From assembly GCA_016235805.1 (NCBI GenBank), contig JACRIY010000008.1, positions 1 to 64,000 of the forward strand: a stretch of DNA of 64,000 nucleotides. Reading direction: 5' to 3'. Each line of letters begins with the position of its first letter. Positions within the stretch are counted from its first letter, which is position 1. The stretch comes from Rhodocyclales bacterium (GTDB lineage Bacteria; Pseudomonadota; Gammaproteobacteria; Burkholderiales; Rhodocyclaceae). The translations under genes were made by a program, and so were the position numbers. Shown piece after piece: positions 1-64,000 of the stretch. Below the pieces are notes generated by a model. The model made no database searches, had not been told where the DNA came from, and saw only the letters and a program-made list of their open reading frames with translations.

Positions 1-2
1 CC

Positions 3-581
3 GTGATCGAGATCGACCTGGCCGACGTCAAGGAACCGATCCTGGCCTGCCCCAACGATCCGGACGACGTGAAGGTGCTCTCCGAAGTCGCCGGCGAGAA
101 AATCGACGAAGTCTTCATCGGCAGTTGCATGACCAACATCGGCCACTTCCGCGCCGCCGGCAAGATTCTCGATGGCCGCAGCGATCTCCCCACCCGCTTG
201 TGGGTCGCCCCGCCGACCAAGATGGACGCCATGATCCTCAACGAGGAAGGCTACTACGCCATCCTCGGCAAGTCCGGCGCGCGCATGGAAATGCCGGGCT
301 GCAGCCTGTGCATGGGCAACCAGGCGCAGATCAAGAAGGGCAGCACGGCGGTATCGACCTCGACGCGCAACTTCCCCAACCGGTTGGGCATCGACACCCG
401 CGTCTATCTCTCGTCCGCGGAACTGGCGGCGGTGACGGCGCTGATGGGCAAGATCCCGACCGTGGCGGAGTACATGGAGCAGGTGAAGTCGCTGGAAGCC
501 AAGTCGGCCGACGTCTATCGCTACATGAACTTCGACCAGATCGCCGAGTTCAAGGACCTGGCGGATACGGTAACGGTGTAA
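3..581 (+). CDS. acnB: Aconitate hydratase B, C-terminal part (5' truncated by window)
   Basis: This is the C-terminal 192 residues of the bifunctional aconitase B/2-methylisocitrate dehydratase of the TCA cycle. The reading frame is already open at the window edge, so the gene begins upstream. The [4Fe-4S] cluster cysteines are visible: one in GSCMTN and two in CSLCMGNQ, followed by the conserved QAQIKKG and STRNFPNR stretches. The gene ends in taa at 579-581 and is followed by a rho-independent terminator, so it is the last gene of its transcript. Nothing appears broken in the visible part. Confidence 0.95.
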
Positions 582-594
582 GGATCGTTTCGGC

Positions 595-623
595 GCCGTA
601 TCACCAGCGCCGACTTTCAAAAC
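595..623 (-). repeat. Dispersed bipartite repeat, copy 1 (intergenic)
   Basis: Read on the minus strand this is GAAAGTCGGCGCTGG, then tgat, then ACGGCG. It lies between the acnB stop and its terminator hairpin. It matches the family consensus AAnAGTCGGCGCTGG-N4-ACGGCG described in the findings. Confidence 0.7.
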
Positions 624-660
624 AAAACGCCCTCGTGGAGGAATCCACGGGGGCGTTTTT
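624..660 (+). terminator. Rho-independent terminator after acnB
   Basis: A GC-rich hairpin has the arms aaaacgccc-cgtgg and ccacg-gggcgtttt around a short loop and ends in a T run. The A run on the other side could also stop leftward transcription, but the gene on that side (696) has its stop nearby, so it may serve both strands. It lies directly after a copy of the dispersed repeat. Confidence 0.85.
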
Positions 661-695
661 ATTGGCAAGGCTTCGCTGCGAGCGTTGATCGAGTT

Positions 696-1331
696 TCAGG
701 GCTGGATCAGGCCGTTGCGGATCGCGTAACGGGTCAGTTCAACCACGTTGTGCAGGTCGAGCTTGCGCATCAGGTTGCGCCGATGCACATCGACCGTGCT
801 CGCCGCGATGTGCAGTTCGGCGGCGATGTCGGGGGCGCTCTTGCCTTCGGCGAGCAGTGTCGCCACCTGGATCTCGCGCCGCGACAGGGCCTCGGGCGAG
901 GTCGCCGCTCCGCGATCGCGCAGGCCGTCGGCCACCAGTGCGGCGACCTCCGAACAAAGGTAGCTGCGACCGTTGACCACGTTGCGGATGCCCTGCTTCA
1001 GTTCGGCACCGGCGGCCGACTTGGCGATGTAGCCGCTGGCGCCGGCATCGAGCATCTGCTGGATGATGCGGCGGTCGAGGTAAGTGGACAAGGCCAGCAC
1101 CCGGATCGCGGGATGCCGCGTCAGCAGGCGGCGTGTGGTTTCGATGCCGGAAAGCCCGGGCAGGGCAACGTCCATGACCACCACGTCCGGAGCCAGTTCC
1201 GCGGCGGCGCCCAGGGCCGTGTCGCCATCGCCGACTTCCGCCACGACTTGCATCCCGGAATCCTGGTCGAGCACGGTGCGCAAGGCTTCGCGCACCAGGG
1301 TGTGGTCATCGACAAGCATTATCCGGATCAT
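696..1331 (-). CDS. NarL/FixJ family response regulator
   Basis: A 211-residue transcription regulator with an N-terminal receiver domain (phospho-acceptor Asp54 in VVMDVALPG, acidic pair DD near residue 8, Lys in AKSAAG) and a C-terminal LuxR-type helix-turn-helix (SRREIQVATLLAEGKSAPDIA, roughly residues 148-205). I chose the ATG at 1331 because it carries a strong GGAGGAG ribosome site 8 bases upstream and starts exactly at the receiver fold; a longer frame upstream lies inside the kinase gene. It overlaps the end of the kinase at 1306 by 26 bases, so the two are co-transcribed and translationally coupled. Target genes are unknown; the neighbouring PAS and DUF2934 genes are candidates by position only. 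Confidence 0.93.
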   Translation of the reverse strand: MIRIMLVDDHTLVREALRTVLDQDSGMQVVAEVGDGDTALGAAAELAPDVVVMDVALPGLSGIETTRRLLTRHPAIRVLALSTYLDRRIIQQMLDAGASGYIAKSAAGAELKQGIRNVVNGRSYLCSEVAALVADGLRDRGAATSPEALSRREIQVATLLAEGKSAPDIAAELHIAASTVDVHRRNLMRKLDLHNVVELTRYAIRNGLIQP

Positions 1332-3222
1332 CGCCCATCTCCTCCTGCGAAACATCGCATGGCATGACAACGGCAATTGTCGCACCATTTCCGGGACTGC
1401 TGTCGACTTCCATGCTGCCGCCGATGTTGGCAATTCGCTCGCGCACCGAACGCAGCCCGAAATGGTGCGGATCGGCCAGTTCTCCCAGGTGCTTGGTCGG
1501 GTCGAAACCGCATCCGGCATCGCTTACCACCAGCGTCAGGCACTTGCGGTCGCAGAGGCAGGTCAGGCTCGCTTCGCCGATGCCGGCATGCTTGGCGACG
1601 TTGATCAGCAACTCGCGCGCCGACCGGTACAGCACCGCCTGCACCTCGTCGGACAACTGCCGGTCGCAACCGACGGGATCAACATGCACGGCCAGTCCGT
1701 AGACACGTCCGATCTCGTCGGCCAGCCACTCAAGCGCGGGCATCAGGCCCATGGTTTGCAGGAACGGCGGGCTCAGTTGCTGCGAGATGTTGCGCGCCGC
1801 CTGGTCGGCCTGGTCCAGCAGCGCAACGATACGGCCGATCTCGCCCGCCTGCGATCCCGCATCGATCGATGCCAGCTTGATCTTGATGACGGCCAGCAAC
1901 TGCGATAGATCGTCATGCAGATCCTGCGCCAGTTTTCGCCGCTCCCGCTCCTCGGTCATCGTCAGCTCGGCCGACAGGCGACGCAGTTGCACCGTGCGCT
2001 CCGCAACCTTGGCTTCGAGGCTTTGCGCCATTTCGCGCAACTGATCCTCGGCCTGGCGGCGACTGGTGACATCGACCATGATGCCGCGCAGCCATCGTGG
2101 AGCGCCGTTTTCCTCGACCACCGTGACCAGGTCGTGCAACCAGACGGTGCGGCCATCGCGGGCGATGAAGCGGTACTCGAAGTCGTGTGGCGCCAGGCGG
2201 CGGGTGCAGGACATGCAGTAATCAGGCGCCCAGTCGCGGTCGTCGGGATGCAAATGGGCCAGCCAGAAGCCAGGCTGCAACCAGTCGGCCACCGGAAAGC
2301 CGAGCAGCCGCTCGGCCTGCTGGCTGATGAAGGTGAAGTCGAAGGTCCTGGCGTCCGCTTCCCAGACGATGCCGTTGGTCGTATCGACCATGTCCCTGAA
2401 GCGCCGCTGGGAAGCCGCCAGTGCCTGTTCGGTGCGCTTACGCTCGGTGATGTCGCGATCGACCCCGCGGTAGCCGGCCACCTTGCCGGCCGCATCGCGG
2501 ATCGGCATGCCGTTGGTCAGGGTATCGTGCCAGCCGCCATGGATGTCGACAACGATGTTCTCCAGTTCGCGGAAGGCTTCGCCACGAGCGGCGATGGCGG
2601 CGAAGGCCTCCCCCACGCGCGCGGCCTCTTCCGCCGGCATCAGGTCGAAAGCCGTCTTGCCGACGATCTCTTCCGGCGCGTAGCCCAGCAGGTTTCGCAC
2701 ACTCTCCGATGCGAAGGTATAGCGGCCGTCGGTATCCACCTCCCAGATCCAGTCAGCGGAAACATCGGCCACGTCGCGGAACCGTCGCTCCGACTCGAGC
2801 AGCGCCCGCTCCACCTGCTTCTGGCTGGTGATGTCGATGGCCACCGCCAGGCATTCCTGTCCATCCGGTGAAAGCGCGGCCTTGATCAGGACACTTCGCG
2901 GCGCCTGACCCGCTATCGACAGATCGAGTTCGCAACTCTTCCGAGTGGCGCCCGAAAACACGTCTTGCAGGAATTTCTCGAATTGAACGGCGTCGCGGGT
3001 TGCGATGAAACCGGTGAAGGCGCAACCAACAAGCATGGGATGCTCGCTCGCCAGCAGGTCCGCTCCTGCCAGATTGCAGCGGCGAATGCCGCTGTCACGT
3101 CCGAGGCTGAAATATCCGACCGGAGCAAAAACGAACAGGTCGTCGCTGTCCGGCGGCGCGGCGCCGGTCGCGTCGCGCGCTTGCTCATGCGAAGGCGAGT
3201 GTGTCGAATCGATGGCCGTCAT
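1306..3222 (-). CDS. Multi-PAS sensor histidine kinase (NarX/DegS-type HisKA_3)
   Basis: A soluble sensor kinase of about 638 residues without a visible membrane segment. Three PAS domains follow each other: a divergent first one beginning with DDLFVFAPVGYF, a second at FRDVADVSADWIWEVD and a third at FRDMVDTTNGIVWEAD with a PAC segment. Next come a short coiled coil, a HisKA_3 dimerisation helix with the phospho-acceptor His at about 436 (LAQDLHDDLSQ), and an HATPase domain (N-box ELLINVAKHA, G-boxes DAGCGFD and GNGATI). The ATG at 3222 is preferred over an upstream TTG. It pairs with the overlapping response regulator. The ligand (redox, flavin, haem or small molecule) cannot be told from sequence. 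Confidence 0.92.
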   Translation of the reverse strand: MTAIDSTHSPSHEQARDATGAAPPDSDDLFVFAPVGYFSLGRDSGIRRCNLAGADLLASEHPMLVGCAFTGFIATRDAVQFEKFLQDVFSGATRKSCELDLSIAGQAPRSVLIKAALSPDGQECLAVAIDITSQKQVERALLESERRFRDVADVSADWIWEVDTDGRYTFASESVRNLLGYAPEEIVGKTAFDLMPAEEAARVGEAFAAIAARGEAFRELENIVVDIHGGWHDTLTNGMPIRDAAGKVAGYRGVDRDITERKRTEQALAASQRRFRDMVDTTNGIVWEADARTFDFTFISQQAERLLGFPVADWLQPGFWLAHLHPDDRDWAPDYCMSCTRRLAPHDFEYRFIARDGRTVWLHDLVTVVEENGAPRWLRGIMVDVTSRRQAEDQLREMAQSLEAKVAERTVQLRRLSAELTMTEERERRKLAQDLHDDLSQLLAVIKIKLASIDAGSQAGEIGRIVALLDQADQAARNISQQLSPPFLQTMGLMPALEWLADEIGRVYGLAVHVDPVGCDRQLSDEVQAVLYRSARELLINVAKHAGIGEASLTCLCDRKCLTLVVSDAGCGFDPTKHLGELADPHHFGLRSVRERIANIGGSMEVDSSPGNGATIAVVMPCDVSQEEMGDDPDNACR

Positions 3223-3388
3223 CCCTGATCCCGGCGGCGAACGGTTTGTTCCGTTCAGCAACACCGTCGGCACTGAACACCGCAAATATTACATTCCGCC
3301 CATCCGGTCAGGCAATCGATGGACTGGCGCGACACGATGCGCTCGCCGGCGATGCGACGCGGAAGCCGTCGCCAGCAGCTGACTTAGT

Positions 3389-3625
3389 TCAATGCAACTT
3401 GCCCAGGGATCGCTCGACGTCGGCCTCCGCCAGCAGCCAGTCGGACATTTCGCAACCTGGAGCGAAGCCACGCTGCTCGGCTCGGTAATAGGCGGCCTCG
3501 GCGATCATCTGCTCGCGGGAACACGCCTGGATCGAATCCTCCGCAACGGCCGCACCGCAGACGCGGGATGACTTCGCGGATCCGTTGATTCGCGGCTTTT
3601 TCACTGATTCGGTTCTGGGTTTCAT
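3389..3625 (-). CDS. DUF2934 family small protein
   Basis: A 78-residue protein of unknown function. The N-terminal 30 residues are basic and low in complexity (MKPRTESVKKPRING). The C-terminal half carries the DUF2934 signature: REQMIAEAAYYRAEQRGF followed by DWLLAEADVE. The ATG at 3625 is fixed by an excellent AAGGAGG ribosome site eight bases upstream. The gene lies between the kinase and two PAS genes, all on the minus strand. No membrane segment or signal peptide is seen, so a cytoplasmic location is likely. Confidence 0.85.
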   Translation of the reverse strand: MKPRTESVKKPRINGSAKSSRVCGAAVAEDSIQACSREQMIAEAAYYRAEQRGFAPGCEMSDWLLAEADVERSLGKLH

Positions 3626-3682
3626 TGTCTTATCCTCCTTTTGGCCTTGCTTGAACTGGCTGCTGCGAAACGCCGCCATGTC

Positions 3683-4105
3683 TCAAGACATCCTCGCTGG
3701 AACCACATGACGGACATCCAGCAGATACATGTCGCGTACGGTGTTGATCGACGCCATCCGCGCGAGGTTGATTTCGACAGGAAACTCCTGCCCGCTGGCG
3801 TCGCGCGCCTCGAATCGGCGCCAATCGCCACCGGAACAAAGATGTACCAGGTAGCGCGCGCTGTAACTGGGGGAACTTCCGGCAAGGAAGAGTCCCTTCA
3901 CGAACTCCGAAACCTGGCGTCCGAGCATGGCAACCTGGCTGGCCCCGAAAATCCGCTCCGCCGAAGGGCTGCAACTCAGAATCCGCCCGTACTGGTCGAG
4001 CACCAGCGTGCTCGAATCCTTGCGACTGCGGAAGCTCGGGGCGACTCCGGAAGCCCATTGCTCGAGGGCAACCCGCTGAAATTCCGTGTAACTCGATCCA
4101 TCCAT
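3683..4105 (-). CDS. Single PAS-domain protein (tandem copy A)
   Basis: A 140-residue protein that is little more than one PAS fold: an N-terminal helix, then TLVLDQYGRILSCSPSAERIFG, and a PAC-like end (EFPVEINLARMAS, YLLDVRH). It has no output domain, so it may act as a partner of another sensor such as the nearby three-PAS kinase; that is inference. The ATG at 4105 has a GGGGGGAG ribosome site. It is clearly paralogous to the next gene, sharing the block GLF-AGSSPSYSARYLVHLC and WRRF, and similarity persists at the DNA level, which suggests a fairly recent tandem duplication. Confidence 0.82.
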   Translation of the reverse strand: MDGSSYTEFQRVALEQWASGVAPSFRSRKDSSTLVLDQYGRILSCSPSAERIFGASQVAMLGRQVSEFVKGLFLAGSSPSYSARYLVHLCSGGDWRRFEARDASGQEFPVEINLARMASINTVRDMYLLDVRHVVPARMS

Positions 4106-4301
4106 GCGCTCCCCCCTGCATAACCCTATTGTCATTGTGGGAGCGTCGCAAAAATATCCATCCTTGGTAATCCGTGAATTCCGCGACAATTTGCGGAAAC
4201 TACGTAGTTGGCATTGCGCAGTCGGGAAGCGAAGCCCTTTGGTGGGCGGAATTGAAGGGTAAAGCGCATCCGACGGCGACGACCAGATCATCCCGAATCG
4301 C

Positions 4302-4688
4302 TCACTCGACACGGCGCAGGTTGAGCAGGAAAACCTCGCACGCGGAACGGTTTGACGCCATCGGTGCCAGGCTTATCTCGACCAGCAATTCTTCACCCCG
4401 GCCATCCACCGCGTGAAACCGGCGCCATCCGCCGTCGGCGCAAAGGTGGACCAGGTAGCGCGCACTGTAACTGGGCGAACTGCCGGCGCGAAACAGGCCC
4501 GAAATGAACTCGGATATCCAGTTGCCCATCAGCCTGGCCGGACGCGTACCAAGCAGGCGAGCCGCCGGTTCGCCGCAGCTCAGGATGCGGCCAAGGCGGT
4601 CCAGTATCAGAGTGGCATGTCCGCGGGAGACATCCGCGTCGTCGGCGACGGCGTCCAATTCCATTGGCGTGCTAGTCGGCAATGCCAT
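4302..4688 (-). CDS. Single PAS-domain protein (tandem copy B)
   Basis: A 128-residue PAS-only protein, paralogous to the downstream gene at 3683-4105. Shared segments include RILSC, SEF-SGLF, AGSSPSYSARYLVHLC, GWRRF and VEI-LA-MAS. The start at 4688 has GGAG about 10 bases upstream; an internal ATG at residue 9 is an alternative. No output domain, signal peptide or membrane segment is visible. The two copies are separated by about 196 bases, so each may have its own promoter. The function is unknown beyond a probable sensory role. Confidence 0.82.
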   Translation of the reverse strand: MALPTSTPMELDAVADDADVSRGHATLILDRLGRILSCGEPAARLLGTRPARLMGNWISEFISGLFRAGSSPSYSARYLVHLCADGGWRRFHAVDGRGEELLVEISLAPMASNRSACEVFLLNLRRVE

Positions 4689-4874
4689 GCCTGATGCTCC
4701 AGTGTGATTTGGCGTCCCTCACTGAAAGCCGGCGGACGAACGCATATGCGACGATAGTGGGCCGGCGGAAAAGCTGGAATACCGCGGCAGCGGTATTTTT
4801 TCTACCGTGAAGCCGGTATGCGGCTCGTCCCAGCCCAGGCTGGCGCGTGGTTTGCAACTCCGGAGGATTCGTTT

Positions 4875-4899
4875 GCCGTGGTACCAGCGCCGACTTTTG
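4875..4899 (-). repeat. Dispersed bipartite repeat, copy 2 (intergenic)
   Basis: Read on the minus strand this is CAAAAGTCGGCGCTGG, then tacc, then ACGGC. It lies a few tens of bases from the terminator of the small exported-protein gene. Confidence 0.7.
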
Positions 4900-4931
4900 T
4901 CGCGCGAACGGCATCGACGCACACCGGACAC

Positions 4932-4963
4932 AAAAACGCCCCGGCATTGCTGCCGGGGCGTTT
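4932..4963 (-). terminator. Rho-independent terminator for the small exported-protein operon
   Basis: On the minus strand a GCCCCGGCA / TGCCGGGGC hairpin with a 4-base loop is followed by GTTTTT. It lies 28 bases after the stop of the gene at 4992-5309. The other strand ends in only three T. Confidence 0.8.
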
Positions 4964-4991
4964 CAGGTGTCGAGCCCGGGCCACCGATCCG

Positions 4992-5309
4992 CTATTGGCC
5001 GCGCCCCTCGCCGCGCCGCATGGCTCGCATGCGCTCCGGATAGATATCACGTCCGGCCTGGTGCACATCGCGGCGCAACTGTCGCCGTTCCTCAGGCGAA
5101 AGCCGATTTCCGCGGCGGTCGCCGGCGTCCGCCGAATCCGCAGACGAGGATTCCGAACGTTGCTCGCTCTGGATCATGCGCCGCGGGCCGTCGCCGTCGG
5201 CATGGCGCCCCGGACCCATGCGCTGTGGCCCCTGGGCCGCCGCAGCGGCAACGGTCAACCACAGGACACCGGCCACCGCCGTCCAGCCCAACCCACGTTT
5301 TGCGCTCAC
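4992..5309 (-). CDS. Small exported Arg/Gly-rich protein, unknown function
   Basis: A 105-residue protein with a GTG start, preceded by GAGGGG. The first 25 residues form a clear signal peptide (WTAVAGVLWLTVAAAAAQG). The mature part is hydrophilic, rich in Arg, Gly and Asp, and ends in a helix typical of a conserved hypothetical group (LSPEERRQLRRDVHQAGRDIYP). It has no cysteines. It follows a 44-residue exported peptide gene by 19 bases and ends before a terminator, so the pair forms a short operon divergent from ompR. Its proximity to ompR-envZ suggests envelope stress or osmotic control, which is inference. Confidence 0.72.
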   Translation of the reverse strand: MSAKRGLGWTAVAGVLWLTVAAAAAQGPQRMGPGRHADGDGPRRMIQSEQRSESSSADSADAGDRRGNRLSPEERRQLRRDVHQAGRDIYPERMRAMRRGEGRGQ

Positions 5310-5328
5310 GTCCGCCCCTCTCGATTCT

Positions 5329-5463
5329 TCAACGGAAGATATTGTAGACCTGCTCGCCGGCGACGCGGCTTGCCGCCATCAAGTGATCGACACCGGCCTG
5401 CGGTTCCGAGCCCCACAACACCAGGCCCGCCGCAAGCGCCATGCTGAAGATCAATGCTTTCAT
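5329..5463 (-). CDS. Tiny exported peptide, 44 residues
   Basis: A very short frame begins at the ATG at 5463 with a GGAGG ribosome site at ideal spacing. The N-terminal 22 residues look like a signal peptide (MKALIFSMALAAGLVLWGSE); the mature part is only about 20 residues and ends in GEQVYNIFR. The good ribosome site, the signal-like start and co-directional close spacing to the next exported protein (19 bases) support it as a real gene. No family is recognised. It diverges from ompR across about 180 bases that contain a candidate OmpR site. Confidence 0.6.
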   Translation of the reverse strand: MKALIFSMALAAGLVLWGSEPQAGVDHLMAASRVAGEQVYNIFR

Positions 5464-5556
5464 GCCTGCCTCCGTATCCCGTACCACACAGCCGCTCTTC
5501 CGGCACGCTTGCATTCTCGGCAGCCGCTGTAAGGCAATTGTTGCCGCAGCCCCGGC

Positions 5557-5576
5557 TTTGTAATCGTTTGTAAAGC
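5557..5576 (+). promoter_or_regulatory. Candidate OmpR-type direct-repeat site
   Basis: Two adjacent 10-base half sites, TTTGTAATCG and TTTGTAAAGC, form the head-to-tail arrangement that OmpR-family regulators bind. The site lies in the divergent region between ompR (starts 5645) and the tiny exported peptide gene (starts 5463). It could serve autoregulation, control of the small operon, or both. Assignment is by pattern only. Confidence 0.45.
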
Positions 5577-5644
5577 CGGCTGGCAGGATCACGGCGATCC
5601 GGCTAGGATTCGCAGCCAATTCCCCCTGGAATAGACTGCATGCC

Positions 5645-6373
5645 ATGACCGAAGCCAAAGCCAAGATTCTGGTCGTCGACGACGACCTGCGATTGCGCCA
5701 GTTGCTGGAGCGCTACCTTTCCGAGCAGGGCTTCGCGGTCAAGGCGGTGCCCGATGCGCAAGGCATGGACCGCGCCCTGGAACGCGAGCTGTACGACCTG
5801 ATCGTGCTCGACCTCATGCTGCCCGGCGAGGACGGCCTTGCCATCTGCCGCCGCCTGCGCGGCCATGCCAACCCGGTGAGCATCATCATGCTGACGGCGA
5901 AGGGTGACGAAGTGGACCGCATCGTCGGCCTTGAAGTCGGCGCCGACGACTACCTGCCCAAGCCCTTCAGCCCGCGCGAACTGGTGGCGCGCATCCATGC
6001 CGTGCTGCGCCGGCGCACGGCCCCGCCGCCTCCCGGCGCGCCGGCCATCGTCGAGGAAAGCGTGACCTTCGGCAAGGTGACGATCAACCTGGCGACGCGC
6101 GAACTGGAGCGCGACTCCGTGGCCACGCTGCTGACCTCTGGCGAGTTCGGCCTGCTGCGCGTACTGCTGGAGCACCCACGCCAGCCGATGAGCCGCGACA
6201 AGCTGATGGAACTGGCGCGCGGCCGCGAATACGAAGTCTTCGACCGCGCCATCGACGTCCAGATCTCGCGCCTGCGCAAGCTGGTCGAGGAAGATCCCGG
6301 CAAGCCGCGCTACATCCAGACCGTCTGGGGTTTCGGTTACGTTTTCGTGCCGGATGGCAAGAAGCACGAATGA
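5645..6373 (+). CDS. ompR: OmpR response regulator
   Basis: A 242-residue DNA-binding regulator. The receiver domain has VVDDD near residue 11, phospho-acceptor Asp56 in LDLMLPGEDG and Lys in LPKPFSPREL; the winged-helix effector domain covers about residues 140-235 (DVQISRLRKLVEEDP, YIQTVWGFGYVFVP). The match to OmpR is full length. It overlaps envZ by ATGA at 6370-6373, so the pair is coupled. It controls porins and osmotic responses in relatives. A probable OmpR box lies 70 bases upstream. Confidence 0.95.
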   Translation: MTEAKAKILVVDDDLRLRQLLERYLSEQGFAVKAVPDAQGMDRALERELYDLIVLDLMLPGEDGLAICRRLRGHANPVSIIMLTAKGDEVDRIVGLEVGADDYLPKPFSPRELVARIHAVLRRRTAPPPPGAPAIVEESVTFGKVTINLATRELERDSVATLLTSGEFGLLRVLLEHPRQPMSRDKLMELARGREYEVFDRAIDVQISRLRKLVEEDPGKPRYIQTVWGFGYVFVPDGKKHE

Positions 6374-7722
6374 AATTGCTGCCGCGCTCGCTGCTGTGGC
6401 GCACCTTCCTCCTGGTCGCGCTGCTGATGCTGCTGTCGGTCGCGGCCTGGTTCGCGATCTTTAACGCCTATGAGCGTGAGCCCCGTGCGCGGCAACTGGC
6501 GCAGACGCTGGTCAGCGTCGCCAACCTGACTCGCGCGGCGCTGATCTCGGCGCGGCCCGAGGCGCGTCGCGAACTGCTGCGCGACCTGTCCGACCGCGAG
6601 GGAATCCACATCTATCCGGCCGACGCGACGGACCGCGTCGAGCCGTTGCCGGACCGGCCCTTCCTGCAACGGGTCGAGGAACTGGCGCGCGAACAGCTCG
6701 GGCCACATACCCGTTTGAGCCTGGAGCGCGAGGGCGAACGCGCGCTGTTCGTCAATTTCCGCATCGACGACGGCGACGAAGGCGACTACTGGCTGGCACT
6801 GCCGCGCGAGCGCATCGACCGCGTATTCCCGCTGAGCTGGCTGGGTTGGGGCGTCGCGGCGCTGCTGATTTCGCTGTTCGGCGCCTGGCTCATCGTGTTC
6901 CGCATCACGCGCCCGCTCAAGGCACTGCAGCAGGCCGCGCGAAAAGTCGGCGCCGGCGAGACGGCGGCGCGGCTCGACGAATCCGGCCCGACGGAACTGG
7001 CGACCGTGGCCCACGCCTTCAACCAGATGAGCGCCGACCTGGCGCAGATCGACCAGGACCGCGCCCTGATCCTGGCCGGCATTTCGCACGACCTGCGCAC
7101 CCCGCTGACGCGCCTGCGCATGGGCATCGAAATGTCGGCCGACGAGGAACTGCGCGAAGGCATGACCGCCGACGTGGAGGAAATGGACAAGACCATCGGC
7201 CAGTTCCTCGACTTCGCCCGTTCGGAAGGCGGCGAGGCGCCGCTGGAGGTCGATGTCGCCGCGCTGCTGGCGGAGATCGCCACGCAGTACCGGCGTCGCG
7301 GCTTCAAGGTCGAGCTGGCCGACGCCGACGCGGGTGCCGCGACATCCGCGACCATCCTGCGCGCCAGGCCGCAGGCCCTGCGCCGCGCGGTGAACAACTT
7401 GGTCGACAACGCACTGCGCTATGCCGGCAGCGATAAGCCGGTGGACATGGCGCTGTCTGCTGCCGGCGACGAACTGCTGATCGAGGTCGGCGACCGTGGC
7501 CCAGGCATTCCGCCACAGGACGTCGAACGCATCAAGCGCCCCTTCGCCCGCCTCGACGCCGCGCGCAGCAATGCCGTCGGCGCCGGCCTCGGGCTGGCCA
7601 TCGTCGAACGCATCGCGCGCTCCCACAACGGACGCCTGGAACTGCTGGCGCGCCCCGGCGGCGGCCTGTGTGCCCGGCTGGCCGTGCGTCCCCTTGATCC
7701 GCAACCCGCACCCACGCCATGA
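6370..7722 (+). CDS. envZ: EnvZ-type osmosensor histidine kinase
   Basis: A 450-residue inner-membrane sensor kinase. Membrane helix 1 is at about residues 10-35 (TFLLVALLMLLSVAAWFAIF) and helix 2 at about 157-178 around a periplasmic loop; then come a HAMP linker, the HisKA domain with His240 (GISHDLRTPLTRLRMG) and an HATPase domain (NLVDNALRYA, DRGPGIP, GLGLAIVERI). The H-box matches the EnvZ class, which both phosphorylates and dephosphorylates OmpR. It overlaps ompR upstream and the haemoglobin gene downstream, each by four bases, giving a three-gene operon. Confidence 0.95.
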   Translation: MKLLPRSLLWRTFLLVALLMLLSVAAWFAIFNAYEREPRARQLAQTLVSVANLTRAALISARPEARRELLRDLSDREGIHIYPADATDRVEPLPDRPFLQRVEELAREQLGPHTRLSLEREGERALFVNFRIDDGDEGDYWLALPRERIDRVFPLSWLGWGVAALLISLFGAWLIVFRITRPLKALQQAARKVGAGETAARLDESGPTELATVAHAFNQMSADLAQIDQDRALILAGISHDLRTPLTRLRMGIEMSADEELREGMTADVEEMDKTIGQFLDFARSEGGEAPLEVDVAALLAEIATQYRRRGFKVELADADAGAATSATILRARPQALRRAVNNLVDNALRYAGSDKPVDMALSAAGDELLIEVGDRGPGIPPQDVERIKRPFARLDAARSNAVGAGLGLAIVERIARSHNGRLELLARPGGGLCARLAVRPLDPQPAPTP

Positions 7723-8135
7723 ACGAGATCGATCCCGACACACCATTTGCCCGCATCGGCGGCGAAGCCGGCCTGCGCCGTCTGGTCAAGCGCTTCTACG
7801 AGCTGATGGATACCTTGCCCGAAGCCTACGGCATCCGCAAACTGCACCAGCCCGATCTCTCCAGCGCCGAGGAAAAGCTCTTCATGTACCTCTGCGGCTG
7901 GCTCGGCGGGCCGCAGCTCTATGTCGAGAAATACGGCCACCCGCGACTGCGGGCGCGCCACCTGCCCTTCGCCATCGCCAGCGACGAGGCCGCGCAGTGG
8001 ATGCTGTGCATGCGCCAGGCCATGGCCGAAACCATCGGCGACGAGGCGCTTAGAAAGGGCCTGGACAAGGCCCTGGCCGACCTGGCGCTGCATATGCGCA
8101 ACCGCAATGACCCGCCGGAAAACCCTGGAACCTAA
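7719..8135 (+). CDS. Group II truncated haemoglobin
   Basis: A 138-residue globin of the trHbO/YjbI-like class. Features are the N-terminal FARIGGEAGLRRLVKRFYELMD, LFMYLCGWLGGPQLYVEKYGHPRLRARHLPF (proximal-His region) and the C-terminal MRQAMAETIGD helix. Proteins of this class bind O2, NO or sulfide and are linked to redox or peroxide handling. The start codon overlaps the envZ stop (ATGA), so it is translated as the third gene of the ompR-envZ operon. It converges with the next gene, and their stop codons overlap by four bases. Confidence 0.92.
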   Translation: MNEIDPDTPFARIGGEAGLRRLVKRFYELMDTLPEAYGIRKLHQPDLSSAEEKLFMYLCGWLGGPQLYVEKYGHPRLRARHLPFAIASDEAAQWMLCMRQAMAETIGDEALRKGLDKALADLALHMRNRNDPPENPGT

Positions 8136-9262
8136 AGGTCGCTGCTGACCTGCTCCCGCCGCAGCTTGCGCGCATGCCGATGGCGCGCGATCAGGCGCGG
8201 ATCGGTGACGATCATGCCGATGGTCTCGCCGACCACCATCACCACGCCCAGCACCGGCAGTACCAGCATCAGGCCGGACACTCCCGCCACCGCGCCGCCG
8301 ACGAAGATCATCAGCACGGTCACCAGCGGATGCAGTTCCAGGCTCTTGCCGATGGTCATCGGCATGTAGAGGAAATCGTCGAGCAGGCGCACCAGGCCGA
8401 AGAGGCCGATCGCCCAGTAAGCCATCGACGGGTCGCCGGGAAAATCGGTGGCGGCCACCAGCACCACCAGCAGGCCACCGAGGATGGAGCCGACGTAGGG
8501 CACCCAGGCCAGCACCGCACAGATCACGCCCAGCGTCAGCGGCCCGGGTATTCCCAGCAGCCACAGGCCCGCCGCCAGCGTCAGAGTATCGAGGATCGTG
8601 AGGTTGATCAGGCCCTGGAAATAGGCGCGCGCGGTACGGTCGATCTCGTGGAGCAGGTAGAGCGTGCGCTCGAAGAAGGCATTGGGCACGGCAGCGCTGA
8701 GGAAGCGCTTGAAGCGCCGCCCGTCGCGCAGGAAGAAGAAGGCCAGGAAGGGAGCCAGCAGCAGCGATGGTGTCCAGGCCATGATGCCCAGCGCCACCGG
8801 TTCGATGTGGTCGCTGATGTTGCCCGCTCCCTGGGTCAGCCTCGCCGCGACGGTATCGGCCAGCTTCGCCCGTTCCAGCGTCGGCCAGTGGCGTTCAAGC
8901 GAACGCAGCGAACCGTCGAGCAACTGTGTACCGCCCTGCACGTAGCGGTCGACGGTGTCCTGCCAATGCCTTACCTGGCTGGTCAGGCGCGGCATCAGCG
9001 AAACGACGGCCAGCGAGAGCAGGACCAGGAAGGCCAGCGTCACCACGCTGGCCGCGGCATCGCGGCTCATGCCGCGGTAGATCAGGACGCGCACCGGCGG
9101 ATACAGGAAATAGTAGAGGATCAACGCCAGCAGGAAGGGCACCACCAACCACAGGACCTTCTGGAACACCAGCAGCAGCAGGCAGGTGACGCCGATGATC
9201 GCCACCCAGACCACCGGTCCGGAGGCGTGGTGGGCGTGCGCGGGCGGATGCGAGCCGTTCAC
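8132..9262 (-). CDS. AI-2E/PerM family membrane protein
   Basis: A 376-residue polytopic membrane protein of the UPF0118/AI-2E transporter family. Hydrophobic segments begin at about residue 16 (VVWVAIIGVTCLLLLVF) and recur through the C-terminal half (TLGVICAVLAWVPYVGSILGG, the family's most conserved stretch). Family members export small molecules or act as Na+/H+ antiporters; the substrate here cannot be assigned. The gene starts three bases after the stop of the cNMP-domain gene, so the two form an operon and the regulatory-type domain may modulate this permease. Confidence 0.9.
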   Translation of the reverse strand: MNGSHPPAHAHHASGPVVWVAIIGVTCLLLLVFQKVLWLVVPFLLALILYYFLYPPVRVLIYRGMSRDAAASVVTLAFLVLLSLAVVSLMPRLTSQVRHWQDTVDRYVQGGTQLLDGSLRSLERHWPTLERAKLADTVAARLTQGAGNISDHIEPVALGIMAWTPSLLLAPFLAFFFLRDGRRFKRFLSAAVPNAFFERTLYLLHEIDRTARAYFQGLINLTILDTLTLAAGLWLLGIPGPLTLGVICAVLAWVPYVGSILGGLLVVLVAATDFPGDPSMAYWAIGLFGLVRLLDDFLYMPMTIGKSLELHPLVTVLMIFVGGAVAGVSGLMLVLPVLGVVMVVGETIGMIVTDPRLIARHRHARKLRREQVSSDL

Positions 9263-9265
9263 CAG

Positions 9266-9808
9266 TCAAACAACATCTTGGCTGGTGCCCATCGCCTGCG
9301 CCATGGTGCGCATGCGGGCGCCGAGGTGCCGCGCTAGTTCGCGCGAAATTTTCGACGCAATGCGGGCATGGGTGTCGAGCAGGCTGACGAAATCGTCGCG
9401 GAAGAACACGATCAGCTTGCAGGGTTTCGCCGCCCTCGCCTGCGCCGAACGCGGCGAATTGTCGAGCAGGGCCAGTTCGCCGAAAAAGGTGCCAGGCCCG
9501 AGCTGGGCGACGCGCCCGCTGTCGCCCTGGCGTCGCCGCGGATGGAGCGGCGACGGCGTAGCCGATGTTGAATTCGTTGCCTCCGCATGCTCCTGGCGGC
9601 AGATCAGGACTTCTCCGGAAGCGACGATGTAAATCGCCTGGCCCTCCTCGCCTTCGTCGAAGATAACCTCGCCTTGCAGGTAATCGCGCTCATGCAGCAG
9701 GCCATCGACGATGCGCAACTCGGCCGGCGTCAGGTTCACGAACAGGCTGAGCGTATGCAGGCGCTCCAGGCGCGGCGTCGTTTTCTTCAGATGAAACAGA
9801 TTCACCAC
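9266..9808 (-). CDS. Cyclic-nucleotide-binding domain protein
   Basis: A protein of about 180 residues made of one cNMP-binding (Crp-like) domain: LFVNLTPAELRIVDGLLHERDYLQGEVIFDEGEEGQ, then the phosphate-binding cassette GTFFGELALLDNSPRSAQA. No DNA-binding domain follows; the C-terminus is an amphipathic helix (ISRELARHLGARMRTMAQAM). The frame extends upstream without a good start; I choose the GTG at 9808, which has GGAG eight bases upstream. About 20 residues between two strands of the domain are encoded by an inverted-repeat DNA segment (9531-9555), an unusual in-frame insertion. It is the first gene of an operon with the AI-2E permease. Confidence 0.82.
   Translation of the reverse strand: MVNLFHLKKTTPRLERLHTLSLFVNLTPAELRIVDGLLHERDYLQGEVIFDEGEEGQAIYIVASGEVLICRQEHAEATNSTSATPSPLHPRRRQGDSGRVAQLGPGTFFGELALLDNSPRSAQARAAKPCKLIVFFRDDFVSLLDTHARIASKISRELARHLGARMRTMAQAMGTSQDVV
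9531..9555. repeat. Palindromic hairpin segment inside the cNMP-domain gene
   Basis: Perfect nine-base arms cgtcgccgc and gcggcgacg flank a seven-base loop, and the pairing extends imperfectly outwards (ctggcg / cggcgtag). It encodes the Pro/Arg-rich loop SPLHPRRRQGDSG in the middle of a compact domain where relatives have a short turn. It resembles an intragenic REP-type insertion. Confidence 0.55.
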
Positions 9809-9896
9809 GTCAACGGCTCCAGGATCGACTCGGCGGGACTTGCACCCGCCGCGTGCAATGGCCGGCCTGGCGCAAAAACAATGACGCGATTCTAAT

Positions 9897-10442
9897 TCAA
9901 TCGGTGTCTGCTTCGGCGAGGGAAAAGCGCGCCAGGGTACGGTAGCTGGCGGCGGACGGGTGCAGATGGCTTTCCACCAGCGCAAACTCGCTTACCCGCC
10001 AGCCAATCGGCGTTTCCAGTGGCGGCAGCGACGGGGATTGCACGCGGCGTGCGAGGGTGACATGCGGCACCTGCCCGGCGCGCGGATCGATGACGAAGCC
10101 GGCACCACGCAAGGCATCGTGAAGTTGTTCCGAAAGTCGGCGCTGGCGAGACGGCGTCTGCCGGCAACCCGCCCATACGATGCCGCCGCGCGCAAAGAAG
10201 CCGAGGTGGTCGAGGTTCAGGTCGAAGGCCTCGCCACGCACCGAGGCCGCCAGTTCCTCGAGTGCCTCCACTTGCCCGGTCGTGACGGCACCGATGAAGG
10301 CCAGCGTCAGGTGCAGCGTCGCCGGTTGCATGGCACGCCCGCCATCGCGCGCCATTTCCTGCGCCAGCGCCGACAGACGGGACACCGCTGCCGCGTCCGG
10401 CCAAAGCGCGAAAAAAACCCGATGCGGGCGCGGCTCGCCCAA
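9897..10442 (-). CDS. thpR: RNA 2',3'-cyclic phosphodiesterase (2'-5' RNA ligase family)
   Basis: A 181-residue member of the 2H phosphoesterase superfamily. Both catalytic HxTx motifs are visible: HLTLAF at about residue 51 and HVTLAR at about 133. The N-terminal RVFFALWPD is typical of ThpR. These enzymes open 2',3'-cyclic phosphates on RNA and can ligate 2'-5' ends. The gene follows ispF by six bases on the same strand, so it is probably in the same operon. A copy of the dispersed repeat (10133-10156) lies in the coding region, antisense to it. Confidence 0.92.
   Translation of the reverse strand: MGEPRPHRVFFALWPDAAAVSRLSALAQEMARDGGRAMQPATLHLTLAFIGAVTTGQVEALEELAASVRGEAFDLNLDHLGFFARGGIVWAGCRQTPSRQRRLSEQLHDALRGAGFVIDPRAGQVPHVTLARRVQSPSLPPLETPIGWRVSEFALVESHLHPSAASYRTLARFSLAEADTD
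10133..10156 (+). repeat. Dispersed bipartite repeat, copy 3 (inside thpR)
   Basis: GAAAGTCGGCGCTGG-style block, then cgag, then ACGGCG. It reads antisense to thpR and encodes the stretch TPSRQRRLS without breaking the frame. Confidence 0.55.
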
Positions 10443-10448
10443 CTGCGG

Positions 10449-10937
10449 TTATTCCCGGCGCAGCAACAAGGCCACCGCCTCGGCCGCGATGCCCTCGCCG
10501 CGGCCGGTGAAGCCGAGACGTTCGGTGGTCTTGCCCTTGATGTTGACGGCATCGACGGCAACGCCGAGGTCGGCGGCGATGTTGGCGCACATCGCGGCGA
10601 CATGCGGCGCGACGCGCGGCGCCTGGGCGATGATGGTGGCGTCGATGTTGCCTACCTGCCAGCCGGCGGCGTTCACGGCCGCGACGGCGCCGCGCAGCAG
10701 GCGCCGGCTGTCGGCGCCTTCCCATTGCGCGTCGCTGTCGGGAAACATGCGCCCGATGTCGCCCATGCCCGCCGCGCCGAGGACGGCGTCGGTGATCGCG
10801 TGCAGCAGCACGTCGGCATCGGAATGCCCCAACAGGCCCTGCGGATGCGGAATGTGCACGCCGCCCAGGATCAGCTTGCGGCCGGGCGTCAGGGCATGGA
10901 CGTCGTAGCCCTGGCCGACGCGAAACGCGGTATTCAT
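10449..10937 (-). CDS. ispF: 2-C-methyl-D-erythritol 2,4-cyclodiphosphate synthase
   Basis: A 162-residue full-length IspF. It cyclises CDP-methylerythritol 2-phosphate with loss of CMP in the MEP isoprenoid pathway. Metal ligands sit in [10 protein letters not shown] (Asp and His) and [15 protein letters not shown]; the C-terminal [22 protein letters not shown] is the nucleotide-site signature. Its usual partner ispD is not adjacent but lies at 19148-19855 on the same strand, with the electron-transfer cluster between them. The ATG at 10937 is the only start that fits the family. Confidence 0.97.
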
Positions 10938-11048
10938 GACAATGGATCCGTTGCTTTTGGATGAATCAGCTTAGCCGATTTTCACCGGCGAATCATCCAC
11001 GACGACGTCCGTTGCCATGACCAGGCGTGGCGGCGTGCCAGCCGTTCG

Positions 11049-12356
11049 CTAGCGCCCGTCCTGCAATCCCTGAATGTGCGTCAGGATGTCGACGATCGTC
11101 CCCCGGTCGATCTCGCGCAGCGCCGGCATGGTGTCGTCGGGGTGCCCGTTGAGCATGTTGTGCAGGCTGTGCCACGGGTCGTCCCGCGAAACGCGGCCGA
11201 CGTGGCGCTTCGCCGTGAAGCGGCCTTCGAGGCCGTGGCACCCGGCGCACATGCTGCGATAGTGCAGCGCGCCGCGCGTGGCGTCACCGCGCGCCATGCG
11301 GGTGCGCGTATCGATCATGACATCCATGTCGACCTGGCCCTGGCTGACGAAATTCGCCAGGTCCTGCAGGTCGCGGTGCTTGAGCACCGCACCATAGCGA
11401 TGGGTGCCGTCGCGCAGGATCGCCATGATCCGCTCCGGGTCCGCGCCGATCATGGCGCGGATGCCCTTGATGCCTGTCGCGTGATTCCCGTTGGCATACT
11501 GCCCGTCCTTGCCCTTGTAGTCCCAGCCATGGCATTCCTTGCACCGCCAGGTCACTGCGGCGGCGTCGGCGTAGTAGGCCTTCGGCGGATAGGCCGGATG
11601 CGGCAGGGCCTGATTCTGACCGCGCGAGTGTACCTGCCAGTCGTCGTAGAGGCGGCCGCCGTTGGCGATCGATGCCGACAGATTGACGCCGGGCAAGCCC
11701 TGCAAGTAAGCCAGCATCTTCGCTACGGCATCCTCGCCCAGGGTGCGCAATGCCGGCATGTTGCCGCCGGGATGGCCGTTCAGCACCACATGCAGGACTT
11801 CGTGGGGGCGTTGCCGCGCCGAATCGCCGAGCGGCGGCACCGCGCGCACGCTGCCGCCTTCGAGTCCGTGACAGGCGGCACAGACCGTGGCAAAGATCTT
11901 TTCGGACGTTCCTGCCGCCGATTTGGCGCGGCGCGCGTTCTCCACCAATTTCTGCATGTCCACCTGGCCACGGGTGATGAAATTGGCCAGGTCGATCCGG
12001 TCGCTCTCGTGCAGCAGATCGTCGTAACCGTGGTTGGCGTCCTTCAGCAGCGCGACGATGGCTGCGGGATCGCGGTTCTGCCGGGCACGGATGCCGGCGA
12101 CGCCGTGCTTGCCCTTGTAGTCCCAGCCATGGCATTCCACGCAGCGCCAGGTATCGGCTGGCGCGACGCGAACCTGGCGGGTCCTGAATGCCGGGTTGGC
12201 CTGGGGCGGGGTGCGCTCCTTCGACTCATGGCTCCAGTTGTCATAGAGCCGCCCGCCACGCACGATGGAAGCCGTGTCGGTCGCAACGGCCGGCGCCGCG
12301 ATGAACCCCGCAATGAATGCCGCCAGAGCGGCCAACGCTGTCCGTTTCATTTTCAT
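11049..12356 (-). CDS. Periplasmic tetrahaem cytochrome c with duplicated two-haem module
   Basis: A protein of about 435 residues with a signal peptide (AALAAFIAGFIAAPAVA). Four CxxCH motifs occur at residues 72 (CVECH), 159 (CAACH), 272 (CKECH) and 370 (CAGCH). The two halves are tandem copies of one module: GGRLYD-W, then CxECHGWDYKGK, then LANF-GQVDM, then CxxCHGLEG, then LNGHP-MPALR. The ATG at 12356 sits right before the signal sequence; the longer frame upstream runs into a dispersed repeat. It is the last gene of the electron-transfer cluster, 83 bases after the porin gene. I do not recognise it as a named Mto, Mtr or Pio component; a periplasmic relay role is inference. Confidence 0.88.
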   Translation of the reverse strand: MKMKRTALAALAAFIAGFIAAPAVATDTASIVRGGRLYDNWSHESKERTPPQANPAFRTRQVRVAPADTWRCVECHGWDYKGKHGVAGIRARQNRDPAAIVALLKDANHGYDDLLHESDRIDLANFITRGQVDMQKLVENARRAKSAAGTSEKIFATVCAACHGLEGGSVRAVPPLGDSARQRPHEVLHVVLNGHPGGNMPALRTLGEDAVAKMLAYLQGLPGVNLSASIANGGRLYDDWQVHSRGQNQALPHPAYPPKAYYADAAAVTWRCKECHGWDYKGKDGQYANGNHATGIKGIRAMIGADPERIMAILRDGTHRYGAVLKHRDLQDLANFVSQGQVDMDVMIDTRTRMARGDATRGALHYRSMCAGCHGLEGRFTAKRHVGRVSRDDPWHSLHNMLNGHPDDTMPALREIDRGTIVDILTHIQGLQDGR

Positions 12357-12360
12357 GAGC

Positions 12361-12385
12361 CCCGTGTCGCCACCGCCGACTTTTG
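12361..12385 (-). repeat. Dispersed bipartite repeat, copy 4 (intergenic)
   Basis: Read on the minus strand this is CAAAAGTCGGCGGTGG, then cgac, then ACGGG. It lies just upstream of the tetrahaem cytochrome start, between it and the porin gene. The first block has one change from the consensus. Confidence 0.65.
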
Positions 12386-12438
12386 CATTCGCGGCGGGGC
12401 TATCGGGATCCGCTCCCGCTCGCCCCGCGTGACGATGC

Positions 12439-14604
12439 TCAAAAGCCGAAGCCGACACCCATCATCAGCGTGTGGTAGCCCCCGGTCAAAGCCGAGTACG
12501 AATCATCCTTGTTGTAGTCATAGACATAGGATGCCTTGAGCTTGACGTTCTTCTTCAGGATGTAATCGACGCCCAGCGCCAGGCTGTGCACGGCGCTGCT
12601 GATGGTGCCGTCGATCGAGTTGCCCGCCGCCAGCTGGCCGAGCACATAGCCGCTGGCCGTGTTGCCCTTCGACTTGGACCACGTGTAGTTGCCGTTCCAG
12701 CGCAGTTCGTCATTCACCTGCCAGTCGCCGCCCAGGGTGAGTACGTAGGTATCGACGTTGTAGTTCGGCCGATCGATCGACACGAAATTGATGGCCGCCG
12801 TCGGAGCATCGTAGCGACGCGCATCGTTGCGCAGGAAGTAAGTCGTGAAGTCATCCTGCATCCAGGACAGGCTGGCGTGGGTGTTGATCCATTCACTGAC
12901 CGGAACATTGACCGAAACGCCGGCCGCCTGCTGCGTCTTGTCGACATCCTGTGCGACGGAAGCGCCAAGAACGCCACCGGCTGCGCTGTTGGTGAAGCTG
13001 TTGTTGGCGTTCTTGTTGTTCTTGTAGTTGTAGTAGCCGCTCGCCAGCACGCCATCCTTGGCCGCGTAGCTCAGCTTCGTCTTGAGGCTGAAGGCGCGTT
13101 CCGGTTCGGTGACGAGGCCCGTATCGCCCGCCCAGACGTAGGCCGGCGTCACGCGCAGGATCATGCCCGGCATCGGCCGCGCGACCCAGTTGAGGTACAA
13201 CTCGTCCGATTGCGTCTGCTCGCGCAGCAGCGTCTGCAGCGGATGGATCGACACCACGCCACCGCCCCACTGGCTCCAGGTCAGGTCGCGGTCCTTGTCC
13301 TGGTGCTTCCAGCCGGCGACCAGCGTCGACTGCAGCACGCCGGGGCGGAAAGTGCCCGAGACGCCGTAATCGACGGTCTTGATGCGCCTGATATGCACGT
13401 CGAGGCCTTCGGTCGCCAGCGGGTTGATCAGGCCCACAACCGGGAACTGGGAATCGTTGTCGCGGTTGTTGTACTTGATGAAACCTTCCAGGCCGACGCC
13501 GCTCACCGCTGCCGAGGTCACGGTCAGATAGGCGCTGTTGGTGGTGATCTTGCCCGAGGAATAGCCGCGCAGGTCCTGCTCCGCCGAGAACGAATCCTGG
13601 CTCAGGACCGACAGGCCATAGCCGGCCGCCACCGCGGTGCTGCCGTAGTTCTTGGCAAAACGGAGATTGTTGGTCACCAGGGTGCTGTCGGGCACGAATT
13701 GAATCGGCCGCGTCGGCGCAGTGATGGAAACCGTCACCGCCTGGGCGTTGATCGCGCCATTGAAGTCGCCGGTCCGCGGATTCAACGCCTGGTTGTCGAA
13801 CTTCTCGATCGAGCCTTCGTAGGCCAGATTGAAGCCGCCGGGGGCGCCGTTCAGGCTCAGCGTGTAGCGATTCATCTTCTCGCTGACCTGGCTGTCGAAG
13901 CCGCGCCAGCGCAGCGGACGCTTGACCGCGTTGGCGCCGGTGAGGTCGCCGTTGCCCAGCACGTAGGTGGCAAAGCGGTTGCCGTCGCGCTTGTAGCCGT
14001 CGTAGTTCAGCATGGCCGCCGCGCTATTGCCGAAGAATGTCGGCTTCAGCGCCACTCCAAGACCGTAGGTGGTGCGATCGATCTTGAACTGGGTCTGGCC
14101 CGCAGAATCCGAGTTGAACTGCCGGACGAAACCGGTCTGGTCGCCGGCGGCATAGAGCAGGTCGACGCCGCCGCTGGGGATCTGCCCCGGGCTGTAAAGG
14201 AAGCTCAGTCCGCCGGTCGCCGAGCGGAAATTGCTGTAATAGCCGACCAAGCCCAGCGTGTCGGTGTTGGCCTTGAGGCTGCCGCGATGGTTGTGGGCAC
14301 CGAAGCCTTCGCGTTCCAGCTCGAATACATTGCGCTGGCCGTTCTTGCCGACGATGGAGAGGTCGGCGTCGAGGTAGCCGCCGCCACGCTGGTCGCCGCC
14401 CATGCCTTCCTGGTAGTTGTAGCGCTCAAGAAACTGGGTCGAATTGGTGCCGGCTCCCTTGAAGTAGTCGAAGCTGTACAGCTTTGCCGTCACTTCGCCG
14501 GAAAAGACCGTCGCGCCGGGCGTCGCATCCGCGGCCTGCAAGGGCGCGCCGAACGCACTGGCCACGGCCAGGACCATGACTTTGATCTGTGTTTTCGCAT
14601 TCAT
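12439..14604 (-). CDS. mtoB: MtrB/MtoB/PioB-type outer-membrane porin of the electron conduit
   Basis: A protein of 721 residues: signal peptide (MVLAVASAFGAPLQA), then alternating amphipathic strands rich in Tyr, Asn and Gly, ending in the aromatic residue typical of outer-membrane barrels (GVGFGF). This family forms the large barrel that sheathes a decahaem cytochrome so electrons can cross the outer membrane. The protein has no cysteine at all, unlike Shewanella MtrB with its CxxC motif. The ATG at 14604 (AAGGA upstream) is chosen over a longer frame because it starts the signal peptide. It lies directly downstream of the decahaem gene (18-base gap), as expected for the pair. Confidence 0.92.
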   Translation of the reverse strand: MNAKTQIKVMVLAVASAFGAPLQAADATPGATVFSGEVTAKLYSFDYFKGAGTNSTQFLERYNYQEGMGGDQRGGGYLDADLSIVGKNGQRNVFELEREGFGAHNHRGSLKANTDTLGLVGYYSNFRSATGGLSFLYSPGQIPSGGVDLLYAAGDQTGFVRQFNSDSAGQTQFKIDRTTYGLGVALKPTFFGNSAAAMLNYDGYKRDGNRFATYVLGNGDLTGANAVKRPLRWRGFDSQVSEKMNRYTLSLNGAPGGFNLAYEGSIEKFDNQALNPRTGDFNGAINAQAVTVSITAPTRPIQFVPDSTLVTNNLRFAKNYGSTAVAAGYGLSVLSQDSFSAEQDLRGYSSGKITTNSAYLTVTSAAVSGVGLEGFIKYNNRDNDSQFPVVGLINPLATEGLDVHIRRIKTVDYGVSGTFRPGVLQSTLVAGWKHQDKDRDLTWSQWGGGVVSIHPLQTLLREQTQSDELYLNWVARPMPGMILRVTPAYVWAGDTGLVTEPERAFSLKTKLSYAAKDGVLASGYYNYKNNKNANNSFTNSAAGGVLGASVAQDVDKTQQAAGVSVNVPVSEWINTHASLSWMQDDFTTYFLRNDARRYDAPTAAINFVSIDRPNYNVDTYVLTLGGDWQVNDELRWNGNYTWSKSKGNTASGYVLGQLAAGNSIDGTISSAVHSLALGVDYILKKNVKLKASYVYDYNKDDSYSALTGGYHTLMMGVGFGF

Positions 14605-14621
14605 GATGTCGTTCCTTATCC

Positions 14622-15485
14622 TCAGAATCTCAGATGCTGGTCGGTCGAACTGCCATGTACCGCGGAGTGACAACTGACGCAGTCACGCAGCACGGACCCC
14701 GATATCCTCGCCACGTTGCTCGCGGCACCGCCCTGTCCGTGCCGGTTGCCGGCAATCGAGTGACACTGCAGGCACTGCATCGGTTGCGCGACCGACAGCA
14801 GGCGCTTGTTGGGCGCGCCGTGCGGGTCGTGGCAGTTGGTGCAACCCTCGACCACCGGTGCATGCTCGAATACGTGAGGGCCGCGCACCGCCTGGTGGCA
14901 GGAGGTGCATTGCGCCGTCGTCGCGCCCAGCGTGGCCTGCTTCGAGGCGTGCGGGTCGTGGCAGCCGGTGCAGGTGGCGCCGCCTTCCTTGACCGGATGG
15001 TGCGAGGCCATGCTGAACTTGGCCAGCACGTCCTGGTGGCAGGTGGCGCACAGCGCCGTGTTCTTGCCGCCTTTCTCCATGCCGGCATTGAGCGTCTTGA
15101 CCTTCGGCGTGTGGTTGCCGTGGCAGTCGCGGCACTGCACGCCGGCCTTGTTGTGCTCGGCGATGGCGAAGTGCATGCGGCGCTTGTCGGCTTCGTGGCA
15201 GCTCAGGCATTCCTTGGAATCGGGCTTGGTCGCAACCACCGCCGGCGGCTTGGTGCCCTTGGCCTTTTCACGCGCCTCGTGGGCTTTGGCGTGCTCGCCC
15301 GCATTGGTGTGGCAACTGCTGCACTCGCCGTGGAAGGCATGCGACTTGGTCGCTTCGCCCTTGTGGCATTCCACGCACTGGTCACCCTTGATGACAGCGC
15401 CCTTGGCCGCCGCGGGCGCCGCCCACGCGCCTGCATTCAGCGCACCTCCCAGAATGACCGCCAGCAACACGGCAAGACGTCTCAT
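14622..15485 (-). CDS. mtoA: Decahaem cytochrome c, MtrA/MtoA (DmsE) family
   Basis: A 287-residue periplasmic protein with a signal peptide (LAVLLAVILGGALNAGAWA) and exactly ten CxxCH motifs, the first at residue 37 and the last at residue 269, roughly evenly spaced. This size and haem count are diagnostic of MtrA/MtoA/PioA, the haem wire inserted in the porin barrel. The ATG at 15485 has GGGAG upstream. Neighbours are a NapC/NirT tetrahaem gene upstream and the porin downstream. Direction of flow (iron oxidation or mineral reduction) cannot be decided; no MtrC/OmcA-like surface cytochrome is in the window. Confidence 0.95.
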   Translation of the reverse strand: MRRLAVLLAVILGGALNAGAWAAPAAAKGAVIKGDQCVECHKGEATKSHAFHGECSSCHTNAGEHAKAHEAREKAKGTKPPAVVATKPDSKECLSCHEADKRRMHFAIAEHNKAGVQCRDCHGNHTPKVKTLNAGMEKGGKNTALCATCHQDVLAKFSMASHHPVKEGGATCTGCHDPHASKQATLGATTAQCTSCHQAVRGPHVFEHAPVVEGCTNCHDPHGAPNKRLLSVAQPMQCLQCHSIAGNRHGQGGAASNVARISGSVLRDCVSCHSAVHGSSTDQHLRF

Positions 15486-15585
15486 GACTTACTCCCTTTA
15501 TTGAATTTCGAATCAATCAAAACAGCGAAGCCCGGTGTCGCGCGCTGGCGACTGTCCGGGCCATCAATGACATGCGACGCCGCAT

Positions 15586-16209
15586 TCACTTCGCGGCGCC
15601 CAGTTTTGCCTTCAGTTCCGCGGGGCCGTCCGGGCCGACCGGTTCCTTGTGCGCGATGCCGTAATGGCATTCGATGCAGGTCTGTCCGTCGGTTTTCGCC
15701 TTGGCATGGCGACGCTGCGCCTTTTCGGTCTGCAGGGTCAGCGACATGGCATCCATGTGGTGGCAGTTGCGGCACTCGAGCGAGTCGGTGGCGAGCATGC
15801 GCGTCCAGGTGCGCTTGCCCAGTTCGTAGCGCAGGGCTTCGAACTTCTCGGGAGTGTCGATGACGCCGGTGATCTTGCCCCAGACCTCGCCGGAGGCCTT
15901 GATCTTGCGGATCATCTTGTGTGTCCAGTCCTTCGGCACGTGGCAGTCGGAACAGATCGCGCGCACCCCGGTGCGATTCGAGTAGTGGATGGTCTTCTTG
16001 TACTCCTGGTACACCGTGTCGCGCATTTCGTGGCAACCGGTGCAGAACTCAAGCGTATTGGTGGCTTCCATGGCGGTGTTGAAGCCGCCCCAGAAAATGA
16101 TCCCCGCGACGAAGATGGCGAACATCACGAGCAGCGAGATGCCTGCACGCGGCTGCTTCAGCAGAGCCCACACCCGCGTGGTCAATGCCGGCTTCGAACT
16201 GTCGGACAT
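15586..16209 (-). CDS. cymA: NapC/NirT-type tetrahaem quinol-interacting cytochrome (CymA-like)
   Basis: A 207-residue inner-membrane cytochrome. One N-terminal membrane helix at about residues 22-42 (AGISLLVMFAIFVAGIIFW) anchors a periplasmic domain with four haems: CTGCH at 56, CSDCH at 86, CRNCH at 146 and CIECH at 178. NapC/NirT proteins exchange electrons with the quinone pool; CymA homologues do this for Mtr and Mto systems. The gene lies 18 bases after the monohaem gene and 100 bases before the decahaem gene, all on one strand. The gene name is by role and context. Confidence 0.93.
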   Translation of the reverse strand: MSDSSKPALTTRVWALLKQPRAGISLLVMFAIFVAGIIFWGGFNTAMEATNTLEFCTGCHEMRDTVYQEYKKTIHYSNRTGVRAICSDCHVPKDWTHKMIRKIKASGEVWGKITGVIDTPEKFEALRYELGKRTWTRMLATDSLECRNCHHMDAMSLTLQTEKAQRRHAKAKTDGQTCIECHYGIAHKEPVGPDGPAELKAKLGAAK

Positions 16210-16227
16210 CGCAGGAACCTCCGCCGA

Positions 16228-16563
16228 TCAGCGCGACAGGATCCATTCCACGAGGTTCTTGATCTTCGCCGCGTCACGCGTGGCGACGCTGCCATGCTTT
16301 TCCTCGACGCCGTCGATCTTGACCTTGCTCGGTTCGGAAACGTGCTTGCTCAGTTTGGCCATCGCCTCCGGCTTGCCTTTGTACTTGGCGGCGGTTTCCT
16401 TGAACGAGGGGCCGTCCTTCTTCTTGTCGACGCTATGGCACTTGATGCACTTGCTGTCTTCCAGAAGCTGCAACGCGGCGGCTTCGTCGGCGGCGGACGC
16501 CGGAGCGGCCAGGGCGAGGAATGCGAATGGAACAGCGATGGCGAGGCTGAAGTTGCGGAGCAT
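16228..16563 (-). CDS. mtoD: Periplasmic monohaem cytochrome c (MtoD-like, class I)
   Basis: A 111-residue protein with a signal peptide (LAIAVPFAFLALAAPASA) and one haem site, CIKCH at 39-43, in a class I context (CHSVDKKKDGPSF, end VEWILS). I chose the ATG at 16563 with AGGA upstream; two longer starts are possible. Position and size match MtoD, the periplasmic shuttle of the Mto iron-oxidation system. The usual distal methionine loop before the last helix holds no Met; His90 (EEKHGS) occupies roughly that place, and the only mature Met is Met68, so haem ligation may differ from the norm. It is the first gene of the cluster. Confidence 0.88.
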   Translation of the reverse strand: MLRNFSLAIAVPFAFLALAAPASAADEAAALQLLEDSKCIKCHSVDKKKDGPSFKETAAKYKGKPEAMAKLSKHVSEPSKVKIDGVEEKHGSVATRDAAKIKNLVEWILSR

Positions 16564-16735
16564 TTTGAGGTCCTGTCTGAACATGGAAACCGGAAATTTC
16601 ATGAGAGGCATTTAGCCACGCAGACACGACTATCGCCATGGTCGTAGGATGGGAATGACCGAGCCCTTCGACCCGGCTTGCATCAGACTTTGGTCTTAGT
16701 TCCTTGTTTGGGTCGAATGTTAAGATTCCATTTCA
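16564..16735. promoter_or_regulatory. Divergent control region between cytochrome cluster and sensor kinase
   Basis: These 172 bases separate the leftward cytochrome operon from the rightward kinase-regulator pair, so both promoters must lie here. A small inverted repeat AGAC-tttg-GTCT is at 16685-16696. I see no convincing consensus sigma-70 boxes. The region is the natural binding place for the divergently encoded NarL-type regulator. Confidence 0.5.
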
Positions 16736-18163
16736 ATGATCCATTCCCCAGTCCAGGTCGCGCCGGAAGCGTCCTCCGCGTCAAAGCCCTTCGACCGTGT
16801 CAGCTTCTCGCGCCAGTTCCACCTCGGCGCACTGGTCTGGCTGATCGTGGCAATGGTGGTGTCCGGGCTCTGGCTCAGCCGCCAGATCGAACAAAGTTCG
16901 CTCAACCGCGCCGCGGCGATCGCCGCGGTGTATGTGGAAAGCATCCTGGTGGCGCAGTTGCACAGCCGGACCCATCTGGCCCAGTTCGATGCCCAGACCC
17001 ACGCCGAACTGGACCGCGTGTTCCTGCGCGGACCGTTGCAGCGCAAGGTGGTCCGCTTCAAGTTGTGGAATACCGAAGGCATGATCGTCTACAGCAGTGA
17101 CCATGCCCAGGTCGGACGCAGCTTTCCGGTTGACGACATGTTGGCCGCGGCGCTCACGGGAAGCCTGCAGTCGCGGGTCTCCGACCTGACCGACGACGAC
17201 AACCAGCCGGAACGAGAACACTGGTCGCGGCTGCTCGAAGTCTATGTCCCGCTGCGAGCCCCCTCTTCTGGCGCAGTCATCGGCGTCGCCGAGTTCTACC
17301 ACTCGATGGAAAACCTCGGCAAGGATATCCATCAGGCCCAGCGCCGGAGCTGGATGCTGGTCAGCGTCACCACGATCGCGCTCTATCTGGCGCTGCTCGG
17401 ACTGGTGCGCCGTGCCAGCAATACCATCGTCGACCAGCGCCAGGACCTGCGCGAACAATTGCAGCAACTGCGCTCCTCGCTGGCCGAGAATCGCAGCATG
17501 CGCCTCCAGTTGCGGGAAGCCGGCGAACAGACGACCACCCTCAACGAGAAGGCCCTGCACCGGCTCGCCGCCGACCTGCACGATGGTCCGGCGCAGGACC
17601 TGTCGTTCGCGCTGCTGCGCTTCGACGACCTGGTCGCAGCCTGCGGTTGCGGCCCGTCGGGCGATCTCGACTCGATGCGCGAGGCGCTACGCCGGGCGCT
17701 CGAGGAGTTGCGCGGCATCGCCAGCGGCATCGGCATTCCCGGCATCGCCGACCTTTCGCTGGCGGCGACCCTGCGCCGCGCCGTGCTCGACTTCGAGCAC
17801 CGCACGGCGACCGCGGTCGAGGCGGAAATCGACAACACGCTCGACGGGGCGTCGATCGCAACAAAGATCACCGCCTATCGGGTGCTTCAGGAATCGCTCA
17901 ACAACGCCTGGCAGCACTCGCCCGGCAATCCACCGCAGGTGCGGGTCCGCGCCGCCGGCAGCGAGGTGAGCATCGAGGTGTTCAACGCCGGTCCCGGCTT
18001 CGATCCCGCCCAAGTCGACGCCGGCGGCCGCCTCGGCATCGCCTTCATGCGCGAACGGGTGCGCCTGCTCGGCGGCAGTTTCGAGCTCGAATCCGCCCCG
18101 GGCCAGGGCACACGCGTCCTGGTCCGCCTTCCCCTGTCGCCGGAAATGCCCGCCAATGACTGA
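16736..18163 (+). CDS. Membrane sensor histidine kinase next to the electron-transfer cluster
   Basis: A 475-residue kinase. Membrane helix 1 is at about residues 30-48 (LGALVWLIVAMVVSGLWLS); a periplasmic sensor domain of about 150 residues follows (WNTEGMIVYSSDHAQVGRSF, similar to double-Cache/LytS-type folds), then helix 2 at about 203-222. The cytoplasmic part is a coiled coil, a HisKA_3 helix with His about 282 (AADLHDGPAQDLSFALLR) and an HATPase (ESLNNAWQHS, NAGPGFD, GQGTRV). No cytochrome or CxxCH motif is seen in the sensor domain. It overlaps its regulator by eight bases. The divergent position suggests it controls the cytochrome genes. Confidence 0.9.
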   Translation: MIHSPVQVAPEASSASKPFDRVSFSRQFHLGALVWLIVAMVVSGLWLSRQIEQSSLNRAAAIAAVYVESILVAQLHSRTHLAQFDAQTHAELDRVFLRGPLQRKVVRFKLWNTEGMIVYSSDHAQVGRSFPVDDMLAAALTGSLQSRVSDLTDDDNQPEREHWSRLLEVYVPLRAPSSGAVIGVAEFYHSMENLGKDIHQAQRRSWMLVSVTTIALYLALLGLVRRASNTIVDQRQDLREQLQQLRSSLAENRSMRLQLREAGEQTTTLNEKALHRLAADLHDGPAQDLSFALLRFDDLVAACGCGPSGDLDSMREALRRALEELRGIASGIGIPGIADLSLAATLRRAVLDFEHRTATAVEAEIDNTLDGASIATKITAYRVLQESLNNAWQHSPGNPPQVRVRAAGSEVSIEVFNAGPGFDPAQVDAGGRLGIAFMRERVRLLGGSFELESAPGQGTRVLVRLPLSPEMPAND

Positions 18164-18800
18164 TCCGATCCGCATCCTGATCGTCGACGACCATCCGCTG
18201 TTTCGCGCTGGCGTCGCCCATTCGCTGGGCGTCGAGCCGGATTTCACGGTCATCGGCCAGGCCGAAAACGGCGAGGATGGCATCGATCTTGCGAAAACCT
18301 TGCGTCCCGACGTGGTGATGCTGGATGTGTCGATGCCGGGAATCGACGGCATCGCGACGGCCTCGCGCATCGCGGCGGCGCTGCCCGAAGCCCGCATCAT
18401 CATGCTCACCGTGTCGGAGAACGAGGACAGCCTCATGGCCGCGCTGAAGGCCGGTGCGCACGGCTATGTGCTCAAGGGCGTGTCATCGATCGAACTACGC
18501 GCGATCATCCGCCGAGTGGCCGGCGGCGAGGCCTATGTCACGCCGCTGCTGGCCGGCAAGATGCTGACCGAACTCTCGCGCCCCAGCGGCCCGGCCTATC
18601 TCGAAGAACTGACCAAGCGCGAAGTCGAAGTGCTCGAACTGCTGAGCCATGGCCTCGCGAACCGGGAAATCGGCGAGCGCCTGCACCTCGCGGAAAAGAC
18701 CATCAAGCACCACATCAGCGGCATCCTGCAGAAACTTCAGGTTCGTTCGCGAACCGAAGCGGCGATCATCGCCCTCAAGCACGCGGCGCCGCAGCGCTGA
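18156..18800 (+). CDS. NarL family response regulator of the electron-transfer locus
   Basis: A 214-residue regulator: receiver domain with DDHP at 11-14, phospho-acceptor Asp57 (MLDVSMPGIDG) and Lys in VLKGVSS; LuxR-type helix-turn-helix at the end (LTKREVEVLELLSHGLANREIGERLHLAEKTIKHH). The start overlaps the kinase end, so the two are a coupled pair. It is distinct from the regulator at 696-1331. The likely target is the divergent cytochrome promoter; this is inference from position. Confidence 0.93.
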   Translation: MTDPIRILIVDDHPLFRAGVAHSLGVEPDFTVIGQAENGEDGIDLAKTLRPDVVMLDVSMPGIDGIATASRIAAALPEARIIMLTVSENEDSLMAALKAGAHGYVLKGVSSIELRAIIRRVAGGEAYVTPLLAGKMLTELSRPSGPAYLEELTKREVEVLELLSHGLANREIGERLHLAEKTIKHHISGILQKLQVRSRTEAAIIALKHAAPQR

Positions 18801-18802
18801 GG

Positions 18803-18826
18803 AAAGTCGGCGCTGGCGGGACGGTG
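18803..18826 (+). repeat. Dispersed bipartite repeat, copy 5 (intergenic)
   Basis: GAAAGTCGGCGCTGG, then cggg, then ACGGTG. It fills the 33-base gap between the convergent regulator and thioredoxin-like genes and marks the right border of the segment that separates ispD from ispF. Confidence 0.7.
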
Positions 18827-18833
18827 TACGATC

Positions 18834-19151
18834 TCAGTCCGTCGCGTCGATCCGCGCCACTGCGTTCTCAATCTCCGCAGTGTCGGCCGGACGCACCAGG
18901 CGCGCCACTTCGACGCCCTGGCGCAGGAACACCAGGGTCGGCCACAGCTTGACGCGGAAGCTGCGCCCCAGGCGACGGCCCGGTCCATCCTCGACCTTCA
19001 CATGGCGCAATCCGGGATGCGCCGCCAGTGCGGCCGCAATCAGGGGCTGGGCGCGGGCGCAATGGCCGCACCACGAGGTGCCGAATTCGACGACCAGGGG
19101 CTCCGCAATCGCGTCGATTTCCTCCCGGCTCGGTTCCACCGCGTCGTTCAT
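18834..19151 (-). CDS. Thioredoxin-family protein
   Basis: A 105-residue thioredoxin-fold protein with the redox motif WCGHC (Cys28, Cys31) and a cis-Pro segment ([12 protein letters not shown]). It has no signal peptide, so it is cytoplasmic. The ATG at 19151 overlaps the ispD stop by four bases (ATGA), showing translational coupling to ispD. A longer open frame upstream is a shadow of ispD. The partner proteins are not known. Confidence 0.9.
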
Positions 19152-19855
19152 TGCGGCCCCCGGCTTTGCAGGATCCATTCCGCCAGTTGCAGGTCGCGCG
19201 GCCAGGTGACCTTGAGATTGCTGGCGTCGGCCGCCACCAGGCGCGGCGACAGTCCCAGCGTTTCGATGGCGCTGGCCTCGTCGGTGACGCTGGGCACGAA
19301 ATCGAGGGCGTCGAGCAGCAGGCGGTGGCGGAACATCTGCGGCGTCTGGGCCTGCCACAATCCATCGCGCGGCACCGTCTGCAGCACGTGGCCGCGTTCG
19401 TCGCCGCGCTTCAGGGTATCGGCGACCGGCACCGCGAGCAGGCCGCCGGCATCGTCGATTCCGACTTCGGCGATCAGCTTCTCGACCAGGGCGACGGTCA
19501 GGCAGGGCCGTGCCGCGTCGTGCACCAGCACCCAGTCGTCGCCGCTGGCGCCGGGTTCGGCAGCCATCGCGCGCAAGCCGCCGGTGACGCTGGCGGCACG
19601 GGTTTCGCCGCCGCAGCGCAGGACGCGCAGCTTCGGCCCCAGCGACTCCATCATCGGTCCCGGCCAGTGGCTGTCGTCCGGCGCCAGAACGACGAATACG
19701 CTCGAAATCGCCGGCGTCGCGCAAAGGGTCGCCAGCGCATGCCAGATCATCGGCCGCCCGGCCAGCGGCAGGTATTGCTTGGGCAGCGCGACGCCGCCCT
19801 GCCCGCCCATGCGTGAGCCGGAACCGGCAGCGGGAACCAGTGCGTGATATGCCAT
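19148..19855 (-). CDS. ispD: 2-C-methyl-D-erythritol 4-phosphate cytidylyltransferase
   Basis: A 235-residue IspD that joins CTP and methylerythritol phosphate in the MEP pathway. Signature features are the nucleotide-binding start [27 protein letters not shown], the LVHDAARP motif, PVADTLKR and QTPQMFR. The length is normal. It is upstream of and coupled to the thioredoxin gene; ispF, its usual neighbour, is 8.2 kb further along on the same strand. The other side diverges from the DUF4010 membrane gene across 46 bases. Confidence 0.97.
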
Positions 19856-19865
19856 ACCGCGATTC

Positions 19866-19871
19866 TATAAT
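19866..19871 (+). promoter_or_regulatory. Possible -10 box (TATAAT) for the DUF4010 gene
   Basis: A perfect TATAAT lies in the short divergent gap, 30 bases before the membrane gene start. No good -35 is present at the right distance, so this is tentative. Confidence 0.35.
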
Positions 19872-19901
19872 CAGGCTATAGGACATTGCGCGGGAAATCC
19901 C

Positions 19902-21158
19902 ATGTTCGCATCCGGCACCGAGTACGAAAGCCTGCAGGCCTTCGCCACCAGCATCGGCATTGGCTTGCTGATCGGGCTGGAGCGCGAGCGCCAGTCCGAC
20001 CTCAAGGCCGGCTTGCGCACCTTCGCCCTGGTCGGACTGCTCGGCTGCATCAGCGCCCTGCTGGCGCAACTCACGGACAGCGGCTGGATCATCGCCGCCG
20101 GCCTGTTGGCGGTGGCCGCCATGATGATCGCTGCCCATGTGTCCGACCCGCTCGACACCGGTGATCCCGGCACCACCTCGGTGGTCGCCCTGATGGTCTG
20201 CTACGCCCTGGGCGCCATGGTCTGGTACGGCCATGCCTCCGTCGCGGTGACGCTGGCGATCGCAACGACCGTGCTGCTCTACTTCAAGGCGCAGTTGCAT
20301 GGCATCTCAAAAAACATGTCGCATGTCGACCTCTTGTCGATCCTGCAGTTCGGCGTGCTGGCACTGGTGATCCTGCCGATGCTGCCCGACCGCAATTTCG
20401 GCCCCTACGACGCCCTGAACCCGCGCAACATCTGGTGGATGGTGGTGCTGATCTCCGGCGTTTCGCTGGCCGGCTACGCCGCCCTACGCATCGTTGGCGG
20501 CCGCCACGGCGCGGCGCTGATCGGAATTTTCGGCGGCATGGTCTCGTCCACCGCAACGACCATGATCTTCGCCCGCCACGCGCGAACCCATTTGGAGCTG
20601 GCACGCACCGCGATGGTGGTCATCCTGCTGGCGAACATCGTGGTGCTGGTACGCCTGTCGGTGGTTTCCTTCGCCGTCGCGCCCGAGATCGTGCCGCCGC
20701 TGGTCGCCGTGCTCGGCGGGGGCCTGGCACTGGGCCTCGGCGCCACCTTGTGGGGCTGGCGCCAGTTGCAGGGCGGCGACGCGCTGCCCTTGCCGCAGGT
20801 CGCCAACCCAACCGAAATAAAAACCGCGGTGACTTTCGGCGCCCTCTACGCCCTTGTGCTGGTGCTCTCGGCCTGGCTGCAGGACATCGCCGGCAGCCGC
20901 GGCCTCTACCTGCTGGCGCTCGCTTCGGGCCTGACCGACGTCGATGCGATTACGCTGTCCTCGCTGCGCATGTTCGGCATGGGAAAGCTGAGCGAAGCCC
21001 AGACCATTACCGCCATCACCCTGGCAACGCTTTCCAACCTCGCCTTCAAGACCGGGCTGGTGGTGGTCATCGGCGGAACGGCGCTGGCGCGCTTCACGCT
21101 GCCCGGCTTTGCCGCCATTGCCGCCGGCCTGGTCGGCGGCCTCCTGTTGATGGAGTGA
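19902..21158 (+). CDS. MgtC/SapB-DUF4010 family membrane protein
   Basis: A 418-residue inner-membrane protein with about twelve hydrophobic segments. The N-terminal part is MgtC/SapB-like (GIGLLIGLERERQSDLKAGLRTFALVGLLGCI, with the conserved RT-AL motif); the C-terminal part is DUF4010 (GLTDVDAITLSSLRMF, FKTGLVVVIGG). MgtC relatives are linked to Mg2+ limitation and acid survival, but the DUF4010 subgroup has no firm function. The gene ends two bases before the MEMO1 start, suggesting co-transcription with the AmmeMemoRadiSam genes. Confidence 0.88.
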   Translation: MFASGTEYESLQAFATSIGIGLLIGLERERQSDLKAGLRTFALVGLLGCISALLAQLTDSGWIIAAGLLAVAAMMIAAHVSDPLDTGDPGTTSVVALMVCYALGAMVWYGHASVAVTLAIATTVLLYFKAQLHGISKNMSHVDLLSILQFGVLALVILPMLPDRNFGPYDALNPRNIWWMVVLISGVSLAGYAALRIVGGRHGAALIGIFGGMVSSTATTMIFARHARTHLELARTAMVVILLANIVVLVRLSVVSFAVAPEIVPPLVAVLGGGLALGLGATLWGWRQLQGGDALPLPQVANPTEIKTAVTFGALYALVLVLSAWLQDIAGSRGLYLLALASGLTDVDAITLSSLRMFGMGKLSEAQTITAITLATLSNLAFKTGLVVVIGGTALARFTLPGFAAIAAGLVGGLLLME

Positions 21159-21160
21159 CC

Positions 21161-22534
21161 ATGACTACCACTACCACACTGCGCCCGGCGGCCGTCGCCG
21201 GCATGTTCTACCCTGGCGACCCGGATACCCTGCGCGACGAACTCGCGAGTTGCCTTGCCGGCGCCGTACCGTCGGCGCCGACTCTTGGCGCGGGGCTGCT
21301 CAAGGCCCTCATCGTCCCGCACGCGGGCTACGTCTATTCCGGCGGCACCGCCGGCCAGGCCTACGCCCTGCTCGCCCCGCTGGCCGGGCGCATCCGCCGC
21401 GTGGTGTTGCTCGGCCCCTGCCACCGCGTTTCTGTCGCCGGCCTGGCGGCGCCGACGGTGCAAGCCTTCGCCACGCCACTGGGCAGCATCGTCATCGACC
21501 GCGCAGCGATCGACGGCCTGGCCGACCTGCCGCAGGTCGTGGCCAGCGACGCCGCCCACGCCCAGGAACATTCGCTGGAAGTGCAACTGCCCTTCCTGCA
21601 GACCGTGCTCGGCTCCTTCCAGCTGGTCCCGCTGGCCGTGGGCCAGACAGGGGCTGCCGAAGTCGCCCAGGTCATCGACCGGCTCTGGGGCGGGCCGGAA
21701 ACCCTGCTCGTGATCAGCTCCGACCTGTCGCATTTCCACGCCTATGCCGAGGCGCGCAAGATCGACCACGCCACGGCGGAGCGCATCCTCGCGCTGGAAC
21801 AACTGACCAGCTTCGAGCAGGCCTGCGGCGCGTTGCCGATCAACGGTCTGCTGGCCGTGGCCCGCCGGCGCGGCCTGCGCATCGAACGCATCGCCCAGTG
21901 CAACTCCGGCGACACGGCCGGCGACAAGGGCCGCGTGGTCGGCTACGCCTCCTTCGCCCTCTACGAAGCGCCGCCGGCCGCGGTAGACGATCCCGGCCCG
22001 GCGCTGCTGGCGCGCGCGCGCAACGCCATCGCCGCGCAACTCGGACAGCCGACGCGGGCGGAACCGGCGCATCCTGGACTGGACCAGCCCGGCGCCACCT
22101 TCATCACGCTGACCCAGGGCGGGGCTTTGCGCGGCTGCATCGGCTCGCTCGAAGCGCATCGTCCGCTGGAGCAAGACGTGCGGGCCAATGCCGTCGCCGC
22201 GGCCTTCCGCGACCCGCGCTTCCCGCCGCTCAAAGCCGAGGAACTGACGCGCACCCGCGTCGAAGTCTCCCTGCTTACCGCGCCGCAACCCATGAGCTTC
22301 AGCGACGAAGCCGACGCCCTGCGCCAGTTGCGGCCGAACGTCGATGGCGTGATCTTCAGCGCCGGTCAAAAGAGGAGCACCTTCCTGCCCCAGGTCTGGG
22401 AGCAACTGCCCGACCCGCGCCAGTTCATGGCCCACCTGAAACAGAAAGCCGGCCTGCCGGCCGACTACTGGTCGCCCGAGGTCCGCCTGCAACGCTACGA
22501 GGTACGAAAATGGAAAGAAGCGCCGATCCCATAA
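21161..22534 (+). CDS. amrB: AmmeMemoRadiSam system protein: MEMO1-AMMECR1 fusion
   Basis: A 457-residue two-domain protein. Residues about 5-270 are the MEMO1 fold, related to extradiol dioxygenases (VAGMFYPGDPDTLRDEL, VPHAGYVYSGGTA, EHSLEVQLPFLQ, SSDLSHF). Residues about 285-450 are the AMMECR1 domain (GATFITLTQGGALRGCIGSLEA, DPRFPPL, EVSLLT). In many genomes these are separate genes amrB and amrA. With the downstream radical SAM gene they form the AmmeMemoRadiSam set, whose chemistry I cannot assign. It overlaps that gene by 25 bases. A diverged copy of the dispersed repeat is inside the N-terminal coding part. Confidence 0.93.
   Translation: MTTTTTLRPAAVAGMFYPGDPDTLRDELASCLAGAVPSAPTLGAGLLKALIVPHAGYVYSGGTAGQAYALLAPLAGRIRRVVLLGPCHRVSVAGLAAPTVQAFATPLGSIVIDRAAIDGLADLPQVVASDAAHAQEHSLEVQLPFLQTVLGSFQLVPLAVGQTGAAEVAQVIDRLWGGPETLLVISSDLSHFHAYAEARKIDHATAERILALEQLTSFEQACGALPINGLLAVARRRGLRIERIAQCNSGDTAGDKGRVVGYASFALYEAPPAAVDDPGPALLARARNAIAAQLGQPTRAEPAHPGLDQPGATFITLTQGGALRGCIGSLEAHRPLEQDVRANAVAAAFRDPRFPPLKAEELTRTRVEVSLLTAPQPMSFSDEADALRQLRPNVDGVIFSAGQKRSTFLPQVWEQLPDPRQFMAHLKQKAGLPADYWSPEVRLQRYEVRKWKEAPIP
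21263..21287 (-). repeat. Dispersed bipartite repeat, diverged copy 6 (inside amrB)
   Basis: Read on the minus strand this is AAGAGTCGGCGCCGA, then cggt, then ACGGCG. Three positions of the first block differ from the consensus; the four-base spacer and second block are kept. It is antisense to the gene. Confidence 0.45.
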
Positions 22535-23607
22535 GCGGAGTGCGCGGCCGCTGGTGGCACGCCTTGGACGACCGCCGCATCCAGTGCGACCTCTGCCCGC
22601 GCGATTGCAAACTGCACGAAGGCCAGCGCGGCGCCTGCTTCGTTCGTGCCATGCAGGGCGGCGAAATGCTGCTGACGACCTATGGCCGCAGTTCGGGCTT
22701 CTGCATCGATCCGATCGAGAAAAAGCCGCTCAACAATTTCTATCCCGGATCGAGCATCCTTTCCTTCGGCACCGCCGGCTGCAACCTGGCTTGCAAGTTC
22801 TGCCAGAACTGGGACATCTCCAAGTCGCGCGACATGGACCGCCTGATGGACGACGCCACGCCGGAGATGATCGCCCGCGCCGCGCAGGCGCATGGCTCGC
22901 ACAGCGTCGCCTTCACCTACAACGATCCGGTGATCTTTGCCGAGTATGCGATGGACACGGCGGACGCCTGCCACGCGCTCGGCGTCAAGACCGTCGCCGT
23001 CACCGCCGGCTACATGCACCCCGAACCCGCGCGGGAGTTCTACTCGAAGATGGACGCCGCGAATGTCGACCTCAAGGCCTTCACCGACGACTTCTACGTC
23101 AAGCTCTGCGGCGCGAAGCTGCAGCCGGTGCTCGACATCCTGGCCATGATCCACCACGAGACCGATTGCTGGCTGGAAATCACCACCCTGCTGATCCCGG
23201 GCAAGAACGACGGCGATGCCGAACTCAAGGCGCTGGCGGCCTGGGTGGCCAAGGAACTCGGACCGGACGTGCCGGTGCATTTCAGCGCCTTCCATCCCGA
23301 CTGGAAAATGAACGACATCCCCGCCACGCCGCCGGCGACCCTGGCCCGCGCGCGCAACATCGCCATGGACGCCGGACTGCGCTACGTCTACACCGGTAAC
23401 GTGCATGACAAGGCCGGCGACGCCACGCTCTGCCCCGGCTGTGGCAAGACGGTGATCCAGCGCGACTGGTACCGCATCCTCAATTACGCGCTGGACGACA
23501 CGGGACATTGCCGCCATTGCGGCAGCACCGTCGCCGGCCGCTTCGGCGCCTTCGGCCAGCCTTTCGGGTCGCGGCGCATCCCGGTGCGATTGCATGCGGG
23601 CGCCTGA
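22510..23607 (+). CDS. amrS: AmmeMemoRadiSam system radical SAM enzyme
   Basis: A 365-residue radical SAM protein. The cluster motif CxxxCxxC is CNLACKFC at residues 91-98. It is preceded by a cysteine-rich N-terminal segment (CDLCPRDCKLHEGQRGACF) and followed by a C-terminal zinc-ribbon-like tail (CPGCGK, CRHCGS). It resembles pyruvate-formate-lyase activases but belongs to the AmrS family by its partners. The start at 22510 lies inside the end of the fused MEMO1-AMMECR1 gene, so the two are coupled. The substrate is unknown. Confidence 0.93.
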   Translation: MERSADPISGVRGRWWHALDDRRIQCDLCPRDCKLHEGQRGACFVRAMQGGEMLLTTYGRSSGFCIDPIEKKPLNNFYPGSSILSFGTAGCNLACKFCQNWDISKSRDMDRLMDDATPEMIARAAQAHGSHSVAFTYNDPVIFAEYAMDTADACHALGVKTVAVTAGYMHPEPAREFYSKMDAANVDLKAFTDDFYVKLCGAKLQPVLDILAMIHHETDCWLEITTLLIPGKNDGDAELKALAAWVAKELGPDVPVHFSAFHPDWKMNDIPATPPATLARARNIAMDAGLRYVYTGNVHDKAGDATLCPGCGKTVIQRDWYRILNYALDDTGHCRHCGSTVAGRFGAFGQPFGSRRIPVRLHAGA

Positions 23608-23625
23608 ATCGGCCTGTGCCGCGCG

Positions 23626-24012
23626 ATGAACGACCGTTTCCTGCGCTACGTTCCGGCGTTTCGCATCGCCTTCGCGCTGACACTGGTCGTCGTCAGCTAT
23701 CTCGCCGTCACGCCCGTGCAGCACAAGGTGTCGCACATGTTCAGCGACAAGCTCAACCACATGGCGGCCTTCCTGGCGCTGGCCGCCCTGCTCGACTTTT
23801 CCTTCCCGCGCGAGGAATTCACCGCGACCAAGGTCGGCGGGCTGCTCGGCTACGGACTGCTGATCGAGATCGTGCAGTACTTCCTGCCCTTTCGTGAATT
23901 CTCGCTGCTGGACCTACTCGTGGATGGCCTCGGCCTGGGCGCCTATGCGCTGCTGCGTCCCCTGTGCCGCCATGTTCCCGTCCTGCGCGAACGCTGGCAA
24001 GCCGGAACCTAG
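23626..24012 (+). CDS. VanZ-like membrane protein
   Basis: A 128-residue integral membrane protein with four hydrophobic segments (AFRIAFALTLVVVSYLAVTP, LNHMAAFLALAALLDFSF, VGGLLGYGLLIEIVQYFLPF, LLDLLVDGLGLGAYALL). The pattern D-LNH-AAF and IEI-QYF--R-FS--D---D--G matches the VanZ family. The role of chromosomal VanZ-like proteins is mostly unknown. It begins 18 bases after amrS on the same strand, so it is probably in the same transcript. Confidence 0.88.
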   Translation: MNDRFLRYVPAFRIAFALTLVVVSYLAVTPVQHKVSHMFSDKLNHMAAFLALAALLDFSFPREEFTATKVGGLLGYGLLIEIVQYFLPFREFSLLDLLVDGLGLGAYALLRPLCRHVPVLRERWQAGT

Positions 24013-24098
24013 CGCTACGCTGTCGCCGGCGCAGGCAGGTGGCCTCCTGGCGTCATGAGCAAACTTTTCCAACAACCCGTCAGGACGACTTGCCGCAC

Positions 24099-24602
24099 AT
24101 GACATCGATCAGAAAACTGCTGGCGCCGGACCTGGATGCGGCGCTGTCGATCATCAACGACGCCGCCCAGGCCTATCGTGGCGTGATCCCGGCCGACAGG
24201 TGGCACGAGCCCTACATGCCACGCGATGAGCTGGAAGCCGAAATCGCGAACGGCGTCGTGTTCTGGGTCGCGGAAGACGACGGCCTGCTGTCGGGGGTGA
24301 TGGGCATTCAGGACAAGGGGGCCGTCGACCTGGTACGCCATGCCTACGTCGCGCCGACCGCGCAAAGAAAGGGCGTGGGGACGAGGCTCCTGCGTCACGT
24401 GACCAGCCTGACCAAGAAGCCCCTGTTGATCGGCACTTGGGCGGATGCGTCCTGGGCCATCGATTTCTATCTCCGCAATGGCTTTTCGCTGGTCCCGCAT
24501 ACGGACAAGGATGGCCTGCTCAGAAAATACTGGTCGATACCCGAACGGCAGGTAGCAAGTTCGGTCGTGCTGGCCGATGCGCGCTGGATGGACGCCCTGT
24601 AG
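24099..24602 (+). CDS. GNAT family N-acetyltransferase
   Basis: A 167-residue acetyltransferase. It starts with IRKLLAPDLDAALSIINDAAQAYRGVIP and carries the acetyl-CoA binding turn QRKGVGTRLL at about residue 90, then AIDFYLRNGF in the last part of the fold. The ATG at 24099 is chosen because it starts the fold; the longer upstream frame overlaps the VanZ gene. The ribosome site is weak (AGGACGA, 15 bases upstream). The substrate is not predictable. Confidence 0.85.
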   Translation: MTSIRKLLAPDLDAALSIINDAAQAYRGVIPADRWHEPYMPRDELEAEIANGVVFWVAEDDGLLSGVMGIQDKGAVDLVRHAYVAPTAQRKGVGTRLLRHVTSLTKKPLLIGTWADASWAIDFYLRNGFSLVPHTDKDGLLRKYWSIPERQVASSVVLADARWMDAL

Positions 24603-24989
24603 CCAGCCGCAGCGCAGATCGGAGCGAATCGCCAGGGGTTGGGCCGATCACTCGATCGACTGCCCGGGGTCGGCCATTCCCCATATATGGTCATTCGATT
24701 TGAATAGACGGGGAGCCGACCGCTTTGCCTGGACCTCCGGCTCCCGGCAGGCAGATCCTTGCACTCGATTGGCGCACCGGCACTCCAGATTGGGGCGCGG
24801 AACGCGACTTTCCGCGCGTGGAAATTCTTCAATATCCTGATTTCACATGAAATGAATCTGCGGCATATAACGTGCTTCGGCTCCGTGTGCCGATGGGCTC
24901 ATGCGGATCCCCGACATCGCGTCCTCGGCTACCTGTTCCGCGCAGCGGTCAGGGAAGCCCGCCACCTCATAACCCATCGGAGCAAAGCC
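24603..24989. other. Intergenic stretch of about 390 bases
   Basis: This is the longest gap in the window. It contains two perfect short palindromes: ccatatatgg at 24681-24690 and atttca-ca-tgaaat at 24840-24853, both in AT-richer patches that could hold the rhodanese promoter and operator sites. No RNA gene, terminator hairpin with T run, or supported reading frame is seen. Confidence 0.6.
24840..24853. promoter_or_regulatory. Possible operator palindrome upstream of the rhodanese gene
   Basis: ATTTCA-ca-TGAAAT is perfectly symmetrical and lies 137 bases upstream of the rhodanese start in an AT-rich patch. No regulator is assigned. Confidence 0.3.
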
Positions 24990-25844
24990 ATGACTGTGAA
25001 AATCATGTACTCGACCAGCGAAGCGAACGAGATGCTGGGCAAGGGTACCGCCCTGGCGGTTGATGTGCGAGACGCCAAGGACTATGCGCAAGGCCACATT
25101 CCCGGCGCCGTGAGCCTGCCGGAAATGTTTACCACCCTGTCGATGACCAGTGCCGAAGGCTTGACGGAACTGCAGGAAATCTTCGTCCCGCTGTTCAGGA
25201 AGGCCGGCATCCGCAAGGATCAGATGGTGCTGGTCTATGAAGACAGCCTCGCCAGCCGCTACGGGGGCTCGTGCCGGGGTTACTTCCAGCTTGCCATGCT
25301 GGGTCACAAGAATGTCGGCGTAATCGCCGGAGGCCTCGCCCAATGGAAGAAGGATGGCCTGCCGGTGACGACCGAGATACCGACGGTAAGCCCTTCGGAT
25401 TTCGAGGCCGACATCCAGATGCACATGCTGGCGACCAAGGATGACGTGCTCGCCTCGCTCGAGAACCCCGCCATCAAGCTGATGGACAACCGCGACGAGG
25501 ATGAGTGGCTGGGTCACAGTTCCTCTCCTTACGGCCGTGATTTCGCGCCGCGCAAGGGACGCATTCCGGGGGCATGCTGGATAGAGTGGTACAAATTCAT
25601 GAAACCCAGCGAGGACATACAGCACCTGAAGTCTCCCGCCCAGGTGCGGGCAATCTGCGCCCAGGCCGGCTTGTACCCGCAGGATGAGATCATCATCTAC
25701 TGCTTCAAGGGATCACGGGCATCCAATACCTACATCGCGCTCAAGGAAGCCGGATTCGAGGATGTCCGCAACTATTACGGATCTTGGAACGAGTGGTCGC
25801 GGGATCCCGGGTTGCCGATCCATGAGGGCGTACTCGCCGAGTGA
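24990..25844 (+). CDS. sseA: Two-domain rhodanese (sulfurtransferase)
   Basis: A 284-residue cytoplasmic sulfurtransferase with tandem rhodanese domains. The first (about 10-125) keeps the fold (DVRDAKDYAQGHIPGAVSLP) but has no catalytic cysteine in its loop; the second (about 145-280) has the active loop YCFKGSRAS. This is the arrangement of thiosulfate and 3-mercaptopyruvate sulfurtransferases. The CFKGSR loop, rather than CGSGVTA, leaves the donor open, so the gene name is tentative. The ATG at 24990 has GGAG ten bases upstream. It ends before a clear terminator and appears to be a single-gene unit. Confidence 0.88.
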   Translation: MTVKIMYSTSEANEMLGKGTALAVDVRDAKDYAQGHIPGAVSLPEMFTTLSMTSAEGLTELQEIFVPLFRKAGIRKDQMVLVYEDSLASRYGGSCRGYFQLAMLGHKNVGVIAGGLAQWKKDGLPVTTEIPTVSPSDFEADIQMHMLATKDDVLASLENPAIKLMDNRDEDEWLGHSSSPYGRDFAPRKGRIPGACWIEWYKFMKPSEDIQHLKSPAQVRAICAQAGLYPQDEIIIYCFKGSRASNTYIALKEAGFEDVRNYYGSWNEWSRDPGLPIHEGVLAE

Positions 25845-25871
25845 GCCGCCCTGCAAACCGGTACTCCGGCC

Positions 25872-25897
25872 AACCCCGCCCATGTGCGGGGTTTTTT
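25872..25897 (+). terminator. Rho-independent terminator after the rhodanese gene
   Basis: The stem aaccccgc / gcggggtt with a six-base loop is followed by a run of T, 28 bases after the stop. Confidence 0.85.
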
Positions 25898-25977
25898 GTG
25901 CCTTGGGTTGTTCGATCAGTCCCTCAATGCACCGCTTGCCGTGAAGCGGATGGAATGCTCCCGGATACACCCGCCCC

Positions 25978-26002
25978 AAAAGTCGGCGCTGGCGACACGG
26001 CG
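25978..26002 (+). repeat. Dispersed bipartite repeat, copy 7 (intergenic)
   Basis: AAAAGTCGGCGCTGG, then cgac, then ACGGCG: a perfect match to the consensus. It lies between two terminators of convergent genes. Confidence 0.75.
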
Positions 26003-26015
26003 GCGCACAAAACGA

Positions 26016-26040
26016 AACGGGAGCCGAAGCTCCCGTTTTT
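26016..26040. terminator. Hairpin terminator between rhodanese and PEP-CTERM genes
   Basis: The stem aacgggagc / gctcccgtt with a four-base loop has T5 on the plus strand and a broken T run on the minus strand, 17 bases beyond the PEP-CTERM stop. It probably ends the leftward PEP-CTERM transcript as well as rightward readthrough. Confidence 0.75.
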
Positions 26041-26056
26041 CGACGCCGGTCCGGAA

Positions 26057-26647
26057 TCAGCTTCGCGCCTGCGTCCGGCGCCGCGCCAGCGCCAGCAGGC
26101 CGAGGCCGGCCAGCATCATGGCGTAGGTTTCCGGCTCCGGCACCGGAGCGGCGAACGAAATCAGCCGGTTGGCCATCTCGAAATCGGCGGCGGTCGCGCC
26201 ATTCTTGGTCAGCAGGGTCGAGAACAGCAATCCCGTCTGGCTCAGATCGACCGCCGCCGTGCCCGACCAGGTCAGGAAACTGCCCACACTGCCCGGCGTC
26301 CAGTACTCGACGCCGGAACTCCCGAACAAGAAGGTAGGACCGTTGTGGCCGCCACTGCTGTAGTTGTAGCTCGTCCAGGGACCGACCGGCAGGGACGACG
26401 GGTCGCCGACGAAACTCGAAAGTGGCGATGCGGCGCTGTATATGTCGCCGAATGTCAGCCAGGACCAACCCTGTCCCGCAGCCCAGGAGTTGTCATGGTT
26501 GTCGAGCGTGAGCTTGAAGTCGTAATCGAACTGTCCACCGCCAATGTTGGTGACCACATAGTCGAGCCGCAACGGAGTGGCCTGGACGGCGCCCGACAGC
26601 AGGGCGCAACAGGCAAGGCCGACAGCGAAGATTTGTTTCGGGCTCAT
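26057..26647 (-). CDS. PEP-CTERM sorting-domain exported protein
   Basis: A 196-residue secreted protein. An N-terminal signal peptide (FAVGLACCALLSGAVQA) is followed by a Gly/Ser/Thr/Tyr-rich beta domain and a C-terminal sorting signal: VPEPETYAMMLAGLGLLALARRRTQ. Such proteins are processed by an exosortase (not in this window) and relate to extracellular polysaccharide or floc formation. The ATG at 26647 starts the signal peptide; the ribosome site is poor. A candidate promoter lies about 90 bases upstream. The gene diverges from mfd. Confidence 0.9.
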   Translation of the reverse strand: MSPKQIFAVGLACCALLSGAVQATPLRLDYVVTNIGGGQFDYDFKLTLDNHDNSWAAGQGWSWLTFGDIYSAASPLSSFVGDPSSLPVGPWTSYNYSSGGHNGPTFLFGSSGVEYWTPGSVGSFLTWSGTAAVDLSQTGLLFSTLLTKNGATAADFEMANRLISFAAPVPEPETYAMMLAGLGLLALARRRTQARS

Positions 26648-26736
26648 GGCGTATTTTCTGGTCGAAGGCGGAGTGAAAAACCGGGCGGCAATCGCTGTTG
26701 CGGAATCATCGCCTTTCCTTCCCAATCTATGGCTTA

Positions 26737-26764
26737 AGTATAGGTGGCCGAACGCGCGGCGCAA
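26737..26764 (-). promoter_or_regulatory. Candidate promoter of the PEP-CTERM gene
   Basis: On the minus strand TTGCGC is followed, after 16 bases, by TATACT. This would give a leader of about 80 bases. A small hairpin TAGCCC-cttc-GGGCTA (26765-26780) sits just upstream. Confidence 0.4.
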
Positions 26765-26891
26765 TAGCCCCTTCGGGCTAAGGGACAGCGCATCCGGGGG
26801 GCTGTGCTGCGCGCGCCCGCATTCACTGGGCTGTCCCCGCCGCTGCGTATAATTCGCGGCCTCGCGCTCCCCCTGCGGCCCCCTGCATTCG

Positions 26892-30295
<3,404 letters not shown>

Positions 30296-30299
<4 letters not shown>

Positions 30300-30332
30300 C
30301 CCGTTCCTGTTGGTCATCTAGAATGACCAACA
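30296..30332 (+). promoter_or_regulatory. Promoter and palindromic operator of the toxin-antitoxin operon
   Basis: TTGACC (30296-30301) and TAGAAT (30319-30324) are spaced by exactly 17 bases. Overlapping the -10 box is a perfect inverted repeat, TGTTGGTCAT-ctaga-ATGACCAACA (30308-30332). This is the expected layout for autorepression by the antitoxin. AAGGAG follows as the ribosome site of the antitoxin gene. Confidence 0.8.
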
Positions 30333-30347
30333 TACAAGGAGCCCTTC

Positions 30348-30578
30348 ATGCAGCAGTTCAACATCGCCGAAGCCAAGGCCCATCTCTCGGAGCTGGTGCA
30401 GAAAGCCATGATGGGCGAGGAAATCGTCATCGCCCGCGACAACAAGCCGCTGGCGATGCTGGTGCCGATCAAGCGCGCGCGGCAAAAACGCAAGCCCGGT
30501 TCTGGCAAGGGGCAGATCCTGTTCATGGCCGAGAATTTCGACGCGATCCCGGAGGGCTTCGAGGATTACACCGGGTGA
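30348..30578 (+). CDS. vapB: Phd/YefM-family antitoxin
   Basis: A 76-residue antitoxin. The N-terminal half is the Phd-type DNA-binding fold (QFNIAEAKAHLSELVQKAMMGEEIVIARDNKPLAMLVPI); the C-terminal half is basic then acidic, as expected for the toxin-wrapping segment (GFEDYTG). It ends in GTGA, overlapping the toxin start by four bases. It would repress its own promoter through the adjacent palindrome. VapB is used in the broad sense, since the toxin is a PIN protein. Confidence 0.93.
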   Translation: MQQFNIAEAKAHLSELVQKAMMGEEIVIARDNKPLAMLVPIKRARQKRKPGSGKGQILFMAENFDAIPEGFEDYTG

Positions 30579-30961
30579 TTGCGCTGCTTGACACAAACGC
30601 CTTCCTGCGTTGGGTGGAAGGCGACGACAAGCTGTCGGTCAAGGCGAAATCCTGTATTGCCAATCCGGACAATGAGATTTTGGTCAGCGTCGTCGTCGCC
30701 TGGGAACTCGCGATCAAGTCCGGCCAGGGTGGCATCCGGCTGGCACAACCGGTCGGGCGCTACGTGGCGAGCCACATCGAGGCCAACGGTTTCCGCCTGC
30801 TCGGCATCGAACTCGACGATGTGGCCGCCATCGAAGCCCTGCCCCTGCATCACCGCGACCCTTTCGACCGCCTGCTGATCGCACAGGCAAAGAACCGCAA
30901 GCTGCCCGTGGTCAGTTCCGACCGGGCGTTTTCCGATTACGGCATCAAACGCATCTGGTAA
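30575..30961 (+). CDS. vapC: PIN-domain toxin (VapC-type ribonuclease)
   Basis: A 128-residue PIN ribonuclease with a GTG start coupled to the antitoxin. The acidic metal-binding residues are visible: LLDTNAFLRW (Asp6), AWELAIK (Glu), HHRDPFDRLLIAQA (two Asp) and SSDRAF (Asp). It therefore looks catalytically intact. These toxins cut specific RNAs when the antitoxin is degraded. The pair sits between mfd and aroG and ends six bases before the aroG start, so its transcript may run into aroG. Confidence 0.94.
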   Translation: MIALLDTNAFLRWVEGDDKLSVKAKSCIANPDNEILVSVVVAWELAIKSGQGGIRLAQPVGRYVASHIEANGFRLLGIELDDVAAIEALPLHHRDPFDRLLIAQAKNRKLPVVSSDRAFSDYGIKRIW

Positions 30962-30966
30962 CCGAC

Positions 30967-32058
30967 ATGCAACAAACTGAAAACCTGAATATCGAAGCCT
31001 TCGAGCCGATGCCCACGCCCGAAGAGGTCCACGCCCGCGTGCCGCTCTCGGAAGCCGCCGCGGAGTCGGTGCTGGCGGGACGGCGCACGCTGGAACGCAT
31101 CCTCGACGGCAGCGACCCGCGCATCTTCGTCGTGGTCGGCCCCTGTTCCATCCACGATCCGGTGGCCGGCATCGACTACGCACGGCGCCTGAAGAAGCTC
31201 GCCGACGAAGTCGCCGGCACCATGGTCCTGGTGATGCGGGTGTATTTCGAAAAACCGCGCACGGCGACCGGCTGGAAGGGCTACATCAACGATCCGCGCA
31301 TGGACGATTCCTTCCACATCGAGGAAGGCCTGCAGAAGGGCCGTGAATTCCTGCTCGCCGTGAACGAACTCGGCCTGCCGGCCGGCACCGAGGCACTCGA
31401 CCCGATCGCGCCGCAGTATCTTGGCGACCTGATCGCCTGGACCGCAATCGGCGCGCGTACCTCCGAATCGCAGACGCACCGCGAAATGTCGTCGGGATTG
31501 TCGACGCCGGTCGGCTTCAAGAACGGCACCGACGGCTCGCTCGACGCGGCCGTGAATGCCATTATTTCGGCCGGCAGCCCGCACAGCTTCCTCGGCATCA
31601 ACATGCAGGGCCGCTCCTGCGTGGTGCGCACCGCCGGCAACCGCTACGGCCACCTGGTGCTGCGCGGCGGCGGCGGCCGGCCCAACTACGACACGGTCAG
31701 CGTCGCCCTGGCCGAGGCCGCACTGGCCAAGGCGAAGCTGCCGCACAACATCGTGGTCGACTGTTCGCACGCCAACAGCTACAAGAAGCCGGAACTGCAG
31801 CCGCTGGTGATGCACGACTGCATCAACCAGATCCGCGACCAGCGCAGGACCGGCCACCGCTCCATCGTCGGCCTGATGATCGAAAGCTTCATCGAAGCCG
31901 GCAACCAGCCGATTCCCGACAATCCCGCGTTGCATGGGCAACTGAAGTACGGCTGTTCGGTGACCGACGCCTGCGTCGACTGGACAACCACCGAAACCAT
32001 GATTCGCGAAGCCGACGCGGCCCTGCGCAGCGTCATTCCCCAACCCGCCAATTCCTGA
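30967..32058 (+). CDS. aroG: 3-deoxy-7-phosphoheptulonate synthase (class I)
   Basis: A 363-residue DAHP synthase, the first step of the shikimate pathway, condensing phosphoenolpyruvate and erythrose 4-phosphate. Signatures are VVVGPCSIHDP (metal Cys), RVYFEKPRTATGWKG, AIGARTSESQTHREMSSGLSTPVGFKNGT and VDCSHANSYK. The isoform (Phe-, Tyr- or Trp-sensitive) is not certain. It begins six bases after the toxin gene and is followed by the DUF1015 gene after nine bases. A repeat-like string occurs near residue 34 but fits the natural helix there. Confidence 0.95.
   Translation: MQQTENLNIEAFEPMPTPEEVHARVPLSEAAAESVLAGRRTLERILDGSDPRIFVVVGPCSIHDPVAGIDYARRLKKLADEVAGTMVLVMRVYFEKPRTATGWKGYINDPRMDDSFHIEEGLQKGREFLLAVNELGLPAGTEALDPIAPQYLGDLIAWTAIGARTSESQTHREMSSGLSTPVGFKNGTDGSLDAAVNAIISAGSPHSFLGINMQGRSCVVRTAGNRYGHLVLRGGGGRPNYDTVSVALAEAALAKAKLPHNIVVDCSHANSYKKPELQPLVMHDCINQIRDQRRTGHRSIVGLMIESFIEAGNQPIPDNPALHGQLKYGCSVTDACVDWTTTETMIREADAALRSVIPQPANS
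31063..31085 (+). repeat. Possible dispersed-repeat match inside aroG
   Basis: GAGTCGGTGCTGG, then cggg, then ACGGCG. It encodes ESVLAGRR in a helix where other DAHP synthases have a similar helix, so a chance match produced by GC-rich codons is possible. Confidence 0.3.
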
Positions 32059-32067
32059 GCCGCCATC

Positions 32068-33306
32068 ATGAGCCTGATTCAACCCTTCCGCGGACTGCGC
32101 CCGGCTGCCGGCCAGGCTGCCGCCATCGCCGCCCCTCCCTACGACGTGCTCTCCAGCGACGAGGCGCGCGCCCGCGCCGCCGGCAAGCCCTGGTCGTTCC
32201 TGCATATCTCCAAGCCGGAAATCGACCTGCCGCGCGAGACCGACCCCTATGCGCCGGAGGTCTATGCCAAAGCCGCCGAGAACCTGCAGAAAATGCTCGA
32301 TGCCGGCATCCTGGTGCGCGACGCGGCGCCCTGCTACTACGCCTACCGCCTCACCATGCCCGGGCCCGCCGGCGACCACGTGCAGACCGGCCTGGTGGCT
32401 GCCGCGAATGTCGCCGACTACGACAGCAATCGCATCCGCAAACACGAGTTCACGCGGCCCGACAAGGAAGACGACCGTGTGCGGCAGATCGAGGCGCTCA
32501 ACGCCCAGACCGGTCCGGTGCTGCTGGCCTATCCGGCATCGGCCACCGCCGACGCCCTGATCGACGCCGTCGCCCGCGGCACGCCCGATTCCGATGTCAC
32601 CGCCGACGACGGCATCCGCCATCAGATCTGGGTGCTGGCCGATCCGGCGGCGATTGCCGCCATCACCGAAGCCTTTACGGCAATGAAGGCGCTCTACATC
32701 GCCGACGGCCACCACCGATCCGCCGCCGCCTCTCGCGTCGCGGCGGCGCGGCGCCAGCAGGGTCGCACGAACTCCGCCGATTCCTTCCTGGCGGTGATCT
32801 TCCCCCATCACCAGATGAAGATCCTCGACTACAACCGGGTAGTCAAGGATTTGCGCGGGCTCGACGAATCGTCGCTGCTGCAGAAGCTGGGCGGCGCATT
32901 CAGCGTGGAAGCCAGCGCGCAGCGGGTGCACCCTTCACGCCCCGGCGAGTTCGGCATGTACCTCGCCGGAAAATGGCACAAGCTGACGATCAAGCCCTCG
33001 CTGGTGCCGCAGGATCCGGTGGCCAGCCTGGATGTGTCGCTGCTGTCCGATCACGTCCTGGGCCCGTTGCTGGGCATCGCCGACCTGCGCCGCGACAAGC
33101 GCATCGATTTCGTCGGCGGCATTCGCGGCCTCGCCGAACTGGAGAAGCGGGTCGATTCGGGCGAGATGGCGGTGGCATTCGCCCTGCATCCCACGCGCAT
33201 GGACCAGCTGATGGCCGTGGCCGACAGCAACGAGGTGATGCCGCCGAAATCGACCTGGTTCGAGCCGAAACTGGCCGACGGCCTGGTCTCGCACGTGCTC
33301 GACTGA
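32068..33306 (+). CDS. DUF1015 family protein
   Basis: A 412-residue conserved protein of unknown function. Family marks are the start IQPFRGLRP, APPYDVLSSDEAR, LHISKPEIDLP, ADGHHRSAAASRV and the final VMPPKSTWFEPK. No membrane segment or signal is seen. It follows aroG by nine bases and ends before a strong terminator, so it closes the transcript. I do not assign a reaction. Confidence 0.9.
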   Translation: MSLIQPFRGLRPAAGQAAAIAAPPYDVLSSDEARARAAGKPWSFLHISKPEIDLPRETDPYAPEVYAKAAENLQKMLDAGILVRDAAPCYYAYRLTMPGPAGDHVQTGLVAAANVADYDSNRIRKHEFTRPDKEDDRVRQIEALNAQTGPVLLAYPASATADALIDAVARGTPDSDVTADDGIRHQIWVLADPAAIAAITEAFTAMKALYIADGHHRSAAASRVAAARRQQGRTNSADSFLAVIFPHHQMKILDYNRVVKDLRGLDESSLLQKLGGAFSVEASAQRVHPSRPGEFGMYLAGKWHKLTIKPSLVPQDPVASLDVSLLSDHVLGPLLGIADLRRDKRIDFVGGIRGLAELEKRVDSGEMAVAFALHPTRMDQLMAVADSNEVMPPKSTWFEPKLADGLVSHVLD

Positions 33307-33391
33307 CGCACACGTCATTGCACCGGACGAGGTCCGCGCTTCGGTGCGGACATTCCCTCTGGATACCGTCGGCACTACCGCGCGCAGATAA

Positions 33392-33419
33392 AAAAAGGCA
33401 ACCCGGAGGTTGCCTTTTT
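33392..33419. terminator. Bidirectional terminator between DUF1015 and HU genes
   Basis: aaaaaggcaacc-cgga-ggttgccttttt: a 12-base stem with A and T runs on either side. It is placed between two convergent genes and serves both. Confidence 0.9.
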
Positions 33420-33435
33420 CATTGCGCCGAAAAAA

Positions 33436-33801
33436 TTACTTCTTCTTGGCGGCGGGCTTCTTGGCGGCGGCGGGCTTGGCGGCGGCTTTCTTGGCCGGAG
33501 CGGCAGCCTTCTTGGCGGCGGGTTTCTTGCCTGCCACAGCGGCCTTGAGGCCGGCGCCGGCGGAGAATTTCGGTACAGCCTTGGCGGCGATCTTCAGCGG
33601 CGCGCCGGTCTTCGGGTTCTTGCCGGTGCGCGCGGAACGCATCACGGACTTGAAGGTGCCGAAACCGATCAGGGCAACCGGGTTGCCTTTGGCGATTACG
33701 GAGGTGATCACTTCGGTCATCGCGTCGATTGCCTTGTTGACGGCAGCCTTCGACAGTTCGGCACGCTCGGCTACGGCTTCGATCAGTTCGCTCTTGTTCA
33801 T
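33436..33801 (-). CDS. HU-family nucleoid protein with Ala/Lys/Pro tail
   Basis: A 121-residue protein. Residues 1-90 are an HU/IHF fold (MNKSELIEAVAERAELSKAA, ALIGFGTFKSVMRSARTGKNPKTG). The last 30 or so residues are repeats of PAAKKAAAK type resembling eukaryotic histone H1 tails, known from some betaproteobacterial HU-like proteins. The ATG at 33801 has AAGGGG nine bases upstream; a longer frame lacks a family match. The tail should add nonspecific DNA binding. It is expressed alone, ending at the shared terminator. Confidence 0.93.
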   Translation of the reverse strand: MNKSELIEAVAERAELSKAAVNKAIDAMTEVITSVIAKGNPVALIGFGTFKSVMRSARTGKNPKTGAPLKIAAKAVPKFSAGAGLKAAVAGKKPAAKKAAAPAKKAAAKPAAAKKPAAKKK

Positions 33802-33945
33802 CGAGTACCCCTTTGGTTTGGAAAGCCGCATTGTTCCACTAATTCCGCGCAACTTGCAAGCCCTGCGCGGCTTCCCGCGAAAAAACTGTTGCGCTGATGC
33901 AAGCACCGGTGGCGAACGCCACCATCGCGTCGCGGCGACCTGCGG

Positions 33946-34487
33946 CTACAGGCCCTTCACCGCATACACGGCGGGCAGGTTGCGCCAGGCGCCCTTGACG
34001 TCCATGCCGTAGCCGAAGACATAGCGATTGGGCAGGCGAACGCCGACGAAGTCGGCGACCACCGGCTTGGCGCGGCCAAGATCCTTGTCCGCGAATACGG
34101 CGCACAGCACTTCGCTGGCGCCCTGGGCACGCAGGTGGGCAACGATTTCCGCCATCGTGACGCCCTCGTCGAGGATGTCGTCGACCACCAGCACGACGCG
34201 CCCGGCGACCGCCGAACGCGGCTTGACGATCCATTCCAGTTCGCCGCCGGTGGTGACGTTGCCGTAGCGCGTGACATGCAGGTAATCGAAGTCGAGCGGG
34301 AAATCCAGTTGCGGCAGGAGCTGGCCGGTGAACACCACGGCCCCGCCCATCACCGACAGCACCAGCGGGTTCGCGCCGCCCAGCCGCGCGCCGATCTCGG
34401 CCGCCACGCGCCGTACCGCCAGCGCCGACTCTTCGGCCGAACAGATCAGGTCGGCGTCGTCGAGGACCCTGCGCGCTTCCTGCGGGC

Positions 34488-34491
<4 letters not shown>
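33946..34491 (-). CDS. hpt: Hypoxanthine-guanine phosphoribosyltransferase
   Basis: A 181-residue purine salvage enzyme. The PRPP-binding loop is [15 protein letters not shown] at about residues 98-112, with upstream [20 protein letters not shown] and the C-terminal [10 protein letters not shown]. It converts hypoxanthine or guanine and PRPP to the nucleotide. The start overlaps the galU stop by four bases. A repeat-like string encodes EESALAVRR near residue 20, a place where the family has a natural helix. Confidence 0.93.
34412..34435 (-). repeat. Possible dispersed-repeat match inside hpt
   Basis: Read on the minus strand this is AAGAGTCGGCGCTGG, then cggt, then ACGG. It encodes ESALAVRR in sense. 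The match is close, but the protein helix is family-typical, so chance codon use cannot be excluded. Confidence 0.35.
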
Positions 34492-38160
<3,669 letters not shown>

Positions 38161-38180
38161 CGGCCGTCGTTCAGTTGCGC

Positions 38181-39320
38181 CTAGGAAAACAGTCGCAGCG
38201 CCCGCACGCTGCCGGGAACGATACCGCCGTCATTCATGCGCTGCTGGAGCTCCGCGGTCTTGGTGCGGATCGCGGCGATCATGGCGTCTGCCAGTGCCGC
38301 GCGCTGCGCGTCCACCAGCACACCACCCAGTGCCGCCGCCAGTTGCTGGGCAGTGCCCAGCATGCGATCGAATGCCGCCACTCCGTCGGCGACGCGCGGC
38401 ACGTCCAGGCTCAGAGTGAGCCCGTTGGTCGCCAGCGATTTCAGGGTCTCGCCATCGAAGCGTTCGGCGCCGAGGTTGGCGACCGAGAACAGCTCGCCGC
38501 CGACCGCGTCGCGGGCGCGGAACACGCCGTCGCTTTCCAGCACCAGCCCTGCCGCCTCGGCCACGCCGCGCAGCTTGGTGCCGGGAAACACGCCGCCGCC
38601 GGCCTCGACCACGTGCAGCACGAACTGGATATCCACCGCCGCGCAGAATTCATCGAGGCTGGCGGCGCGCAGCACCGTTTCGCCGCGCGATGGAAGTTCC
38701 AGCCTTGCGCCGGTCTGCAGCGCGACCTGCTGCACGCCGTCGAAAAATCGCGCCAGGTCGGAATCGGACAGCGGCCCGCGACGATCGGCGAGCTGCAGGG
38801 AAACCGCCCACTGCGCGTAGCGACCGCTATCATTCGCATCGCACAGGCGCCAGGCCCTGTCGCCGTCATTGCGCATCAACCAGCGCAAGGCCTTGCCACA
38901 GTCGGCGGCCCAGACATCCTGCATGGCCCGGACAGCCGGCGCCGAAATCGGCTCGGCGGCAGTCAGGTGCAACACGCAGTCGGCCACCTCGTCCGCCCAT
39001 TCCGGCGGCAGTTGCGGCGCCACGGACTCCGGCGGCACCTCGGCGACAACGGTATCGGCGGCTCCGGCCTCTTCACGCATCGATGTCATGGGTTCCGGGG
39101 CCGGCTCGGCAACGCCCGGCTCGCGCCGCTCCGATTCGGCATCCTCGCGTCCGGCGTCGCCGGCTTCGCCATCGAGCAGCGCATCGGGTTGCTTGCCGTT
39201 GAAGATGCGGTCCGCATCCCTGCGATGCCGCCGATCCTGCCAGACGTTGTAGCCCCAGACCATCGCGACGCCGGCCGCGCCGGCGCCGATCAGGGCGATT
39301 TGCAGATCGCTGATTTGCAT
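38181..39320 (-). CDS. zipA: Cell division protein ZipA
   Basis: A 379-residue division protein. One N-terminal membrane helix (LQIALIGAGAAGVAMVWGY) is followed by a basic patch, a Pro/Glu-rich linker of about 90 residues and the C-terminal FtsZ-binding domain (GLVLESDGVFRARDAVGGELFSVANLG). It tethers FtsZ to the inner membrane. The ATG at 39320 is two bases after the smc stop; a TTG two codons earlier is less likely. It is co-transcribed with smc. Confidence 0.92.
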   Translation of the reverse strand: MQISDLQIALIGAGAAGVAMVWGYNVWQDRRHRRDADRIFNGKQPDALLDGEAGDAGREDAESERREPGVAEPAPEPMTSMREEAGAADTVVAEVPPESVAPQLPPEWADEVADCVLHLTAAEPISAPAVRAMQDVWAADCGKALRWLMRNDGDRAWRLCDANDSGRYAQWAVSLQLADRRGPLSDSDLARFFDGVQQVALQTGARLELPSRGETVLRAASLDEFCAAVDIQFVLHVVEAGGGVFPGTKLRGVAEAAGLVLESDGVFRARDAVGGELFSVANLGAERFDGETLKSLATNGLTLSLDVPRVADGVAAFDRMLGTAQQLAAALGGVLVDAQRAALADAMIAAIRTKTAELQQRMNDGGIVPGSVRALRLFS

Positions 39321-39322
39321 GC

Positions 39323-42300
39323 TCAAGCCACTTTCTGTTCGTCGGCGAGGCGCAGCGCCTCTTCGATATCGACTTCCACCACGCGCGACACGCCCTGCTC
39401 CTGCATGGTCACGCCGATCAGTTGCTGCGCCATTTCCATGGCGATCTTGTTGTGCGAAATGAAAACGAACTGCGTATGCACCGACATGCGCTTGACCATT
39501 TCGCAGAAGCGCACGGTGTTGGAGTCGTCGAGCGGGGCGTCGACCTCGTCCAGCATGCAGAACGGCGCCGGATTCAGATTGAAGATGGCGAACACCAGGG
39601 CGATCGCGGTCAGCGCCTTTTCGCCGCCGGACAGCAGGTGGATGGTGGTGTTCTTCTTGCCCGGCGGCTGCGCCATGATCTGGATGCCGGAGTCGAGGAT
39701 CTCGTCGCCGGTCAGGATCAGCCGCGCTTCGCCGCCGCCGAAGAGCTGCGGGAACAGGGTGCCGAAATGCATGTTGACCGTGTTGTAGGTCTCCTGCAGC
39801 TGTTCGCGGGTTTCGCGGTCGATGCGGCGGATGGCGTCTTCCAGCGTGCCGATGGCCTCGGCCAGGTCGGTGGATTGCGCGTCGAGGAAGTTCTTGCGCT
39901 CGGAGGCCGTGGCCAGTTCCTCCAGCGCGGCCAGGTTGACCGGGCCCAGCGTCTCGATTTCCGCGGTGAGCCGCGCGATGTCACCCTGCAGGACGCTGTC
40001 CTTGAGCCGGTCGGCGCCGCCCGCCGAAAGTTCGTCGAGGAAAGGGGCTTCGTCCTCTTCGCTGACGACGCGCACTTCGGCGAGCCGTTCGCGGAACTGC
40101 TCCTCGTTGAGCTGCGCCGCCTGGGCCTTGAGCCGCAAGTCGTTGATCCGGTCGCGCAGCGGTGTCAGGCCCTGTTCCAGCCGCAGGCGCTGTTCGTCGA
40201 GGTTGCGCAGTTCGCCGGCCGCTGCTTCGAGCACGTTGCGCCGTTCCGCCAGCGCCGACTCTTTGATGCCGCGCGCATCCAGCGCCGCATGAAGCTGCTC
40301 CTGCAACACGGTATCGCTGATGCCGGCGACTTCGGTGCGCGCCGCCGCGGTTTCGGCATCGATGCGCTGCAACTGGCTACTGGCCGTCGCTGCCGCACGG
40401 CCGTTGTCATCGAGCTTGGAAAGGCATTCGCGCTCGGAGAATCCGGCTTCCTGCAACTCGCGCCCGAGCTGGGTCTCGACGGCGCGCGCGTCACGCAACG
40501 CCATGTCCTTCTGCCGGTGCAGGTCGATGGCACGCTCGACGCGCTCGCGCACGGTGCCGAGGCGCTCACGTTGCAATTCACCTTCGTCGTCGGCGCGCTC
40601 GATACGCGCCTTCTCGATTTCCTCCTGGCGCTGCAACTCGGCCAGATCCCGGTCGATCTGCGCGCTGCGTTCCTCGAAGCGCGCCTGGGCCTGGGCCAGC
40701 TTCAACGCCTCGACCTGAGCCGCATGCAGGGCCTGCTGGGCTTCCTGCAAGGCTCGGCGGGCACCGGTCAGTTGGAGTTGCAGCTCGGCCAACTCCTGTT
40801 CCGCAAGCTGCTGGCGCGCGCGCGCGACATCCTCCGCCTCGGCACGCGATTCGAGTTGCGCGGCGAGTTCGTCGATCTCGCGCTGGCGTTCGATGACGCC
40901 GTGGGTCTTGGCATCGGGAACGTAAAGCGTCAGACCTGCCGGAGTCAGCAGATGGCCGGCGCGCGAAACGCGTCTGCCGGAGGCCAGCGGCAAGCCGGAA
41001 GCGAGATCCTCGCTGACCGAAACATCGGCCAGCCATTCGTCGAGCACGCCGTTCCAGCGCTCATCCTCGCAGCGCACCTTGGCGCGCAGGCTTTCCGCTG
41101 GCGCAATTGCCGCCGCCGAGGTGGAAGGCACGGCCAGGGTCAAAATTGCGGGAGGCGGCGATGCCAGCGCTGCACGCAAGGTATCGGCATCCGCGGCAAG
41201 CGCCGAGAAGCGTTCGCGCAGCACCGCCTCGACCGCGGTTTCCCAACCGGCCTCGACCTGGATCGACTGCCACAAGGGTTTGGCTTCGGCCAGGCCGCGG
41301 GCCTTGAGCCAGTCGCCGATCTCGCCGCCCTTGGCCACCTTGGCCTGCAACTGGGCAAGCGCATCGTGGCGGGCACGGGATTCGGTCAGGCTGCGATGCG
41401 CCGCCTGCAGGGCTTCGCGTGCCGCACGCAGCGCGGCTTCGGCGCCGGGCACGGCGGATTGCAGTGCGGCCAGTCGCTCCTGCGCCACGTCGAGCGCTTC
41501 GGCGCCGCGCGCCTCGGCCTCGCGTGACGCGCCCAGCTGCGCCGGGTCGGGTGCGCCGAGCGCCTGCTTGTCCTGTTCCAGCCTGCCTCGCCGCTGGGCG
41601 AGATTTTCAAGCGCGCGCTGGGCATGGCCGCGGTCGGCCTCGGCCAGACGCAAAGCCTGCTCGGCATCGCTCAGGGCGCGCCGCGACTCGGTGACTTCGC
41701 CACCGGCATTCTGTACCGCATCCTCGCATTCGGGCAGGCGCGCCGCGGCCTCCTCGTGGCGCGCGGCGGCGGCGGCGACACGGTTGCGAGAGTTTTCCAG
41801 CAGCGCGGTCCAGCGCGCCGAATCCTCCGCCAGCGTCGCCTGCTGGCCGCTCCAGTGGCTTTGTTCGGCGCCGAGCTGGGCCAGGCGCGTTTCGAGGCGG
41901 CTGCGCGAATCGCGCAGGTGGCCCAGTTCGCTTTCCAGCCGGCCGACTTCGTTGGTGGCGGCATACATTTCCGCCTGCGCGGCGTGCAGCGCATCGGACG
42001 CCGAATAGTGGCTCTCGCGCGAATGCTCGACGCGCGCCTCGATTTCGCGCAACTGCGCGGTCTCGCCCTCGACCCGGGTGACGGCTTCCTCGACCAGGCG
42101 CGTCAGGCGCTGGCCGTCGCTGCGCGCGTCATTGCGCTTCTTCAGCCAGAGCAGGGTCTGCTTGCGCGACATCTCCTCGTGCAGGCCGCGATACTGCTGT
42201 GCCACGGTGGCCTGTGCCTGCAGGTGGACCACCTGCTTCTCCAGTTCGTTGCGGATGTCATCGACGCGGGCAATGTTCTCGCGGGCGTCTTCCAGGCGAT

Positions 42301-42844
42301 GCTCGGTTTCCCGGCGACGCTCCTTGTACTTGGTCACGCCGGCGGCTTCTTCGAGGAAGAAGCGCAGCTCTTCGGGCTTGGCCTCAACGATGCGCGAAAT
42401 CATGCCCTGGCCGATGATGGCGTAGGCGCGCGGCCCCAGTCCAGTGCCGAGGAAGAGGTCGATCACGTCGCGGCGGCGGACGTGCAGGTTGTTGATGTAA
42501 TAGCTGGAATTGCCCTCACGGTCGAGTACGCGCTTGACCATGATCTCGGCGTACTGGCTCCACTGGCCGGCGGCGCGGCCAGCCGCGTTGTCGAAGTGCA
42601 GTTCGACCGCGGCACGGGAGACTTCCTTGCGGTTGCCCGACCCCTTGAAGATCACGTCCTGAATCGACTCGCCACGCAGTTCGGACGCCTTGGATTCGCC
42701 CAGCACCCAGCGCACGGCGTCGATGATGTTGGATTTGCCGCATCCGTTGGGGCCGACGACCCCGGCCAACTGGCCCGGAAAAAGTACCGTGGTGGGCTCG
42801 ACAAAGGACTTGAAGCCCGAGAGTTTCAGCTTGTATAGACGCAC
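39323..42844 (-). CDS. smc: Chromosome segregation protein SMC
   Basis: A protein of 1173 residues from the GTG at 42844, which starts exactly at the family's conserved N-terminus ([17 protein letters not shown]). It has Walker [10 protein letters not shown], long coiled coils either side of a hinge (about 510-660) and the C-terminal ABC signature [14 protein letters not shown] and Walker [13 protein letters not shown]. It compacts and segregates chromosomes. A longer frame upstream overlaps the queF promoter region and is rejected. It is the first gene of the smc-zipA-unknown-ligA-galU-hpt chain. Confidence 0.96.
40242..40266 (-). repeat. Possible dispersed-repeat match inside smc
   Basis: Read on the minus strand this is AAAGAGTCGGCGCTGG, then cgga, then ACGG. 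It encodes KESALAERR in the second coiled coil, where such a peptide is natural; a chance match is possible. Confidence 0.35.
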
Positions 42845-42936
42845 GTGGGATGAACCGGAAAGATGATCGCGAAGAAGCCGTTGATCTGACGCGCCATTAT
42901 AATGCGTCCCGCCCCTCTTACCTGCGGCCCCAGAGC

Positions 42937-43368
42937 ATGCCAAAACCCTCCGCCCGGACCCGTTCCACCTCCCTGGAAACCTTCGCCAATCCGGCGCCGC
43001 ACAGGGATTACCAGATCCACATGGAGATCCCGGAATTCACCTGCCTGTGCCCCAAGACCGGGCAGCCGGATTTCGCCGTGCTGACCCTCGATTACATCGC
43101 CGACAAGCTCTGCGTGGAACTCAAGAGCCTCAAGCTCTACATCTGGGGTTTCCGCGACGAGGGCCACTTCCACGAGGACGTGACCAACCGCATACTCGAC
43201 GATCTGGTGCGCGCCACCCAACCCCGCTTCATGCGCCTCACCGCCCGTTTTTACGTGCGCGGCGGAATCTTCACCAACATCGTCGCGGAACACCGCAAGA
43301 AGGGCTGGAAACCGGCGGCAAAAATAGAACTGGCGGAGTTTTCCCTGCAGTCGAACACGCGCGGCTGA
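42937..43368 (+). CDS. queF: NADPH-dependent 7-cyano-7-deazaguanine reductase
   Basis: A 143-residue short-type QueF that reduces preQ0 to preQ1 in queuosine biosynthesis. The catalytic cysteine is in [12 protein letters not shown]; the family motif [20 protein letters not shown] follows. The ATG at 42937 begins the family-typical N-terminus; a longer frame from 42850 is unlikely because it would cover a TATAAT-like box at 42898-42903. It diverges from smc. No other queuosine genes are nearby. Confidence 0.93.
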
Positions 43369-43437
43369 CGGGTCCGGCTGTTTCAGAGACTCGACGCAAC
43401 CCGCTGCAACAACAAGACTGCGTCCGCGACGACGCGA

Positions 43438-46400
43438 TCAGGTTGCGGTATCCACCGTCGCACCGGCAGGTTCGTCGGCGGTGCGGGTGAAATAGAGCCG
43501 GGCGAATTCGGCCGCCGGAACGGCACGGCCAAACAGGTAACCCTGCCCGAATCGACAACCGCGGTTGATCAGGAAGTTGCGCTGGTCCTCGGTTTCGATA
43601 CCCTCGGCAATGACATCCAGGCCGAGGCCCTTGCTCATCGCGATGATGGCATCGACCAGCGCCATGTTTTCTTCGTCATCGGGAATGCCCCGTACGAATG
43701 TCTGGTCAATTTTCAAGGTATCCACCGGGAAGCGCTTCAGGTAGCTGAGCGAGGAATAGCCGGTGCCAAAATCGTCGATCGCGACCTGGCATCCCATGGC
43801 GGCCACTTCGTTCAACTGGCGGCAGGCATCGCCCTGGTCGTCGATGAACAGGCTTTCGGTGATCTCGACCACGAGCTGGCTGGCGTCGGCACCGGCATCG
43901 GCCAGCGCATTGCGCAGCAGTGCTACACAATCGCCGCGCTGGAACTGCTGCGCCGACAGGTTGACGCCGATGCGGAAATCCGGCGGCGCCTCGACCCTCC
44001 ACGCTGCGGCCTGGCGCGCGGCCTCCTGCACCACCCACGCCCCGAGGGGAAGCATCAGCCCGCATTCCTCCGCCGCCGAAACGAACTGCACCGGCCCCAC
44101 CAGGCCGCGCTGCGGATGCCGCCAGCGAACCAGGGCCTCGGCCTTGATCGCCAGGCCGCTGAATATCCTGACCACGGGCTGGTAGTAAAGCTCGAATTCT
44201 CCGTCGCGCAGCGCCCGGCGCAGTTCGTCTTCGAGGCGCAGGCGCGCCACGGCATGCTCGTGCATTTCGGCAGTAAAGAAGCGATAGGTGTTCTTGCCAT
44301 CGGCTTTGGCGCGATACATCGCCGTATCGGCATGGGCCAGCAATATCTCCGGGGTCTCGCCATCGTCGGGAAACAGGGTCAGGCCGACGCTGCAGGAGAC
44401 GAACAGATCCTTGCCTTCGATGACATAGCCTTCGCGAACGTGGTCGAGGATCTTCCCGGCCAGCGTCTGCAGGTCGTGCTGTCCCTGGATTTCGGGCAAC
44501 ACGACCATGAACTCGTCGCCGCCGACGCGCGCCACGGTATCCGATTCGCGAATGCAGTGCGTCAGGCGCCGCGCGGTTTCGACCAGCAACAGGTCGCCGA
44601 TGCGGTGGCCGAGCGTATCGTTGATGTGCTTGAAACCATCAAGGTCGAGCATGGCCACGCCGACCCGTTGTCCGTGGCGCTGGGCGCGCATGATCGCCTG
44701 GCCGATGCGGTCACCCAGCAGGCGCCGGTTGGGCAGGCCGGTCAGTGCGTCGTGCGCGGCCTGGTGCTCGATTTTCTCGGCCTGGCGCTTCTGCGTCGTC
44801 ACGTCGCTGAACATCGCCAGGTAGCGCTGGGCCCGTCCTTCGGTGTCGTGGATGGTCGACACCGTCAGGCGTTGCGCGAACGGCTCGCCTGACTTGCGCC
44901 GGTTCCAGACTTCTCCCGCCCAGAATCCATCGCGCTCCAGCGCATGCCACATGGCCTCGTAGTGATCGGCAGCCTGCAAGCCGGCATTGAGCAGTTTCGG
45001 ATCCTTGCCCAGCACTTCGTCGGCGGTGTAGCCGGTGATCGTCTCGAATGCCGGATTCACGGAGATGATCCGGTTTCGCGCATCGGTGACCATTATCCCT
45101 TCGGTGGCCTTTTCGAATACCAGCCCGGCCGTCGCGAGCCGCTGCTCCAGCAACTTGCGCTCGCTGATGTCGAGCAGGATGCCGCGCTCAATCGCCTTGT
45201 CGCCGTCGTCGCCGGACGTCGCCGCGGAAAGGTGATGCACCCAGACATAGTAGCCATCGACGTGGCGCAGGCGATAGTCCAGGGAACACCCCGTGCCGGT
45301 GGCGCTTGCCCGGGACCACGCCTCACCTACCCGAATGGCATCGTCCGGATGTACCAGCAGATCGAGGAAACCGGGCTGCAGCCACTCGTCCGGGTCGCGA
45401 CCGAGCAGTCCGCGCGCTTGGGGCGAAACATAGGTGAAGCGTCCGAATTGGAACGAAAACTCCCAGGCCACGAGCCGGGCACCTTCGACCATGAAGCGAT
45501 AGCGCTCCTCGCTCTGGCGCAGGATTTCGGTGGCCTTTTCCTCGGCGCGACGATGTTCGGCGACACTGCCCATCAGCCCCAGCAGCGAAGCCGAGAGTTC
45601 ACTGACTTCGTCACCGCGTTGGGGTTCCGCGGCATTCAGACTGGCCAGCACCACCGGCGAGGCAGTGCCCGTGACGGCAAATTCGCGCTGAGCCCTGCCC
45701 AGGGCCAGGATGCGGCGTACCAGCGTGGTGGCCCAGATGCCGAAGACGATCCAGGCCGCTACGACAAATGCCAGAGCACCCATCGCCAGGGGCTTGAAAA
45801 GTTCCCTCAACGCGAACGGTTCATCCGGATGCACTGTCAGTCTGACCTTGGGGTTGTCCGGCTGAACCGGGTTCCACGACGTTACGGTCGATTTCGTGCC
45901 GGCGCCCGGAAGGGCCTCCGCAGCTGTCATTCCAGCATCGCCTGACGAGCTTGCAATCGGGCGGCCCTGCCACAGGGCGACCAGATCCGTTTCGGGGTAG
46001 GTCAGGGTGCCCATCAAGGCATGGTCGATAGGACGAAACGTCAGCAGCACGCCGTTCTGCCCATCCCCCAGCCAGACCTGCTGCCGATACACCCGGTAGA
46101 GGCGATTGTCTCTTGCGTCGTAAGCCCAACTGCCTTCTCCCCTGTCGAAGGACACCGAGGGAATGTATTCGCCGAGATACGCGAACCAGGCGAGGCGATT
46201 GCCTTCGCTGTCGAGGACGACAACTACCGGAAACTCCGGCACACCACCCTGTGCAGTGATGAACGTGCCGAGCTTGCCCTGGCGCCCGGAGGCGTCTTCC
46301 AGCACGCGCGCGTATTCGAGGCGCGCCTTGAAGTTGTAGGCAGCGCGCTCCCATTCGGTCTCCCGCAGCGCCAGCGCCGCATTGAAATGCGTCGTCGCCT

Positions 46401-46548
46401 GTTGAAGGTGATGTTGGAGAGAACGCTGGTTGGCGTGCCAATGAAACCAGAAGCCCAGGGCGACCGTGGTGGCTATGGTGACCAGCAGTGCCAGCGCGAG
46501 GCGCGTGGCGATCTGCAGCCTCAGAGGATGGCGCAAGGGTTCCGGCAT
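43438..46548 (-). CDS. Membrane PAS-GGDEF-EAL protein (c-di-GMP turnover), module 2
   Basis: A 1036-residue signalling protein. Membrane helix 1 is at about residues 15-35; a periplasmic sensor domain of about 220 residues follows (KARLEYARVLEDASGRQGKLGTF), then helix 2 at about 256-278, a HAMP-like linker, two PAS domains (about 350-470 and 480-590), a diguanylate cyclase with GGDEF at 676-680 and a phosphodiesterase with EAL at 804-806 (KAEALVRW), DDFGTGYSSLSYLKRFPVDTLKID and EGIETEDQ. Both catalytic motifs look intact. It lies 52 bases after a periplasmic binding-protein gene on the same strand, forming a two-gene module like the next one upstream. Confidence 0.93.
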   Translation of the reverse strand: MPEPLRHPLRLQIATRLALALLVTIATTVALGFWFHWHANQRSLQHHLQQATTHFNAALALRETEWERAAYNFKARLEYARVLEDASGRQGKLGTFITAQGGVPEFPVVVVLDSEGNRLAWFAYLGEYIPSVSFDRGEGSWAYDARDNRLYRVYRQQVWLGDGQNGVLLTFRPIDHALMGTLTYPETDLVALWQGRPIASSSGDAGMTAAEALPGAGTKSTVTSWNPVQPDNPKVRLTVHPDEPFALRELFKPLAMGALAFVVAAWIVFGIWATTLVRRILALGRAQREFAVTGTASPVVLASLNAAEPQRGDEVSELSASLLGLMGSVAEHRRAEEKATEILRQSEERYRFMVEGARLVAWEFSFQFGRFTYVSPQARGLLGRDPDEWLQPGFLDLLVHPDDAIRVGEAWSRASATGTGCSLDYRLRHVDGYYVWVHHLSAATSGDDGDKAIERGILLDISERKLLEQRLATAGLVFEKATEGIMVTDARNRIISVNPAFETITGYTADEVLGKDPKLLNAGLQAADHYEAMWHALERDGFWAGEVWNRRKSGEPFAQRLTVSTIHDTEGRAQRYLAMFSDVTTQKRQAEKIEHQAAHDALTGLPNRRLLGDRIGQAIMRAQRHGQRVGVAMLDLDGFKHINDTLGHRIGDLLLVETARRLTHCIRESDTVARVGGDEFMVVLPEIQGQHDLQTLAGKILDHVREGYVIEGKDLFVSCSVGLTLFPDDGETPEILLAHADTAMYRAKADGKNTYRFFTAEMHEHAVARLRLEDELRRALRDGEFELYYQPVVRIFSGLAIKAEALVRWRHPQRGLVGPVQFVSAAEECGLMLPLGAWVVQEAARQAAAWRVEAPPDFRIGVNLSAQQFQRGDCVALLRNALADAGADASQLVVEITESLFIDDQGDACRQLNEVAAMGCQVAIDDFGTGYSSLSYLKRFPVDTLKIDQTFVRGIPDDEENMALVDAIIAMSKGLGLDVIAEGIETEDQRNFLINRGCRFGQGYLFGRAVPAAEFARLYFTRTADEPAGATVDTAT

Positions 46549-46600
46549 GAGTTCAGAAATAGTGAGGATGCTTTCGCGCAGCGAACCGTTTCGGGGCTTC

Positions 46601-47632
46601 TCAATCCTTGCGCCCGGCCCAACGATCCATGATCATGGATTCGACCTTGAGCGCTTGCGCGGCGCTGTTGTCGGCCTGCGATGTGCGGAAGAAAATCTCG
46701 GTCTCCTGCAATTGCCGCGTGGAAAACTTCGCGTCCCGGCTGTACTGCCGCGGATATTTGCGCAAGGTCTCCAGCATGTACTTGCGTTCCACGGGATCTT
46801 CGATGCCCGCCATGTCGACGACTTCTTCGGGCGTGTGGCTGGCGATCCATTCCAACGTGCGGCGGATGATCCTGACCATGGTCTCGGCCTTTTTCGGATC
46901 CTGCTCGATCCGATCCTGCCGCCCGAACAATGCGCCGCGCAGAAATGCACCGCCGGGAATGCCGGCGGAGGACTTCGGATCGCCCAGGTGCACCAACTGG
47001 AAGGCGACCTTGTCCGCCACCATGCGCGAGGCATGCGGTTCGTCGCCCATCACGGCATCGGCCGTACCATCGACGAGCATTGCCGCCTCGGACGCCCAGC
47101 GCTGGCCTACCGAGACGAAGCGGACCTTGTCCGGGGCCACTCCAGCATTCCTGAGCAGCAATTCCATGACGATGTGTGAATTGGTCTTGGTCGTGATCGA
47201 AAAACTGTGTACGCCGATCACGCGCCCCTTGAGGTCGGCCACCGACTTGACCTTGCCCTGCAGGGCGCGGCGCACCAGCAGCACATACAGCGGCAGATCG
47301 TTGATCGCTGCCAGGCCGACGATGCGCGGATCCTTGAGCCGCGACGTCATGGCGGCGGACAGGCCAAACACGGCGAACTCGGTATTGTTCGACAGCATTT
47401 CCTGGGCCGCCGCGCCACCGCCGGAAACGTAACGCACCTTGACTTCGGCACCTTCGGCCCGGTCAGCGCCGATTTTCGAGATCAGGGCGATCGGCAGGTA
47501 GGACGCGGCACCCGGCCCCGGTACGCTGAGCGATAGCGGCATGAGCTGCGCAAACGCAGGCAAGTTGCCTACCAGCAACAGCGCCATGACCAGCACTTGC
47601 CTCAAGGTGTTCAGCAACAGAATTCCTTTCAT
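46601..47632 (-). CDS. Periplasmic substrate-binding protein (NMT1/TauA/SsuA-like)
   Basis: A 343-residue protein with a signal peptide (LVMALLLVGNLPAFAQ) and a type II periplasmic-binding fold: SVPGPGAASYLPIALISKIGA, VRYVSGGGAAAQEMLSNNTEFAVFG, DLKGRVIGVHSFS, LVDGTADAVMGDEPHASRM. Relatives deliver sulfonates, nitrate or pyrimidine precursors to ABC importers. No ABC permease or ATPase is nearby; the next gene is a membrane GGDEF-EAL protein. A sensory role, presenting the bound ligand to that protein's periplasmic domain, is therefore plausible but inferred. Confidence 0.9.
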   Translation of the reverse strand: MKGILLLNTLRQVLVMALLLVGNLPAFAQLMPLSLSVPGPGAASYLPIALISKIGADRAEGAEVKVRYVSGGGAAAQEMLSNNTEFAVFGLSAAMTSRLKDPRIVGLAAINDLPLYVLLVRRALQGKVKSVADLKGRVIGVHSFSITTKTNSHIVMELLLRNAGVAPDKVRFVSVGQRWASEAAMLVDGTADAVMGDEPHASRMVADKVAFQLVHLGDPKSSAGIPGGAFLRGALFGRQDRIEQDPKKAETMVRIIRRTLEWIASHTPEEVVDMAGIEDPVERKYMLETLRKYPRQYSRDAKFSTRQLQETEIFFRTSQADNSAAQALKVESMIMDRWAGRKD

Positions 47633-47709
47633 CGCTCAGCCCCGTGCGCTGCCTGACAAGAACCTTCAATCTTAAAGCACATACGCGCCGAACGGCGGTC
47701 GGAAACCCG

Positions 47710-50286
47710 TCAAACCGGAATGAAGGGAACCCCCTGGGAGTGCTCATCTCCCTCGGGACGAGATACGCGGGCATTGACCCAGGTCTTGCCGAAGTTGCTC
47801 TCGGTTACCGGCATGCCAAAGCGGAAGCCCTGCAGGATGTCGCAATCCTGCCCGACCAGGAAGGACCACTGCTCGTCGGTTTCGACCCCCTCGGCGATGA
47901 TCTGCAAACCGAGCGCCTGCGCCATGCGCACTGCGGCGATGACCAGGGCGCGGTCGCTGCGATCCTCGGAAACGTCGCGGATGAAGCTGCGGTCGATCTT
48001 CACGGTATGGAAAGGAAATTCGCGCAGGTAGCTTAGCGAGGAATATCCGGTGCCGAAATCGTCCATCGAGAGCCGCACGCCGAGTGCATGCAACTCGTCG
48101 AGTATCACGCTGACCTCGTCCTGGTTGCGCAGCAGCAGGCCCTCGGTGATTTCGATTTCGAGTTGTCCTGGCGGCACGTCGAACTCGTGCAGGCACTCCT
48201 TGACCATGGCTACGAATCCGCTGGCCTTGAACTGCCGCGGGGAAACATTCACCGCCATGACGAAGCCATCCTGGCGCAGGCGCCAGCGCGCCAGCGTGGC
48301 GCATGCCTCGCGCAACACCCAGCGCCCGAGGTCGACGATCAGTCCGTTTTGCTCCGCCACCGGGATGAACAGGGCCGGCTGGACTTCGCCGAGTTCCGGG
48401 CTGTTCCAGCGCAACAGCGCCTCGGCGCCGATGATGCAGCCGCTGTCGGCACGTACCAGCGGGTGATAGACCACATGCAGTTCCTGTCGCTCCAGCGCAC
48501 CGCGCAGGCAGCGCCCGATTTCAAGGCGCTGCAGAGACAGGTCATGGATCGAACGGTTGTAGAAGCGGTACATGTTGCGGCCGGAATCCTTGGCCTCGTA
48601 CATCGCCAGGTCGGCATTGCGCAGCAAAACCATCGGGTCGGTGCCGTCGTCCGGATAAATCGCGATGCCGATGCTCGGCGAGGTGTTCAGCTCTCGTTCG
48701 TCCACGGTAAAGACGTCGGTGAAGGCGGAAATGATCTTCTCGGCGATGGCTGCCGCCTCGTCGCCGTGAACGAGACCACCGGCAACGATCAGGAACTCGT
48801 CGCCACCCAGGCGCGCCACGACATCGTCGCCACGCACCGCGCCCGTGAGTCGCTGCGCCACCTGACGCAGGAGGGTATCGCCCGTAGCATGGCCGAGGGT
48901 GTCGTTGACCTCCTTGAAATTGTCCAGATCGATGAACATGGCGGCTGCCCGCCCGCCGTCGCGCCGGGCTCGACTTACCGCCTGCATCAGGCGGTCATTG
49001 GCCAGCGCCCGGTTGGGCAAGCCGGTAAGCAAGTCGTAATGCGCCTGATAGGTAATCTTCTCCATCTGCACGCGCTGCTCGGTAATGTCCTCGCGCGAAA
49101 GCAGTAGGTGGGTGGCCCGGCCCCGTTCGTCGAGTACGGCCCCCAGCCGCAGGCGCTCCCAGTAGGCCTGGTCGCCGCGCCGGCTGGGCTGTTCGAGTTC
49201 CCAGATACCGCCTGCCGTGGCGACGCGCAGGGCGCTGTCGGCATCGAGCGGATCGGCGACGTGGATTACCTCGATCAGGGGCTGCTCGATAGTGTCGTCC
49301 GCGGAGCGGCCCGTGATCCGGCAGTAGGCCGGATTGACGAATTCGACCATGCCCCCGATGCGGGCCACCAGGATACCTACCGGATTCTGCTCGACCACCT
49401 GGGAAAACCTCACCAGGCGACGATTGGCGCTCTTGAGGTCGGCCGTGCGTTCCTGCACCCTGCGTTCGAGATCGGCCTGCGCGGAACGCAACGCAGCTTC
49501 CCGCGTCAGCACCTGTTGCCGCATGGCACCAAAGGCTTGCGCCAGGTCGCCGATCTCGTCGTGGGGAGAAATCGCAATGTGTCCGCTCTCGACGCCGGTC
49601 GCCAGCTTCTGTGCGTGCTCGCTCAAAATGCCTATGCGCCGCACTACGGTACGGCCGGAATAGGCCAGCCCGATGAATATCACCAGCCCGCCGATCAGCA
49701 CCAGTTTGAGGAAGTCCCAGCGCTGCTCCGCCTGGTCGTCGGTGGCCTTGCGGTAGGCAAGGTCGGCGGCGGCTTCCGTCTGCTCGGCCACTTCATTGAG
49801 CAGGGCCTGGATCGACAGGTAGGGCAGGTGCGAACCGGAGGTGGTGATCGCGCGCACCGCGGCGAGGTCCATGTCGGCAGCCAGGCGTGCCTGCTGTTCG
49901 AGGCGCGAGCGATAGTCGCGCCAATGCCCGGCAAGGCGTTGCGCCTCCTTGGGCGAGTTCTGGCCGAGGGTCAGCGAGAACTTGCCGATCTCGGTGTCCA
50001 GCGTGGTCATTTCAGCGCGCAGGCGCGTGACCTGGGACTGCAGCGCAAATACGTCGTCAAGGTGCCCCAGTTCGAGCTCCAGGTTGCGCAGGCCTCCCAA
50101 CCTCGACTGCAACGTGTGCAGACGTGCCAGAGGACGCACATGGCGTTCGAGGGTCGTCACCAGCCGCTCCGAGGAACGCTCCAGCATCCGGTTGCCGGTC
50201 CACAGCACCATCGCAACCAACATGCCGGCGCCGACGAAACCGAGCAGCAGTTGTGGCAGCAGGCCGAATCGGGTCGGCAGCTTCAT
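47710..50286 (-). CDS. Membrane PAS-GGDEF-EAL protein (c-di-GMP turnover), module 1
   Basis: An 858-residue protein. Membrane helix 1 is at about residues 8-27 (LLPQLLLGFVGAGMLVAMVLW). A helical periplasmic domain of about 160 residues, resembling a four-helix bundle (RLHTLQSRLGGLRNLELELG), precedes helix 2 at about 193-212. HAMP, PAS (about 310-420), GGDEF at 494-498 and EAL at 622-624 (GAEALLRW, DDFGTGYSSLSYL, EGVETDEQ) follow, all intact. The ATG at 50286 is 11 bases after the stop of a solute-binding protein gene; a longer frame overlaps that gene and is rejected. Confidence 0.93.
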   Translation of the reverse strand: MKLPTRFGLLPQLLLGFVGAGMLVAMVLWTGNRMLERSSERLVTTLERHVRPLARLHTLQSRLGGLRNLELELGHLDDVFALQSQVTRLRAEMTTLDTEIGKFSLTLGQNSPKEAQRLAGHWRDYRSRLEQQARLAADMDLAAVRAITTSGSHLPYLSIQALLNEVAEQTEAAADLAYRKATDDQAEQRWDFLKLVLIGGLVIFIGLAYSGRTVVRRIGILSEHAQKLATGVESGHIAISPHDEIGDLAQAFGAMRQQVLTREAALRSAQADLERRVQERTADLKSANRRLVRFSQVVEQNPVGILVARIGGMVEFVNPAYCRITGRSADDTIEQPLIEVIHVADPLDADSALRVATAGGIWELEQPSRRGDQAYWERLRLGAVLDERGRATHLLLSREDITEQRVQMEKITYQAHYDLLTGLPNRALANDRLMQAVSRARRDGGRAAAMFIDLDNFKEVNDTLGHATGDTLLRQVAQRLTGAVRGDDVVARLGGDEFLIVAGGLVHGDEAAAIAEKIISAFTDVFTVDERELNTSPSIGIAIYPDDGTDPMVLLRNADLAMYEAKDSGRNMYRFYNRSIHDLSLQRLEIGRCLRGALERQELHVVYHPLVRADSGCIIGAEALLRWNSPELGEVQPALFIPVAEQNGLIVDLGRWVLREACATLARWRLRQDGFVMAVNVSPRQFKASGFVAMVKECLHEFDVPPGQLEIEITEGLLLRNQDEVSVILDELHALGVRLSMDDFGTGYSSLSYLREFPFHTVKIDRSFIRDVSEDRSDRALVIAAVRMAQALGLQIIAEGVETDEQWSFLVGQDCDILQGFRFGMPVTESNFGKTWVNARVSRPEGDEHSQGVPFIPV

Positions 50287-50297
50287 GGGCGGGACAT

Positions 50298-51776
50298 CTA
50301 CTTGGGCGACACCGCGCCTGGTTCGCTCACCGCGAATCCGGCGTTGAAGATTTTCAGCCACGACGCCTGCTTGTCGCGACCGTGTTGCTGCGTGATCGCC
50401 TCCCAGTCGTGCGACGTCCGCCGCATCGCCTCGCTCGCCGAGACCTTCCCGCTCGCAGCAAGCCAAAGATTCTGATTGAGCGCGGCAATGTAGTCGCCGT
50501 CGCCGGGCAAGCCGGTACCTGGCGGCAGGGCCGCCGGCCATTCCTTGGCGAAAACGGCCAGTGCTTCTTGCGTGTAGAGGTCGCGGATGCGCTGGTCCGC
50601 CAGATGATTCCAGCGGAACGGATCGGTGAAGCCGCCGCGTACGCCCACGGTGCGCAGCGAGTTGTCCGGGTCGGTAAGCCACATGGTGAACAGGAAGGCC
50701 AGTTTGCGCTGAGCCCCTCGGCTGGAAACCACCAGGTTGTTGCCGTAGATCGGTACATTGCTACGCACGACTTTTCCGCCAACCCGGTTGCCGGGCAGCG
50801 GCACCGCCATGAACTTGCCGCGCACGGCGGAGCCGGATGAATTGAACAACTTGGCGCCTGCAATCGTGAAAATGACCGAGAAAGCCTTGCCCTGCATAAA
50901 GATCGGAGTCGTATAGCTGTAGTCCTTGCCGTCGCCGAGGATCTCCGGCGCCGAATGGCGCACCGTGCGCACGTAGCTTTCGGTGGCGGCCACGCCCGCC
51001 GGCGAATCGATCAGCGGTTTCAGCCGGTCATCGAAAAGCTGGCGATAGGGCGCGCCCTGACCCAGGTAGCGCGGCAACCAGAACATCCACGCCGTGTCGC
51101 GCTCGCGCTGCTCGACGGTGCCGTACAGCCCCTTCTGCGGGCGGTGGAAGAATTCCGCCAACTGATCGTATTCCTGCCAGGTTGCCGGAATCGCAAGATC
51201 GCGGCCGTAGGCCTTGCGGAAGGCGGCGCGCTCGGCCGGGCTTTCCAGCAGGTCGCGCCGCAGGTAAAGGATCAATACGTCGCCGTCGGCCGGAATGGCG
51301 ACGACCTTGTCGCCAAGGTATCCCTGCAGCCGCGGCCTGATGAAGCCTTGCGGCGGAGTGCCGTCGATGCGAAAGCCGAATTCCTTGAGCATCGGCGTCA
51401 GGTCCTCGACCAGCCCCTGCTCCAGAAGATCCGGAAACTCGTGGGTACGCGCCACGGTCAGGTCGACATCCGGATTGGCCTTGAGGTTCTGCAGGGCAGG
51501 CTGTTGCGGGATCACCTTGGCCGTGATCATCACACCGCTGCGCTGTTCCCATTCCTTCTGCAGTTCCAGCTCGGGCCCGAGCAGCGCGGCGATGTTGCCG
51601 GACTTGAACGCTACCCTGATGCTCGCGTTGCGCGGCACGGCGCCCGAATCCAGCAACTGCCTGGCCGCTGCCAGGGCACGTTCGGCCTGCTCGCCGGCGC
51701 GCGCCGCACCGAATGCGAGCAGCATTGCCGCCGCCAGCAGGCAGGCGAAACCCTTGCGCCCCACGGTCCATGTCAT
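50298..51776 (-). CDS. Extracellular solute-binding protein, family 1
   Basis: A 492-residue protein with a signal peptide (ACLLAAAMLLAFGAARAG) and a sugar-type binding fold: IRVAFKSGNIAALLGPELELQKEWEQRSGV, VDLTVARTHEFPDLLEQGLVEDL, VVAIPADGDVLILYLRRDLLE, IPATWQEYDQLAEFF, FMQGKAFSVIFTIAG. Such proteins normally feed ABC importers, but no permease is encoded nearby. It is followed by a membrane PAS-GGDEF-EAL gene after 11 bases, so ligand-sensing for c-di-GMP signalling is the likely job. The ligand is unknown. Confidence 0.9.
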   Translation of the reverse strand: MTWTVGRKGFACLLAAAMLLAFGAARAGEQAERALAAARQLLDSGAVPRNASIRVAFKSGNIAALLGPELELQKEWEQRSGVMITAKVIPQQPALQNLKANPDVDLTVARTHEFPDLLEQGLVEDLTPMLKEFGFRIDGTPPQGFIRPRLQGYLGDKVVAIPADGDVLILYLRRDLLESPAERAAFRKAYGRDLAIPATWQEYDQLAEFFHRPQKGLYGTVEQRERDTAWMFWLPRYLGQGAPYRQLFDDRLKPLIDSPAGVAATESYVRTVRHSAPEILGDGKDYSYTTPIFMQGKAFSVIFTIAGAKLFNSSGSAVRGKFMAVPLPGNRVGGKVVRSNVPIYGNNLVVSSRGAQRKLAFLFTMWLTDPDNSLRTVGVRGGFTDPFRWNHLADQRIRDLYTQEALAVFAKEWPAALPPGTGLPGDGDYIAALNQNLWLAASGKVSASEAMRRTSHDWEAITQQHGRDKQASWLKIFNAGFAVSEPGAVSPK

Positions 51777-51924
51777 TGTTTCGCCCCCAGTCCCCGTCAG
51801 TGCCTCAACCGCGACACGTTATGCGATTTTACGGCCCGCGCAAGGACAGTGGCAAGGAACCACTACCACCTGGACACAGGCAATGGCGAGATAGTGCGCC
51901 CTTCCCGGCCCCGGGAGTGGGAGT

Positions 51925-52557
51925 TCAGCGACCGGAAGTCGCCAGATGCAGGGCCAGCAGGAAGAAGATCGTGCCGGCGCAGCGATCGAGCCAGACCGCC
52001 AGTACCGGCTTCTGCTGCAGGCGCGCGCCGACGCCGCCGGCGAACCAGCCCAGGGTGCCGAAGATCGCCACCGTCTGCGCCGCAAAAAGTGCGCCCAGCA
52101 GCAGCAGTTGCGGCCACACCGCCCCGCGCAGCTGATCGGCGAACTGCGGCAGGAAGGCGATGAAGAACAGGGCAACCTTGGGATTGACCACGTTGGCGAT
52201 AAATCCGCGACGCAGGTGCACCGACAATGGTTCCGCCGCCGCCGGATCGAGCTGGATCATGGCCATCTTGCCGGCATGGAGCCAAGCCTGGATGCCGATG
52301 TAAACAAGATACGCGGCACCGGCCATCTTCAGCGTGGTGAAGGTTTCTTCGGAAGCCAGCACCACGGCGCCAATGCCCAGCGTGGCCCACAGGGTATGGA
52401 CAAAACACCCGAGTGCGCAGCCCAGCCCGAAACCGATCCCGGCGGCCCGTCCACGACTGACGCCCACCGAGAGCACCATCAGGTTGTCGGGACCCGGCGC
52501 AATGGTGATCAGCGCGGAGGCGGCAAGGAATGCGAGCAGGACGTCAATCGGGATCAT
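51925..52557 (-). CDS. LysE/RhtB family exporter
   Basis: A 210-residue inner-membrane protein with six hydrophobic segments. It starts with VLLAFLAASALITIAPGPDNLMVLSVGVSRGRAAGIGFGLG, the family's conserved first part, and has NVVNPKVALFFIAFLPQF in the middle. Such proteins export amino acids such as lysine, threonine or homoserine lactone. The ATG at 52557 begins the family fold; no strong ribosome site is seen. It follows the aldehyde dehydrogenase gene by 56 bases on the same strand. Confidence 0.92.
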   Translation of the reverse strand: MIPIDVLLAFLAASALITIAPGPDNLMVLSVGVSRGRAAGIGFGLGCALGCFVHTLWATLGIGAVVLASEETFTTLKMAGAAYLVYIGIQAWLHAGKMAMIQLDPAAAEPLSVHLRRGFIANVVNPKVALFFIAFLPQFADQLRGAVWPQLLLLGALFAAQTVAIFGTLGWFAGGVGARLQQKPVLAVWLDRCAGTIFFLLALHLATSGR

Positions 52558-52613
52558 GGTACCGGACCGGTCTGGGGGAAGGCGATGGTAGCACCCGCGA
52601 CGTGACGGGATGC

Positions 52614-54056
52614 TTACAGCCCGGCCATTGCCAGGTACTTCATCTCGAGGTATTCCTCGATGCCATGCCGCGAACCTTCGCGACCGAGCCCGGACTGCTT
52701 GATGCCGCCAAACGGCGCGACCTCGTTGGAAATCATCCCGGAATTGACCCCGACCATGCCGTAATCGAGCGCTTCGGCCACGCGCCACGCGCGCGCGATG
52801 TCGCGGCTGTAGAAGTAGGCGGCAAGGCCGAACTCGGTGTCATTGGCCATGCGCACCGCGTCCGCTTCGTCCTTGAAGCTGAAGATGGGAGCCATCGGGC
52901 CAAAGATTTCCTCGCGCGCCAGGCGCATCGCCGGCGTCGCACCGGCGATCACCGTCGGCTCGAAAAAGGTGCCGCCGCGCGCGTGGCGCTTTCCGCCACA
53001 AACCACGCGGGCGCCCTTCGCCAGCGCATCGGCCAGCAGTTCCTCGACCTTGGCCAGCCCCGCGCCGTCGATCAGCGGCCCCTGCGTCACGCCCTCCTCC
53101 GTGCCGTCGCCCACCCTGAGTCCGGCCACGGCGGCCGCCAGCTTTTGGGCAAAGGCCTCCTGCACCCCTTCCTGCACCAGGAAGCGGTTGGTGCACACGC
53201 AGGTCTGCCCGGTATTGCGATACTTCGACAGCATCGCCCCGGCCACGGCCGCATCGAGGTCGGCATCGTCGAACACGATGAATGGCGCATTGCCGCCCAG
53301 TTCCAGCGACATTTTCTTGATCGTCGGCGCGCACTGGGCCATCAGCAGGCGTCCGACTTCGGTCGACCCGGTAAATGACAGCTTCAGCACCTTCGGATTC
53401 GAAGTCAGTTCGCCGCCGATCGCCACCGGTTCGCCCGTAACGATGTTGAGCACCCCGACCGGAATCCCGGCCTGCTGCCCGAGCCAGGCCAGCGCCAGCG
53501 CCGACAGAGGGGTCTGCTCGGCCGGCTTGACCACCATGGTGCAGCCCGCCGCCAGCGCCGGCGCCGCCTTGCGCGTGATCATCGCCGCCGGAAAATTCCA
53601 CGGCGTGATCGCGGCGCAGACCCCCACCGGCTGCTTCAGGACGATCAGGCGACGGTCGGCCAATGGCGAGGGAATCACCTCGCCATACACGCGCCGCGCC
53701 TCCTCGGCGAACCACTCGATGAAGGATGCCGCGTAGGCGATCTCGCCGCGCGCCTCGGCCAGCGGCTTGCCCTGCTCCGCCGTCATCAGCCGCGCCAGGT
53801 CCTCCTGGTTCTCCATCATCAGCTCGAACCAGCGCCTGAGTATCTTCGCCCGCTCCGCCGAGGTCTTTGCCCGCCAGGGATGAAAGGCCGCCTGCGCCGC
53901 ATCGATGGCGCGTCGCGTCTCGGCGGCACCGAAGCTCGGCACCGAGCCGACCAGTTCGCCGTTGGCGGGGTTGCGGACTTCGATGGTTGCACCGGTCGCG
54001 GCCAGCCATTCGCCGCCGATCAGGCAGGCGTTGCGCAGGAGTTCGTGGTTCTTCAT
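52614..54056 (-). CDS. gabD: NAD(P)-dependent succinate-semialdehyde dehydrogenase
   Basis: A 480-residue aldehyde dehydrogenase. Catalytic motifs are ITPWNFPAAMITRKAAPALAAGCTMVVKPAEQTPLSALAL, FTGSTEVGRLLM, LELGGNAPFIVFDDAD (general base Glu) and NTGQTCVCTNRFLVQ (catalytic Cys), closing with APFGGIKQSGLGREGS. The set matches GabD. It oxidises succinate semialdehyde to succinate, the aldehyde released by the upstream HpaI-type aldolase. The two genes are separated by a 183-base gap that holds an inverted pair of the dispersed repeat. Confidence 0.93.
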   Translation of the reverse strand: MKNHELLRNACLIGGEWLAATGATIEVRNPANGELVGSVPSFGAAETRRAIDAAQAAFHPWRAKTSAERAKILRRWFELMMENQEDLARLMTAEQGKPLAEARGEIAYAASFIEWFAEEARRVYGEVIPSPLADRRLIVLKQPVGVCAAITPWNFPAAMITRKAAPALAAGCTMVVKPAEQTPLSALALAWLGQQAGIPVGVLNIVTGEPVAIGGELTSNPKVLKLSFTGSTEVGRLLMAQCAPTIKKMSLELGGNAPFIVFDDADLDAAVAGAMLSKYRNTGQTCVCTNRFLVQEGVQEAFAQKLAAAVAGLRVGDGTEEGVTQGPLIDGAGLAKVEELLADALAKGARVVCGGKRHARGGTFFEPTVIAGATPAMRLAREEIFGPMAPIFSFKDEADAVRMANDTEFGLAAYFYSRDIARAWRVAEALDYGMVGVNSGMISNEVAPFGGIKQSGLGREGSRHGIEEYLEMKYLAMAGL

Positions 54057-54124
54057 CGCTGGCTTTCGTTTTGTCGGGAGAGGGCGGATTTTGCCGCATT
54101 GACCGCCGGCGCGGTAGTACCGCC

Positions 54125-54149
54125 AAGAGTCGGCGCTGGCAACACGGCG
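54125..54149 (+). repeat. Dispersed bipartite repeat, copy 9 (intergenic, forward)
   Basis: AAGAGTCGGCGCTGG, then caac, then ACGGCG. It faces the inverted copy at 54208-54233. Confidence 0.75.
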
Positions 54150-54207
54150 ATTTCGGCGCGCCCGGCAGGCGCCAAAGATTAAGGTGGTGCCGCGCGGCGG
54201 CGCCACT

Positions 54208-54233
54208 TGCCGTGTCGCCAGCGCCGACTTTTG
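54208..54233 (-). repeat. Dispersed bipartite repeat, copy 10 (intergenic, inverted)
   Basis: Read on the minus strand this is CAAAAGTCGGCGCTGG, then cgac, then ACGGCA. With copy 9 it makes an inverted pair about 58 bases apart, a layout like a BIME that could fold in RNA. Confidence 0.75.
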
Positions 54234-54239
54234 CCCGGA

Positions 54240-55034
54240 TCAGGAACTGGCAGTAACGCCAGGCTCCCCGTCGCGAAACGCGGCAGCGAGTTTGACGGCC
54301 GCGTTGCGCAACAGCGTGGTGTCGCCACCGACGGCGATGAAACTCGCACCGCAGTCGCGGTAGTGCCGCGCCAGATCCGGGTCGGTGACGAACACGCCGG
54401 CGGCCTTTCCCGACGCGACGATTCGCCGAATTGCGTCCTCGATTGCCTCCCGCACCCGCGGATGACCGGAGTCGCCCAGGTGACCCAGCGAGGCAGCGAG
54501 GTCGGCGGGACCGATGAAGGCGGCATCGACGCCTTCCACGGCAAGGATCGCATCGAGGTTTTCCAGCCCTTGCCGGGTTTCGATCTGGACCACCAGGCAG
54601 ACTTGGTCATTCGCCTGGCGGACGTAGCCTTCGACGCCGTTCCAGCAGGCCGCTCGCGCCATGGACGAGGCGACGCCGCGTATGCCCTGCGGCGGGTAGC
54701 GCAGCGCGCGAACCAGTGCCGCCGCCTGCGCAGCGTCGTCGACCATCGGTACGAGCAGGGTCTGCGCACCGATGTCGAGGTACTGCTTGATCAGCGCCGG
54801 GTCATGGTTCATCGGGCGCACCAGCAGTTGCGGCGGATACGGGGCCGCCGCCTGCAACTGCGGCAGAACGCTGGCGGGATTGTTGGGCGAATGCTCGGCA
54901 TCGATCACCAGCCAGTCGAAGCCCGCGCTGGCAAGTATCTCCATGCTGTAGTGGCTGGCGAGGCCGACGAACAGCCCGACCTGCAGGCGCTTTTCGTGCA
55001 GGCGCCGCTTGAAGTGATTTCTGGGCATGTCCAT
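54240..55034 (-). CDS. hpaI: HpcH/HpaI aldolase (4-hydroxy-2-oxoheptanedioate aldolase type)
   Basis: A 264-residue class II pyruvate aldolase. Marks are VGLFVGLASHYSMEILASAGFDWLVIDAEHSPN, metal-binding VQIETRQGLENLDAI and IGPADLAASLGH. HpaI splits 4-hydroxy-2-oxoheptanedioate into pyruvate and succinate semialdehyde at the end of the homoprotocatechuate route; other substrates are possible in this family. It starts seven bases after the LysR gene, so the two share a transcript, and the downstream dehydrogenase can use the product. The rest of the pathway is not in the window. Confidence 0.88.
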   Translation of the reverse strand: MDMPRNHFKRRLHEKRLQVGLFVGLASHYSMEILASAGFDWLVIDAEHSPNNPASVLPQLQAAAPYPPQLLVRPMNHDPALIKQYLDIGAQTLLVPMVDDAAQAAALVRALRYPPQGIRGVASSMARAACWNGVEGYVRQANDQVCLVVQIETRQGLENLDAILAVEGVDAAFIGPADLAASLGHLGDSGHPRVREAIEDAIRRIVASGKAAGVFVTDPDLARHYRDCGASFIAVGGDTTLLRNAAVKLAAAFRDGEPGVTASS

Positions 55035-55041
55035 GGCCGGA

Positions 55042-55956
55042 CTATCCGAGTTCCAGCCCGAGATCCCAGTAGGGTTCGGGACCGAGGCGGGCGGCGAGAA
55101 AATCGACGAAGCTGCGCACCCTCTGCGGCACGAAGCGGTTGCCGGGAAACACCGCGAACATGTCCAGCAGGGGCAGCGGATAGCCCTTGAGGATGGGGAC
55201 CAGCGTGCCCGCGCGGATCGCCTCGGCGACGATGAAGGTCGGGCCGTAAAGGATGCCCATGCCGCGCAGCGCGGCTTCCAGCAGGGCGTTTCCGTTGTTG
55301 GCCGTGATCGGCCCGCGTATCTCGACGGCATGTGGCAGGCCATCGACCAGGAAGGTCCAGCTGCTGCGCGAGGTCAGCGAGTAGGCCAGGCAGTCGTGCC
55401 GGGCCAGTTCGTCGGGATGGCGCGGTTCCCCATGCCGGCGCAGGTAGTCGGGCGCAGCGGCCACTACCGAGCGGCAGGTCGTCAGGTGCCGCGCCACGGT
55501 GGTTTCGGGCAAACGGTCGGTGATGCGCAAGCCGAGGTCCATGCCCTCCTCGATCAGGTTGACCCGCCGGTCGTTGAAGTCGAGGTCGATGCGGATGTCC
55601 GGATGCGCCTGCGAAAAATCCAGGATCAGCGAGGTCAGGTGCAACAGGCCGAAGGAAAGCGGCACGGTGGTGCGGATGGTCCCGCGCAAGGTCTGTCGCT
55701 CGCCGGCCAGGCCGCCTTCGGCCTCTGCGATGCGGTCGAGGATGGCGCGACATTCTTCGAGGTAGGTCGTTCCCGCCTCGGTCAGCGACAGGCGCCGCGT
55801 GCTGCGCGCCATCAGCTTGACGCCAAGGTGTGCTTCTAGCGCAGCGATCTGGCGCGTGACCGCGGAACGCGCGACGTTCAGCTGGTCGGCGACCGCCGTG
55901 AAACTCCCGGCTTCAGCCACCCTGACAAACGTCTGCATTGCCGCCAAACGGTCCAT
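55042..55956 (-). CDS. LysR family transcriptional regulator
   Basis: A 304-residue regulator. The N-terminal helix-turn-helix is MQTFVRVAEAGSFTAVADQLNVARSAVTRQIAALEAHLGVKLM; the effector domain follows (TIRTTVPLSFGLLHLTSLILDFSQAHPDIRI, EGMDLGLRI, GLLEAALRGMGI-type core). It belongs to the CrgA/AaeR-like subgroup. Being first in a transcript with the aldolase, rather than divergent from it, is less usual for LysR genes. The inducer is unknown. Confidence 0.93.
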   Translation of the reverse strand: MDRLAAMQTFVRVAEAGSFTAVADQLNVARSAVTRQIAALEAHLGVKLMARSTRRLSLTEAGTTYLEECRAILDRIAEAEGGLAGERQTLRGTIRTTVPLSFGLLHLTSLILDFSQAHPDIRIDLDFNDRRVNLIEEGMDLGLRITDRLPETTVARHLTTCRSVVAAAPDYLRRHGEPRHPDELARHDCLAYSLTSRSSWTFLVDGLPHAVEIRGPITANNGNALLEAALRGMGILYGPTFIVAEAIRAGTLVPILKGYPLPLLDMFAVFPGNRFVPQRVRSFVDFLAARLGPEPYWDLGLELG

Positions 55957-56094
55957 CGCCTCACTGCTCCTTCATTCCCGATAGGCCTGCGCCGCTGTCG
56001 CATGCGGCCGAAGCCAAAAATGTCACTCTTTTATCATTGTATGGGGAACGCTGTCTTACAATTCCGCTCCAAGCATTTTTCCACGGAGATTTTC

Positions 56095-56739
56095 ATGAAG
56101 AAACTGGTTGCCCTGCTGTTCGCCGCCCTCATTCCCGCGCTGCTTGCGCCCAGCCTCGGCCATGCCGCGGAACCGCAGGCCGGCAAGGAATACAAGGCCA
56201 TCAACCCGCCGCTCGCCAGCCCCAAGGACAAGATCGAGGTTATCGAATTCTTTTCTTACGGCTGCAATCATTGCAACGATTTCCATCCGACCATCAGCAA
56301 GTGGGCCGCCAGCCTGCCGAAGGACGTCAGCTTCCGCCGGATTCCGGTGAGCTTCGGACGTGCCGAGTGGGCGGTCCTGTCGCGCATTTACTACGCGCTG
56401 GAAGCCACCGGCGACCTCGCCAAGCTGGACGCCGCCGTATTCATCGCGATCCACGAACAGCGCATCGCCTTCAAGACCGACGACGCCGCGGTGGCATGGG
56501 CTGCCAGCAAGGGTGTCGACCGCAAGAAGTTCGCCGACGCGATGTCCGCGTTCTCGATGCAGAGCAAGGTGCAGCGCGCCGATGCCGATGCCGGCGCGGC
56601 CCGCATCGGCGGCGTGCCATCGATTGCCGTCGACGGCCGCTTCCTGGTGAACAACGAAGCCGCCACCAGCTACCAGGACCTGCTGAAAATCACCGACGCC
56701 ATCGTCGACAAGGTGCGCAAGGAGCGCAAGGGAAAGTAA
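56095..56739 (+). CDS. dsbA: Periplasmic thiol:disulfide oxidase DsbA
   Basis: A 214-residue exported thioredoxin-fold protein: signal peptide (LVALLFAALIPALLAPSLGHA), active site CNHC at residues 57-60 (FFSYGCNHCNDFH) and cis-Pro loop GGVPSIAVDG. DsbA introduces disulfides into secreted proteins. The dipeptide NH instead of the usual PH between the cysteines should change the redox potential. The ATG at 56095 starts the signal peptide. It is followed by dsbB after three bases, an efficient pair. Confidence 0.94.
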   Translation: MKKLVALLFAALIPALLAPSLGHAAEPQAGKEYKAINPPLASPKDKIEVIEFFSYGCNHCNDFHPTISKWAASLPKDVSFRRIPVSFGRAEWAVLSRIYYALEATGDLAKLDAAVFIAIHEQRIAFKTDDAAVAWAASKGVDRKKFADAMSAFSMQSKVQRADADAGAARIGGVPSIAVDGRFLVNNEAATSYQDLLKITDAIVDKVRKERKGK

Positions 56740-56742
56740 TCG

Positions 56743-57243
56743 ATGTCCCCGCTGACCGCCCTGCTCGCCCCTCGGCCCCTGTTCGCCATCACCGGCGGTA
56801 CAGCGCTGGGGCTGGTCGCCGGAGGCATCGTGCTGGCCCAGACGCTGAACCTCGCCGCCTGCCCGCTCTGCATCCTGCAGCGCATGCTCTACCTGCTGCT
56901 GGCGCTGGAAGCCGCGGCTGCCTGGATGCTCTCCGGTTCGACGCTGCCGCGGCGCCTGATGGCGCTCGTGATGACCGCCACGGCAGCGACCGGGGTCTGG
57001 ATCGCGGCCTACCAGACCTGGCTGCAGCGCTTCGCCAAGGGTGTCAGTTGCACCGCCGACCAGCCCTGGTGGGAACATTTCGTGAACTGGGCCGGCGCGC
57101 AATGGCCGCTGATGTTCGAGGCGTCCGGCATGTGCTCCGAAGCCGGCTGGAAGTTCCTCGGCCTGTCCATTGCAGAATGGTCGCTGATGGCCTTCAGCAC
57201 CATGACCGTGGCAATGCTGGTGGCACTGCTGCGCAAGCCCTGA
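56743..57243 (+). CDS. dsbB: Disulfide bond formation protein DsbB
   Basis: A 166-residue inner-membrane protein with four hydrophobic segments. The first redox pair is in ACPLCILQRMLYL and the second pair lies in the long periplasmic loop (SCTADQPWW and ASGMCSEAGW). DsbB reoxidises DsbA and passes electrons to quinone. It is co-transcribed with dsbA. Disulfide exchange also bears on maturation of the many c-type cytochromes encoded in this window. Confidence 0.95.
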   Translation: MSPLTALLAPRPLFAITGGTALGLVAGGIVLAQTLNLAACPLCILQRMLYLLLALEAAAAWMLSGSTLPRRLMALVMTATAATGVWIAAYQTWLQRFAKGVSCTADQPWWEHFVNWAGAQWPLMFEASGMCSEAGWKFLGLSIAEWSLMAFSTMTVAMLVALLRKP

Positions 57244-57254
57244 AACAGAGGCGG

Positions 57255-57275
57255 TGCCGTGTTGCCGGCACCGGC
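57255..57275 (-). repeat. Diverged dispersed-repeat relic (intergenic)
   Basis: tgccgt, then gttg, then ccggcaccggc: about 17 of 21 positions agree with the inverted copy at 54208. It lies between dsbB and livM. Confidence 0.35.
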
Positions 57276-57298
57276 GCGCTGCGTCCCTCTGGGAACTT

Positions 57299-58237
57299 TC
57301 AGCGGCCCTTCTGACCGATCATCCGCTCGTACAAGGCCAGCGATTCGCCGACGATGCCACGGCGGAAGGCCAGCACGCAGATTACGAAGATCGCCCCCAT
57401 GATCACGGTGACCAGCGAGCCGACCTTGTCGGCCAGTTCGTTCTGCAGCGCGACGATCACGGTCGCCCCCACCACGGGACCAAAGACCGTGCCCATGCCG
57501 CCGAGCAGCGTCATCAGCACCACTTCGCCCGAGGTATGCCAGTGGGCGTCGGTCAGCGTGGCGAATTTGAACACCAGGGTCTTGGTCGCACCGGCAAGTC
57601 CGGCCAGTCCCGCGGAAAGCACGAAGGCCAGCAACTTGTACTTCGCCACGTCGTAACCCAGGGATATCGCGCGCGGCTCGTTCTCGCGGATCGCTTTGAG
57701 GATCTGGCCGAAAGGCGAATTGATCGTGCGCTGGATCAGCCAGAAGGAACCGGCAAAGATCGCCACGACCAGGTAGTAGAGGTTGATGTCGTCGGCCAGG
57801 TCGAGGCCGAACAGGGTGCCGCGCGGCACGCCCTGCAAACCGTCCTCGCCACCTGTGAAGGAGGCTTGCAGGAAGAAGAAGTACACCATCTGCGCCAGCG
57901 CCAGCGTGACCATGGCGAAATAGATCCCCTGCCGCCGGATGGCCAGGCTGCCGATCACCCAGCCCAGCAGCGTCGCGGCACCGGTGCCGGCAAGCAGGCC
58001 GAGCAGCGTCGGCAATTCCCAAACTTTCAGGGCATGCCCGGTGACATAGGCGGCGCTGCCGAGGAAAACCGCATGGCCGAAGGACAAGAGGCCGGTATAG
58101 CCCAGCAGCAGGTTGAACGCGCAGGCGAACAGGGCGAAGCACAGCACCTTCATCACCAGGATCGGGTAGATGAACGTCGGCGCCAGCAGCAGCAGGCCGA
58201 GTCCGATCAGGTAGGCGATGCTCACGCGCCGGCTCAT
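57299..58237 (-). CDS. livM: Branched-chain amino acid type ABC permease LivM
   Basis: A 312-residue permease with about ten hydrophobic segments, including VLCFALFACAFNLLLGYTGLLSFGHAVFLG (the family's first signature) and GLAGLAGATKTLVF and GGMGTVFGPVVGA. It overlaps livH by four bases (ATGA). It is the last gene of the livGFKHM operon. The substrate may be branched-chain amino acids, but related systems carry urea, amides or aromatic acids. Confidence 0.93.
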   Translation of the reverse strand: MSRRVSIAYLIGLGLLLLAPTFIYPILVMKVLCFALFACAFNLLLGYTGLLSFGHAVFLGSAAYVTGHALKVWELPTLLGLLAGTGAATLLGWVIGSLAIRRQGIYFAMVTLALAQMVYFFFLQASFTGGEDGLQGVPRGTLFGLDLADDINLYYLVVAIFAGSFWLIQRTINSPFGQILKAIRENEPRAISLGYDVAKYKLLAFVLSAGLAGLAGATKTLVFKFATLTDAHWHTSGEVVLMTLLGGMGTVFGPVVGATVIVALQNELADKVGSLVTVIMGAIFVICVLAFRRGIVGESLALYERMIGQKGR

Positions 58238-59121
58238 TTTTCCCTCCCGAACAAGCCGGCGGGACGGATCATGAGCACCACCGCCATGATCATGAACACC
58301 ACGGTGGCGCTGGCTTCCGGCCAGAACACCTTGGTCATGCCCTCGATGATGCCCAAGCCCAGGCCTGTCACCACCGAACCGAGGATCGACCCCATGCCGC
58401 CGATCACCACCACGGCAAATACCACGATGATCAGGTTGGAGCCCATCAGCGGCCCGATCTGCGTCGCCGGCGCGGCCAGCACGCCGGCGAAACCGGCGAG
58501 GCCGACGCCGAAGCCATAGGTCAACATCACCATCAGCGGCACGTTGATGCCGAAAGCCTGGGTCAGCTTGGGATTTTCGGTGGCGGCGCGCAGGTAGGCA
58601 CCGAGCCGCGTCTTTTCGATCACGAACCAGGTCGCCAGGCAAACCGCCAGCGAGGCGACCACGACCCAGGCGCGATACTTGGGCAGAAACATGAAGCCGA
58701 GGTTGAACGCACCGGCGAATTCCTCGGGTATTGAATACGGCTGTCCGGCAACGCCGTACAGGTCGCGAAACAGGCCCTCGATCATCAGTGCGAGGCCGAA
58801 GGTGAGCAGCAATCCATAGAGATGGTCGAGCTTGTACAGCCACTGCAGCATCAGGCGCTCGATGGCGATGCCGACCAGGCCGACCCCGATCGGCGCCAGC
58901 AGCAGCGACCACCAGTAGCCGATGCCGAGGTATTCGAGGCCGATCCAGGTCAGCATGGCGCCCATCATGTAGAGGGCGCCATGGGCGAAGTTGATGATGT
59001 TCAGCATGCCGAAGATCACGGCGAGACCGAGGCTGAGAACCGCGTAGAAGGACCCGTTGACCAGCCCGAGCATGAGCTGGCCAAACAGGGCCTGGATCGG
59101 TACGCCGAAAATCTCCGTCAT
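58234..59121 (-). CDS. livH: Branched-chain amino acid type ABC permease LivH
   Basis: A 295-residue permease. Signature stretches are LVNGSFYAVLSLGLAVIFGMLNIINFAHGALYMMGA and GLAGFAGVLAAP-QIGPLMGSNLIIVVFAVVVIGGMGSILGSVV. It has eight or more membrane segments. It follows the binding-protein gene by 28 bases and overlaps livM, so it is translated as part of the operon. It forms the membrane channel with LivM. Confidence 0.94.
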   Translation of the reverse strand: MTEIFGVPIQALFGQLMLGLVNGSFYAVLSLGLAVIFGMLNIINFAHGALYMMGAMLTWIGLEYLGIGYWWSLLLAPIGVGLVGIAIERLMLQWLYKLDHLYGLLLTFGLALMIEGLFRDLYGVAGQPYSIPEEFAGAFNLGFMFLPKYRAWVVVASLAVCLATWFVIEKTRLGAYLRAATENPKLTQAFGINVPLMVMLTYGFGVGLAGFAGVLAAPATQIGPLMGSNLIIVVFAVVVIGGMGSILGSVVTGLGLGIIEGMTKVFWPEASATVVFMIMAVVLMIRPAGLFGREK

Positions 59122-59149
59122 GCGAACATCCCCTGCAACAACAGACTGA

Positions 59150-60379
59150 TTACTTCTTGGCTACAGCGGGGCAACGCGACAGCGCCATCGGCTGGAAGGC
59201 CTGGTCGCCGGGGATCACCTGCTTGATGTGGTAGTAGTCCCACGGCTCCTTCGACTCGGCCGGCTTCTTGACCTCGACCAGGTACATGTCATGCACCATG
59301 CGGCCGTCCTCGCGAATCTTGCCGCCCTTGGCGAAGATGTCGTTGATCGGCGTGGCGCGCATCTGCTTCATGACCGTCGCCGTGTCGTCGGATCCGGTGG
59401 CCTGCACCGCCTTCAGGTAGGTGGTGACCGCGGAATAGGTGCCGGCATGCAGCATCGACGGCATCTTCTTGTGCTTGCTGAAGAACTTGCGGCTCCAGTC
59501 GCGGGTCTCGTTGTTCAGGTTCCAGTAGTAGCCCTCGGTGAACATCATGCCCTGCGTGGTCGGCAGGCCGAGCGCGTGGATGTCGATGATGGTGGTCAGC
59601 AGGCCGACGATGGTCTGGTTCTTGGTCAGGCCGAATTCGTTGGCGGCCTTGATCGAGTTGATGGTATCGCCGCCGGCATTGGCCAGGCCGACCACCTTGG
59701 CCTTGGATGCCTGGGCCTGCAGCAGGAAGGAGGAGAAGTCGGAGGCGTTCAGCGGATGCTTGACCGAGCCGAGAACCTTGCCGCCGCTGGCCTTGACCGC
59801 GTCGGTGGTGTCCTTCTCCAGCGAAGCGCCGAAGGCATAGTCGGCGGTCAGGAAGAACCAGGTGTCCTTGCCTTGCTTGGTCACGGCCTTGCCGGGGCCG
59901 TTGGCCAGGGCATAGGTGTCGTACACATAGTGCACCACGTTGTTCGGCGCGCAGTCCTCGTTGGTCAGACGCGTGGACGCCGCACCGGCATTCAGCATGA
60001 TCTTGTTCTTTTCGGTGGTGACCTTGGCCACGGCCAGCGCCACGGCGGAGTTCAGCACGTCGGTGACCATGTCCACGCCCTGCGTGTCGTACCATTCGCG
60101 GACCTTGTTGGAACCCACGTCGGCCTTGTTCTGATGGTCGGCGGACACCAGTTCGATCTTGAACTTCGGCTTGGCGCTGGCCTTGAAGTCCTCGATCGCC
60201 ATTTCAGCGGCGAGCACGGACCCCTTGCCGCCGAGGTCGGAATAGACACCCGACATGTCGGTCAGCACGGCGATCTTGACCACGTCGCCGGAGATCTTGC
60301 CGGCCTGCGCCAGCACGGAACCGGCCGCCGGCAACAGCAGCGCGGAAATGGACAGGGCCAAAAGTTTGCGTTTCATCAT
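59150..60379 (-). CDS. livK: Branched-chain amino acid type substrate-binding protein
   Basis: A 409-residue periplasmic protein with a signal peptide (LLALSISALLLPAAGSVLAQ) and a type I binding fold (VVKIAVLTDMSGVYSDLGGKGSVLAAEMAIEDF, TTEKNKIMLNAGAASTRLTNEDCAPNNVHYVYDT-type middle). The sequence resembles the subgroup often annotated for amides, urea or aromatic acids rather than the E. coli LivK type, so the ligand is open. It sits between livF and livH. The start codon is preceded by GGAGG. Confidence 0.93.
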   Translation of the reverse strand: MMKRKLLALSISALLLPAAGSVLAQAGKISGDVVKIAVLTDMSGVYSDLGGKGSVLAAEMAIEDFKASAKPKFKIELVSADHQNKADVGSNKVREWYDTQGVDMVTDVLNSAVALAVAKVTTEKNKIMLNAGAASTRLTNEDCAPNNVVHYVYDTYALANGPGKAVTKQGKDTWFFLTADYAFGASLEKDTTDAVKASGGKVLGSVKHPLNASDFSSFLLQAQASKAKVVGLANAGGDTINSIKAANEFGLTKNQTIVGLLTTIIDIHALGLPTTQGMMFTEGYYWNLNNETRDWSRKFFSKHKKMPSMLHAGTYSAVTTYLKAVQATGSDDTATVMKQMRATPINDIFAKGGKIREDGRMVHDMYLVEVKKPAESKEPWDYYHIKQVIPGDQAFQPMALSRCPAVAKK

Positions 60380-60419
60380 GATGTCTCCTCCTTGAAAAAA
60401 ATGATCGGGGCCGGAAGTT

Positions 60420-61127
60420 TCAGACCCCGAGGTATTCCTGCAGCAAAGCCTGTTTCTGTTCCAACTCGCCCTGCGCGATCTCCGCCATTACCTGGCCGTG
60501 CTCGACGATGAACATGCGATCGGCCAGGGGCGCGGCAAAGCGGAAATTCTGCTCGACGAGGATGATCGTGTAGTCACGCTGCTTGAGCTGGCGGATGACC
60601 TCGGCTATTTTCTGCACGATCACCGGCGCCAGGCCTTCCGAGACCTCGTCCAGCAGCAGCAGGCGCGCGCCAGTGCGCAGGATGCGCGCCATCGCCAGCA
60701 TCTGTTGTTCGCCGCCCGAAAGCCGCGTCCCCTGACTGTTGCGACGCTCCTTGAGGTTGGGGAACATGTCGTAGATTTCGTCAAGCGTCAGTCCCCCGCT
60801 GGCAACCTGCGGCGGCAGCAGCAGGTTCTCCTCGCAACTCAGGCTGGCATAGATGCCCCGCTCTTCCGGACAGTAGCCGACCCCAAGCTGGGCAATGCGA
60901 TGTGAGGGCATGTTGATCACTTCGCGCCCGTTGAGCATGATCGAGCCGGTGCGGCGGCCGGTCAGGCCGAGTATCGCGCGCAAGGTAGTGGTGCGCCCGG
61001 CACCATTGCGACCGAGCAGGGAAATGCATTCGCCGCGCCGCACGGTGAAGTCCATGCCATGCAGCACATGCGATTCGCCGTAGAAGGCATGCAGGTCGGA
61101 AACGCGGAGAAATTCGGTCGCGCTCAT
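60420..61127 (-). CDS. livF: ABC ATPase LivF with Arg in Walker A
   Basis: A 235-residue ATPase of the high-affinity amino acid importer. The Q-loop region, signature LSGGEQQMLAMAR, Walker B LLLDEVSEGLAP and H-loop are normal. The Walker A motif reads GRNGAGRTTT: position 45 is Arg (codon CGC), not the invariant Lys. This should weaken ATP handling by this subunit, while LivG next to it keeps Lys. The gene shares one base with the livG stop. The second unusual feature is none; length is standard. Confidence 0.9.
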   Translation of the reverse strand: MSATEFLRVSDLHAFYGESHVLHGMDFTVRRGECISLLGRNGAGRTTTLRAILGLTGRRTGSIMLNGREVINMPSHRIAQLGVGYCPEERGIYASLSCEENLLLPPQVASGGLTLDEIYDMFPNLKERRNSQGTRLSGGEQQMLAMARILRTGARLLLLDEVSEGLAPVIVQKIAEVIRQLKQRDYTIILVEQNFRFAAPLADRMFIVEHGQVMAEIAQGELEQKQALLQEYLGV

Positions 61128-61909
61128 CAGTGCCCTGCCGGCGAAGCCAGTTCCGTGACTTCGGTGCCCATGTACGCCTCGATCACCGACGGATTGGCCG
61201 CCACCTCGGAGTAAGGGCCCTCGGCCAGCACCGAGCCGCGCGCGAGCACTGTCAGCGTGTCGGAAATTCCGGCCACCACCTTCATGTTGTGTTCCACCAT
61301 GAGGATGGTGCGGTTGGCCGAAACCTGCTTGATCAGATCCATGACGCGCGACACGTCCTCATGACCCATGCCCTGGGTCGGCTCGTCGAGCAGCATGAGT
61401 TCCGGATCGAGGGCCAGGGTCGTGGCGATTTCCAGCGCACGTTTGCGGCCGTAAGGCATCTCCACCGTCACCATGCCGGCATGGGATTCCAGGCCGACCG
61501 AGGTCAGCAGTTCCATGGCGCGGTCGTTGAGACGGTTCAGGCTGCGGTCGGATTTCCAGAAATGGAAGCTGGTGCCCAGATTGCGCTGCAGTGCGATGCG
61601 CACGTTTTCCAGCACGGTGAGATGCGGAAACACGGCAGAAATCTGGAAGGAGCGCACGATGCCGCGTCGCGCGATGCGCTCGGGAGCATCGCGGGTAATG
61701 TCGACGCCGTTGAAATGGATGGTGCCGCGTGTCGGTTCGAGGAACTTGGTCAGCAGGTTGAAGCAGGTGGTCTTGCCGGCGCCGTTGGGCCCGATCAGGG
61801 CGTGGATGTGTCCGCGCCTGACCTTGAGATCCACGCCATTCACCGCTACGAAGCCGCGGAACTCTTTGACGAGGCCCTTCGTCTCCAGAATGCAATCGTC
61901 TGCCATCAA
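61127..61909 (-). CDS. livG: ABC ATPase LivG
   Basis: A 260-residue ATPase. Walker A is GPNGAGKTTCFNLL at about residue 40, the signature region reads YGRKRALEIATTLALDPELMLLDEPTQGMG, and the H-loop is ILMVEHNM. The GKRALEIA-type signature without LSGGQ is normal for LivG. It is the first gene of the operon livG-livF-livK-livH-livM on the minus strand. No clear promoter is seen in the 179-base gap upstream. Confidence 0.95.
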   Translation of the reverse strand: MMADDCILETKGLVKEFRGFVAVNGVDLKVRRGHIHALIGPNGAGKTTCFNLLTKFLEPTRGTIHFNGVDITRDAPERIARRGIVRSFQISAVFPHLTVLENVRIALQRNLGTSFHFWKSDRSLNRLNDRAMELLTSVGLESHAGMVTVEMPYGRKRALEIATTLALDPELMLLDEPTQGMGHEDVSRVMDLIKQVSANRTILMVEHNMKVVAGISDTLTVLARGSVLAEGPYSEVAANPSVIEAYMGTEVTELASPAGH

Positions 61910-62088
61910 GCGTTATTCGTCGGGAAGAGTGCGCCTGTCGGCAACACCTGAATTATTGTGTCCGGCGATTATGCGGTGAGCCTCCGCTTTGCGCAAGCAC
62001 GCAGCCAATCGGCGGGTTCGCCCTGCCGATGCCGCAGTCTGCGTTACACTTCGCCGAGCCGTTCCGGCGCTCGCGGTGGAGGACGCCC

Positions 62089-62400
62089 ATGAGCCTGATT
62101 CGAACATTTCTGTTACTGGGCGCCGCCATCGCGAGTGCGGCCGTTGCCCAGGCGCAGCCGGTGATTCCCGGCTCCACGGCATTCTGCCTCTACGAAGTAC
62201 CGGTTGACGAAACCGGCAAGCGGCGCTGGATCAACCTCGGCATCGTCCAGTACGTCGAGGCCACCCGCAGCGAGGTAAAAATCTCTTACGGCGGCGGCGC
62301 CTTCGGCAGCGGCCATGACGCAAAGATAGCGGTCAACAGCATGGAAGAGGCGCTGACCATCCTCGAAAAGCTGCGTCGAGTCGCCGCGGCCTGCCGCTGA
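62089..62400 (+). CDS. Small exported protein of unknown function
   Basis: A 103-residue protein with a good GGAGG ribosome site before the ATG at 62089 and a signal peptide (FLLLGAAIASAAVAQAQ). The mature part contains two cysteines (FCLYEVPVDETGKRRWINLG and the C-terminal AACR) that could form a disulfide, and a short conserved-looking stretch RRWINLGIVQYVEA. I do not recognise a family. It is a single gene diverging from livG and converging with the ligase-acyltransferase gene. Confidence 0.75.
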   Translation: MSLIRTFLLLGAAIASAAVAQAQPVIPGSTAFCLYEVPVDETGKRRWINLGIVQYVEATRSEVKISYGGGAFGSGHDAKIAVNSMEEALTILEKLRRVAAACR

Positions 62401-62437
62401 AACATCGCGGCGACTTGTCACGGCGGGCACTCCGCCG

Positions 62438-64000
62438 TCACGTCCCCTCGCCACCGAGGTCAGCTTCGCCGCAATCCTTCAGGATGGCCGCCCGCACCGC
62501 GTCGCGCAAGCGCAGCGCGGCTGCCCAGTCATTGCCTTCGACGGCAATGCCTTTGCCGATGCTCACGTGCACGCCGCCGCGCTTCGGCAGCCAGGACTCG
62601 TCCCGCAGGGCATCGCGGGTGCCGGCGAGAGCCACCGGTGTCACGCTCAGGCCATTTTGGGCGGCGATCTGGAACGCGCCAAGGCGAAACGCCCGCAGGC
62701 CGGAGCGGCGGGTGAAAGTGCCCTCGGCGAAGAAAAACAGGGGCCGGGTTGAAGCAAGCGCGGCAAGGCGACGCACGTCATCCACCCCCTGACGAACGTC
62801 GAAGCGCTCCACGAACACCACACCAAAGCGACGCAGAAGCGGTCCGGCCAGCGCGTGGCCGGCCAATTCGGCCTTGGCGACAAAGGCGACGGGAAACGGC
62901 AGGGCCGCCATCACGACCAGGCCATCGATATAGCTGGCGTGATTGGCGACGAACACCCGAGGGCCGGGCCGCAGGCGTTCCAGCCCATCCACCTGGAACG
63001 AGATGCCGCACAGTCGCAACGCGGTCCGTACCAAAGCGGCACAGCAGCGCCAGCGCAACGCAAGTCCCGGAACCGCCAGGGCGATCGCAACAAGCGGCAC
63101 CGCCAGCACGCCGACAATGCCCCATGCATAGGCCCCGTACAGCATTCCACCGACACTGCCCAGTCGACGCCAGACGCCGGCTACCGCCAGGCGCAGCATC
63201 TGCCGCCAGGGGGCCCGCGCGCGGCTGCCGAATCCGTCGCGGCAGTAGGCGTCCCGCGTGGCCGCGCGCCGGATCTTGCCGCTGGACGTCTTGAGCACGG
63301 AATTCGGCGCCGCCAGCACCACGTCGTCGGGCGGTGCTCCCAGCAGTTCCACCGCCAGTGCGTCGATGCGGCGGACCAGTTCCCGACGCGCCTCGGCATC
63401 CGTCAGCCGGCTCTCGGCAACCACCACCAGTTTCTCGGTACCCAGTCCCTGCGCCGAGGCACCAAACACCGCGACGCAGCCGCGGCGCACACCGGGCAGG
63501 CCGCCGACGGCTTCTTCCAGTTCGTAGGGATAGAGGTTGCGCCCGCCCCGGATGATCATGTCCTTGAGGCGGCCGGCAATATAAATATCGCCATCGGCAA
63601 GATAGGCCAGGTCGCCAGAATCCAGCCAGCCGTCGTGCATGAGCAATGCGGTGGCCTCCGCATTGCGGTAGTAGCCGCGAGTCGCCGAGGGACCGCGAAA
63701 TTCGAGACGTCCGACATGGCGCGGCGGCAGTTCCTCACCTTGCGCGTCGACGATGCGTACCTGGTGCCGCGGCAAAGGCCGGCCACAGGCCACCATCCGT
63801 AGCGCCTCGGCGTCATCGTTCGCCGCCGGGCGTGCCTCGCCCGCCGCCAATGCAACGCGCTGCACTCTGTCGATCAGCGGACCGCGCCCCGGCGGCGACA
63901 CGGCAAGTCCGACCGAGCATTCGGCCAGACCGTAGACCGGCGCCAGCGCCTCGCCGCGAAAGCCGTAAGGGCGGAAGGCTGCGGCGAAGCGAGCCAGGGT
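62438..64000 (-). CDS. Acyl-AMP ligase-acyltransferase fusion (5' part beyond window)
   Basis: The frame is open to the right edge, so the N-terminus is missing; about 520 codons are visible. The first part is the end of an AMP-forming ligase (YGLAECSVGLAV, GWLDSGDLAYLADGDIYIAGRLKDMIIRGGRNLYP, KTSSGKIRR with the catalytic Lys). A membrane-associated linker (GMLYGAYAWGIVGVLAVPLVAIAL) leads to a PlsC-type acyltransferase with NHASYIDG and FFAEGTFTRR. The domain order is the reverse of E. coli Aas, where the acyltransferase comes first. It probably activates and transfers fatty acyl groups to a lysophospholipid or related lipid. Confidence 0.88.
   Translation of the reverse strand, partial: TLARFAAAFRPYGFRGEALAPVYGLAECSVGLAVSPPGRGPLIDRVQRVALAAGEARPAANDDAEALRMVACGRPLPRHQVRIVDAQGEELPPRHVGRLEFRGPSATRGYYRNAEATALLMHDGWLDSGDLAYLADGDIYIAGRLKDMIIRGGRNLYPYELEEAVGGLPGVRRGCVAVFGASAQGLGTEKLVVVAESRLTDAEARRELVRRIDALAVELLGAPPDDVVLAAPNSVLKTSSGKIRRAATRDAYCRDGFGSRARAPWRQMLRLAVAGVWRRLGSVGGMLYGAYAWGIVGVLAVPLVAIALAVPGLALRWRCCAALVRTALRLCGISFQVDGLERLRPGPRVFVANHASYIDGLVVMAALPFPVAFVAKAELAGHALAGPLLRRFGVVFVERFDVRQGVDDVRRLAALASTRPLFFFAEGTFTRRSGLRAFRLGAFQIAAQNGLSVTPVALAGTRDALRDESWLPKRGGVHVSIGKGIAVEGNDWAAALRLRDAVRAAILKDCGEADLGGEGT

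What the first reader, a model, noticed from the sequence alone, without database searches (positions are those of the whole stretch)
595..54233. Dispersed two-block repeat: AAnAGTCGGCGCTGG, N4, ACGGCG
About 13 sites share two constant blocks separated by exactly four variable bases (tgat, tacc, cgag, cgac, cggg, cgct, caac, cggt and so on). Seven are intergenic (595, 4875, 12361, 18803, 25978, 54125, 54208) and six lie in genes (thpR, amrB, mfd, aroG, hpt, smc). Both orientations occur and two intergenic copies form an inverted pair. The fixed spacer with variable content is unlike simple REP decay and could mark a protein-binding site, an uptake signal or a miniature element. Caution: the aroG, hpt and smc copies encode similar helical peptides (ES-LA-RR) and may be chance.
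Basis: seen in the sequence. Interest (0 to 1): 0.8.

Follow-up and report, generated by a model that had tools for sequence, protein, structure and literature searches.

The report
New uptake-signal-like DNA motif in Rhodocyclaceae
A two-block DNA word of about 26 letters is scattered hundreds of times through a group of environmental bacteria, with related lineages using slightly different spellings, much like the self-recognition tags that Neisseria and Haemophilus use when they take up DNA.

Summary
The repeat is real and was under-counted: 16 window hits at up to 3 mismatches against a shuffle mean of 1.67, and 334 exact copies in the draft genome with 0 for the reversed control. The full motif is about 26 bp, CRARAGTCGGCGCYGGCGNNACGGCG. 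Copies occur in both orientations, in genes and, 2.2- to 2.5-fold enriched, between genes. Exact copies are abundant in 6 of 68 sampled genera of the family, all in one clade of a one-gene tree.

Two facts decide the kind. Where a relative lacks a copy, 50 of 98 alignments are ungapped and none is shorter by more than 12 bases, so copies arise by substitution, not insertion. And lineages respell the whole set: AGTTGG in three sister genomes (259-308 copies), AGTCGA in G111, AGTTGGTG...ACGC in G080 (five copies seen); others have lost it.

Neisseria DUS and Haemophilus USS behave this way. Best explanation: an unreported family of DNA uptake sequences read by a type IV pilus minor pilin. Uptake is untested and the receptor unidentified; ComP-family pilins occur, but also in a motif-poor genome.

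The parts
596..615 (-). motif, exact; between convergent genes, 15 bp past the stop of an aconitase-family gene (3-581, +)
4876..4895 (-). motif, exact; between called genes
10135..10154 (+). motif, exact; antisense in a thpR-like (LigT / 2'-5' RNA ligase) gene
12362..12381 (-). motif, 1 mismatch; between called genes
18805..18824 (+). motif, exact; 4 bases after the stop codon of a response regulator gene, between convergent genes
21264..21283 (-). motif, 2 mismatches; antisense in the Memo-AMMECR1 (amrB) gene
25981..26000 (+). motif, exact; between convergent genes (rhodanese / PEP-CTERM protein)
27908..27927 (+). motif, exact; sense in mfd, in a length-variable linker (ARVGAGATATLP). The same place carries the motif in most relatives aligned, and follows the local spelling in G027 and G111
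31064..31083 (+). 1-mismatch copy in a DAHP synthase gene (aroG), reads ESVLAGRR; probably held by the protein
34411..34430 (-). exact copy in a phosphoribosyltransferase gene (hpt), reads ESALAVRR; probably held by the protein
40241..40260 (-). exact copy in smc, reads ESALAERR; not compared with relatives
46363..46382 (-). 3-mismatch hit in a PAS-GGDEF-EAL gene; probably chance
54128..54147 (+). motif, exact; first arm of an inverted pair between two minus-strand genes
54210..54229 (-). motif, exact; second arm of the inverted pair. The region folds far better than shuffles (z -8.75 and -6.35 on the two strands)

Best explanation
The motif is a DNA uptake sequence: a self-recognition mark for natural transformation in one clade of Rhodocyclaceae. 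Proposed working: a type IV pilus minor pilin at the cell surface binds double-stranded DNA that carries the mark; the pilus pulls it in, ComEC passes one strand to the cytoplasm, and it recombines. Because marked DNA is taken up more often, mutations that bring a stretch closer to the consensus spread, so marks build up by substitution in tolerant places (linkers, reading frames such as VGAGDTA, the space after stop codons). When the receptor's preference changes, the whole set is respelled; when uptake is lost, the set decays. Shown here: over-representation, origin mainly without insertion, dialects, lineage losses, position pattern, presence of ComEC and minor-pilin genes. Inferred: uptake, the receptor, its specificity and the cause of the losses.
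For: 334 exact copies, control 0; all 31 genomes of the genus have it, 7-468 copies, and 23 of 24 genomes of other families have none. Dialects: AGTTGG 259/285/308 copies in G001/G015/G027 (which keep 40/41/35 AGTC) and 0-7 in the other 28 genus members, these three forming one clade with SH-aLRT 98; AGTCGA in G111, 48 of the 50 one-mismatch hits listed, 432 hits within 3 mismatches against 96 for the control; AGTTGGTG...ACGC in G080, five copies in about 22 kb of readable sequence, 460 hits against 66. The mfd linker copy is AGTT in G027 and AGTCGA in G111. Decay: G021, G025 and G016 have 222, 287 and 87 hits within 2 mismatches against 15-17 for controls. Where an ortholog lacks the motif, 50 of 98 pairs are ungapped and none is shorter by more than 12 bases; of 10 site clusters with an absence, 6 are wholly or mainly ungapped. 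Copies sit after genes: 8 of 23 and 7 of 17 intergenic copies lie between convergent genes, which make up 12% and 11% of intergenic bases (p 0.004 and 0.0014). ComEC in 30 of 31, GspH-type minor pilins in 30 of 31. Viral contigs that hold a copy have 37 further copies per Mb against 135 in named host contigs chosen the same way.
Against: No uptake data. ComEC and GspH pilins are widespread (ComEC also in 10 of 14 control genomes), so their presence does not discriminate. All 22 pilins scanned match ComP_DUS, but one is from motif-poor G016, and the family is also marked on pilins of Acinetobacter baylyi (PMC5542475 passages), which as I recall uses no uptake sequence. The two AGTT-dialect pilins seen are of another subgroup (36-37% identical to G000's), so no receptor-dialect coupling could be tested. 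The motif is longer than the 12-bp DUS and 9-bp USS core and sparser (about 150-185 per Mb at one mismatch). No bias to gene ends (16 of 101 within the outer tenths), unlike Pasteurellaceae. Only two inverted pairs in 862 kb. No replacement motif in 412 kb of G016 although it keeps ComEC. Some ungapped absences concern copies in the ES-LA frame, which could be coding resemblance.
Confidence: 0.78

Rival explanations
1. The motif is the site of an intracellular chromosome-binding protein (segregation, condensation, recombination or restriction-avoidance), spread along the chromosome and co-evolving with that protein.
For: Even spread: no empty stretch among the 20 stretches of 18-20 kb plus the window from G000 and 20 stretches from G002. 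A co-evolving protein could also respell its sites and lose them. A 12+4+6 layout suits a two-contact binding protein.
Against: Orientation against GC skew is 42:43 in one genome and 23:38 in the other, not the strong bias of Chi- or KOPS-like signals (recalled). Half of the coding copies seen change the protein relative to orthologs, a cost usually tolerated only for a mark that spreads by itself (inference).
Confidence: 0.13
2. A miniature mobile element (REP, MITE or palindromic element) that inserts as a unit.
For: Dispersed, intergenic enrichment, one inverted pair in the window; some copies carry a REP-like hairpin inside the spacer.
Against: No relative is shorter by more than 12 bases at an empty site, and 50 of 98 absences are ungapped. 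Genome-wide respelling of a single base is not expected of an element. Intergenic sites mostly did not align between species, so insertion there is less well tested.
Confidence: 0.03
3. A transcription-end or mRNA 3' element.
For: Enrichment between convergent genes and just after stop codons; the window's inverted pair folds strongly.
Against: 62 of 85 and 44 of 61 copies lie in coding sequence, and only two inverted pairs were found in 862 kb.
Confidence: 0.04
4. Composition or codon use makes the motif common by chance.
For: G+C-rich coding DNA can give ESALAxRR and VGAGxTA frames; the aroG and hpt copies look protein-held.
Against: Reversed control 0; the 171 genomes with none and the other poor genomes of the same family show what such composition gives (0-12 copies); simulations give 0 copies at 0-1 mismatch.
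Confidence: 0.01

Closest known systems
DNA uptake sequence (DUS) of Neisseriaceae, with dialects (Frye et al. 2013, PMC3630211: abstract and the section 'DUS dialects' seen)
   Same: Very over-represented motif in both orientations; species-group dialects that differ by one or a few bases; all DUS dialects share a CTG core, and all four spellings here keep GCTG.
   Different: About 26 bp in two blocks instead of 10-12 bp; about 300-470 exact copies per rich genome instead of roughly 1000-6000; other bacterial family; sequence not the same; no uptake data; receptor unknown.
Uptake signal sequence (USS) of Pasteurellaceae (Redfield et al. 2006, PMC1626085: abstract seen)
   Same: Arises by mutation rather than copying; two spellings split along subclades; a core plus extra conserved flanks; ancestral to a clade.
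   Different: USS core is 9 bp with AT-rich flanks; here the extra block is G+C-rich. Pasteurellaceae copies are biased to gene ends (van Passel 2008, PMC2346458: abstract); here they are not.
REP/BIME, MITE and palindromic elements (recalled)
   Same: Dispersed short repeats, often between genes.
   Different: No sign of unit insertion; whole-set respelling; mostly in coding sequence.
Chi, KOPS, parS, Noc/SlmA-type sites (recalled)
   Same: Short chromosomal motifs read by a protein.
   Different: No clear strand bias and no empty regions in the samples; longer motif.

Membership tests
DNA uptake sequence (DUS/USS) | Massive over-representation of one non-palindromic motif | tested here: met
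   334 exact copies, reversed control 0; AGTCGGCGCTG is the top 11-mer in the samples of G000 and G002
DNA uptake sequence (DUS/USS) | Both orientations, in genes and between genes, without strong strand bias | tested here: met
   62 coding/22 intergenic/1 edge and 44/17; 42:43 and 23:38 against GC skew
DNA uptake sequence (DUS/USS) | Copies arise by mutation, not insertion | tested here: met
   mostly coding sites; paralogs among the distant pairs cannot be excluded
DNA uptake sequence (DUS/USS) | Dialects among related species | tested here: met
   the G080 spelling rests on five copies
DNA uptake sequence (DUS/USS) | Inverted pairs forming terminator-like hairpins | tested here: inconclusive
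   two inverted pairs in 862 kb; window pair folds at z -8.75/-6.35; termination not tested
DNA uptake sequence (DUS/USS) | Competence machinery in the carriers | tested here: inconclusive
   ComEC 30 of 31, GspH pilins 30 of 31, but both are widespread; ComEA, PilQ and DprA not searched
DNA uptake sequence (DUS/USS) | A cognate receptor pilin that co-varies with the motif | tested here: inconclusive
   PF16732 ComP_DUS in 22 of 22 pilins scanned (22 of the 37 candidate ORFs), including motif-poor G016
DNA uptake sequence (DUS/USS) | The motif raises DNA binding, uptake or transformation | not testable with these tools
   needs bench work
DNA uptake sequence (DUS/USS) | Depletion in foreign DNA | tested here: inconclusive
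   37 against 135 extra copies per Mb, viral against host loci; hosts of the viral contigs unknown and some may include host flanks
REP / MITE / palindromic element | Presence and absence differ by a discrete insert | tested here: not met
   no empty site shorter by more than 12 bases
Chi/KOPS-type polar signal | Strong bias to one replication strand | tested here: not met
   23:38 in G002 is a weak lean only
Promoter-bound regulator site | Placement upstream of genes | tested here: not met
   divergent regions hold 2 of 23 and 2 of 17 copies though they are 23% and 18% of intergenic bases

The most novel reading that the evidence does not exclude
A separately evolved self-DNA code in Rhodocyclaceae with at least four spellings, read in two contacts about one and a half helical turns apart by a pilin or pilin pair, so that both blocks and the fixed distance are needed. 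That would be a bipartite uptake signal unlike the single-block DUS and USS, with respelling events caught in the act.
Probability: 0.45. Interest if true: 0.85.

Novelty: new variant of a known kind. Interest (0 to 1): 0.8.

Why it matters
Uptake sequences are described in the papers seen here for two families, Neisseriaceae and Pasteurellaceae. A further clade of free-living freshwater and sediment bacteria would show that self-marking for DNA uptake is not tied to host-associated lineages. It would also give independent dialect switches and losses for asking how a genome-wide code changes spelling, and a marker for telling native from imported DNA in metagenome-assembled genomes.

Tried and rejected
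Mobile element: rejected. Composition artefact: rejected. Promoter site: rejected. Replication-strand signal: not supported. Replacement dialect in G016: none found in 412 kb. ComP through PF00114: only G016 of 31 genus members has a match, against a simple PilE/ComP story. Receptor by co-variation: not possible, pilin loci of different genomes were not the same ortholog. Bias to gene ends: none. Rfam: no match in the window. Literature: 'DNA uptake sequence' with Rhodocyclaceae 0 papers; uptake signal sequence with betaproteobacteria and two further terms 0; the motif letters of two spellings on both strands in 4 unrelated papers by title (listing only); Sulfuritalea with natural transformation 0; a six-term search 41 papers, 15 seen as a listing, none on this motif by title. 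The library lacks most subscription journals.

A draft of this report wrote the consensus with the Y one place too early; it has been corrected.
Full report
WHAT IS THERE. The window has 16 hits to AGTCGGCGCTGG-N4-ACGG at up to 3 mismatches, 10 of them exact; 100 shuffles average 1.67 and never exceed 5. The genome holding the window (3.83 Mb, 130 contigs, 80% complete) has 334 exact copies, 178 on one strand and 156 on the other, and none of the pattern read backwards. In 462 kb of this genome (20 stretches plus the window) there are 56, 29, 11 and 9 copies at 0, 1, 2 and 3 mismatches, against 0, 0, 1 and 27 in one order-3 Markov simulation; in 400 kb of G002, a single-contig genome of the same genus, 37, 24, 13 and 16 against 0, 0, 2 and 17. 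So copies are sharp, with few half-decayed forms. Base frequencies give about 26 bp, CRARAGTCGGCGCYGGCGNNACGGCG; the first two spacer bases are nearly fixed.

WHERE IT SITS. With a simple hexamer gene caller of my own, 62 of 85 copies (at most 1 mismatch) in G000 are coding, 22 intergenic and 1 at an edge, against 8.8 intergenic expected; in G002 44 coding and 17 intergenic, 7.7 expected (p 3.7e-5 and 1.4e-3). Among intergenic copies 8 of 23 and 7 of 17 lie between convergent genes, which make up only 12% and 11% of intergenic bases, often a few bases past a stop codon; divergent (promoter) regions hold 2 of 23 and 2 of 17. Against local GC skew the orientation is 42:43 in G000 and 23:38 in G002. 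In-gene copies in the gene's own direction mostly use the frame VGAGxTA, 25 of 37 and 24 of 28. Same-sense copies exceed antisense ones 61 to 40 (p 0.046), and there is no bias to gene ends, 16 of 101 in the outer tenths. Each of the 41 pieces sampled holds at least one copy within 2 mismatches. Two inverted pairs were found in 862 kb: the window's 54128/54210, and one in G002 in which both arms carry the same variant base. The window pair folds at z -8.75 and -6.35 on its two strands.

WHO HAS IT. All 31 genomes of the genus have exact copies, 7 (G016) to 468 (G005); six genomes of other genera in the family have 0-1, and 23 of 24 genomes from other families have none, the remaining one 2. 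In 249 genomes of 68 genera drawn from the family, only six genera have a genome with 40 or more copies of AGTYGG...: g1, g32, g43, g62, g70 and g88; all others have 0-12. On a tree of one protein (Mfd, 47 rows: 14 of the genus and 33 others) all rich genomes fall into one clade of 31 rows (SH-aLRT 100), which also holds seven poor genomes: G095, G089, G088, G111, G080, G306 (long branch) and G016. The fewest rich/poor changes are 6. Only 33 of the 65 genomes matched could be placed, mostly the closest ones; G098 and G031, poor and with partial Mfd matches of 80-81%, were not placed and might fall inside. G016's place differs between the two trees.

DIALECTS. G001, G015 and G027 carry 259, 285 and 308 copies with AGTTGG and only 40, 41 and 35 with AGTCGG; the other 28 genus members have 0-7 AGTTGG. 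The three form one clade (98). Two poor genomes inside the larger clade prove to be respelled. G111 has 432 hits within 3 mismatches against 96 for the control, and 48 of the 50 listed one-mismatch hits read AGTCGACGCTGG. G080 has 460 against 66, and in about 22 kb of readable sequence five copies read CAGTTGGTGCTG(G/A)-N4-ACGCCG or close to it. G095, G088, G306 and, outside the clade, G035 and G083 are at or below control level; G089 has 197 against 120. G021, G025 and G016 show scattered variants: 222, 287 and 87 hits within 2 mismatches against 15, 17 and 17; a k-mer search in 412 kb of G016 shows no replacement motif. One place, a length-variable linker of mfd, carries the motif in most relatives aligned and in several genera; there it reads AGTTGG in G027 and AGTCGACG in G111.

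HOW COPIES ARISE. I aligned 379 copies (at most 1 mismatch, with flanks) to the other loci in hand: 699 pairs spanned the motif. In the 98 pairs where the relative lacks the motif (more than 5 mismatches), the net length change is zero in 50; the rest go both ways, mostly by multiples of three, and no relative is shorter by more than 12 bases. Without the loci chosen for holding the motif, there are 24 site clusters; 10 include an absence, of which 6 are wholly or mainly ungapped, 3 have other gaps and one is the mfd linker. Examples: QAEESALVAR against QAEEAELIGR, and VTLEKVGAGDTA against VTLAKADGSDTG (translated by eye). Limits: intergenic sites mostly failed to align, some pairs may be paralogs, and some of the ungapped cases are in the ES-LA frame, where coding resemblance is possible.

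WHAT IT MOST LIKELY IS. Over-representation, dialects, respelling at shared sites, origin by substitution, loss in single lineages and the position pattern together match DNA uptake sequences. Frye et al. describe eight DUS dialects, each conserved within species and following phylogeny (PMC3630211, abstract and one section); Redfield et al. [quoted passage not shown] In support, ComEC is found in 30 of 31 genus genomes and GspH-type pilins in 30 of 31; beside the latter lie minor pilins of the ComP_DUS family. These do not discriminate: ComEC rings in 10 of 14 control genomes, and the ComP_DUS match is there in motif-poor G016 too; the same Pfam family is named for pilins of Acinetobacter baylyi (PMC5542475, passages). 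The viral comparison (37 against 135 further copies per Mb) points the same way but is confounded by unknown hosts. A chromosome-binding protein remains the main rival.

WHAT IS NEW. No held paper found reports this motif; the library is partial. The layout, 12 bp + 4 + 6 with short flanks, is longer than DUS or USS, and may mean two contacts.

Noticed in passing
L283 (G027 mfd), L270 (G022 amrB), L187 and L190 (G002): Rare long form: the motif's spacer holds about 34 bp with a CCGCTTCGCGG hairpin, as if a REP-like unit had entered the spacer or the short form had lost it.
   Followed up: partly
mfd linker, window about 27890-27950 and orthologs: The linker is a hotspot: besides the motif, G007, G017 and G027 carry REP-like or other inserts there, and its length varies widely between species.
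   Followed up: partly
G148:C1 1461267-1502264; G122 C66, C104, C557; G121 C50: In motif-poor genera the few copies are clustered (five within 41 kb of a 3.7-Mb genome in G148), as if in DNA imported from motif-rich relatives; contamination is possible in fragmented genomes.
   Followed up: no
G016:C94:4759-5121: The one genus member with almost no motif is also the only one of 31 with a PF00114 pilin match.
   Followed up: no
L340, L043, L087, L114 (G074/G070): G074 mixes exact copies with AGTCGGTT, AGTCGGTG and AGTCGGCGA forms; perhaps a respelling under way or decay.
   Followed up: no
L073 (Sulfuritalea sp. bin.273): Nine exact copies reported in 6.1 kb, far denser than elsewhere.
   Followed up: no
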